Below are positions 1 through 33,347 of a stretch of 33,347 bases of DNA, piece after piece. Made by a program: the position numbers and the translations under genes. The notes below the pieces were generated by a model. The model did no database searches, had not been told where the DNA came from, and saw only the letters and a program-made list of their open reading frames with translations. Origin of the DNA: a virus; the IMG/VR virus record IMGVR_UViG_3300006736_000037, positions 1 through 33,347 of that record. One strand, 5' to 3'. The stretch's first letter is position 1. Every line of letters starts with the position of its first letter.

Positions 1-54
1 ACCGGTGATTTAGATGTTACTGGTGATTTAGATGTTACTGGTGATCTACAGGTT
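1..54 (+). repeat. 18-bp tandem repeats coding TGDLDV
   Basis: Three 18-bp units (1-18, 19-36, 37-54) lie in tandem. The first two differ at one base and the third is diverged. They encode TGDLDV, TGDLDV and TGDLQV in frame with the fibre gene and probably continue upstream of the window. Such repeats let a fibre shaft change length by recombination. Confidence 0.75.
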
Positions 55-366
55 GGCGGAGTTATAAATGGAAATTTAGAAATATTAGGGGCGTGGGATG
101 CTGGTGTTCCTTGGGCGGTAACAACAGCCTATCAAGCTACTGAGGACGGTATAGTTTGTGCTAATGATACTGCCAATTATACATCACTCCGGGGATACAC
201 TGATGGTAATGCAGATCCAACCGGTACACTCATGGTTGCTCATTCTAGTGGTCACGTTCACGAGAATCGGAGTATCACGTTTCCTGTAAAAAAAGATGAT
301 TATTGGCAAGTTAATGGGTCGGCGAGTACAACAATTATGTTTATACCGTTTGGAGCTGATCAATAA
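1..366 (+). CDS. Tail fibre or tail-spike-like protein, C-terminal part (partial)
   Basis: The reading frame is open from the first base, so the start lies outside the window; 121 codons are visible, ending in TAA that overlaps the next ATG. It opens with hexapeptide repeats TGDLDV-TGDLDV-TGDLQV, a pattern common in the beta-solenoid or beta-prism shafts of phage tail fibres and collar proteins. A Gly/Thr/Asn-rich globular tip follows, with several His (AHSSGHVHEN) that might bind metal or receptor; that role is a guess. There are no hydrophobic membrane segments. The adjacent lysis-type genes are consistent with the end of a structural module. Tail fibre is the best call; another beta-helical virion protein is possible. 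Confidence 0.6.
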   Translation, partial: TGDLDVTGDLDVTGDLQVGGVINGNLEILGAWDAGVPWAVTTAYQATEDGIVCANDTANYTSLRGYTDGNADPTGTLMVAHSSGHVHENRSITFPVKKDDYWQVNGSASTTIMFIPFGADQ

Positions 367-737
367 TGGTGTATGAAGCAATTAAGATAGTTAAATATCC
401 AAAAAAAGTAAAGGAAAAAATTAATAATGGTATTAGTGAAGATGGTTCTCTCATTGTGGATGAAATAGAGATAATAATACCACCACAATATGAGGAGGAA
501 TTTACTAGCCATAAAGGAAAGTGGAAACGGAAAAGTGTAAATGAATTGGGCGCTGAATATGAATTGATTGAACCGTCTGATAATTATTTTAAAGTACGGG
601 AGAAGGAGCAACAGGAGGAGTATAATATGTTAATAACAAAAAAAATGGATGAGCTTATAAGAACTGATTATAGAAAACAAGCTATAAAGAATTTAAAGAA
701 GATAAACAAATTACCACCAGATTATATTGATGAATAG
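366..737 (+). CDS. Hypothetical protein, possible tail-fibre accessory
   Basis: A 123-residue soluble, charged protein of unknown function. The ATG overlaps the fibre gene stop (TAATG), so translation is probably coupled. The N-terminal half looks beta-rich (EIEIIIPPQYEEEF) and the C-terminal half is helical and rich in Lys/Glu (residues about 75-115). Its place directly behind the fibre gene would suit a fibre assembly chaperone or virion accessory, but no recognisable domain supports this. There is no signal peptide or TM segment. Confidence 0.6.
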   Translation: MVYEAIKIVKYPKKVKEKINNGISEDGSLIVDEIEIIIPPQYEEEFTSHKGKWKRKSVNELGAEYELIEPSDNYFKVREKEQQEEYNMLITKKMDELIRTDYRKQAIKNLKKINKLPPDYIDE

Positions 738-748
738 GAAGATAAATA

Positions 749-1090
749 ATGCCAGAAGAAAATCAAGACTTACTTATAGGAAAACTTGAAGGTTTGGTAA
801 TAGGTACAAACGAAAAAGTATCTAAGTTATTTGAGTATACAGAAAAGATGATAGATTTCCAACATAAGATGGATACTAAGCAACAGCTTTGTAGACAAGA
901 AAAAACCCAAATGGTGGAAGAACTAGAAATTAATCAAGTTGACATAATTAAACGGTTAGAAAAGTTGGAGGGTGTACCAGAAGAAATAAGAGGTAAGGTA
1001 AGAGCTTTCCTGGTAAAACACATGGAAAAACTTTTCTATATAATTCTTGGTCTGTTAATAGCTTATTTAAAAGCAAGGTTTGGAGGTTAA
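749..1090 (+). CDS. Coiled-coil protein with C-terminal TM segment (XhlA/holin-like)
   Basis: A 113-residue protein with a good Shine-Dalgarno (AGGAAG, about 7 bases before ATG). Residues about 10-80 are charged, heptad-like helix (EKVSKLFEYTEKM, IKRLEKLEG), and residues about 92-108 form one hydrophobic segment (LFYIILGLLIAYL) followed by a short basic tail. This soluble coiled coil plus C-terminal anchor resembles XhlA/hemolysin-type lysis accessory proteins, and it sits just upstream of an M15 peptidase. The lysis role is inferred from architecture and neighbours only. Confidence 0.65.
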   Translation: MPEENQDLLIGKLEGLVIGTNEKVSKLFEYTEKMIDFQHKMDTKQQLCRQEKTQMVEELEINQVDIIKRLEKLEGVPEEIRGKVRAFLVKHMEKLFYIILGLLIAYLKARFGG

Positions 1091-1094
1091 TACA

Positions 1095-1289
1095 ATGACT
1101 AAGGTAGAGGGAGTTTTACTTTCTTCAAACGCCATGTTAGTAACGATGGATATGGTTTTTAAAAGAATGCTACACCAGAGTACTTCTAATGGTGGTAAGG
1201 GTATAAATATAAAAGAAGTAAAAGAAGAAACAAGCCATTGCCGGAAGTATATAAAAGGTATAAAGGACAAGTTTGATGGTACAGCTTAA
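1095..1289 (+). CDS. Small hypothetical protein
   Basis: A 64-residue soluble protein starting at ATG 1095, chosen because GGAGG lies 7 bases upstream; an in-frame TTG at 1080 lacks such a site. It overlaps the peptidase gene by 14 bases. The sequence is Lys-rich at the C-terminus with no TM segment and no recognised family. It sits inside the lysis-type cluster, so it may act in lysis or virion assembly, but nothing in the sequence says which. Confidence 0.55.
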   Translation: MTKVEGVLLSSNAMLVTMDMVFKRMLHQSTSNGGKGINIKEVKEETSHCRKYIKGIKDKFDGTA

Positions 1290-1863
1290 ACTAGAAGATG
1301 GGACAGACACACATTTTAGGTTAGAAGAATTTGCCTGTAGACATTGCGGAGAAGGTATACCAGCTACTAAGTTATTATACTATTTAGAGACGAGACGTAG
1401 GGAAGAGAATATACCTATCATTATAACAAGTGGTGGACGGTGTACTATACACAACACTAACATTGGTGGATCTATATATTCTGAGCATTTAATAAGAATA
1501 GGAAAGTTTTATGCTTGCGATTATATAAAGAGAAAATTATTTGATCCATTAAAAGAAGCCCGGTGGTGGGAAAAAGAAGCTATTAGTCATTTAGGTGGAA
1601 CTGGTATTTACTATAGAACTTATAAAGGAAAGAAAAATATAATAACTCCACGTTGTATCCATGTTGATGTTGGTAACATAGGTAGGAGGAGTGATTACTC
1701 CAAGCCTAGGAAATGGGTGGATGTTATACAGATGTCCGTGGACGGTAAAAGTGTTGTTAAGCACGAAAGATTATGGCTTGATGATGATTACCAGGAAAAA
1801 ACGTTCGCAGCACTAACACATTTTAATTTCCAATCAAAACTTCAGGATAAAGGACTGATGTAA
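1276..1863 (+). CDS. M15-family zinc peptidase (endolysin-like)
   Basis: A 195-residue protein matching the peptidase M15 fold used by phage endolysins and D-Ala-D-Ala carboxypeptidases. The N-terminus has FRLEEFACRHCG, then PIIITSGGRC (residues about 47-56). Zinc ligands appear as His71 (SEHL), Asp82 (ACDY) and His129 (CIHVDVG), the usual H-D-H set. The probable role is cleaving peptide bonds in peptidoglycan at lysis or entry. I chose ATG 1276, since the TTG just before it adds only one residue; AAGGAC is upstream. It has no signal peptide, so a holin would be needed for release, and TM proteins lie on both sides. The peptidase family is fairly sure; lysis versus tail-associated use is inferred. 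Confidence 0.8.
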   Translation: MVQLKLEDGTDTHFRLEEFACRHCGEGIPATKLLYYLETRRREENIPIIITSGGRCTIHNTNIGGSIYSEHLIRIGKFYACDYIKRKLFDPLKEARWWEKEAISHLGGTGIYYRTYKGKKNIITPRCIHVDVGNIGRRSDYSKPRKWVDVIQMSVDGKSVVKHERLWLDDDYQEKTFAALTHFNFQSKLQDKGLM

Positions 1864-1865
1864 AA

Positions 1866-2159
1866 ATGAAAAAAATAGTCTTATTAAAAGAGGACGGTAC
1901 TTTAAAAGGTGCCTGGATAATGACTTTCTGGACTGGTATTATTGTACTTGAATATATATTAGCTATCTTTTCCAGTAAGGTTTTAAACATGTTAGATACT
2001 GTTGGCTCACAACAGGTGACTATATACTGTACTGCTATAGCGTTGTTCTTAGGGACAAATGGTTTAAAAGGTTCGGTGGACAAAGTGATAAACGTTTTTA
2101 AGAGGAAGGGTGACACGGGTGAAAAAGTTTCTAGTGGTCCTAAGGAGATTATTGACTAA
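1866..2159 (+). CDS. Two-TM membrane protein, holin candidate
   Basis: A 97-residue protein with two hydrophobic stretches, about residues 17-36 (WIMTFWTGIIVLEYILAIF) and 48-65 (VTIYCTAIALFLG), and a charged Lys-rich C-terminal tail. Size and topology fit class II/III phage holins, and it directly follows the M15 peptidase. No family-specific motif was recognised. Codons 4-8 contain an exact copy of the window's 11-bp promoter motif (1876-1886). Confidence 0.6.
   Translation: MKKIVLLKEDGTLKGAWIMTFWTGIIVLEYILAIFSSKVLNMLDTVGSQQVTIYCTAIALFLGTNGLKGSVDKVINVFKRKGDTGEKVSSGPKEIID
1876..1886 (+). promoter_or_regulatory. Intragenic copy of the TAGTCTTATTA motif
   Basis: An exact copy of the 11-bp motif, lying in codons 4-8 (Ile-Val-Leu-Leu) of the two-TM protein gene and followed by AAAGAGG. 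All other copies lie in gaps or at gene ends. It may drive the two downstream envelope genes or may be chance coding sequence; function is unproven. Confidence 0.3.
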
Positions 2160-2562
2160 GGTTACAGAGTTCGGGTGGATGGTGATAGCTGGTGTTGGTT
2201 TGTTTATATTACATTCGGTGTTAAACATCGGTGAAGACGACGAAGAACCAGAAGTATCCTCTAAAAGAAAAGTTCCAGTAGGAGTAAAAGATAAGAACGG
2301 GTATGTCCAACCGCCCACTCATGACCACGTTGGTGACAGTGGTATCTTCGATGATGATTATAACGTAAGAGTTACCTCACCAGATGGAGATGTAAACAAG
2401 GTTCCTACACCGGATGGTATAAGTGATGAGGAGTTAGATACCGTTATCACCGTTAAACCCGAAACAGGAGAATGGACGGTGAAAGAAAACAAAGATAAGA
2501 AACCATTCCAACCAGGTAAAAACACACCAAGCATGAATGAACTGTTAAGTAGGTGTAAATAA
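2119..2562 (+). CDS. N-terminally anchored periplasmic protein (spanin-like?)
   Basis: About 147 residues from GTG 2119, preferred over GTG 2110 because AGGAAG then sits at a workable distance. It overlaps the previous gene by 41 bases in another frame. A basic N-terminus (KKFLVVLRRLLTKV) is followed by one TM segment (about residues 20-37, WMVIAGVGLFILHSVLNIG), then a long acidic, Pro/Gly/Asp-rich, probably extended tail ending LLSRCK. An inner-membrane anchor with an extended periplasmic part would suit an inner spanin subunit, paired with the exported protein encoded next. That pairing is inference; the tail lacks the coiled coil typical of Rz. Confidence 0.6.
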   Translation: MKKFLVVLRRLLTKVTEFGWMVIAGVGLFILHSVLNIGEDDEEPEVSSKRKVPVGVKDKNGYVQPPTHDHVGDSGIFDDDYNVRVTSPDGDVNKVPTPDGISDEELDTVITVKPETGEWTVKENKDKKPFQPGKNTPSMNELLSRCK

Positions 2563-3158
2563 TGTATTATGACAGAGACGAACAGAAAAGAATAATCGCG
2601 GCGTTAATCTTAGTAATTATACTTCTGTTTTTATATGCTAAGAATGTAAGTGCAGAAGAGACCACCACTATTCCAACCAGTGATTATGAAGCTATGGTGG
2701 GATATCTTAAAAACTTCAAGGCGTTGGACGAGGCTCTACCGGAGTTGGAAGTTGGTGAGCTGGTAGTATTTAGGGACAAGGTAGGACGGTATTACTTTAA
2801 GGAAGAAGTAGATCTAAAAATAAAACTTGGATATAAAGAATATTCAACAAAGTTAAAGCTTAACACCAGGGTAGAAAAGTTTAAGCGGAAAAGAAGGATC
2901 ATATCCAATAGGTTAAAGGGTGGTTTATTGTTTGATTTGGAATATGGTGTTCTACTTGGTTTGGATTACGAGTTTATAGAGCTGTTTAGGTTTACTTTAA
3001 ACGGGTTTGGTACGACGAAGACGGTTGGAGTGGCTGTTGGGTATGCTGTTAGCAACAACACGTCCGTAATCGTTGGTTTAGGCACCAGGTGGAACAATAT
3101 ATTAAAAGGTTTAGCGGGTATGACAACTATTAATGTAGGGGTAGTTCTAGCTTTTTAG
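2562..3158 (+). CDS. Exported outer-membrane-like protein
   Basis: A 198-residue protein with a clear signal sequence: charged N-terminus, hydrophobic core (AALILVIILLFLYA) and a likely cleavage site after VSA near residue 31. The mature part starts with a Thr/Glu-rich stretch. From about residue 80 it shows alternating beta-strand patterns (KIKLGYKEYSTKLKLNT; LLFDLEYGVLLGLDYEF; VGVAVGYAVS; VIVGLGTRW) and ends in LAF. A terminal Phe after amphipathic strands is the usual signal for outer-membrane beta-barrel insertion, which argues for a Gram-negative host. It may help disrupt the outer membrane at lysis or change the surface of the infected cell. It is the last gene before the 519-base gap. 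Confidence 0.7.
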   Translation: MYYDRDEQKRIIAALILVIILLFLYAKNVSAEETTTIPTSDYEAMVGYLKNFKALDEALPELEVGELVVFRDKVGRYYFKEEVDLKIKLGYKEYSTKLKLNTRVEKFKRKRRIISNRLKGGLLFDLEYGVLLGLDYEFIELFRFTLNGFGTTKTVGVAVGYAVSNNTSVIVGLGTRWNNILKGLAGMTTINVGVVLAF

Positions 3159-3178
3159 TTTCCAGTAAAAGTTTTTCG

Positions 3179-3189
3179 TAGTCTTATTA
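3179..3189 (+). promoter_or_regulatory. TAGTCTTATTA promoter motif 1
   Basis: Exact 11-bp motif followed by AGTGA, 21 bases after the stop of the outer-membrane-like gene and just before the structured noncoding region. No -35 box is evident (upstream is AAAAGTTTTTCG). It probably starts the RNA at about 3195. Confidence 0.65.
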
Positions 3190-3194
3190 AGTGA

Positions 3195-3574
3195 AACGTT
3201 TGTTAAGTGAAGTGTTTGAAAACAGAATAGGAAACAGCGGGTGACATGAGGTTTGGTAGAACCTGGGATATGGTGAAATGTAAGGCTACCACCCGATTAC
3301 ACCTAAGAAAAACATCTATGAATGGTGTTGGGGCTATTAAAGAAGCGACTATGTTTGCCCCGCGACCGCGCTTGTAAGTTTTCCGTTTCGGTGGTGAATT
3401 AAGTCCTAGACTACGTTGTTAGTCTAGTTGATGCCCGGAGCTGAGTGTGGAATCCAGCCATGTTACCTGTTGTTTCTTATAATCAAACGAAAGTAGGTGA
3501 TTAAACCCGACACCAAAAACTCTAACGGAGTATAACTTATATATTGAAAGAAGTAACTCTAGATTTAGACGTAA
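3195..3574 (+). ncRNA. Putative structured noncoding RNA 1
   Basis: About 380 bases without a convincing gene, between a promoter motif and a strong hairpin. Exact complementary pairs, in order: 3218-3223 with 3378-3383; CGGGTG 3238-3243 with 3290-3295; AGGTT/AACCT 3249-3253 with 3260-3264, whose loop TGGTAG (3254-3259) is complementary to CTACCA 3286-3291, a possible pseudoknot; ACACC/GGTGT 3299-3303 with 3324-3328; GGGGC/GCCCC 3330-3334 with 3357-3361; CTAGACT/AGTCTAG 3406-3412 with 3421-3427. Some overlap by two bases and would compete. The region is visibly more GC-rich than the flanking genes. It does not look like tmRNA, RNase P RNA or a group I intron core. Lying directly upstream of the UvsW-like helicase, it could also be part of a replication origin. 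RNA status is inferred. Confidence 0.5.
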
Positions 3575-3626
3575 AAACTACCCTGAGAAAATCGAGAACA
3601 ATGTGGCACTCATCTCAGGGTAGTTT
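3575..3626 (+). terminator. 14-bp perfect hairpin, terminator-like
   Basis: AAACTACCCTGAGA (3575-3588) pairs perfectly with TCTCAGGGTAGTTT (3613-3626) around a 24-base loop. The downstream tract (CATATTACAATA) is only weakly T-rich, so it may be a processing or stabilising 3' hairpin as much as a terminator. It separates the noncoding region from the next promoter motif. Confidence 0.6.
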
Positions 3627-3649
3627 CATATTACAATAAACAATATTTA

Positions 3650-3660
3650 TAGTCTTATTA
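3650..3660 (+). promoter_or_regulatory. TAGTCTTATTA promoter motif 2
   Basis: Exact motif followed by TATGAGGAG, ending 17 bases before the start codon of the UvsW-like gene. The GAGGAG Shine-Dalgarno lies right after the motif, so any transcript starting just downstream would have a very short leader. Confidence 0.7.
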
Positions 3661-3677
3661 TATGAGGAGAGTTTTAA

Positions 3678-5165
3678 TTGTCAGTGAAAATAGTAGTTAC
3701 ACCAACTAAAAGTCAAATAGAAGGTGATTTGCCTTCAAAGGTTAAAAACAAGATAGACCAAGCACTATGTCATACTGATAAAAAGTATTACATTATAAGA
3801 AAGGTTTCTAACTGGGATGGTAAGACTAGATTCTTTTCAAAAGTAACAAATAAGTTTCCCACCGGTTTACTACCAGACGTTGTGAAGATATTAAAGGAAA
3901 ACAAAGTTGATTTTAAATTAACTAGAAGTAAAACATACCCGTTATACATAAAACCAATAAAAGATTATCATAATGTTGATTTTGTCATTTTAGATATGGA
4001 ACTAAGACCTATACAAAGAAAAGTTTTGAATAGGATGTTGGAGAAAAGAAAAGGTGTTGTCTGGTGTGCTACAAATTTTGGTAAAACAAATGTCTCTGCA
4101 ATCCTAATAAGAGCTTTAAATTATCCACAAACACTGTTTCTAGTTAACGAACAAGACTTATTATATCAAACGTATGGTGTATTTAAAAACGAAGCAGGAG
4201 CAGATTTAGTTGGTATAATAGGTGACGGTAGTTATAACCCACGAAAAGTAACGGTAGCAACAGTCCAAACACTTTATTCCAGAACAAAAAAGTTTAGAGA
4301 TATAAAGGAGAACGAGGATAAAGCTACTTATAAAGTTAAAAAAATACAGCACAACAAAAGACGAGTGGAAACACTAGAATACCTCGCTTCTATAGAATTA
4401 TTATTACTTGACGAGTGTCATAATGCAACGTCTTTTTCTTGGTATAAAATAGCCATGAACTGTAAAAGTGCTTGGTGGCGATTTGGTTTATCTGGCACAC
4501 CTTTAACAGATAACGAAGTTAGAAATATAAGACTGAAAGCTGTTACTGGTAAAGTTATAGCACGTGTAAGAAACAAGCTCATGATAGAAAAAGGATATTC
4601 CGCTAAACCAACTATACATATCGTACCAGTACCAAAAATAAAGAAATACGACACCTGGTTTCAGGCTTATAAACATAATGTTGTTGAGAGTGAATTCTTT
4701 AATACCTTAGTCGATGCAGTAGTAAATAGGTTTACGACACAAGGTAAAAAGGTTTTATGTTTGGTGAACAGACAAAAACAAGGTTACATATTAGAGGAAT
4801 CAATGAAACCAATAGCAAAGTTTATTTATGGTAAAACATCACATAAAGATAGACAGAAAGCTGTTGATGACTTTGTTAAAGGGAAGAAAAGGGTTTTAAT
4901 AGCCTCAAAGATATTTTATCATGGTATAGATATACACGATATAAACGTCCTGGTGAACGTTGGTGGCATGCAAGCTTGGTGGACGTTACTTCAAAAGGTT
5001 GGTAGAGCATTAAGGGAAAAGCCAAAAGGACAAAAGAACGTTGTTGACGTTGTAGATTTTTATATGCAAGATAAAGGTTTTTTAGAAAAACACAGTAAGA
5101 TAAGGTTAAAGGCTTATAAAGATGAGGAATTTGAAATTAAGATTATGAAAGGACTAAAAGTATGA
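3678..5165 (+). CDS. uvsW: SF2 DNA/RNA helicase, UvsW-like
   Basis: A 495-residue superfamily 2 helicase, close in length to T4 UvsW, which unwinds R-loops and remodels forks. Residues 1-90 form an N-terminal accessory domain. Motif I is ATNFGKT (131-137), with Asn where the first P-loop Gly usually stands; motif II is DECH (245-248), motif III SGTP (272-275) and motif VI QKVGRALR (439-446). The start is TTG 3678: AGGAG lies 8 bases upstream, whereas the next in-frame candidate (GTG 3684) would be too far. It is first in a replication operon behind promoter motif 2 and overlaps the dNMP kinase by 4 bases. Helicase family is secure; the UvsW role is inferred from length and context. Confidence 0.82.
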   Translation: MSVKIVVTPTKSQIEGDLPSKVKNKIDQALCHTDKKYYIIRKVSNWDGKTRFFSKVTNKFPTGLLPDVVKILKENKVDFKLTRSKTYPLYIKPIKDYHNVDFVILDMELRPIQRKVLNRMLEKRKGVVWCATNFGKTNVSAILIRALNYPQTLFLVNEQDLLYQTYGVFKNEAGADLVGIIGDGSYNPRKVTVATVQTLYSRTKKFRDIKENEDKATYKVKKIQHNKRRVETLEYLASIELLLLDECHNATSFSWYKIAMNCKSAWWRFGLSGTPLTDNEVRNIRLKAVTGKVIARVRNKLMIEKGYSAKPTIHIVPVPKIKKYDTWFQAYKHNVVESEFFNTLVDAVVNRFTTQGKKVLCLVNRQKQGYILEESMKPIAKFIYGKTSHKDRQKAVDDFVKGKKRVLIASKIFYHGIDIHDINVLVNVGGMQAWWTLLQKVGRALREKPKGQKNVVDVVDFYMQDKGFLEKHSKIRLKAYKDEEFEIKIMKGLKV

Positions 5166-5725
5166 TATTGATAGCTTTAGGTTATAAAAGGGGAGTAGGT
5201 AAAACAACTATTGCAAGATATATATGCGCCCGGTATGGTGGTAAAATATTCTCTATAAGTAACGAGATAGAAAACACGGTGTATAGCTTATTTGATAAAG
5301 ACATAAAACAACATAAACATAGTGAAGTAGCATTACACGATGTTGGTAAATCACCAAGAACATTGTTACAGGAAACCGGTCAAGCAATGGTTAATATTTG
5401 GAATAAGGTTTGGATGAGGAAGTTAGAAAAGAGAATAGATAGATATTTAGTAACGAAGGATTTGCATAGTAACTCTATCGTAGTTATTGATGATATTCGA
5501 CGTGCATATGAAATAAACTTCTTACGTTCTATGAGACCAGACTCAACTATTGTAAAAGTAGAAAGGAATACTGGTATACAAGATAACCATACAACGGAAC
5601 ATGAGTTAGATAGTTTTAATAATTGGGATATATTAATAAAAAATAATGGTGATATAGATAGTTTACATAAGGTGGTTCATGATAAACTTATTTGGAGAAG
5701 TAATAAAGAAGAAAACCAAGGATAA
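5162..5725 (+). CDS. Deoxynucleoside monophosphate kinase
   Basis: A 187-residue P-loop kinase resembling phage T4 gene 1-type dNMP kinases. The Walker A motif is GYKRGVGKTT (residues 7-16). A second conserved block, VVIDDIRRAYEINFLR, matches the 'DD-R-NE' segment of the family, and TEHELD lies near the C-terminus. It should phosphorylate dNMPs to dNDPs with ATP in the cytoplasm; a separate thymidylate kinase is encoded at 17760. It starts with ATG overlapping the helicase stop (ATGA) and overlaps the next gene by 47 bases. Confidence 0.8.
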   Translation: MILIALGYKRGVGKTTIARYICARYGGKIFSISNEIENTVYSLFDKDIKQHKHSEVALHDVGKSPRTLLQETGQAMVNIWNKVWMRKLEKRIDRYLVTKDLHSNSIVVIDDIRRAYEINFLRSMRPDSTIVKVERNTGIQDNHTTEHELDSFNNWDILIKNNGDIDSLHKVVHDKLIWRSNKEENQG

Positions 5726-6437
5726 AAGAAAAGGCTTCTTAAATGTAAATCTTAGTGGTGACGATTTGGTTATATTGAAACTTACTAAGATATATAAGGA
5801 ACACAGGGAAGCGGCTTTTCATCATCCTTATAATCCGGTGAGCTTTAAAAAAGATCCACGTAAAAGTAAGAACTGGAAGTGTTTTAAAAGACTACACCAG
5901 ATAGCAACAGTAAACGAAATAGATCCAGAAAAGTTTTTAGGTTATTTGATAGACCATTACAGCAGAATGAATTGGCAGTTTCCTATGCCGAACAACCTTT
6001 GTTCAGAAAACGCTTTACATTACGTTGACGAGCAAAGACAGTTTGAAGGTGTCGATTTTGACGAGGGTAGAACAGAGACCGTGGAAGAGATAGAAGAAAC
6101 ATTAAAGGAAAAAGCACAAAGGTTAAAGGTAATACACAAACGTAGAGCAGTAGACTTAATAATTGATAAAGTTGAAAAGGAGTCTAATTTAGTGGAACAA
6201 CAACCTTATTACGACATACGTATTGAACTTGAGGAGATATACATACATCTAATAAGGTGGAGCAAAGAAAGAGGATTTACAACCGTTGATCAAGTTATAA
6301 AGAACATAGAACACATGATAACAAAAGATAAACCAGGTGAAATTGCTTTAGCCTGGTTGAAAACAGAGTTAGGTAAAAGGTGGATAAAAAACATTGAAAC
6401 CAGAGTTCAGGGAAATGAAACCTATAGACGAGGTTAA
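5679..6437 (+). CDS. Hypothetical replication protein, possible helicase loader
   Basis: A 252-residue soluble protein of unknown family, with AAGGTGG about 5 bases before ATG. The N-terminus reads INLFGEVIKKK, almost the same as TLFGEVSKK at the start of the UDG-polymerase gene product, and resembles the bacterial clamp-binding pattern (xLxLF). Residues about 45-110 (HHPYNPVSFKKDPRKSKNW) are basic and aromatic; the rest is mainly charged helix. Its place two genes before the DnaB-like helicase suggests a helicase-loading or primosome role like T4 gp59, but I saw no matching motif. The clamp-binding idea is inference. Confidence 0.6.
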   Translation: MINLFGEVIKKKTKDKRKGFLNVNLSGDDLVILKLTKIYKEHREAAFHHPYNPVSFKKDPRKSKNWKCFKRLHQIATVNEIDPEKFLGYLIDHYSRMNWQFPMPNNLCSENALHYVDEQRQFEGVDFDEGRTETVEEIEETLKEKAQRLKVIHKRRAVDLIIDKVEKESNLVEQQPYYDIRIELEEIYIHLIRWSKERGFTTVDQVIKNIEHMITKDKPGEIALAWLKTELGKRWIKNIETRVQGNETYRRG

Positions 6438-6591
6438 GCCTCTTGTTGCTTTAGGGCAACCACTTATAATAGTTCTACCTAACGAGGCTGGAGCAATAAT
6501 GATAGATAAGACATGGACAGAGAGTGATTTTGAGGCTTTTCTAAAACAATATCACGCAATAATTGGTTACCTCCTTAAAACAAATGGATAA
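6394..6591 (+). CDS. Small hypothetical protein upstream of DnaB-like helicase
   Basis: A 65-residue protein if it starts at TTG 6394 (AAAGGTGG about 10 bases upstream), or 58 residues from ATG 6415, whose Shine-Dalgarno is too close. Its 5' end overlaps the preceding gene. It has a short hydrophobic stretch (PLIIVLPNEAGAIMI) that looks like buried strands rather than a TM helix. No known family. It ends inside a 16-bp tandem repeat. Confidence 0.5.
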   Translation: MKPEFREMKPIDEVKPLVALGQPLIIVLPNEAGAIMIDKTWTESDFEAFLKQYHAIIGYLLKTNG

Positions 6592-6615
6592 GGTTATAAA
6601 TGGATAAGGTTATAA
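6584..6615 (+). repeat. 16-bp tandem repeat around the dnaB start
   Basis: ATGGATAAGGTTATAA occurs at 6584-6599 and again at 6600-6615, and a partial third copy (ATGGATAA) forms the start of the helicase gene at 6616. Each copy carries an ATG preceded by AAGG, so the duplication repeats a weak ribosome site and start. The first two ATGs encode only the 7-residue peptide MDKVING. Confidence 0.8.
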
Positions 6616-7947
6616 ATGGATAACGACATATACGACGATGAGTACAGAACAAAGTTACTCACGTGGTTTTTAAAAGATAAAGACTTCTTAATGAAAAACT
6701 ATCAATTCCTGTCACCAGAATATTTTAGAAAAAAGTGGCAGGAAAAAATCGTTGTAGAAAAACTCCTTGATTATCTGAGGGACTACAACAAAGCACCCTC
6801 CATACCTGTACTTGTAAGAGAAATAAAAGATGAGATAATGTTTGAAAAAGACAAAGGTAAACTAAAACTACTCCTCCAGCTCATTAAGGATATAAAAACC
6901 ACGGAACTTAGTGATGGTGAATATTTTGAGAGAACATTAGTTAAGTTTGCTCGTGGTGAAGCTGTACTAGGTGCTTTATCTACCGCTATACCACTGTTTG
7001 AGAACCAAAGATATAACGAAGCTTTAAGATTAATAGATAAAGCAAGCAGGGTGGGAGCGGTGGAAGAAGATGTAAGTAATTACTTTGAAAACATGGAAGA
7101 TAGGGTAGCTTACACCAAAACAGAAGAGGAAATGTTCTATCCAACACTCATAACAGGCTTAGATTTAGCCATTGGTGGTGTAAGGCGAGGACAGGACTTT
7201 AGCGGTATCTTAGCTCCAACCAACGTGGGTAAAACAACGTTTTTAGTGAACATAACAGCAGGTATGTTGTTCTCTTATGTACCATCGTTGTATATTAGCT
7301 TGGAACAGGGTAAAGAGGACATAGAACACAAGTTTGATGCATTGTTTAGTGGTCAACATATAAGTAATATAGGAAGAAAAAGAGGAGAAGTATTGTTTAG
7401 ATTAAGGGGTATAAAGAAATTACTTTCACCACAGTTACTAATAGTAAAAATGACACCAAAAAAGTTTAACGTAAAAGATTTGAGATACATGATAGAATAC
7501 ACCGTACCCATGAAGTATGGTTTTAAACCAGGTTTTGTTGCTTTGGATTATGCTAGTCTGATGGGTACGTTGACAAGAAGGAATAGTAAAACGGAAGAAG
7601 CTGGTGAAGTCTTTACTGATATATATGGATTAACAGGTGAACTAAAGATACCTATATGGACGGGTGACCAGAGCAGTAAGAGGGCAGCAAGCAAGAAAAT
7701 TATCACCGTGGAAGATGGTAGTTGGGCTTACGAGAAGTACCAGACAATGGACACGGTTTTAGCACTGTGTCAAACCAAGAAAGAATTTATCAATGGTATA
7801 ATGAGGATATTTGTTGCCAAAGGTAAGTTCAAGAAAAAGTTTGCTATCGTAAAGATAAAGATGGATGGTGGACATGTTAGGATATTGAAGAGTTGGAAAC
7901 CGGTTTGGTATGATACGGAAGATAAGAAGGGTGAAAAAAGTGAATAG
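6616..7947 (+). CDS. Replicative DNA helicase, DnaB/gp41-like
   Basis: A 443-residue RecA-fold hexameric helicase that should unwind the replication fork with the primase encoded two genes later. The N-terminal helical domain covers about residues 1-150. GLDLAIGGVRRG is the typical lead-in to Walker A APTNVGKTT (200-208); SLEQGKEDI follows, and Walker B is FVALDYASLM (about 307-316), with sensor-like GDQSSKR after it. Length and motif order fit DnaB/T4 gp41. The start is the third ATG of a 16-bp repeat; the upstream ATGs are quickly closed. It overlaps the methyltransferase start by 8 bases. Confidence 0.85.
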   Translation: MDNDIYDDEYRTKLLTWFLKDKDFLMKNYQFLSPEYFRKKWQEKIVVEKLLDYLRDYNKAPSIPVLVREIKDEIMFEKDKGKLKLLLQLIKDIKTTELSDGEYFERTLVKFARGEAVLGALSTAIPLFENQRYNEALRLIDKASRVGAVEEDVSNYFENMEDRVAYTKTEEEMFYPTLITGLDLAIGGVRRGQDFSGILAPTNVGKTTFLVNITAGMLFSYVPSLYISLEQGKEDIEHKFDALFSGQHISNIGRKRGEVLFRLRGIKKLLSPQLLIVKMTPKKFNVKDLRYMIEYTVPMKYGFKPGFVALDYASLMGTLTRRNSKTEEAGEVFTDIYGLTGELKIPIWTGDQSSKRAASKKIITVEDGSWAYEKYQTMDTVLALCQTKKEFINGIMRIFVAKGKFKKKFAIVKIKMDGGHVRILKSWKPVWYDTEDKKGEKSE

Positions 7948-8428
7948 TAATATAAAAATATCTAGAGGGTATTGTGGTATAGGTTTATTCCAACCAAAAA
8001 ATTCTATTAATGTTGGTTCTGTATTACGCTCTGCTGGAATTTATGGTGCGTCTTTTGTAGCCGTTACTGGTGGTAGAATACCATTTAAATATAAAAAATC
8101 TTCTACAGATACGATGAAACATTATAGACATTTACCACTAATACAAATAGCTAATTTGAAAAGTATAATACCGTTTGACTGTGTACCGGTTGCGATAGAA
8201 TTAATTGACGGCGCAAAAACGTTACCAGAATACAAACATCCAGAAAGAGCTTTCTATATTTTTGGTCCGGAGGATGGTACACTTGGCAAAAACGTTTTAA
8301 GGTGGTGTCGTGATATTGTATATATACCTACAAACGGATGTATGAATTTAGCCTGTTGTGTAAATGTAGTATTATATGATAGAATGTCAAAAAAATTAAC
8401 TAATGAAAACCAATGTGGCAAAACATAA
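7940..8428 (+). CDS. SpoU/TrmH-type RNA 2'-O-methyltransferase (SPOUT fold)
   Basis: 162 residues from GTG 7940, chosen because AAGG lies about 9 bases upstream; an upstream ATG at 7910 would extend it into the helicase gene without a ribosome site. All three SpoU motifs are visible: NSINVGSVLRSA (21-32), YIFGPEDGTLGKN (106-118) and IPTNGCMNLACCVNVVLYDR (129-148). It should use S-adenosylmethionine to methylate a ribose 2'-OH in tRNA or rRNA, working as a dimer with a trefoil-knot site. At 162 residues it is near the minimal TrmL/TrmH core without a substrate-binding extension. It is unusual to find it between a helicase and a primase. Confidence 0.82.
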   Translation: MNSNIKISRGYCGIGLFQPKNSINVGSVLRSAGIYGASFVAVTGGRIPFKYKKSSTDTMKHYRHLPLIQIANLKSIIPFDCVPVAIELIDGAKTLPEYKHPERAFYIFGPEDGTLGKNVLRWCRDIVYIPTNGCMNLACCVNVVLYDRMSKKLTNENQCGKT

Positions 8429-9447
8429 ATAGTATCAAATCCTTTCTGAGGAGATACCTACATATCCATAAAGCTTCTAACCGTGGTTATGAGTGGGAAC
8501 TAGAATGTCCAAACTGTGGTAACGAGAAAAACTTTCATTTTAACATATATTCCAGAAAAGGACAATGTTGGATATGTAAGTTCAAGGTTGGTTCCATGGG
8601 TGGTATTATTTATAAGTTAAAAGAAAAAGGTAGATACATAGAATTCGCTAGTCATTACCACGACCATAAACAATTTACACCGGTAATAGTTGGTATGGAA
8701 GAAGAGGTTAGTTTTAAATCCTTGATAAAAGAGTTGACGGCAAACAAAGAAATAATTAGAAAATTAAAACCTGTACCACTACCAGAAGAATATAAACCCA
8801 TTACCAACATCAAAAAAATAAAATCAGAGATAGTCCTTAGATCCATAAAGTATATACTTAAACGTGGAGTTACGGACGAACAAATAAAACGACATAAAAT
8901 AGGCTACTGTGGTACAGGTAGACAGGCTGGAATGATTATTATACCCGTGTTTAACAAGGCTGGTGAACAAGTGTACTGGACAGCAAGGCGGTTAACCAAA
9001 CTAACAGGTAAAACCAAATTCTACAATCCACCTAAAAAGGATAGATATTTTAGTAAAGATTGTGTATTGTATAATATAAACAATATATATGGTAAGAGGG
9101 AGGACGTTGTGCTGGTGGAAGGTTGGAGGGATGTGCTGAGTATAGACGATAGGGCTATAGGTATATTTGGTAAGTCTTTGTCTGACCACCAGTTGGACGT
9201 TTTGGTATCTAGTTTTAAATCTTTCACCGTGTTACTTGATCCGGACGCTTATCCAGAAGGTGACCATTTTGAAGTAGCTCGGAAATTAGCTGGATTCTCT
9301 AAAGAGGTTTATGTAGCTGAATTACCGGTGGAAGCCGGTGACCCTGGAAAATGTAGCAAGAAATACTTGGAAAACATATTAAATCAGAAAAAACTTTTCA
9401 CGGAAAAGCTAGTGTTTGAGAGACTTTTGGTTATAAAGAAAAAATAA
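8413..9447 (+). CDS. DNA primase, DnaG/gp61-like
   Basis: A 344-residue primase that makes RNA primers at the fork. The N-terminal zinc ribbon has Cys32, Cys35, Cys52 and Cys55 (CPNCG...CWICK). The TOPRIM domain follows, with VLVEGWRDVL (Glu236-Gly237) and the acidic pair in VLLDPDAY (Asp276, Asp278) for metal binding. Length matches compact phage primases rather than full bacterial DnaG. It overlaps the preceding methyltransferase gene by 16 bases and has no strong Shine-Dalgarno, so coupled translation is likely. Its final codons begin the 58-bp repeat that carries an early promoter. Confidence 0.85.
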   Translation: MWQNINSIKSFLRRYLHIHKASNRGYEWELECPNCGNEKNFHFNIYSRKGQCWICKFKVGSMGGIIYKLKEKGRYIEFASHYHDHKQFTPVIVGMEEEVSFKSLIKELTANKEIIRKLKPVPLPEEYKPITNIKKIKSEIVLRSIKYILKRGVTDEQIKRHKIGYCGTGRQAGMIIIPVFNKAGEQVYWTARRLTKLTGKTKFYNPPKKDRYFSKDCVLYNINNIYGKREDVVLVEGWRDVLSIDDRAIGIFGKSLSDHQLDVLVSSFKSFTVLLDPDAYPEGDHFEVARKLAGFSKEVYVAELPVEAGDPGKCSKKYLENILNQKKLFTEKLVFERLLVIKKK

Positions 9448-9490
9448 ATCAAATTATTTTCGTTTTAAGGGTTGTATTTCTTTTGGTTAT
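9433..9490 (+). repeat. 58-bp direct repeat, copy A
   Basis: This stretch is identical over 58 bases to 10673-10730. It spans the last codons of the primase, an AT-rich upstream element and the -35 plus most of the spacer of a sigma70-type promoter. The downstream leader (AAGAAATTTAA, then GGAGATAAGTAAATGAGCAA) is also shared, with a diverged stretch at the -10. Confidence 0.9.
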
Positions 9491-9500
9491 CTGCTATACT
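9472..9500 (+). promoter_or_regulatory. Sigma70-type early promoter A
   Basis: TTGTAT at 9472-9477 and TATACT at 9495-9500 are separated by exactly 17 bases, with A/T-rich sequence upstream. This is a good match to a host housekeeping-sigma promoter and opens the run of small early-type genes beginning at 9534. Confidence 0.75.
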
Positions 9501-9533
9501 TTAATTAAGTAAGAAATTTAAGGAGATAAGTAA

Positions 9534-9785
9534 ATGAGCAAAACACTCCCCGCAACAATTACTCCCAAAAGAAAAGTATTTAAAATCCTGCAATGGGATT
9601 GTAAACACGCTTTTAAAAAAGGCCATAGGTTTAATGTTATATTGGAGTGTGGACATTGGGAAGAATTAACTAAAACAGAATTACGAGATAAAAAACATTA
9701 CTGCTTTGCTTGCAAGAAAAACAAACCTCCAGATAATTTAGCATTAGAAGTTATGAAAGATGAGGGAGTTAAACCAATAAAATGA
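9534..9785 (+). CDS. Small putative zinc-binding protein
   Basis: An 83-residue basic protein, first gene after early promoter A, with an excellent site (AAGGAGATAAGTAA before ATG). Paired metal ligands are visible: Cys23/His25, Cys39/His41 and Cys57/Cys60 (ECGH...CFAC), typical of small phage zinc-ribbon proteins. As the promoter-proximal early gene it may redirect host functions, but no family was recognised. Confidence 0.65.
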   Translation: MSKTLPATITPKRKVFKILQWDCKHAFKKGHRFNVILECGHWEELTKTELRDKKHYCFACKKNKPPDNLALEVMKDEGVKPIK

Positions 9786-10000
9786 AATGGTATTTAACAA
9801 AAATAGGCTATTCCCTCAAAGAGTCAGAAATATTTAATACAAAGAGAGAAGCTGTTAATAATGCTGGTAATTGTGGAAGGGTAAAACGTTGGGGAGAGGG
9901 ATGTTATAGAATACCAGGATGTAATTGTAATCCAGCTTGTTACATAATAAGAGAAGACATATTCATCAAGTTCAGAGCAATTAAGGAGATTACAAAATGA
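9782..10000 (+). CDS. Small Cys-rich hypothetical protein
   Basis: A 72-residue protein starting with ATG overlapping the previous stop (AATGA). Five Cys (31, 41, 47, 49, 53) cluster in the middle (GCYRIPGCNCNPACY), suggesting metal binding. The C-terminus is Ile/Lys-rich. Unknown function in the early gene block; translation is coupled on both sides. Confidence 0.6.
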   Translation: MKWYLTKIGYSLKESEIFNTKREAVNNAGNCGRVKRWGEGCYRIPGCNCNPACYIIREDIFIKFRAIKEITK

Positions 10001-10524
10001 AAGCAAATTATTTACTAAGACTTAAAGTGTCAGATAAAATTAATTTACCAGAAAGTACAAAGGGTTTAGATAAAAATATTTTAATTGAACAAGAATGTGC
10101 TTTTACTATCAAGAAGAAAAGTGATTTAGAAACAACACTATTTGCAATTGAGGTTTTACGACTATCTGAGACTTGGTTAAACAAGTTTGTAAAAGTCGAG
10201 GTAAAATTTTTAGGGTTTGGTCCTAATGAAAAAATTAAAAGATTTTACGGAAGAAAGTATATTGTAACTACATCGACATTACTAGGAAATATAATACGAG
10301 CAGGTACATTTTTTCTAAAAGAAGTAGTTAGTTTACCATTTGGTATTACAAAATCAGAATATACTTCACGTTTAAACACATCAAGAAATATTATTAAAAA
10401 ATTAGAGCAAAAATATATTATATCAAGTAGATGGGATAACCACACAAATCGTGTTAGCTATTTAGTAGAAAATAGAAAACAATTGAATATTATAATTAAG
10501 AATTTAGAAAAGGAAACTAAGTAA
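9997..10524 (+). CDS. Hypothetical early protein with possible winged-helix C-terminus
   Basis: A 175-residue soluble protein, start overlapping the previous stop (ATGA). Residues 1-90 look beta-rich. From about residue 105, helices and a possible wing can be traced (LPFGITKSEYTSRLNTSRN, then IIKKLEQKYIISSRW, then NRVSYLV), which would fit a DNA-binding winged helix. No close family recognised, so a regulatory role is only a suggestion. Its codons are more AT-rich than the replication genes. Confidence 0.6.
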   Translation: MKANYLLRLKVSDKINLPESTKGLDKNILIEQECAFTIKKKSDLETTLFAIEVLRLSETWLNKFVKVEVKFLGFGPNEKIKRFYGRKYIVTTSTLLGNIIRAGTFFLKEVVSLPFGITKSEYTSRLNTSRNIIKKLEQKYIISSRWDNHTNRVSYLVENRKQLNIIIKNLEKETK

Positions 10525-10734
10525 ATGTTTACAAAACAAGAAGCTATAGATAAAGTTGAAGATACAAGTTGTTGTCCAAGATGTAGATATCTAGCGGCTG
10601 GTTATATCCTCAGAGGATATTGGAAAAATATTGATGCTTCCACTATTTCTAAAGCTGATAGAATTAGATGGAATAAAGAAAAAATAAATCAAATTATTTT
10701 CGTTTTAAGGGTTGTATTTCTTTTGGTTATGTAG
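10525..10734 (+). CDS. Small CxxC protein with C-terminus read from a duplicated promoter
   Basis: A 69-residue protein. Residues 1-50 look like a real small protein with CCPRC near the start. From about residue 50 (10673 on) the codons come from the 58-bp repeat, giving the hydrophobic tail NQIIFVLRVVFLLVM. In the other copy the repeat begins in the primase's last codons in another frame and is terminated at once. The gene was therefore probably truncated or re-ended by the duplication. Whether the tailed product is functional, for example membrane-bound, is unknown. Confidence 0.5.
   Translation: MFTKQEAIDKVEDTSCCPRCRYLAAGYILRGYWKNIDASTISKADRIRWNKEKINQIIFVLRVVFLLVM
10673..10730 (+). repeat. 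58-bp direct repeat, copy B
   Basis: Identical to 9433-9490 over 58 bases, 1240 bases downstream in the same orientation. It carries the same -35 and spacer; the -10 region after it differs (TAAACT instead of TATACT). Confidence 0.9.
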
Positions 10735-10740
10735 TAAACT
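10712..10740 (+). promoter_or_regulatory. Sigma70-type early promoter B
   Basis: TTGTAT (10712-10717), a 17-base spacer, then TAAACT (10735-10740). The -10 is weaker than in copy A. It lies across the 3' end of the preceding gene and before the gene at 10782. Confidence 0.65.
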
Positions 10741-10781
10741 TATCTTAGTTAAGAAATTTAAGCGGATAAGGAGATAAGTAA

Positions 10782-11021
10782 ATGAGCAAAAGTAAAACCC
10801 TCCGCAAACACGACACCCTAGAAGTTACTATTCCAAAACAACACCAGTATCCTAAAAAGTATCAAGGAAAAGTTATGACTGGTGAAATAGTAAAGATCAA
10901 CAAAAAATCTTATGAGGTGGTGGTGCAGGATAAAGGAACTACGTTGACGGTTTTAGTTAGAAAAGAAAAAGTGGATAAGGGGATGAGCAAATGCCAGAAA
11001 GTAAGAAAGTTAAGCAGGTAA
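10782..11021 (+). CDS. Small basic hypothetical protein
   Basis: A 79-residue basic protein that begins MSKSKTL, with the same leader and first residues as the gene after promoter A (MSKTL), so the 5' end may have been copied with the promoter. The core (HDTLEVTIPKQHQYPKKYQGKVMTGEIVKINKKSYEVVVQD) alternates strands and turns like a small SH3/KOW-type barrel, but this is a weak impression. The C-terminal codons overlap the next gene by 31 bases. Confidence 0.55.
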   Translation: MSKSKTLRKHDTLEVTIPKQHQYPKKYQGKVMTGEIVKINKKSYEVVVQDKGTTLTVLVRKEKVDKGMSKCQKVRKLSR

Positions 11022-11164
11022 GAAAGTTGTGTAAAAAGTTCTACCAAGACCTCCAGGAAATCTTCGACGAATTAACCGATGAAGAATACTACACTGAGGT
11101 TTGTGACTACGCTGTTACTGCTCAGAGTTATGCTGAAAGTGCTCAGGAAGCTGAGGAGTACTAA
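10991..11164 (+). CDS. Small hypothetical protein
   Basis: A 57-residue protein from ATG 10991 with AAGGGG upstream (10978-10983), overlapping the previous gene. The basic N-terminus (PESKKVKQVRKL) leads into an acidic C-terminal half (FDELTDEEYYTEV...SAQEAEEY), predicted helical. Unknown function. Confidence 0.55.
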   Translation: MPESKKVKQVRKLCKKFYQDLQEIFDELTDEEYYTEVCDYAVTAQSYAESAQEAEEY

Positions 11165-11166
11165 CA

Positions 11167-11337
11167 ATGGAAATAACAATAAACATAACCCTAGACAAAG
11201 AAGGTTTCTATTGGGCAGAATACAGTGTCCCAAACGCTTATGACATAATAAAAGAAGCTGGCGACGATCCTACAGAGGCCGTGATAGAACTTATGCAAAA
11301 TAGTGAGGTACAGGAGATTATAAATGAAAGTCTGTGA
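11167..11337 (+). CDS. Small hypothetical protein, HicB-like fold possible
   Basis: A 56-residue protein from ATG 11167, two bases after the previous stop. The opening MEITINITLDKEGFYWAEYSVPNAY resembles the strand-strand layout of HicB-type antitoxin and RNase H-like mini-domains (ligand strand with 'G-Y-A-E'), and a helix follows. It is too short for a firm assignment, and no HicA partner is nearby. It overlaps the next gene by 14 bases. Confidence 0.5.
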   Translation: MEITINITLDKEGFYWAEYSVPNAYDIIKEAGDDPTEAVIELMQNSEVQEIINESL

Positions 11338-11527
11338 AATATGTGGAGATGAAATCTGTACCAAAGATGGTGAAAATGTATGTTGTGAATGTCAAGACCA
11401 CCAAGACTTCAAAAGAAAACTTCAGTTAAAAAGAGTGACTAACAACAGGAAAGCAAAGGAGGAGATGTTAAGAAGTTTAGGTTTAGTAAAAGTAAAAGGT
11501 GCAATGGGTGGAACATACTGGGAATAA
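11324..11527 (+). CDS. Small zinc-ribbon protein
   Basis: A 67-residue protein with AGGAG before ATG. An N-terminal ribbon is clear: CEICGDEIC, then CCEC about 10 residues later. A basic helix follows (KRKLQLKRVTNNRKAKEEM). A nucleic-acid-binding or host-takeover role is plausible for this type of early phage protein, but it is not assigned. Confidence 0.62.
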   Translation: MKVCEICGDEICTKDGENVCCECQDHQDFKRKLQLKRVTNNRKAKEEMLRSLGLVKVKGAMGGTYWE

Positions 11528-11540
11528 GGAGACGAGTAAG

Positions 11541-11789
11541 TTGACGATAGCTGAGTACACTAAACACGAAACCAAACGGCAGGAACGTATATCAACCAAC
11601 CGATCAAGGAGAATGCGTGGTCTACCCGCCTTGCCTAAAATTGAAAGACTGGAAAAACCTAAAAGAATCCAGCTTGAGGAACCGGATGGAACTTATATAG
11701 GCACATGGAATTACGGAATAACAAAAAAACAGGCAATTGAAGAAGCAGAAGCTCTTGGTTATAAAATTGGGAGAGTTATTTTAATCTAA
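11541..11789 (+). CDS. Small basic hypothetical protein
   Basis: 82 residues from TTG 11541, chosen because AAGGAGA lies 8 bases upstream in the leader form shared by many genes here; an upstream start at 11499 would sit in the previous gene without a site. Basic N-terminal half (KHETKRQERISTNRSRRMRG), then a compact domain with LEEPDGTYIGTWNYGITKKQAIEEAEALGY. Unknown function. Confidence 0.58.
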   Translation: MTIAEYTKHETKRQERISTNRSRRMRGLPALPKIERLEKPKRIQLEEPDGTYIGTWNYGITKKQAIEEAEALGYKIGRVILI

Positions 11790-11803
11790 GGAGATGAGTA
11801 AAG

Positions 11804-11995
11804 ATGCGCCTACAAGAACTTCTTTTAATAACAGGTAATTATTCTAAAATGTGTGGAAACAACGAAGACATCCAAGTGTTTATTCATAATAGTGATTCAA
11901 GATACTTCCAGCTTGATGATTTTCTTGTTTTTGGTGCAGTTTCTGGCCCTTCTTACATTATGCATAAAAGAAATCTTAAAGGAGAAACCAAGTAA
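11804..11995 (+). CDS. Small hypothetical protein
   Basis: A 63-residue protein with the local leader AAGGAGATGAGTAAAG before ATG. It contains a strand-rich middle (DIQVFIHNSDSRYFQLDDFLVFGAV). No signal peptide, TM helix or recognised family. The stop is directly followed by the next ATG. Confidence 0.58.
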   Translation: MRLQELLLITGNYSKMCGNNEDIQVFIHNSDSRYFQLDDFLVFGAVSGPSYIMHKRNLKGETK

Positions 11996-12412
11996 ATGAT
12001 CAACACCATACACCACACCGATGAGGGCAACGTTATCCTGAAGGACGAACAACAGATAAAACGTGAACATAAGAAAGCAGAAAAGGAAATACCGGACGAC
12101 CTACCAAACTTCCAAGTCATTATCCAAATGAAAAACCGTAGGTATAAACCAAACAAGAAGCAAGACGAGAAGAACAAAAGGATAATAATAAAACAAAAAG
12201 ACTTCACACAGAAACCTGCCGCTAAGAGGTTCTTCAAGAAAGCAATAACCTACCTCCAGTTGAAACATAAGAAAGTACAGAAGAAGGTCAAGGACGCCTG
12301 GGGAAAACAACAGGTAACAGTTGAAATAAAATCCAAACCAAGGAAGAAAGCAATTAAACGTGTAGCCGGTGTAAGTAAACATATCGTAAGAAGACCGGGT
12401 GGTGGCAGGTAA
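11996..12412 (+). CDS. Highly basic hypothetical protein
   Basis: A 138-residue protein very rich in Lys/Arg, ending KHIVRRPGGGR. Clusters such as KNRRYKPNKKQDEKNKR and KSKPRKKAIKRVAG suggest nucleic-acid binding. Its 5' end uses more GC-rich codons than its neighbours. No family recognised. It lies in the early block with starts and stops abutting both neighbours. Confidence 0.58.
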   Translation: MINTIHHTDEGNVILKDEQQIKREHKKAEKEIPDDLPNFQVIIQMKNRRYKPNKKQDEKNKRIIIKQKDFTQKPAAKRFFKKAITYLQLKHKKVQKKVKDAWGKQQVTVEIKSKPRKKAIKRVAGVSKHIVRRPGGGR

Positions 12413-12607
12413 ATGAAACCATCAAATAATTTTGAATATAAAGGATATGCTGTTATAGTGTTTTCATGTAATGTTGGTCATACATGTGACATTTATAATT
12501 CAGTAACTTATGATTTAGAACATAATATAACACCACAAATGACAATACAAGCGGTACAATTAAAAGCTAAGATGTGGATAGAGAAAGAAATAAAAGGAGA
12601 TGAGTAA
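12413..12607 (+). CDS. Small hypothetical protein
   Basis: A 64-residue protein beginning directly after the previous stop. It reads as strands followed by one helix (FEYKGYAVIVFSCNVGHTCDIYNSV, then TIQAVQLKAKMWIEKEI). Its last codons contain the AAGGAG ribosome site of the next gene. Unknown function. Confidence 0.55.
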   Translation: MKPSNNFEYKGYAVIVFSCNVGHTCDIYNSVTYDLEHNITPQMTIQAVQLKAKMWIEKEIKGDE

Positions 12608-12608
12608 A

Positions 12609-13115
12609 ATGAAGATTAGTTTTCATAATCACGGTGGGTATTACAACGATGGTAATTCACATTACTGGAATACAGATAGTGTACTAGACACCAATACTAA
12701 TATACTATCGGTGGAAAGAACGGATGAATATGGCGGTCAGCTTGCTGGTGATAGTCAGTTTGCTCATAAGACAGACAAAACAAAAGAAGAAGTAAATATA
12801 ACACCAATGACGCTGGAACAACAAGAAGAGATATATAACGTTCTATTACCACTTATTGAAACTGCACAAAAACATCCACACAGAGAGTACTTTAATTACT
12901 TCTCTGATCGACATATGTACCTCATCACAGGTAGGTTTGGTAAAGCCTTCAAGTTGTGTCACGAGTGGAACACCGGTTATTATGGTACGGACTGTGCTTG
13001 TTCAGTGTTTATTTTACCAGCTAAAAAAATGGTTGTTCGTGTCTATATCCCCAAAAGGACAGAAACTCAGCAGTGGAAATGTACAATAGAAAATATGGAA
13101 AGGAAAAGTAAATAA
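12609..13115 (+). CDS. Hypothetical protein
   Basis: 168 residues from ATG 12609, preferred over ATG 12600 because AAGGAG then has normal spacing. His/Tyr/Asn-rich N-terminus (FHNHGGYYNDGNSHYW), a helical segment around residues 62-85, then a beta-rich C-terminal part (LITGRFGKAFKLCHEW, CSVFILPAKKMVVRVYIP). Unknown function. The stop overlaps the start of the sigma-like gene (TAATG), so the two are probably translated together. Confidence 0.58.
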   Translation: MKISFHNHGGYYNDGNSHYWNTDSVLDTNTNILSVERTDEYGGQLAGDSQFAHKTDKTKEEVNITPMTLEQQEEIYNVLLPLIETAQKHPHREYFNYFSDRHMYLITGRFGKAFKLCHEWNTGYYGTDCACSVFILPAKKMVVRVYIPKRTETQQWKCTIENMERKSK

Positions 13116-13744
13116 TGATAACCGCTGAAACATGGGAAGTAAACTTCAACCAGTATAAGAACCTAATCAAATACGCCACAAAATCGTTCCAAAGACCAGG
13201 TGACGTATTAATCCACTACGATGAACTTTTCCAGGAGGGTGCCATAACGCTGTTTAAAGCCCTTCAAAAACAACAGGAGGGTAAAGTATCCAATCTTAGG
13301 ACATACTTCCAAAAATCGCTGTCTAATCGCTATAGAACGCTATTAAAACAGTCTATCAACAAGTTACCTAAAGACACGTTTGAACTTGATGAGCAAAGAG
13401 CTAACAATTGTTCTTACCTTTCGGATAACGAGTTTGATAGGAAAGAAATGGAAGTTATGCTGAAAAAACTGATCGGTGGTCTTTCTCCATTAGCAAAACA
13501 GATAGTAAAACTATCACATTCACCAAACAACGAGTTATCAAGAATCGCTCACCTACGTGTACAAAGAAAAGACAGCCTAAACAGAAAAGGTAAGAAAGGT
13601 TTAAAGATAAGACAGTCAGAAAAAGAAACAAGAATTATTTTTTCAAATTATTTTAACTTGGAAGAAGCTACTATTAAGAAGGCTATTGACGAGATTAGAG
13701 AGAGAATTTCTTGCACCTCCAAAGAAAAACCACTTTCCTTATAA
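13115..13744 (+). CDS. Phage RNA polymerase sigma factor (sigma-70 family)
   Basis: A 209-residue protein with a sigma-70 region 2 signature: HYDELFQEGAITLFKALQKQ (34-53), then SNLRTYFQKSLSNRYRTLLKQ (59-79), the helix set that binds core polymerase and melts the -10. A region 4-like part follows (LSPLAKQIVKLSHSPNNELSRIA, about 123-145), and a second helix-turn-helix-like stretch sits near the C-terminus (NYFNLEEATIKKAIDEIRERI, 178-198). It ends the early block transcribed from sigma70-type promoters, and an exact TAGTCTTATTA motif begins 9 bases after its stop. It is the best candidate to recognise that motif, as T4 gp55 does for late promoters. Family call is good; promoter specificity is inferred. 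Confidence 0.72.
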   Translation: MITAETWEVNFNQYKNLIKYATKSFQRPGDVLIHYDELFQEGAITLFKALQKQQEGKVSNLRTYFQKSLSNRYRTLLKQSINKLPKDTFELDEQRANNCSYLSDNEFDRKEMEVMLKKLIGGLSPLAKQIVKLSHSPNNELSRIAHLRVQRKDSLNRKGKKGLKIRQSEKETRIIFSNYFNLEEATIKKAIDEIRERISCTSKEKPLSL

Positions 13745-13752
13745 TTTTTTCA

Positions 13753-13763
13753 TAGTCTTATTA
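13753..13763 (+). promoter_or_regulatory. TAGTCTTATTA promoter motif 3
   Basis: Exact motif in the gap after the sigma-like gene, preceded by ATTTTTTCA and followed by AATAAC. The next gene starts at 13833 with AAGGAAAG upstream. The downstream bases deviate from the usual TATGA, so strength may differ. Confidence 0.6.
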
Positions 13764-13832
13764 AATAACTTTAATTTAATTATCAAACCGGAGGTAATAA
13801 ATAAATAATTAGTAAACAAGAAAGGAAAGAAA

Positions 13833-14243
13833 ATGATAAAAGATAATTCTTTACCAGATAAAAAAATAGAAGAGGCGGCTGAGGATATTAAAGATAAATC
13901 TTTACCTCCAGTTGGCACCATCATTATTAAAGCGGTGGTCCATATTTCTGGTGGCTCAAGGGAGATAAGAAGAAAGCTCAGAACCGAACAGACCGTTCGT
14001 GGTGGATATATGTTTAGGGCTAACAACGGTGTAAGCCTCTTCACCAAACTCCCTGACCAGTGGGTATGTGGTAACGTGGATGGTAAAGGTTTGATATGTT
14101 TCTGTAACCAGAAGTTGGACTACGAAGCACAGAACGCTTTTGAGATAACACGGCACACCCAAAATGGTAAGAGCGTTATCGTTGAACCGTTTAACATCAC
14201 CGATGAGGTTTTGTTGGACTACTACCAAGTGGATGTTGTTTAA
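13833..14243 (+). CDS. Hypothetical protein
   Basis: A 136-residue protein with AGGAAAG before ATG, first gene after promoter motif 3. Acidic/basic helical N-terminus, then a beta-rich domain with Gly turns (VGTIIIKAVVHISGGSREIRRK; GGYMFRANNGVSLF; QWVCGNVDGKGLICFC). Cys residues at CGNV and CFCNQ could bind metal. Unknown function. Confidence 0.58.
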   Translation: MIKDNSLPDKKIEEAAEDIKDKSLPPVGTIIIKAVVHISGGSREIRRKLRTEQTVRGGYMFRANNGVSLFTKLPDQWVCGNVDGKGLICFCNQKLDYEAQNAFEITRHTQNGKSVIVEPFNITDEVLLDYYQVDVV

Positions 14244-14280
14244 GTAAAAGTAAATATATAATATAAGGAGATGCTCAACA

Positions 14281-14535
14281 ATGTATAACTACCAAGTCCA
14301 GAAGAAAGAAATATTCACCGACACAGGTCAGAGAAAGTTTTTAAAAGTTAGAGATCGAGTGAATAATATGTTGGATTCCTCAGGTGCTTTTAAGATGTCT
14401 TACGCTTGGAAAAATATCACTGACGATTCTTTTACCATGTTGGCTTATGTTGATCGGTTGGTGGAGCTTGGTGAAATAAGAGAGATAACCGGTAACGATG
14501 TATCTGGACAAGATAGGGTATTTGTAAGGAGATAA
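14281..14535 (+). CDS. Small hypothetical protein, possible winged helix
   Basis: An 84-residue protein with AAGGAGATGCTCAACA before ATG. Helices at about 20-35 and 55-67 (FTMLAYVDRLVELGEIREIT), followed by a short hairpin, resemble a small winged-helix domain. It may be a regulator; no family was recognised. Confidence 0.58.
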   Translation: MYNYQVQKKEIFTDTGQRKFLKVRDRVNNMLDSSGAFKMSYAWKNITDDSFTMLAYVDRLVELGEIREITGNDVSGQDRVFVRR

Positions 14536-14541
14536 GTAATA

Positions 14542-14709
14542 ATGGATCTAACAAACCAGGTGCTAGGCTATGCAAAAGCTACAGGTTGCCAGTTACAAGG
14601 TGACGATTACACGAACTACCTTATCAGACTTGAAATTAAAATAAGAAAACACCGGTTTGAACATGTGGAAGAGTTAATAAAAGAAAATGTTAAAGAGGAG
14701 AAAGAATAA
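14542..14709 (+). CDS. Small hypothetical protein (55 aa)
   Basis: ATG 14542 follows AAGGAGATAAGTAAT, the leader form repeated in this block. The product (MDLTNQVLGYAKATGCQ...KEEKE) is soluble and helical with a charged C-terminus. The GAGGAG that serves the next gene lies in its last codons. Unknown function. Confidence 0.55.
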   Translation: MDLTNQVLGYAKATGCQLQGDDYTNYLIRLEIKIRKHRFEHVEELIKENVKEEKE

Positions 14710-14710
14710 A

Positions 14711-15022
14711 ATGCAACCAATAACAACAAAAGGTGATCACGGCACTAAAGAACCAAAAAAGAAATTAAACATAAAAAGAAAAGTAGACCAGAAACCTTTA
14801 ACAGCACAGCAAAGGAAAAAGATACGAAAAATAAGATTAAAAACATTGAAGAAGTTCGTAAAGAAAAACGGTCTATTCTGTCCAGCCTGTGGTCACTCAA
14901 TGCGGTTGGCATGGTTTAGCCCTCAGTCACCCGCAACAAAGGTTGTAAAGTGTGGAAAGTGCCTGAGAGAGAACGAGTTGGCAGACTGGGTGAAGGTAAC
15001 AGCACAGACAGCAGGGATATAA
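14711..15022 (+). CDS. Basic zinc-ribbon protein
   Basis: 103 residues from ATG 14711 (GAGGAG about 10 bases upstream; an upstream start at 14687 would overlap the previous gene). The N-terminal 60 residues are strongly basic (KKLNIKRKVDQKPL, KKIRKIRLKTLKKF). A ribbon with CPACG...CGKC follows at about residues 65-90. A nucleic-acid-binding role is likely but unspecific. Confidence 0.62.
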   Translation: MQPITTKGDHGTKEPKKKLNIKRKVDQKPLTAQQRKKIRKIRLKTLKKFVKKNGLFCPACGHSMRLAWFSPQSPATKVVKCGKCLRENELADWVKVTAQTAGI

Positions 15023-15078
15023 TGGATGAAATATTTTGGCTCCTATTAATAGTGATAATAACTTTACTTAGTGATTAA
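15022..15078 (+). CDS. 18-residue TM microprotein
   Basis: A tiny gene encoding MDEIFWLLLIVIITLLSD: acidic N-terminus, one short hydrophobic helix, acidic end. The ATG overlaps the previous stop (TAATG), and the stop lies just upstream of the next gene's AAGGAG site, so it fills the space exactly. Such peptides often modulate membrane proteins. No independent Shine-Dalgarno; coupling is needed. Confidence 0.45.
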   Translation: MDEIFWLLLIVIITLLSD

Positions 15079-15092
15079 GGAGATGATGTAAA

Positions 15093-15548
15093 GTGGATAA
15101 CATAATAAAAACACCTACCAGTACAATTATATTAAATGGTGGTAACCCATTACCAGGTTGTCCAGAAAGTTATGATCAAGCTCATGATTGGGCGGATGAT
15201 AAAAATAAAGATAAAAATAATTATGAACCAAGATGGGGATTTGACTGTGGTTTCAAGTTGGACTTTGATGGTCCATTGTTTGATGTGTGTTGTAGGTTCT
15301 ACCCGCCTAAATCTCACTATGGTCCAAAGTGGGATGGAACAGTTAGTATATACACAAAAGGATATGATAGTGAAAACGAAAATCCATTATTGGAAAAAAG
15401 GTTTGAAGAAGACACATTAGAAGAGTTGAGACAAGTGGTGGAAATGTTTGTGGATGGTATTCGTTCTAAACTATTACCAGCATTATTACAAATTGGTATT
15501 AGGGATAAAGAAATGTCTGACGAATACACTATAAACGATTGTGAATAG
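15093..15548 (+). CDS. Hypothetical acidic protein
   Basis: 151 residues from GTG 15093, with AAGGAGATGATGTAAA upstream. Asp/Pro/Trp-rich N-terminal half (DWADDKNKDKNNYEPRWGFDCGFKLDFDGP), paired Cys (DVCCRFYPP), then an acidic helical C-terminus. No signal peptide. Unknown function. Confidence 0.58.
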   Translation: MDNIIKTPTSTIILNGGNPLPGCPESYDQAHDWADDKNKDKNNYEPRWGFDCGFKLDFDGPLFDVCCRFYPPKSHYGPKWDGTVSIYTKGYDSENENPLLEKRFEEDTLEELRQVVEMFVDGIRSKLLPALLQIGIRDKEMSDEYTINDCE

Positions 15549-15572
15549 TGGGCCGGTAAGGATAAAGAAAGT

Positions 15573-15794
15573 GTGATGACTAAAGCCAGGGGACACAACA
15601 ATATACGCAATGACTTACCAGACGATGAGTTATTTGATAACGTTAGAGCACTTACAGTAGACGAAACAAACAACACAAATTACTTTTCAGATATGAGCAA
15701 CAGAGACCGTTCGGTAACGTTTGCTGAACAGCTCACTGACATGGAAACCTTAGATGTAGTGTTCCTATACTTCTTCGCTACAACGGAGTTTTAA
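15573..15794 (+). CDS. Small hypothetical protein
   Basis: 73 residues from GTG 15573 or 72 from the adjacent ATG 15576; AAGGA at 15559 gives better spacing to the GTG. Acidic, with an Asn/Asp-rich middle and an aromatic C-terminus (METLDVVFLYFFATTEF) that is too short and mixed for a TM helix. Unknown function. Confidence 0.52.
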   Translation: MMTKARGHNNIRNDLPDDELFDNVRALTVDETNNTNYFSDMSNRDRSVTFAEQLTDMETLDVVFLYFFATTEF

Positions 15795-15795
15795 C

Positions 15796-15957
15796 ATGTT
15801 CCTAGAATGTGAAGTTTGTGGTCTATGTTTTAGAACCAAGGAAGTAATGGAAAGACACTTCAAGAAAGAAGGACACATAAACAAGATAATAGAGTGGCGA
15901 GCAGAGCAACAAAAGAAGATTGATAGAAAGCGGTTTAGAGGAGGTAAGAGAAAATAA
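15796..15957 (+). CDS. 53-aa C2H2 zinc-finger protein
   Basis: ATG 15796 follows the previous stop closely. The protein has one textbook C2H2 finger: Cys5-x2-Cys8-x3-Phe12-x5-Met18-x2-His21-x5-His27 (CEVCGLCFRTKEVMERHFKKEGH), with the hydrophobic core positions in place. A basic C-terminal tail follows (WRAEQQKKIDRKRFRGGKRK). It could bind DNA, RNA or a host protein. Single fingers of this eukaryote-like type are uncommon in phages. It directly abuts the protease gene. Confidence 0.68.
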   Translation: MFLECEVCGLCFRTKEVMERHFKKEGHINKIIEWRAEQQKKIDRKRFRGGKRK

Positions 15958-16620
15958 ATGATAAAAAGATACCTTATCATTATCATATTAACTATTCTCC
16001 ATACCTTACCAGTTGTTGCAGCAGATCTTGATAAACTTAATAGGTTCACTGTATCTATCCTTGATAAAGACTTGGAAGATCACGGAGCTGGTGTTATCTA
16101 TGGTATAAAAGAAATTAATTATAAATATTCAAGAGTAAAGATTGTTACGGTGGAACACGTTTTGTATAGTCGTAATATGGTCAGGTTTTTTGATGGAACT
16201 ATATATGAATTAAAAAAAGTAAAAACATCGAACAAGAAGGATTTAGCAATACTTGAATGCTTGGTTCCGTCTAAATACACCAAGGAGTTAGTTGTATGTC
16301 AATTTTCAGTGTATAATATAGCTATTTTAGACGAAGTGGTAGCACAGGGTACATACAACTATGTCGATCGGCTTGTCCTGCGGTTTACGGTTTGTTTTTT
16401 GCCTGTAAGTGGAGGTGAACGGAGAAGCCAGTTGGTACATTTTGGTATCCAGGGCTGTGCTTTCCATGGGTTAAGCGGAGCACCGGTGGTTAATACCAAT
16501 ACAAACGTAGTTGGTTTAATACAAGGTGCTTGGAAAATAATATCCTGGTCAGATCACACCATGCCTCCTATTAGTTTAGTAATACCAGCTAAAGATATAG
16601 AGGAGTTTATAAGGAAATGA
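15958..16620 (+). CDS. Exported trypsin-like serine protease
   Basis: A 220-residue protein with a signal peptide (MIKRYLIIIILTILHTLPVVAA, likely cut near residue 22) and a chymotrypsin-fold catalytic triad in order: His67 (VEHV), Asp95 (KKDLAIL) and Ser173 (GLSGAP). The Gly-rich active-site block continues VVNTNTNVVGLI, as in HtrA-type enzymes, but no PDZ domain follows. It would act in the periplasm or outside the cell. In this small-gene block it might degrade or process an envelope protein, for example to block superinfection; that is inference. The stop overlaps the next start (ATGA). Confidence 0.78.
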   Translation: MIKRYLIIIILTILHTLPVVAADLDKLNRFTVSILDKDLEDHGAGVIYGIKEINYKYSRVKIVTVEHVLYSRNMVRFFDGTIYELKKVKTSNKKDLAILECLVPSKYTKELVVCQFSVYNIAILDEVVAQGTYNYVDRLVLRFTVCFLPVSGGERRSQLVHFGIQGCAFHGLSGAPVVNTNTNVVGLIQGAWKIISWSDHTMPPISLVIPAKDIEEFIRK

Positions 16621-16937
16621 AGATAATAATTATAGATGGTTGGCACACAGGTGAAGTTATAGATCTATCGTCACCACCACCGGTATTAACACTCCTAAAA
16701 CCTAACACTGTCACAGAGTGTTTGTGTAATCCAGACAATGAAAAATGGTGGGAGGAACCAGTTAAGAATATTGAGTATAGACCTTGTTTCCGGTCTATAG
16801 ATAATAAAGTTGCTTTTTACAGTACTACCGGAAGAAGTGAAGACATTTTTAGATGGTTTACACTAAACTTTAGAAAACGTCCTTATAATAAAACGGAAAC
16901 GTTGTATTTTAATTGTCATGATAAAAATGCATTTTAA
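16617..16937 (+). CDS. Hypothetical protein
   Basis: A 106-residue protein overlapping the protease stop (ATGA), so probably co-translated with it. It begins MKIIIIDGWHTGEVIDLSSPPPV, a strand-turn-strand opening, and has several Cys (ECLC, PCF, NCH). No signal peptide, which makes a direct inhibitor role for the exported protease less likely unless it acts before export. Unknown function. Confidence 0.58.
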   Translation: MKIIIIDGWHTGEVIDLSSPPPVLTLLKPNTVTECLCNPDNEKWWEEPVKNIEYRPCFRSIDNKVAFYSTTGRSEDIFRWFTLNFRKRPYNKTETLYFNCHDKNAF

Positions 16938-16946
16938 GGAGAAATA

Positions 16947-17534
16947 ATGGCACTACTATTCTCAGCAGATACCCATTTTTCTCACATTAATATAATTAGA
17001 TATTGTAATCGTCCTTTTCTTAAACCAGGTGATTTAGATAAAGATAGTAAGTGGGTATCAAAAGAAGTAGCTATAAAAAGAACAAGAAAGATGAATAAAG
17101 TACTAATAAGAAATTGGAACCAAAGAGTTAAACCATGTGACACAGTTATCCATATTGGTGACTTTTGTTTTTGTAGAGGTAGAGCAGGTAGTGATCAGAA
17201 AGCAAAGTACTGGGAAGAAAAGTTGAACGGGGACATAGTACATATAAATGGTAACCATGATAAAAACAACGGTGTGGATAGTTTAGATTCAGCTATAGTG
17301 TCGTTTGGTAACCATACGTTCTACCTGGTGCATGTGCCGCCCAAATATGAACAGATACCAAACGAATGTGATGGTGTTCTATGTGGTCACGTTCACGAGA
17401 AATGGTTGTGGGAAAACAGGTTTAACATTCCAGTTATAAACGTTGGTGTAGACCAGTGGAAGTTTATGCCAGTGAAAAAGGTAGAAATATTAAAGTTGTA
17501 TGAAAAGATAAAAAATGCAAATTCATTTAACTAA
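16947..17534 (+). CDS. Calcineurin-like metallophosphoesterase
   Basis: A 195-residue enzyme with the full two-metal motif set: SADTHFSH (Asp8, His10), GDF (Asp72), NGNHD (102-106), VHV (His129) and GHVH (His148, His150). Small proteins of this type hydrolyse phosphodiesters or phosphomonoesters; the substrate cannot be read from the sequence. It resembles stand-alone phage and bacterial phosphoesterases, distinct from the SbcD-like gene at the window's end. GGAGAA precedes the ATG. Its last codons overlap the next gene. Confidence 0.8.
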   Translation: MALLFSADTHFSHINIIRYCNRPFLKPGDLDKDSKWVSKEVAIKRTRKMNKVLIRNWNQRVKPCDTVIHIGDFCFCRGRAGSDQKAKYWEEKLNGDIVHINGNHDKNNGVDSLDSAIVSFGNHTFYLVHVPPKYEQIPNECDGVLCGHVHEKWLWENRFNIPVINVGVDQWKFMPVKKVEILKLYEKIKNANSFN

Positions 17535-17763
17535 AACAGAGATAAAAAAACTTCTCCTTTCTTTGGATTTAGGTATAGCCTGGGAAGATTCATGTATTGA
17601 TAGTTATAGGGTACATTATGATAAGAGGAGAACGAAAAGGATGCCAAAAACTATCTTATCACAAGATAAGGAAAATCAAGCTTATATAAAAGTATGTAGA
17701 AGGAATATATCTTGGTTTAATAAAATACGCCGAAAACTAGTAGAATTATACCACTCTAAATGA
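17515..17763 (+). CDS. Small basic hypothetical protein
   Basis: An 82-residue basic protein starting inside the end of the phosphoesterase gene and overlapping the thymidylate kinase by 4 bases. Lys/Arg-rich throughout (RVHYDKRRTKRM; CRRNISWFNKIRRKLVELYHSK), suggesting nucleic-acid binding. No family recognised. Confidence 0.55.
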   Translation: MQIHLTKTEIKKLLLSLDLGIAWEDSCIDSYRVHYDKRRTKRMPKTILSQDKENQAYIKVCRRNISWFNKIRRKLVELYHSK

Positions 17764-18398
17764 TAAATAAAAAAGGCTACTTTATATCTTTCGAGGGTTG
17801 TGAAGGAACGGGCAAGACTACACAAGCACTGCTGTTGACCAACCATATAAACAACAACACAAACCATAGAGCGGTTTATATGAGAGAACCTGGTGGAACA
17901 AACGTTGGTGAACAGATAAGGGAAATCCTGCTTGATCCAAACAACAAAAACATAGAGGACGAAACGGAACTCATCCTTTATGGTGCAGCCAGGGTAGAGC
18001 TTGTAAACAAGCACATAATACCAAACCTGGAAAAAGGTAACATAGTTATATGTGACCGCTTCAAGGATTCCACCATTGCTTACCAGGGCTATGGTAGAGG
18101 GTTAGATATAGAAATGATAAACAAACTTCAAGATATTGTGACAATGGGATTAGAACCAGATCTAACCGTACTCCTGGATCTACCGCCGGCAAAAGGTCTA
18201 AAAAGAAAATTCTCTAATAACCAACAAACAATGGATAGGATAGAAAGTGAAAAGATAAATTTTCACCGGAGGGTTAGAAAAGGTTATAGAAGCTTATACG
18301 TACACAATAACAGAATGAAGTTGGTATCTGGTGCAAAAAGTATAGAAGAAATAGAAAACATAGTTAGAGAAATAGTTATCAATAAAATAAATAGTTAG
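17760..18398 (+). CDS. tmk: Thymidylate kinase
   Basis: A 212-residue enzyme that phosphorylates dTMP to dTDP with ATP. The P-loop is FEGCEGTGKT (11-20), followed by the substrate block REPGGTNVGEQIREILL (42-58), the DRFKDSTIAYQGYGRG block (99-114) and the lid region (about 140-160). Length is that of bacterial Tmk. The stop codon TAG is the first three bases of the promoter motif at 18396. Confidence 0.88.
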   Translation: MINKKGYFISFEGCEGTGKTTQALLLTNHINNNTNHRAVYMREPGGTNVGEQIREILLDPNNKNIEDETELILYGAARVELVNKHIIPNLEKGNIVICDRFKDSTIAYQGYGRGLDIEMINKLQDIVTMGLEPDLTVLLDLPPAKGLKRKFSNNQQTMDRIESEKINFHRRVRKGYRSLYVHNNRMKLVSGAKSIEEIENIVREIVINKINS

Positions 18399-18406
18399 TC
18401 TTATTA
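18396..18406 (+). promoter_or_regulatory. TAGTCTTATTA promoter motif 4
   Basis: Exact motif whose first three bases are the tmk stop codon, followed by TGTGTCGAC. It precedes a structured region with a strong terminator and no gene, so it most likely drives noncoding RNA 2. Confidence 0.68.
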
Positions 18407-18675
18407 TGTGTCGACTAAGTAAAAGGATGACTCACCAGGTAGTGAAGCATTGGAGACCTACATAGTATGTTGATTCGACAAATGTGTTACTCAAGTCCGA
18501 ATACTGTGAGTACTTGTCCTGCATACCTTCTCCAAGTCATCCTGGAACCATAAACGTGTCGTTGGTTGTAGGCCCAACGTATACTTCTTTCGGATTCTGG
18601 AGGAGGATGGAAGATGATAACTATAGTATTATCAACCATTTCTCCTCCAGAACTAATTATTTTTATCTTTTTTAA
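18407..18675 (+). ncRNA. Putative structured noncoding RNA 2
   Basis: About 270 bases bounded by a promoter motif and an intrinsic terminator. TGTCGA (18409-18414) pairs with TCGACA (18475-18480), and AGGATGACT (18424-18432) pairs perfectly with AGTCATCCT (18535-18543); the two helices interleave, predicting a pseudoknot. Further hairpins: TACTCA/TGAGTA near 18489-18512 and CGTTGG/CCAACG (18560-18565 with 18574-18579). An overlapping frame at 18484-18675 lacks a ribosome site and runs through the terminator, so I do not treat it as a gene. Possible roles include an antisense or protein-titrating RNA; none can be chosen from sequence. Confidence 0.62.
18595..18675 (+). terminator. Rho-independent terminator of ncRNA 2
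   Basis: TTCTGGAGGAG (18595-18605) pairs perfectly with CTCCTCCAGAA (18642-18652). The loop holds a further imperfect hairpin (GATAAC/TATTATC). It is followed by a T-rich tract ending TATCTTTTTT. Confidence 0.8.
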
Positions 18676-18704
18676 AGAAAAACCGGTTCATTAAACTTCT
18701 TTGG

Positions 18705-18715
18705 TAGTCTTATTA
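18705..18715 (+). promoter_or_regulatory. TAGTCTTATTA promoter motif 5
   Basis: Exact motif followed by AGTAGAG, just after the ncRNA 2 terminator and 42 bases before the ATG at 18758. It appears to serve a single gene that ends in its own terminator. Confidence 0.68.
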
Positions 18716-18757
18716 AGTAGAGCAGGAAAAGAAAGGAAAGGAAAAGGAGGTAAGAAA

Positions 18758-19630
18758 ATGAGCAAGAAGAAGAAGTCAGAAGTAGTAGAGGAGGATCTGG
18801 AGCTGGAATTGGACGACGAATCTGAAGACGGTGAAGAGGTTTTCTTGGATGAAGAGGAAACAACTGAGGTTGACGAAGAAACCGAAGACAATCAGTGTTT
18901 TGGCAATTACGTTCCTAGTGACAAGTTCTGTAAGGCGTGTATAAAGGATTATAAGGATACAGCTAGGGGTTGCCGTACGAAGTCCATTGAGGATGGTACA
19001 TATACACCGAAGAAAAAGAAAAGTAATAAGAAGGAAGCTGCACCGAAGCAGGAAGCAACGCAAGCAAAACCAAAGAAAAAGAGTGGACACAAACCTGACT
19101 GTGGTTGTGTAGTGTGTAAATCCGCACGTAAAAAAGCAGAAAAGAAACCGGTAATTAAGGAGACTAGCAAAGCTAAACAAAAATTAAAGAAGCTTGTATT
19201 AGCCACTCCGGCGAAGTGTCCTTTCAAGCCCGGTACAGCTTCTGAATATGCTTTTAACATCCTTAATTCAGTTGGCCTGAAAGGTATTAACATTAAGAAG
19301 TTTGCTGAAAAGCTAGTTAAAGCTCAACAATCAGGTGAACTTGGAGCTGACCCAGTATATGTGGGGATGAAGATGATAGCAGCATTTCAGCCGGGCAATA
19401 AAACAAAGTTTCTACTCATTCTCAATGGGGATATCATTACTTTCCGGCAGAAGAAGTCTGGTAATGGTCGTGGTGTTCCTATAAATGTAGACGGTAATGA
19501 GTATACCAGCTATGCTGACGCCGTGCGCCAACTAGGCTTTGAAAAGCGAGGTCCACACGATAATCCTATTGAGATTATTCAACGAAAATTAAGAAATGGA
19601 GATATTAAGTCTGTCGTTAGGCTTTCTTAA
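18758..19630 (+). CDS. Acidic/Lys-rich Cys-motif protein, probably highly expressed
   Basis: 290 residues from ATG 18758, with AAAGGAGG 7 bases upstream, the strongest ribosome site in the window. Layout: Lys-rich start, acidic stretch 11-44, Cys motif C47-x10-C58-x2-C61-x10-C72, Lys/Ala-rich linker 84-110, second Cys cluster C115-x-C117-x2-C120, then a globular C-terminal domain (about 155-290) with strand-rich FLLILNGDIITFRQKK and a helical end. Domain order suggests a nucleic-acid-binding or scaffold protein. The first Cys pattern is seen in assorted phage proteins of unknown role. It has its own promoter motif and terminator. Function unknown. Confidence 0.65.
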   Translation: MSKKKKSEVVEEDLELELDDESEDGEEVFLDEEETTEVDEETEDNQCFGNYVPSDKFCKACIKDYKDTARGCRTKSIEDGTYTPKKKKSNKKEAAPKQEATQAKPKKKSGHKPDCGCVVCKSARKKAEKKPVIKETSKAKQKLKKLVLATPAKCPFKPGTASEYAFNILNSVGLKGINIKKFAEKLVKAQQSGELGADPVYVGMKMIAAFQPGNKTKFLLILNGDIITFRQKKSGNGRGVPINVDGNEYTSYADAVRQLGFEKRGPHDNPIEIIQRKLRNGDIKSVVRLS

Positions 19631-19648
19631 GTTGATGTAGCTTTTCCT

Positions 19649-19687
19649 AAGGACCGGAGAAGTTTTTCGGTCCTTTATTTTTTATTC
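19649..19687 (+). terminator. Rho-independent terminator
   Basis: AAGGACCG (19649-19656) pairs with CGGTCCTT (19668-19675) around an 11-base loop, followed by TATTTTTTATT. It closes the single-gene unit and sits immediately before promoter motif 6. Confidence 0.88.
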
Positions 19688-19688
19688 G

Positions 19689-19699
19689 TAGTCTTATTA
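19689..19699 (+). promoter_or_regulatory. TAGTCTTATTA promoter motif 6
   Basis: Exact motif followed by TATGAAG, between the previous terminator and the first gene of the 7-deazaguanine operon (start 19732). It is the only visible promoter for the six genes to 23283. Confidence 0.72.
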
Positions 19700-19731
19700 T
19701 ATGAAGATATTAAAAAGGAGTTGAGATACAA

Positions 19732-20085
19732 GTGGAGGAACCAACTATAACTTTAGAAAAATCCGGTACATTTCATTCAGCACATTTTCTACCTAATCAC
19801 CAAGGCAAATGTAAAAACTTCCATGGACATTCTTGGCATTATAATGTAACTTGTAGGGGTAAAGAATCTGACTTATTACATTTTGATAAACCAGATGACG
19901 GAATGATTATTGATTTTGGTGTAATTAAAGCGGTGGTTGATTCTTTATGTCATAAAGATTTAAATAAGATAATTACAAACCCGACAGCAGAAAGGATAGC
20001 TTTATTTATTATGAGGCAGATTCCTTCTTGTGTAAAAGTGGAATTATGGGAAACAGATACAAGTAAGGTAACGGTTGAGGTATGA
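19732..20085 (+). CDS. queD: 6-carboxytetrahydropterin synthase QueD
   Basis: A 117-residue enzyme converting dihydroneopterin triphosphate to 6-carboxy-5,6,7,8-tetrahydropterin, step 2 of 7-deazaguanine synthesis. Zinc ligands His18 (FHSAHF), His31 and His33 (FHGHSW), catalytic Cys27 (GKCKNF), Asp70/His74 and Glu105 (ELWET) are all present. Start is GTG 19732, with AAAGGAG 11 bases upstream. Length is normal for QueD. First gene of the modification operon; the stop overlaps queE. Confidence 0.9.
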   Translation: MEEPTITLEKSGTFHSAHFLPNHQGKCKNFHGHSWHYNVTCRGKESDLLHFDKPDDGMIIDFGVIKAVVDSLCHKDLNKIITNPTAERIALFIMRQIPSCVKVELWETDTSKVTVEV

Positions 20086-20678
20086 AAATCAAGATAAATG
20101 AAATCTTTCTGAGCATACAAGGCGAAGGATACTTTACAGGTACACCAGCTATCTTTATTCGTTTTGCTAACTGCAACCTTGCTTGTGCTTTCTGCGACAC
20201 TGATAACAGTTGTCAAGAGCAACTAACACCAGAAGAAATTTTGCAAAGGATAGAACGAATAGTTCCAAGTAGAGAAACAACACATATTGTTATTACTGGT
20301 GGTGAACCGTTTCTCCAGATGGATGGTGTTATTGATCTTGTTACAGTTTTAAATAAATCTATATGGTCTTTTGTGATTCAGATAGAGACAAATGGTACTT
20401 ATTATATACCGCATAAAATATTTGAAAATATTTGGGTTACAACTAGTCCAAAAAAAAGCACCGATGTAAAATGTATATGGTCAGAAATAAAACTTGTGTA
20501 TACCGGTGATATGGAAGAAGTAAACTATTGGGAGAGGATTTGTGATAAAGCTTGTATACCATGTTTCCTCCAGCCTTGTGATGGTATGGACAATGTAAAA
20601 GAGGTAATAGAAATAGTTAAGGAGAGACCACGATGGAGATTAAGTCTACAGACGCACAAACTAGTAGGAATCAGGTAG
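20082..20678 (+). CDS. queE: 7-carboxy-7-deazaguanine synthase QueE
   Basis: A 198-residue radical SAM enzyme that contracts the pterin ring to 7-carboxy-7-deazaguanine. The [4Fe-4S] triad is Cys31-x3-Cys35-x2-Cys38 (CNLACAFC). SIQGEG at the N-terminus and GGEP (73-76) for SAM binding are typical. The start overlaps queD by 4 bases, and the end overlaps queC by 46 bases. Slightly shorter than many QueE proteins but all key residues are present. Confidence 0.9.
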   Translation: MKIKINEIFLSIQGEGYFTGTPAIFIRFANCNLACAFCDTDNSCQEQLTPEEILQRIERIVPSRETTHIVITGGEPFLQMDGVIDLVTVLNKSIWSFVIQIETNGTYYIPHKIFENIWVTTSPKKSTDVKCIWSEIKLVYTGDMEEVNYWERICDKACIPCFLQPCDGMDNVKEVIEIVKERPRWRLSLQTHKLVGIR

Positions 20679-21355
20679 GAGGAGCTGTTGTAATAATGAG
20701 CGGCGGTCTTGATAGTACCGTTCTACTCCATTACGTAAAAGCTTTCGAAGAAATACAAGAGGTTTATGGTTTAAGCTTTAATTATGGACAAAGACATTTC
20801 AAGGAACTTCGTTTTGCTAAATACTGGGGAGATAAGCTCTGTAAGGAACATAAGATACTGAATATTGATTTTATGGCTAAAATAGGCGATATTAGCGCCC
20901 TTCTAGACCATGATAAAGAAATACCTACAGAGCATTATACACACGAGAACCAACAAATCACTGTAGTACCCAACAGAAACATGATAATGCTCAGTATTGC
21001 AGTCGGCTGGGCTGAGAATTTAGGTATAACCCAGGTGTACTTCGGACCACATGCAAACGACGAAACTATATATCCAGATTGCCGAGAACCTTTTGTTGAT
21101 GCTTTATCATTAGCAACAGCACTTGGAACCTATAACAAGGTAGAAGTATTTGCACCTTTTGTAAGGGTATCAAAAGGACAAGTGGTAAAGTTTGGTTTTT
21201 CACTTGGTGTAGATTTTCAAAACACGTGGAGCTGTTATAAAGGTGAAGAATTACATTGTGGTGAATGTGCAACGTGTCAGGAAAGAATAGAAGCTTTTCA
21301 AGAAGTAGGTGTAATAGATCCAACGGAATATGTAAGGAAAAAAAGTAATGGATGA
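20633..21355 (+). CDS. queC: 7-cyano-7-deazaguanine synthase QueC
   Basis: A 240-residue ATP-dependent enzyme making preQ0 from carboxydeazaguanine and ammonia. PP-loop SGGLDS at 23-28; FGPHANDETIYPDC (137-150) is a QueC hallmark; the C-terminal zinc site has Cys201, Cys209, Cys212 and Cys215 (WSCYKG...HCGECATC). I kept ATG 20633 because AAGGAG lies 8 bases upstream inside queE, giving about 18 extra N-terminal residues before the first strand. The stop overlaps folE. Confidence 0.92.
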   Translation: MEIKSTDAQTSRNQVGGAVVIMSGGLDSTVLLHYVKAFEEIQEVYGLSFNYGQRHFKELRFAKYWGDKLCKEHKILNIDFMAKIGDISALLDHDKEIPTEHYTHENQQITVVPNRNMIMLSIAVGWAENLGITQVYFGPHANDETIYPDCREPFVDALSLATALGTYNKVEVFAPFVRVSKGQVVKFGFSLGVDFQNTWSCYKGEELHCGECATCQERIEAFQEVGVIDPTEYVRKKSNG

Positions 21356-21914
21356 TGTACAAAAACAAAATCTAGTAATAGATTTTATATCAGCTATTGG
21401 CGATGATCCTAATAGAGTTGGCTTAAAAGATACACCAGATAGGGTCGTAAGAATGTGGGAAGAGATTTTTCGTGGTTATGATAAATCTAAAGAACCAAAA
21501 GCAACTTGTTTTCCAAATGGTCAAGATGGATTACTTTATGATGAAATGATAATTGATACCGGTTATTTCTATTCTCATTGTGAACATCATATGGTGCCAT
21601 TTTTTGGTAGATACTGGTTTGCTTATATTCCTAAAAACACAATTATAGGATTATCTAAGGTAGCGGATTGGATAGATTACTTTGCCGCAAAATTACAGAT
21701 CCAAGAACGGTTAGTAAAAGAGGTGGTGGATAAGTTTGAAAAACTACTTGAACCTGTTGGTATAGGTTTAGTAATGAAAGGCCGGCACATGTGTAAGGAA
21801 ATGCGTGATGTAAGGAAATATGAAAGCTACATGTATACCAGCGATATGAGAGGTGAATTTAGAACCCGCCCGGAAGTTAGAAGTGAATTTTTACATTTTG
21901 TAGATAAAGGATGA
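21348..21914 (+). CDS. folE: GTP cyclohydrolase I FolE
   Basis: A 188-residue enzyme turning GTP into dihydroneopterin triphosphate, the entry step for 7-deazaguanine synthesis. Signature blocks: GLKDTPDRV (25-33), SHCEHHMVPFFG (76-87), GLSKVADW (101-108) and KGRHMCKEMR (144-153). Zinc ligands Cys78, His81 and Cys149 are intact. The family's EMRGV reads EMRDV. Having its own FolE lets the phage draw directly on GTP. Overlaps queC by 8 bases and queF by 4. Confidence 0.92.
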   Translation: MDDVQKQNLVIDFISAIGDDPNRVGLKDTPDRVVRMWEEIFRGYDKSKEPKATCFPNGQDGLLYDEMIIDTGYFYSHCEHHMVPFFGRYWFAYIPKNTIIGLSKVADWIDYFAAKLQIQERLVKEVVDKFEKLLEPVGIGLVMKGRHMCKEMRDVRKYESYMYTSDMRGEFRTRPEVRSEFLHFVDKG

Positions 21915-22360
21915 AAAATGATATGGAAAACGTTAAAGACTGGTGGTTTACAAAAAGTATAGAAGAAATGTCGATTCAAGAAATAGCTGAAAGAACACAA
22001 GTTGTGATGGATTTACAGCTATCAGAAAGTATTAAAACAATACCTTACATTGGAACACAAGTAAAAGTAACCTACAAAACAGAAGAATTAATAGCACTCT
22101 GTCCAGCAACAGGATATCCAGACATTTATGAAATAAATATTGTCTTTATTCCGTCTGAACTACTACCAGAACTTAAAAGTCTAAAGTTCTATTTTATGGA
22201 GTATTTATATATTCCTATATCACATGAACATTTAATAGATAAAATTTATCAGGATTTTTCTATTAGAGTGAAACCCAACCAGCTTCACATCACTTTAGAT
22301 GTAGCTATTAGGGGCGGCATAGCTACAAATGTCACTAAAGGAGAAGTAATTAATATATGA
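21911..22360 (+). CDS. queF: NADPH-dependent preQ0 reductase QueF
   Basis: A 149-residue single-domain (type I) QueF. The nucleophile Cys64 lies in LCPATGYPD, with Asp71; the NADPH motif is ELKSLKFY (87-94), close to the E(S/L)K(S/A)xK(x)(Y/F/W) consensus; His105-Glu106 lie in ISHEHL; RGGI near the end binds substrate. Spacing between Cys, the motif and His-Glu follows the bacterial family. It should reduce the nitrile of preQ0 to the aminomethyl of preQ1. No amidotransferase domain is fused, unlike Gat-QueF. The motif argues against the QueF-like amidinotransferase. Overlaps both neighbours by 4 bases. Confidence 0.85.
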   Translation: MKNDMENVKDWWFTKSIEEMSIQEIAERTQVVMDLQLSESIKTIPYIGTQVKVTYKTEELIALCPATGYPDIYEINIVFIPSELLPELKSLKFYFMEYLYIPISHEHLIDKIYQDFSIRVKPNQLHITLDVAIRGGIATNVTKGEVINI

Positions 22361-23283
22361 AGATTTATCTCGCTGTTTCAACTGCCGACATATTTAGTTT
22401 AATGGTTAGATGTGGTGTTGAAAATATCTTGGTTAGTTATTTTTATATCATAAAATCAAAAAAGTTCCACGAAGTTATAAAGCAAAGTAAGGAAGCTAAT
22501 AGCAATTTATCGATAATGTTAGATAGTGGAGCGCATTCCATTCAAACTGTCGGAAAAAAACAGAATTATAATGCGTTCTTTAAGGAGTATGTGAAGTACC
22601 TCAAAAAGTATTCATATTTATATGACCAGTTTGTTGAGCTTGATATTGAAAATGTTGTAGGTTTAAAAATTGTTGAAGTTTATAGAAAAATTCTTGAGAA
22701 ATATATTGGTAATCCAATAGTTGTTTGGCATTGTATGCGTGGTTGGGATTATTGGTTACATATGATTAAGAAATATAAATATGTGGGCTTTTCTGGTTTT
22801 ATACGGAAAGGAAAGAAAGAAGTACCTATTGATTATATAGGTAAGTTTCTTAATGCCGCAAAACAGAATGGCACAAAAACGCATGGGTTTGGTATAACTT
22901 CACCAAAAATGTTGAATAGATTCAACTGGGATTCTGTTGATAGCAGTAGTTGGCTTCAGCAGGCAAGAACAGGAAGCGTTTCTGTTCCTAGTAATATTGT
23001 TGATAAATGCCACTGCAAAAATTTGTCTAGAATAGTTGTATCAAATAAACAGTTAAGTAATAAAGACCACATACGAGCTTTACCTAAGTTTGTGAGAGCA
23101 AAAATTATTGATTATCTAAAGGAAATAGGACAGAGTTATTTTGGTGATAAGAGTAGGTTTGACTTATCTTGTATTAGTACTGATTATAAATCACGGTTTG
23201 AGGTAAATTTAATATACTATATGAAACTACAAAAAGAGATTAATGATAGAAAAAAAGAGGTTCGGCTTAACACATTAGTATAG
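22357..23283 (+). CDS. dpdA: DNA 7-deazaguanine transglycosylase DpdA-like
   Basis: A 308-residue protein resembling phage DpdA, the TGT-fold enzyme that swaps guanine in DNA for a 7-deazaguanine. MLDSGAHS (54-61) corresponds to the DSGG block of TGT with the conserved Asp; ELDIENVVG and YVGFSGFIRKG match later barrel strands; GFGITSPKMLNRFNWDSVDSSSW carries the likely nucleophile Asp region; CHC (about 224-226) recalls part of the TGT zinc site, though the full Cys set is not seen. It ends the queD-E-C-folE-queF operon. Its TAG stop is the start of the next promoter motif. DpdA role is well supported by context. Confidence 0.82.
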   Translation: MKIYLAVSTADIFSLMVRCGVENILVSYFYIIKSKKFHEVIKQSKEANSNLSIMLDSGAHSIQTVGKKQNYNAFFKEYVKYLKKYSYLYDQFVELDIENVVGLKIVEVYRKILEKYIGNPIVVWHCMRGWDYWLHMIKKYKYVGFSGFIRKGKKEVPIDYIGKFLNAAKQNGTKTHGFGITSPKMLNRFNWDSVDSSSWLQQARTGSVSVPSNIVDKCHCKNLSRIVVSNKQLSNKDHIRALPKFVRAKIIDYLKEIGQSYFGDKSRFDLSCISTDYKSRFEVNLIYYMKLQKEINDRKKEVRLNTLV

Positions 23284-23291
23284 TCTTATTA
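23281..23291 (+). promoter_or_regulatory. TAGTCTTATTA promoter motif 7
   Basis: Exact motif beginning with the dpdA stop codon, followed by TATGAAAGG. It stands 21 bases before the sliding clamp start and identifies a new transcription unit for the replisome. Confidence 0.72.
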
Positions 23292-23312
23292 TATGAAAGG
23301 AAGTGTAGAGTG

Positions 23313-24110
23313 ATGGTGACAAAAGTACAGGTCAACAAAGGCGATTTTTCTCAATTTCTTAACCAGGTGGGTCTCAGCAGCCGTGTTCCTGATTGTGTAT
23401 TACTAGCAAAAAGTAACCAGATCCAGGTGAAAGCTGTTGGTCATGAACACCTTGTATTTCTTCAAGGTGGGTTAAAAGCAAAGACAATAGAAGAGGGTAA
23501 GATTATAATACCTTCTATCCAACAGTTTCAAGCGGTACTTGACCGGTTCTCGTCTGATACCATACAACTCCAGGCAACAACAAAAAACATAAAAGTACTT
23601 CAAAAAGGTAAACAAGGAACATTTACCATAATGGCAGAGCACATGATGGAAAGTACTGCTGGTTTAAGTGATTTTAAAGAAACAGATTATAAGAAACTAT
23701 ATTTTAAAGCAAAGAAAAATGGTATTGAAGCTAAGTTCTCAAAGAAAAACTCTTTTACTACCAGTGTCAATGTGTTAAAGGAAATTATTAGTGATGCAAC
23801 AGTAGTTGGTGAAGAGTTGTATAACTTCTGTTTTGCTGCTGATAAAAACAAGTTAAAAGTTATTATTGAGAATGACACCAAGTCAGCAAGGTTTACGGTT
23901 ATACCTGAGTTAGAAGAAGTTAATATAACCAAGAACTTTCGGACAACAATGGGTTCTGGTTTACGTGAAATAGTAACGTCCAGTGGTGGTGAAGCTCTTG
24001 TTTTCTTCTTTAACCCAAAAGGTAAAGGTTTAGCAAGTATGCCAGTGTGGATAAAGGTAGGAAAATTCAACTATATCCTCCAAACACAACAGGAGGCTGA
24101 AGAAGAGTAG
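23313..24110 (+). CDS. Sliding clamp (PCNA/gp45-like)
   Basis: About 265 residues from ATG 23313; GTG 23310 is equally possible given AAGGAAG upstream. Two-domain beta-alpha pattern of clamps: a first domain (about 1-125) with FSQFLNQVGLSSRVPD and strand runs, and a second domain after it, ending PVWIKVGKFNYILQTQ. Length fits PCNA/T4 gp45 trimers rather than the 366-residue bacterial beta clamp. Overall resemblance and its place before an RFC-like loader support the call; no single signature motif exists. It should tether the polymerase and may also co-activate transcription as T4 gp45 does. Confidence 0.72.
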   Translation: MVTKVQVNKGDFSQFLNQVGLSSRVPDCVLLAKSNQIQVKAVGHEHLVFLQGGLKAKTIEEGKIIIPSIQQFQAVLDRFSSDTIQLQATTKNIKVLQKGKQGTFTIMAEHMMESTAGLSDFKETDYKKLYFKAKKNGIEAKFSKKNSFTTSVNVLKEIISDATVVGEELYNFCFAADKNKLKVIIENDTKSARFTVIPELEEVNITKNFRTTMGSGLREIVTSSGGEALVFFFNPKGKGLASMPVWIKVGKFNYILQTQQEAEEE

Positions 24111-24686
24111 ATGATAGAAATATTCGTTGGTGATATTGATTTAACAAATAGAGATGATCTAGTTAGAATCAAAAGCTTTCGTTGTGATACTTTTCTAATA
24201 AAAGGATTCTTTGCTAGTGGTAAGGAAAATGAGAAAATCTTTGTTGACGTTGACGAGTTAAAACTAGATAAAAAGAAGTTCACCTGGATAATAGAAAAAG
24301 CTCGTGTACACGTTATAATGAGGATATCCAATGATAAAGCAACCAAGTACCTAAAAGGAATGGATCTACGGCACAAGGTAGAAGTCAAGTATGTAGACAT
24401 GTGGGGAGCTAAACATAGTATATTTGACGTGTTACAGAGTATTGTAAATAATCCTGATAGGGAAAAGGTGTTTGAACTACTCAAGGGTAACACTACCATG
24501 CTTTACATGTTGATGAAGTTCTTGATAAGCAACGTGGAGAAGTATTTAGACAACGCTGAGATACTGGATTTTATAGATAGAAAAGTACTGTTGCGGTTGA
24601 AACCAATAGTGCTTTGTTATCTGTTATCTTATTGCTTTGTACCAGCAGAAAGAAAAGTGAGTTTTATGAGGTTGAAGATAAGATGA
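24111..24686 (+). CDS. Putative clamp-loader partner subunit (gp62/delta-like)
   Basis: A 191-residue protein starting directly after the clamp stop, close in length to T4 gp62. N-terminal strand-helix part (IEIFVGDIDL...RCDTFLIKGFF) and an all-helical C-terminal half (FDVLQSIVNNPDREKVFELLKGNTTMLYMLMKFL) resemble the wrench and collar of delta-type loader subunits. No P-loop is present. Position between the clamp and the ATPase loader gene is the main evidence, so this is inference. Confidence 0.55.
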   Translation: MIEIFVGDIDLTNRDDLVRIKSFRCDTFLIKGFFASGKENEKIFVDVDELKLDKKKFTWIIEKARVHVIMRISNDKATKYLKGMDLRHKVEVKYVDMWGAKHSIFDVLQSIVNNPDREKVFELLKGNTTMLYMLMKFLISNVEKYLDNAEILDFIDRKVLLRLKPIVLCYLLSYCFVPAERKVSFMRLKIR

Positions 24687-24853
24687 TAAAAGAAGAATGG
24701 GAAGAAATAAAAGAACTACAAGAAAAATTAAGTGACATTAAAACTTTAAAATATAGGTTTGATGTGTTACTTAGAAAAACGGAAAAGGAAAACGAACACC
24801 CTGAAGATTACGATGGACCTTGTTTTTGTAAACTTTGTATGAGTTATACTTAG
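24683..24853 (+). CDS. Small CxC-x2-C protein
   Basis: 56 residues from ATG 24683, overlapping the previous stop (ATGA). Charged helical N-terminal part (EEWEEIKELQEKLSDIKTLKYRF) and a C-terminal metal-binding-like cluster (PCFCKLCMSYT). Between clamp-loader genes, it might be an accessory of that complex; unknown family. The upstream extended frame from 24614 lacks a ribosome site. Confidence 0.55.
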   Translation: MIKEEWEEIKELQEKLSDIKTLKYRFDVLLRKTEKENEHPEDYDGPCFCKLCMSYT

Positions 24854-24862
24854 GAGGATAAA

Positions 24863-25738
24863 ATGCTAACGGAAAAGTATAGACCAAAAACGTTTATGGA
24901 GTTCAGAGGACATGAAAAGATAGTAAAGGCGATACAGAACCACATAAAGAAAAACAAAACAATACCTCACCTTTTGTTTTATGGTAATGCCGGTACAGGT
25001 AAAACCACCCTCGCTCTTATTATAGCTAGAACGTTGTTCGGTTCTGACTGGCGAGGTAACTTCTTGGAACTAAACGCAAGTGCAGATAGAGGTATAGGTG
25101 TTATAAGAAACAGAGTAAAAGAGTTTGCAAGGACAAAAGCATTAGCACAAGGCAATACAAAAAAAATTATCTTCTTGGATGAGGCGGATTTCCTGACGAA
25201 AGAGGCTATGACTGCTTTAAGAAGAACAATGGAGGAATACCATAGAGGCTGTAGATTTATACTATCAGTAAATTATAAAGAAAAGTTGATAGAACCACTT
25301 GTGTCCAGGTGTCTTGAATGTCACTTCAAGGATTTTAAAGCAAAGGAAATGGTGGTACACCTGTTAAAGATAATGAAAAAAGAAACAGGTGATTATGATA
25401 AAAAGATAGGAATAAGGATAGCAAAACGTTCTGGTGGTGATATGAGAAAAGCTATCAGTATGTTGAACAAGTATCTTGATGGCGGCGGCATCTCCGGTGC
25501 CGATTTGGAAGATAACCTGTTAGGTATGAAAATTGGTGCTTTCATAAAATATACGTTTGAACACGCTGGTGAAGCCGATCTGGTGTTGGATAAGATATAT
25601 AAAGAAGTTATTAAGCAGAAAAAAAGAAAAGATATGTTACCATTGGTAGCCGAAGCAAACTTCAACATGACACAAGGAACCATAAAAGTGTTACAACTCC
25701 AGTCATTGTTCTGTGGGTTGAAAGGGTTGATGAAGTGA
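24863..25738 (+). CDS. Clamp loader ATPase, RFC small subunit/gp44-like
   Basis: A 291-residue AAA+ ATPase that opens the clamp onto primed DNA. The N-terminal [17 protein letters not shown] is the RFC box; Walker A is GNAGTGKTT (41-49), Walker B/DEAD LDEADF (105-110), and SRC (148-150) carries the arginine finger. Sensor 2-like [11 protein letters not shown] and the helical collar follow. The sequence looks more like archaeal/eukaryotic RFC than bacterial DnaX, as in T4 gp44. GGAGG precedes the ATG. Confidence 0.9.
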
Positions 25739-25833
25739 ATGAAAATACTTGTATATTAATTGCTGGTTTAGTAAGTTCTATATCTGGTGTGGTGATAGCT
25801 TTATATATAATTAAGAAACACTATGAACAATGA
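25735..25833 (+). CDS. 32-residue TM microprotein
   Basis: GTG 25735 overlaps the loader stop (GTGA) and the TGA overlaps the exonuclease start (ATGA), so the gene exactly fills the space. It encodes [16 protein letters not shown] followed by [16 protein letters not shown]: one TM helix (about 6-26) with a basic C-terminal tail. No obvious role in replication; could be a membrane-tethering or holin-like peptide. Both overlaps argue that it is real. Confidence 0.5.
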
Positions 25834-26465
25834 CAACTAAATACCTCTTCCTAGACGTTGAAACAACCGGTACATCACCTATCATACACGATATCTATCA
25901 GATAGCTTACATAATAGATGTAGACGGTAAAGAAGTGCTAAGAAACAGCTTCAACGTTAAACCATTCAGTCCGGATACCATAACGCAACCAGCTTTAAAC
26001 ATAGGTGGTTACACAAAAGAAGAGATAATGGAGTTTCCGGATTATAAAGAGGTAAAAGAAAAGATAGTGGAAGACTTTAAACTTCACATAAACATAAGAG
26101 ATAGTAACGATAAGATGTATCCGGTTGGTTTTCATGTTTACTTTGACATGAGCTTCTTCGCCATGTTTTTTAAGAAGTGTAATGATCGGTTTCTAGGTAG
26201 TTTTATAAACTGGAGGAGGTTAGATATAGCACCGTTTGTTCATATGTTGGAATGTAGAGGATTACTAAAGCTAAAGAATTATAAGTTAAAAACTGTTTGT
26301 GAACATTTTAGTATAGAACTTGAGGATGCCCATGATGCTATGAGTGATATAGTTGCTACTAGGGAATTGTTTCATGTAATAAATAAAACCACGGAATTTA
26401 ATTTAAACTCTCCTTCAGTAGATGACGATGAAATAGAAGAAGAGATCTTTGAGGAAATTATATGA
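25830..26465 (+). CDS. 3'-5' exonuclease, DnaQ-like (DEDDh)
   Basis: A 211-residue DEDDh exonuclease. Motifs: FLDVETTG (Asp9, Glu11), FHVYFDMSFF (Asp106) and EDAHDAMSDI (His168, Asp173), the set used by DnaQ epsilon and RNase T. It should remove 3' nucleotides from single-stranded DNA or RNA. It overlaps the polymerase gene, which keeps its own proofreading motifs, so this enzyme may serve repair, recombination or host DNA degradation instead. Acidic C-terminal tail (DDDEIEEEIFEEI). Confidence 0.85.
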   Translation: MTTKYLFLDVETTGTSPIIHDIYQIAYIIDVDGKEVLRNSFNVKPFSPDTITQPALNIGGYTKEEIMEFPDYKEVKEKIVEDFKLHINIRDSNDKMYPVGFHVYFDMSFFAMFFKKCNDRFLGSFINWRRLDIAPFVHMLECRGLLKLKNYKLKTVCEHFSIELEDAHDAMSDIVATRELFHVINKTTEFNLNSPSVDDDEIEEEIFEEII

Positions 26466-28963
26466 CGGTAACACTGTTTGGTGAAGTGTCAAAAAAGTGT
26501 AGTGGTTGTAATCTATCACAAAACACTATTATAAATCCGTGTATAAAACCTTCAAAGTATGGAAAGAAGGTTGAAATACTTTTTATTGGTGAAGCACCTG
26601 GCGAACAGGAAGACGAAGATAATAAAGTATTTGTTGGTAAGACCGGTCAACTCCTAAAAAAGAATTTAAAGAAATTAAGGTTTACCAACTTTGCTTTAAC
26701 CAACGCTGTTAGATGTAGACCAATAACCTCTAATGATAGAAATAGGAAACCAACCGGAGGAGAAATTAAAGCTTGTAATAAATTTCTTTTAAAGGAAATA
26801 AGGAAATATAAAGATACATTAAAAATTATAGTTCCACTTGGTAATACTGCGTTAAACTCCCTGATGAAACTTACAGGCATAACAAGGTTCAGAGGTAAAC
26901 TTTTAAAGTACAGTAACAGTAAAGCAGGTGTAGAGAATATAAACGTGTTACCTACTTTCCATCCAGCTTCTATGTTATATAAAGATGCCGAAGATAAAAT
27001 AGAGTTATTTGTATTGGATTTAAAAAAAGTAAAAGATATTTTAAGAGGTAATACTGAATTAAAAAAAGAAACAGAAAGTTTTAATTACAAGTTTGCGGAA
27101 AATGATAGTCAAGCTTTATCCTACCTAATGCAATTACAAAAGCATAAGATAATAAGTGTTGATATAGAAACTTTTAACAAAGATGATAATAGGATAACTG
27201 TTATAGGTTTTGGTTATGGTAAAAAGAAAGCCTTTTGTATACCCATTTGGCATAATGATATAAAGCTAAAACACCCTGATACAGTTAGAGGAGAGATAAA
27301 ATCAGTACTGGAGGATACCTCTATAACTAAAGTCCTACAGAACGCTAAGTTTGACGTGTTACAGCTCATGAGAGACTGGGATATAGAAACAAAAGGTAAG
27401 ATGTTCGACACATTACTCGCTCACCAGTTGTTAGACCAGAAAGGTTCCAACGATTTGGAAACAATGGTGTGGGAAAACTTACCGGAGTATGGTGGTTATA
27501 AAAAAAGGTTTTGGGGTAGGTTTGATAAATATAATAATACATATAAAATACCCATAAAAGATTTATCCGATTATAATTGCATGGACTGCGATACTACCTA
27601 CCAGTTAGCCTTTATATTAACCAAGCAGTTGAAGAAGACTGGTTTGTGGGATCTATTTTGGAACATAGTAATGCCGGTATATTCAGAGTGTTATATGTAC
27701 TTGATGTATTACGGAGTAAAACCTGATATACAATATGTAAAGAAGATAAAGAAAATGTTGGAAGCAAAGATAAGGAATATGAGATTTAGCCTTTGTGAAT
27801 ATAAAGAAGTAAGAAGATACCAGATGACCAAAGGATCTAAATTCAAACTAACATCGTCAGACCAGTTAGCAGAAATACTTTTTAATAGGATGAAATTGCC
27901 TGTAATATCGAGAACTAAGAAAACCAAGAAACCACAAGTTAATAACCAGGTTCTAATTGTTTTAAGGGATGATCATAAATCTAAGTTTGCCAAGGATCTA
28001 CTTGATTATAAAAAAGAGATAACAAGGTTGAATACCTTTGTTACACCAATACTTGATAAATGGACATGGGAAGACGGTAGAATACATCCTATGTACAGGT
28101 TTGTTGACACCGGTAGAACAGCTACTAAACACCCAAACATGCAAAACATAGAAAGAGGAAGCTTTTTAAGAAATATATATTGTAGTAGAGAAGGCTGGTG
28201 GTTGTTGGGTGTAGATTATTCTCAAATAGAATTGAGGGTTTGTGCTGCTATATCTGGTGATAAAGCAATGACGGAGAATTATGTAAATGGTGGAGATATC
28301 CATATAACAACAGGTTGTGGTATTTTTAATTGTACACCAGAGGAATTAACAAAAGACCAAAGAACAAAAGCAAAACCATATAACTTTGGAGTTATTTATA
28401 TGAGGTCGGCTGAAGGTTTAGTTTCAGATAGGAAAGACTTTAATGTAGACGGAACAAAGAAAGTAAAACAGGTGCGTAAAGATATAGAAGCCTTTTTAGA
28501 GTTATATTGTAGTGTACCGGAATACTGGGATAAGGTTTTCTTTTCTGTTAGCAAAAAGGGATACATTACAAACCCGTTCGGCAGAAGATATTACTTCAGA
28601 GATTTACAAGGTTTAACCCGTGAAGAAATAAGAAAAGAGGAACGGCTGGAAAGTTTACTTAGAGCTGCTGTAAATGCACCTATACAGGGTGGTGCTTCCG
28701 ACATAATAAAGAAGGCTTTTATAAACATAATGAGAAGATTAAGAAAAGAAAAGTTATTAGGTATGTTAAATAAGGTAGTACCAGTAAACGAAAATCACGA
28801 TGCTTTATATTGGGAAATTATTAAAGGTGTGGTAAGAGAAATAGCGGGTATTATAAAAGAGGAAATGGAGAATGTAGAAGTTCCGTGGTTGGGAGATATT
28901 CCTTTGGTAGCAGACTTAGAGATTGGCAAAAGATGGGGAACAATGAAGGAATTAGAGTTATGA
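26462..28963 (+). CDS. Uracil-DNA glycosylase (family 4)-DNA polymerase A fusion
   Basis: An 833-residue replicative polymerase. Residues 1-195 form a family 4 UDG domain: iron-sulfur Cys13, Cys16, Cys85, Cys105; GEAPGEQED (43-51); NAVRCRP (81-87); FHPASML (166-172). Then a 3'-5' exonuclease with VDIE (Asp234/Glu236), NAKFD (294-298) and YNCMD (371-375), and a family A polymerase with DYSQIELR (motif A, Asp585), RTKAKPYNFGVIY (motif B, Arg634-Tyr647) and NENHDALY (motif C, Asp780). All catalytic residues seem intact. UDG-PolA fusions are known in SPO1-type phages. The N-terminal TLFGEV may bind the clamp. Confidence 0.9.
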   Translation: MTVTLFGEVSKKCSGCNLSQNTIINPCIKPSKYGKKVEILFIGEAPGEQEDEDNKVFVGKTGQLLKKNLKKLRFTNFALTNAVRCRPITSNDRNRKPTGGEIKACNKFLLKEIRKYKDTLKIIVPLGNTALNSLMKLTGITRFRGKLLKYSNSKAGVENINVLPTFHPASMLYKDAEDKIELFVLDLKKVKDILRGNTELKKETESFNYKFAENDSQALSYLMQLQKHKIISVDIETFNKDDNRITVIGFGYGKKKAFCIPIWHNDIKLKHPDTVRGEIKSVLEDTSITKVLQNAKFDVLQLMRDWDIETKGKMFDTLLAHQLLDQKGSNDLETMVWENLPEYGGYKKRFWGRFDKYNNTYKIPIKDLSDYNCMDCDTTYQLAFILTKQLKKTGLWDLFWNIVMPVYSECYMYLMYYGVKPDIQYVKKIKKMLEAKIRNMRFSLCEYKEVRRYQMTKGSKFKLTSSDQLAEILFNRMKLPVISRTKKTKKPQVNNQVLIVLRDDHKSKFAKDLLDYKKEITRLNTFVTPILDKWTWEDGRIHPMYRFVDTGRTATKHPNMQNIERGSFLRNIYCSREGWWLLGVDYSQIELRVCAAISGDKAMTENYVNGGDIHITTGCGIFNCTPEELTKDQRTKAKPYNFGVIYMRSAEGLVSDRKDFNVDGTKKVKQVRKDIEAFLELYCSVPEYWDKVFFSVSKKGYITNPFGRRYYFRDLQGLTREEIRKEERLESLLRAAVNAPIQGGASDIIKKAFINIMRRLRKEKLLGMLNKVVPVNENHDALYWEIIKGVVREIAGIIKEEMENVEVPWLGDIPLVADLEIGKRWGTMKELEL

Positions 28964-29751
28964 AACCTTATTACAAGACAAAACTAGGTATACTATACTA
29001 TGGAGATTGTTTAGATGTAATGCCAAGGATTAAGACTGGTGTTGTTGATTTAGTTTTAACCGACCCACCATACGGAACAACCGCTTGTAAATGGGATAAT
29101 GTTATTGATTTTGATTTGATGTGGGAACAGTTGAACAGAATAATAAAACCTAATGGTGCAATAGTTTTATTTGGTAGTGAACCTTTTAGTAGTGCTTTAA
29201 GAATGAGTAATATTAAAAAATATAAATATGATTGGATTTGGGACAAGAGAAAAGCAGGCAATTTTGCTTTAGGCAATAGGCAACCATTAAAGACACACGA
29301 AATAATAAGCGTATTTAGTTTGAAAACACACAACTATTACCCTCAAAAAACACTTTTAGACAAGCCTCAAACTAGGCATTTAGGGAAAAAATCAATAAAT
29401 AGAAAAGATGGTTTTACGGGAGGTGTAGGAAAAGAAATAAAATACGGAAAAGATTACGAGCCGAACAAAAAACTTCCAATATCTATACAGGAATTTAAAA
29501 AAGATAACTATAAAAACAATAGATTTCATCCAACTCAAAAACCTGTTAAACTGTTAGAATACCTAATAAAAACATATAGTAATGAAAATGATATTATATT
29601 AGATTTTACAATAGGATCAGGAACAACAGCAATAGCTTGTGAAGCATTAAACAGAAGATGGGTAGGAATAGAAATATCAGAAGAATATTGTGAAATAACA
29701 AAAATGCGGTTAAGAAAATATAGAAGAACGAAAGGTAATAAGTTCTTTTGA
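28960..29751 (+). CDS. DNA N6-adenine/N4-cytosine methyltransferase
   Basis: 263 residues from ATG 28960, overlapping the polymerase stop (ATGA); longer upstream frames would lie inside the polymerase gene. Beta-class order: catalytic TDPPYG (34-39) first, target-recognition region about 120-185, then FHPTQKP (189-195) and the SAM site DFTIGSGTT (215-223). It should methylate adenine N6 or cytosine N4 in a short target; specificity is not readable. No restriction endonuclease gene adjoins, so it is probably a solitary protective or regulatory methylase, a second DNA modification beside the 7-deazaguanine system. Confidence 0.88.
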   Translation: MKPYYKTKLGILYYGDCLDVMPRIKTGVVDLVLTDPPYGTTACKWDNVIDFDLMWEQLNRIIKPNGAIVLFGSEPFSSALRMSNIKKYKYDWIWDKRKAGNFALGNRQPLKTHEIISVFSLKTHNYYPQKTLLDKPQTRHLGKKSINRKDGFTGGVGKEIKYGKDYEPNKKLPISIQEFKKDNYKNNRFHPTQKPVKLLEYLIKTYSNENDIILDFTIGSGTTAIACEALNRRWVGIEISEEYCEITKMRLRKYRRTKGNKFF

Positions 29752-29764
29752 TAAACAAAAATAG

Positions 29765-29775
29765 TAGTCTTATTA
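29765..29775 (+). promoter_or_regulatory. TAGTCTTATTA promoter motif 8
   Basis: Exact motif followed by TATGAAAGG (the same extension as motif 7), 19 bases before GTG 29795. It opens the recombination-type unit (SSB, RecA, SbcD). Confidence 0.72.
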
Positions 29776-29794
29776 TATGAAAGGGTGAAAATTT

Positions 29795-30385
29795 GTGGTG
29801 CAACGTAAACCCGGTAGTAAAAAGAAACCAGAAGTCAAGCCTGTTGATAGAGAGGACATACTAAAGTTTCATATTGTAATGAAAGCGTTTGGTATGGATT
29901 ACCGGTTGGATTTAGGAAAAGAATTAGGTGTTAATGAAACCGAACTATCAAAGGAATTTGCAGAACAATCGGCTAAGTTTGCTTATTGGGGCTCTATGAA
30001 AGCCTGGTCCGAAAAGTATTTAGCTAGTATAGAAGAGAAAAAAGATGTATTGTTTGCTGAGTTATGTGAAGCGGAAAGAACAAGACTTGGTAAAATCACA
30101 GACGAAAAAGATAAACCAATAAAAGTAACGGAGACAATGGTAAAGAATGGTGTTATTACCGATAGTGAATATAAAACCTATTCCAGAATACACCGTAAAG
30201 CACAACTCCAGTACAGTTTGCTGAAGGTGGCTGTGAAAGCTTTTGAGCACCGGAAAGATATGCTTATATCAATAGGTGCAACTAACAGGAAAGAAATGGA
30301 TTCACAAATAAGTATACTCCGTGATGAGTCGGCAAAGATAGTAAACAAGAATAGAAGAAAGTATAAGGAGGATGACGAAGAATAA
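29795..30385 (+). CDS. Hypothetical helical protein, possible recombination mediator
   Basis: A 196-residue protein starting at GTG 29795 (AAAGGG about 9 bases upstream). Basic N-terminus (RKPGSKKKPEVKP), then almost wholly helical with a SAKFAYWGSMKAWSEKYLASIEE segment (58-80) and a charged C-terminal tail (KEDDEE). Such small helical proteins often sit by SSB and RecA genes in phages, where T4 has UvsY, a recombinase loader. That role is suggested only by position and general shape. Confidence 0.58.
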   Translation: MVQRKPGSKKKPEVKPVDREDILKFHIVMKAFGMDYRLDLGKELGVNETELSKEFAEQSAKFAYWGSMKAWSEKYLASIEEKKDVLFAELCEAERTRLGKITDEKDKPIKVTETMVKNGVITDSEYKTYSRIHRKAQLQYSLLKVAVKAFEHRKDMLISIGATNRKEMDSQISILRDESAKIVNKNRRKYKEDDEE

Positions 30386-30543
30386 TGAAGTGTAAATGTG
30401 GTTTCAAATTTAGTGGTCCAGGAGAATATAGGAATTGTCAAGGTTTTATAACTACTGAAGGGAAAAGTGGTATAATCTGTCCCGATTGTGGAACAATGTA
30501 TATAAAAGGCAAAGAAGTGTTTGTAAAAGAGGAGGAGGAATAA
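30385..30543 (+). CDS. 52-aa zinc-ribbon protein
   Basis: ATG 30385 overlaps the previous stop (TAATG). The product MKCKCGFKFSG...GIICPDCGTMYIKGKE has a clear C-x-C and CPDC pair, a small zinc ribbon like those in translation or transcription factors. Its last codons (GAGGAGGAGGAA) provide the ribosome site of the SSB gene, tightly linking the two. Confidence 0.62.
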   Translation: MKCKCGFKFSGPGEYRNCQGFITTEGKSGIICPDCGTMYIKGKEVFVKEEEE

Positions 30544-30547
30544 ACAA

Positions 30548-31603
30548 ATGGGAAAACTAAACATGAAGGCTTTAAAGGAGCAGTACGAGACAATCCAGAA
30601 TAGGATAGAGGGTAAAGGTAACGTTAGACCTGGTGAGCTTGGTCTAAAGACAGGTGATAACATCGTAAGGATTATGCCACCTCACGATAACATGGATCAC
30701 TTCTCCCTTGAGATAGGCGTTCACTACAGTATTGGTGAAGATAACACAAGGATATACTGTCCTAAGTTTATGGCTGGTAAAAAGTGTCCGGTGTGCCGTG
30801 AAGTGAAGAGGTTATACGCAACAAAGGACGACGACGATAAAGAACTGGCTGGTGATTTAAGGGTTAAGAAGCGTTTTCTCCTTAACGTGGTAAACATGGA
30901 AGACCCGTCCAAAGGTGTACTCAAGCTAGAAATAGGTACAAAACTACATCAAAAAGTTTTGAAACTTATACTTAATCCAGATTATGGTGACATAACTGAT
31001 CCTAAAACCGGTAGAACCTTGACCATAGATAAAACGACGGTGAAGGGCAACGATGGAAATTTATATCCAGATTATGGTTTAACACCAAAAGGTAAACCTA
31101 CCAAGCTTCCTGATAAGTACTGGAAGAAATGGCAAAAAGGAATTTACGATTTACCAAAGGAAATAAAACTTCTTTCATTTAAAGAAATAGCGGCTATGTT
31201 GGAGGAAGACGACGAAGATTTATCTGAACAAGCAACAGGGGTTGTAGAGGAAGAAACCACGGAGGATGACTTTGGTGACTTAACCAAAGATGAAGATCCA
31301 TTAATGGAGGACGACTCACTGGAGGAAGAAGTAGAAGAAGAGAAACCAAAACCTAAGCTTAAAAAAGAAGAACCGGAAGAAGATGATTTTGGTGACCTTG
31401 AGGAAGAGTTAGAGGAAACCAACACGGACGATGATGACGACAGTGTCCCGTTCGATACAGACGATGATGACGATCCGTTTGACACGGACGATGATGAACC
31501 AGAACCGGAGAAAGAAGAGGAAGCTACTAGTGACGATTTTGAAGATTTAGAATCAGAATTGTTGAACGAGCTGGAAGAAGAAGGAGCATTTGACGAAGAC
31601 TAA
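30548..31603 (+). CDS. Single-stranded DNA-binding protein, gp32-like, with long acidic tail
   Basis: A 351-residue SSB. Core residues 1-215 carry a zinc site His59, Cys71, Cys80, Cys83 (YCPKFMAGKKCPVC), with spacing close to T4 gp32 (H-C-C-C). Residues 219-351 form an extreme Asp/Glu tail with repeats DDFGDL (240-245, 279-284) and DDFEDL (329-334), and two internal blocks DDDDDSVPF and DDDDDPF that look like the bacterial SSB tip DDDIPF. The tail should recruit partner proteins and limit binding to double helix. It stands between the zinc-ribbon gene and the tRNA-like gene. Family is confident by zinc motif, tail and context. Confidence 0.8.
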   Translation: MGKLNMKALKEQYETIQNRIEGKGNVRPGELGLKTGDNIVRIMPPHDNMDHFSLEIGVHYSIGEDNTRIYCPKFMAGKKCPVCREVKRLYATKDDDDKELAGDLRVKKRFLLNVVNMEDPSKGVLKLEIGTKLHQKVLKLILNPDYGDITDPKTGRTLTIDKTTVKGNDGNLYPDYGLTPKGKPTKLPDKYWKKWQKGIYDLPKEIKLLSFKEIAAMLEEDDEDLSEQATGVVEEETTEDDFGDLTKDEDPLMEDDSLEEEVEEEKPKPKLKKEEPEEDDFGDLEEELEETNTDDDDDSVPFDTDDDDDPFDTDDDEPEPEKEEEATSDDFEDLESELLNELEEEGAFDED

Positions 31604-31613
31604 GATATAGGTT

Positions 31614-31643
31614 GCTCCAGCCTCACCATCAGGAAAGTGGAGC
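31614..31643 (+). other. Hairpin just upstream of the tRNA-like gene
   Basis: GCTCCA (31614-31619) pairs with TGGAGC (31638-31643) around an 18-base loop, 10 bases after the SSB stop and 1 base before the tRNA acceptor. It has no T-tract, so it is more likely an RNA processing or stabilising element than a terminator. Confidence 0.45.
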
Positions 31644-31644
31644 G

Positions 31645-31718
31645 GTACCCATTAGCTCAATTGGCAGAGCCCTTGCTAGTAGCAGGGAGGTTGCCGGGTC
31701 GAAACCGGCGTGGGTACT
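31645..31718 (+). tRNA. tRNA-like gene, tentative tRNA-Thr(AGT)
   Basis: The cloverleaf can be drawn: acceptor GTACCCA(T)/(G)TGGGTAC, D-arm GCTC/GAGC with AATTGGCA loop, anticodon stem CCTTG/CAGGG with loop CTAGTAG, T-arm GCCGG/CCGGC with loop GTCGAAA. Anticodon at 31678-31680 reads AGT after U33. Oddities: the acceptor can extend to 8 bp, no base 26 separates the D and anticodon stems, and T54 is replaced by G. No CCA is encoded. Isotype is therefore uncertain, and it may be a degenerate or tRNA-like element. It lies alone between SSB and RecA genes. Confidence 0.65.
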
Positions 31719-31736
31719 TACGAAGGAGTTGCTAAA

Positions 31737-32789
31737 ATGAACAGAACACCAGGTGGAAGTAAACCCAAAAAAGAAGTTACAAAACAAAAAACAATATCTG
31801 ACAAAGGTATAAAAAACATAATAAAGAAAATGCTTGGTAACAAGGGTAACCAAGTAAAAGAAGGAATGACGTTTTTACTTTCAGACGGATACAAAGAAAC
31901 AACAACAGTAAAAGAATTGTTTCCGTTTGGTATACTGTCCATGGATATTGCTTGTGGTGGTGGAATACCAGCTAGTAGAATAACGGAGTTATACGGTGAT
32001 TTTTCTACGGGTAAAACTCTTGCTGCTTTACATGCTATAAAAGAGGTTCAAAACTTGGGCGGTGTTGGTTTATATGGTGATTTAGAAGGTTCTTTTTCGG
32101 ACCACTTCATAAAAATTCTTGGTATTGATCCGTCAAGGTTTATTTATATTGAACCAGGGACGTCTATAGAAACGTTTCTCACCAGGACACATAGGTTTAT
32201 TGAGAACCTACCATCGCACATACCAGGAATGGCTGTTATGGATAGTGTGGCCGGTGGTTTTGCTAAACGTGAAGAAAAAAGGAGTTATGATACCGCCGAA
32301 GTTGCCGCAAGAGCTTTAGCAATGGGTAATATAAGAAGATTAACAGCACCATTAGCTAGGAGTAGGGTAGCACTTATTTTAATAAACCAAATAAGAAAAA
32401 AGTTCGTAACGTTTGGTGATGATGTTGATACGGTTGGTGGTAACGTTATAAAGTTTCAAACATCACTAAGGGTATGGATAAAGAAAGTTAAGCAGATAAA
32501 AAAAGGTGAAAAGGTTATTGGAATGCACGGTAGAATTGCTGTTACAAAAAACCGGTTTGCTCCACCATTTAGAAAAGCAAATATAGCCACCTTGTTTAGT
32601 AAGGGTATACTGCCTTATGTTGGAGCTACAGATATTCTACATAGAGATGGAAAGTTACAAAAGAAAGCGGGTTGGTTACAAATAGTTGGCACAGATATAA
32701 AGTTTCAGAAAGCAGACATAGCAAAGATAATAAAACAATATCCAGAACTATTGTTACCAGTTAGTTGGCAGGAGAAACTAAAGAGATGA
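31737..32789 (+). CDS. RecA/UvsX-like recombinase
   Basis: 350 residues from ATG 31737, with AAGGAG 8 bases upstream; an extended frame from 31710 would overlap the tRNA. Walker A GDFSTGKT (87-94), Walker B block GMAVMDSV (164-171), and ALILINQIRKK before the loop 2 region. Lys-rich N-terminal 60 residues. It should form filaments on single-stranded DNA for strand exchange and recombination-dependent replication, with the SSB and the SbcD-like nuclease encoded beside it. Overlaps the next gene by 4 bases. Confidence 0.85.
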   Translation: MNRTPGGSKPKKEVTKQKTISDKGIKNIIKKMLGNKGNQVKEGMTFLLSDGYKETTTVKELFPFGILSMDIACGGGIPASRITELYGDFSTGKTLAALHAIKEVQNLGGVGLYGDLEGSFSDHFIKILGIDPSRFIYIEPGTSIETFLTRTHRFIENLPSHIPGMAVMDSVAGGFAKREEKRSYDTAEVAARALAMGNIRRLTAPLARSRVALILINQIRKKFVTFGDDVDTVGGNVIKFQTSLRVWIKKVKQIKKGEKVIGMHGRIAVTKNRFAPPFRKANIATLFSKGILPYVGATDILHRDGKLQKKAGWLQIVGTDIKFQKADIAKIIKQYPELLLPVSWQEKLKR

Positions 32790-33347
32790 AGATAGGTATA
32801 GCTGGAGACTTACATGGTCACAACTTTGAACTGTTTTCTCACAAGGTAGATGGTTTTAATGACCGTCTTTTAGATACCATAAGTGTTATTGATCAAATTA
32901 GAGATATATGTAACGATAGAGAAGTAGATAAGCTTTATTTTTTAGGCGATATTTTTCATGCAAGATATAGAATCCATACCGATGTTTATACAGAAATATT
33001 TAATGGGATAAAAGAAATAACTAAAAGTATACCAGATACTGTTTTTATAGTTGGTAACCACGATCTATTTTTAAAGAATCCAGATAGGGTAAATTCATTA
33101 ATGCCATTATCTGAGCTAGGAGAGGTTGTTACCAGACCACAAGTTACCCACTTTCCGCCCAGTAAAGATTTTTTTGTTATTTCTCTACCATATAAAACAA
33201 CGTATGAAAGAGGAGAGATAAAGGATTTTATTGAGGAAAAAATTAGTCTAGTTTGTGGTAAAAGAAACCACAGACATATACTAATATTAGGCCACCTTGA
33301 GGTAGCAGGACTAACAATGCCGTCTGGTTATAAGACACGCAAAGGAA
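32786..33347 (+). CDS. SbcD/Mre11 (gp47)-like nuclease, 5' part (partial)
   Basis: ATG 32786 overlaps the RecA stop (ATGA); 187 codons are visible and the frame runs off the window. The calcineurin-type metal motifs are in order: AGDLHGH (Asp8, His10), LGDIFHAR (Asp55, His58), GNHD (90-93) and GHLEVAG near residue 170. This is the nuclease subunit of SbcCD/Mre11-Rad50, T4 gp47, which processes DNA ends for recombination. The SbcC/gp46 partner would be expected just downstream. Confidence 0.83.
   Translation, partial: MKIGIAGDLHGHNFELFSHKVDGFNDRLLDTISVIDQIRDICNDREVDKLYFLGDIFHARYRIHTDVYTEIFNGIKEITKSIPDTVFIVGNHDLFLKNPDRVNSLMPLSELGEVVTRPQVTHFPPSKDFFVISLPYKTTYERGEIKDFIEEKISLVCGKRNHRHILILGHLEVAGLTMPSGYKTRKG

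Follow-up and report, generated by a model that had tools for sequence, protein, structure and literature searches.

A bipartite promoter-like element and a gp28-type sigma factor gene in the genome of an uncultured phage

The gp28 middle promoters of the Bacillus phage SPO1 (Herelleviridae) carry the boxes AGGAGA and TTTnTTT. Phage sigma factors have been described as having promoters that are few and, as a rule, well conserved (PMC4331800). The gp36 middle/late promoters of phage phiEco32 have one conserved element, tAATGTAtA, with starts 6–8 bp downstream, and the gp47 late promoters of phage 7-11 are bipartite, GTAAtg-(16)-aCTA (PMC8948821). The early promoters of AR9, AAATATATATTAT-(6N)-G, tolerate almost no change (PMC5312081). 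For phage 7-11, an earlier sequence-only prediction (PMC4331800) was later superseded by a different measured consensus (PMC8948821), which shows that promoter inferences of this kind can miss.

The window, which is the whole 33,347-nt stretch analyzed here (IMG/VR record IMGVR_UViG_3300006736_000037), contained nine exact copies of the 11-base core TAGTCTTATTA, all on the + strand. Eight of these had been listed in the original prediction and were recovered as exact + strand copies at the positions given there; the count was one too low, as a further copy lies at 1876–1886. The reversed control pattern had no match in the window. When up to one mismatch was allowed, one extra site appeared on the − strand (1490) and none on the + strand; the resulting 10 sites compared with 2.19 expected from dinucleotide shuffles, and 0 of 100 shuffles reached 10. 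Markov models gave approximately 0.01–0.05 exact copies expected per strand, consistent with the predicted chance expectation of well under one copy. The nine sites scored at least 21.7 bits with a weight matrix, versus 8.7 bits for the next + site and 8.4 bits for the top − site, and the site set is thus all-or-none. Exact 11-mers in the late region of Staphylococcus phage K, used as a control, reached a maximum of four well-spaced copies, which makes nine copies exceptional. An equal spread over both strands and within genes had been proposed as evidence against the element; the − strand of the window held no exact copy, and eight of the nine copies were at least 70% intergenic, for which 4.1% of the window positions qualify (binomial p 8e-11). 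All genes predicted in the window run along the + strand; the single orientation of the motif therefore equals the gene direction and is not independent evidence. The flanks said to follow most copies were found at five of the nine (TATGA at four and AGTGA at one).

Alignment of the flanks identified a second conserved box, TTnCnnTAAA, whose end lies 10 bp upstream of the core. Its conservation was equalled in 0 of 20,000 random sets, drawn anywhere or upstream of ORFs, and the earlier statement that no −35 box is shared was therefore wrong. The full site reads TTnCnnTAAA-N9-TAGTCTTATTA-WRTRA, the distance between the upstream-box TA and the core TATTAW being about 19 bp. The copy at 1876 is the weakest site, with the upstream box shifted or absent and no WRTR flank. 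The host sigma-70 pattern (TTGACA-like, 16–18 bp, TATAAT-like) was not followed, as the aligned columns lack TTGACA, and the element does not resemble a host sigma-70 promoter. In a consensus scan, only 29765 among the core copies scored as a −10 element (TTGATA-17-TATTAT). The sites and the features they lead into are as follows.

1876–1886, + strand: core copy 1, 12 bp past an endolysin-like gene and within the frame of annotated ORF 1866.
3160–3194, + strand: candidate promoter; box TTCCAGTAAA at 3160–3169, N9, core 3179–3189 followed by AGTGA; leads into ncRNA candidate 1.
3192–3640, + strand: ncRNA candidate 1; no ORF, strong structure with folding z −3.9, end hairpin of 12–13 bp at 3580–3627.
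3631–3665, + strand: candidate promoter; box TTACAATAAA at 3631–3640, core 3650–3660 followed by TATGA.
3678–9447, + strand: replication operon under the 3650 site (helicase, dNMP kinase, DnaB-like protein, primase).
13734–13768, + strand: candidate promoter; box TTTCCTTATA at 13734–13743, core 13753–13763; heads genes 13833–18398, through thymidylate kinase.
18377–18411, + strand: candidate promoter; box TATCAATAAA, core 18396–18406; leads into ncRNA candidate 2.
18410–18680, + strand: ncRNA candidate 2; no ORF, folding z −3.5, strong terminal hairpin followed by a U-rich tract.
18686–18720, + strand: candidate promoter; box GTTCATTAAA, core 18705–18715; heads gene 18758–19630 (unknown function).
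19670–19704, + strand: candidate promoter; box GTCCTTTATT, core 19689–19699 followed by TATGA; heads the 7-deazaguanine operon 19732–23283.
23262–23296, + strand: candidate promoter; box TCGGCTTAAC, core 23281–23291 followed by TATGA.
29746–29780, + strand: candidate promoter; box TTTTGATAAA, core 29765–29775 followed by TATGA.

The copies are placed with a gene end or terminator on one side and a ribosome-binding site or structured ncRNA on the other. The first TAG of cores 18396–18406 and 23281–23291 serves as the stop codon of the thymidylate kinase gene and the DpdA/tgt-like gene, respectively, and an intrinsic terminator (19649–19675, 12-pair) directly precedes the 19689 copy. The placement of copy 1876 would also be of the intergenic type were 1920 the true start of the holin-like gene, annotated as ORF 1866. 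Downstream of the 23281 site are genes for a clamp-like protein (23310–24110; its likeness to a sliding clamp is weak), clamp loader, exonuclease, DNA polymerase, and methyltransferase, and downstream of the 29765 site are those for a phrog_1069 protein, SSB, tRNA-Thr, RecA/UvsX, and SbcD-like proteins. For four copies, a start codon follows 17–32 bases downstream with a ribosome-binding site in between. The motif is present in four of the five gaps of at least 60 bp; gaps 15010–15100 and 25725–25840 were rejected as promoter-less gaps, as they appear to contain small membrane-peptide frames. The predicted role as a promoter-like element heading operons for replication and DNA modification and two RNA genes is supported by this map. 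The two RNA regions, like the rest of the window, had no match in Rfam, and no phage relative of ncRNA candidate 1 was found.

The proximity of copies to gene ends and ribosome-binding sites would also suit a signal other than a promoter, such as a site for a regulator or replication protein, a site of RNA processing, or a leader element that enhances translation, and the promoter role is itself a prediction. We consider such a signal very improbable, as the orientation is fixed, the distance from core to start codon varies from 17 to 69 bases, two copies lie upstream of ncRNAs, and the second box overlaps upstream gene ends and terminators, which fits an RNA leader signal poorly.

The only gap of at least 60 bp without the motif carries a candidate host-type promoter, which heads a block of small genes, probably early genes, ending in the one sigma factor gene of the window.

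9472–9500, + strand: candidate host-type promoter; TTGTAT-N17-TATACT with an extended −10 TG.
13115–13744, + strand: sigma-70-family protein of 209 aa, SPO1 gp28-like; proposed reader of the element.

The 209-aa protein matched phrog_351 (sigma factor) and the TIGR02937 sigma-70 model (E 3.9e-10), with a score of 39.6 that slightly missed the curated cut-off of 42.9. Alignment with gp28 proteins by hhalign covered the whole length (174 columns, prob 91, E 1.1e-6); the match in tblastn was weak (E 7e-3), and no match to SPO1 gp34 was found. Judged by sequence comparison, its nearest known relative is SPO1 gp28, the middle-gene sigma factor. A PDB sequence search with the sigma factor was uninformative, and single-sequence structure models were of insufficient quality for use (mean pLDDT of 42 for the sigma factor and 35 for the clamp-like protein).

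The original prediction had drawn an analogy with T4 late promoters, in which a single −10-type element is read by a gp55-like minimal sigma factor activated by a sliding clamp. The window does encode a T4-like clamp loader and the weakly clamp-like protein, and phage K late promoters retain the −10 motif only (PMC9241854). Such a reading is nevertheless quite unlikely: the upstream box is conserved, the downstream genes serve replication and nucleotide metabolism rather than the virion, the sigma factor resembles gp28 over its full length, and TATAAATA occurs only four times on the + strand and at none of the gaps. The analogy was therefore not supported.

In its exactness the core is like polymerase-specific promoters, as would be expected if a phage RNA polymerase, either single-subunit (T7/Xp10-like) or multi-subunit as in AR9, were encoded outside the window. 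We regard this as unlikely, since no polymerase gene was seen in the 33-kb window, kinship to phiKZ-like phages is lacking, a sigma gene is present, and two boxes with the observed spacing are typical of sigma-type recognition. Phages can borrow host sigma factors, and an alternative sigma factor of the host could thus take the place of the phage protein. This is extremely improbable: when the genomes of 84,980 bacterial and archaeal species were scanned for exact matches to the bipartite pattern, only 11 scattered single matches appeared, at most one per contig, and most were antisense within genes or located in AT-rich spacers.

A nucleotide search of phage records returned no relative. Searches of viral contigs with the polymerase, SSB, sigma factor, and clamp loader retrieved one contig that was 99.94% identical, and the other relatives were distant (about 22–39% identity), with none from the sigma factor and clamp-loader searches. 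No distant relative carried the motif set, and the searches yielded no relative in which both the sigma factor and the motif were present in diverged form. The 16-base form had 11 matches in viral contigs besides the near-identical contig, most of them within genes and usually antisense, and none belonged to a repeated set; the bipartite pattern was found in no viral contig besides the near-identical one. A further exact TAGTCTTATTA copy, in L119, falls within a gene. Apart from the near-identical contig, the element was absent from all other collections searched, and the 11-mer was not found in a literature search.

We consider it likely that the element is a phage sigma-dependent promoter class, probably middle, in which a gp28-type sigma factor would direct host RNA polymerase to bipartite sites. 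Its few, highly conserved copies mark where genes or operons begin and are oriented with transcription, and the phage encodes a sigma factor. The sigma factor would be made early, from the host-type promoter, displace the main host sigma factor on host RNA polymerase, and direct the enzyme to the full site, with TTnCnnTAAA spanning approximately −37 to −28 and with the −10 element (TATTAW) inside the core. Transcription would start about 6–7 bases past TATTAW, just before the ribosome-binding site, and the class would turn on replication, nucleotide, and DNA-modification genes and the two ncRNAs. Transcription from the candidate 3650 promoter can run on into the sigma gene, and the class would in this way strengthen its own expression. 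Two observations count against the sigma reading: the core is more exact than is usual for sigma-dependent promoters, and copy 1876 lacks the upstream box. Moreover, the window covers 33 kb compared with 130–150 kb in SPO1-like relatives, and another sigma factor or RNA polymerase could be the reader. Possible, if doubtful, is a new and unusually exact bipartite class of a divergent gp28-type sigma factor, with a nearly invariant core driving two structured long ncRNAs of an undescribed kind, or else a dedicated phage RNA polymerase encoded outside the window.

From sequence alone, the sites give an uncultured phage lineage a map of its transcription units, together with a testable sigma–promoter pair in which an all-or-none site set adjoins an identifiable sigma gene. 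As the promoter specificity of a phage sigma factor is rarely readable from its sequence, a clean site set is useful. The map also suggests that one regulon unites the two structured RNAs with replication and 7-deazaguanine DNA modification.

Compared with the described systems, the element shares with T4 late (gp55) promoters a short, strongly conserved block near gene starts, whereas those of T4 have a single box (TATAAATA), serve virion genes, are clamp-activated, and require gp33 in addition to gp55. Phage K, a distant family relative, likewise has a phage-specific promoter class, which differs in lacking a −35 motif, serving late genes, and having a gp34-like sigma factor as its proposed reader (PMC9241854). 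The phage 7-11 promoters are also bipartite, few, read by a phage sigma factor, and marked by TAA in the upstream box; they differ in the −10 sequence and in serving late genes rather than replication and modification genes. As in phiEco32, where the promoters are read by a phage sigma factor on the core polymerase of the host (PMC8948821), one highly conserved block stands at few gene starts, but phiEco32 has no −35 box, whereas an upstream box is present here, and the sequences differ. For the sigma reading, phiEco32 and 7-11 are the precedent, since promoters of a comparable type have been proven in both. SPO1 has a sigma factor of the same family, its middle genes are replication genes, and the order of the polymerase, SSB, and RecA genes is similar in a related Lysinibacillus phage. 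The SPO1 boxes themselves are absent, TTnCnnTAAA and TAGTCTTATTA standing here instead, and the polymerases of SPO1-like phages share only about 27% identity with that of this phage. The proposed switch is of a known type, and the DNA sequence of the signal is new.

All eight exact + strand copies of the 11-bp core TAGTCTTATTA named in the original prediction were present, and a ninth was identified on the + strand at 1876. The possibility that the core is spread equally over both strands was checked, and the - strand of the window contained no copy; the reversed pattern, used as a control, was also absent. Markov models predicted 0.01-0.05 copies per strand, in agreement with the claim that chance would give far fewer than one. 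When a weight matrix built from the nine sites was used to score both strands, the nine sites reached at least 21.7 bits, while the next + site scored 8.7 and the best - site 8.4; thus, the set does not trail off into near matches. As all predicted genes in the window lie on the + strand, the common orientation only means that copies and genes face the same way. Intergenic DNA makes up 4.4% of the window, yet it holds eight of the nine copies (p about 8e-11), and the element is a real feature. The remaining copy, 1876, lies 12 bp past the end of an endolysin-like gene and would also be intergenic if the holin-like gene (1866-2159) begins at the in-frame ATG at 1920 instead of 1866; the copy lies between these two candidate starts.

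Five gaps of at least 60 bp were identified, and the element occurs in four of them, twice with two copies. The fifth gap (9448-9533) contains a predicted host-type promoter (TTGTAT-N17-TATACT with an extended -10 TG), of which a decayed duplicate was found at 10673-10782. The two belong to a 110-bp direct repeat (9433-9542 and 10673-10782, 86% identical) that includes a ribosome-binding site and a start codon in addition to the promoter; in the second copy, the -10 is decayed. Copies 18396 and 23281 begin with the stop codon of the preceding gene, and an intrinsic terminator (19649-19675) precedes copy 19689. A start codon follows copies 3650, 19689, 23281, and 29765 by 17-32 bases, with a ribosome-binding site in between. 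Some apparent gaps hold very short membrane-peptide frames (15022-15078, 18 aa, confirmed; about 25740-25835, read by eye).

Copies 3179 and 18396 read into regions without good ORFs, each ending in a hairpin and folding far more stably than shuffles (z of -3.9 and -3.5, respectively). No Rfam match or phage relative was found for either region.

Regions led by the element (all copies on the + strand)
3179: candidate structured RNA, 3192-3640, between copy and hairpin
3650: helicase/DnaB/primase operon
13753: small genes up to thymidylate kinase
18396: candidate structured RNA, 18410-18680, between copy and hairpin
18705: one gene of unknown function
19689: QueD-QueE-QueC-FolE-QueF-DpdA-like operon
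23281: clamp-like protein/clamp loader/exonuclease/polymerase/methyltransferase block
29765: SSB/RecA/SbcD block

The proposed grouping of replication, DNA modification, and two RNA genes was supported, with copies leading all of them, and the gene content behind the element is that of middle genes. The genes at 19732-23283 cover all of the preQ0/preQ1 pathway and include a QueF-like enzyme as well as a tgt/DpdA-like transferase, which suggests 7-deazaguanine DNA modification. The family A DNA polymerase (26462-28963) carries an N-terminal uracil-DNA glycosylase domain, and a SpoU-type RNA methyltransferase (7910-8428) lies within the replication operon. The tRNA-Thr (31645-31718) has the anticodon AGT, unusual for threonine; as the listed RecA start (31710) overlaps its end, a start at 31737 is more likely.

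No -35 box had been reported; however, alignment of the flanks of the nine copies revealed an upstream box, TTnCnnTAAA, at offsets -19 to -10 relative to the core (A at -12 in all nine, T at -13 in eight, C at -16 in six). None of 20,000 random sets of nine positions, and none of 20,000 sets drawn upstream of ORFs, reached the highest information content that ten columns gave for the nine copies (6.87 bits); each set was represented by its own maximum over columns, and the test therefore allows for window choice. The 3' flank reads W, R, T (8/9), R, giving the full site TTnCnnTAAA-N9-TAGTCTTATTA-WRTRA. With TATTAW as the -10 element, the box would lie at about -37 to -28. The suggested analogy to T4 late promoters does not hold, given the -10 sequence, the upstream box, and the gene class.

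The likely reader of the element, judged from its sequence, is the product of ORF 13115-13744, a sigma-70-family protein that matched TIGR02937 (E 3.9e-10) and Sigma70_r2 (E 1.4e-4), both narrowly below the cut-off. Profile comparison gave a 174-column alignment (E 1.1e-6) to middle sigma factors of the SPO1 gp28 type, and pairwise comparison with SPO1 gp34 detected no similarity. Its gene is the last in the small-gene block downstream of the host-type promoter in the 9448-9533 gap, which would supply the sigma factor early; with read-through, the 3650 promoter could also reach it, and early supply may then be followed by self-reinforcement. The main rival is a phage RNA polymerase encoded outside the window, for which the very exact core would speak (compare AR9, PMC5312081). 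The element most likely represents a sigma-dependent middle promoter class of this phage with a new sequence.

Among 2.9 million viral contigs, the bipartite pattern was found only in one 99.94% identical to the window, and bacterial and archaeal genomes gave only 11 scattered single matches; no relatives at intermediate distance were found. The kind of promoter is already known and the sequence is new; the window offers a clean sigma-promoter pair of interest for testing. For phage 7-11, a sequence-only prediction (PMC4331800) was superseded by a different measured consensus (PMC8948821), which calls for caution in such promoter inference. The present phage is distantly SPO1-like, its polymerase being about 27% identical. 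Phage sigma-factor promoters have been described as typically few but well conserved (PMC4331800); those of phiEco32 consist of a single conserved block, tAATGTAtA, and transcription starts 6-8 bp downstream of it, and those of 7-11 are bipartite, GTAAtg-(16)-aCTA (PMC8948821). The present element matches this kind of promoter.
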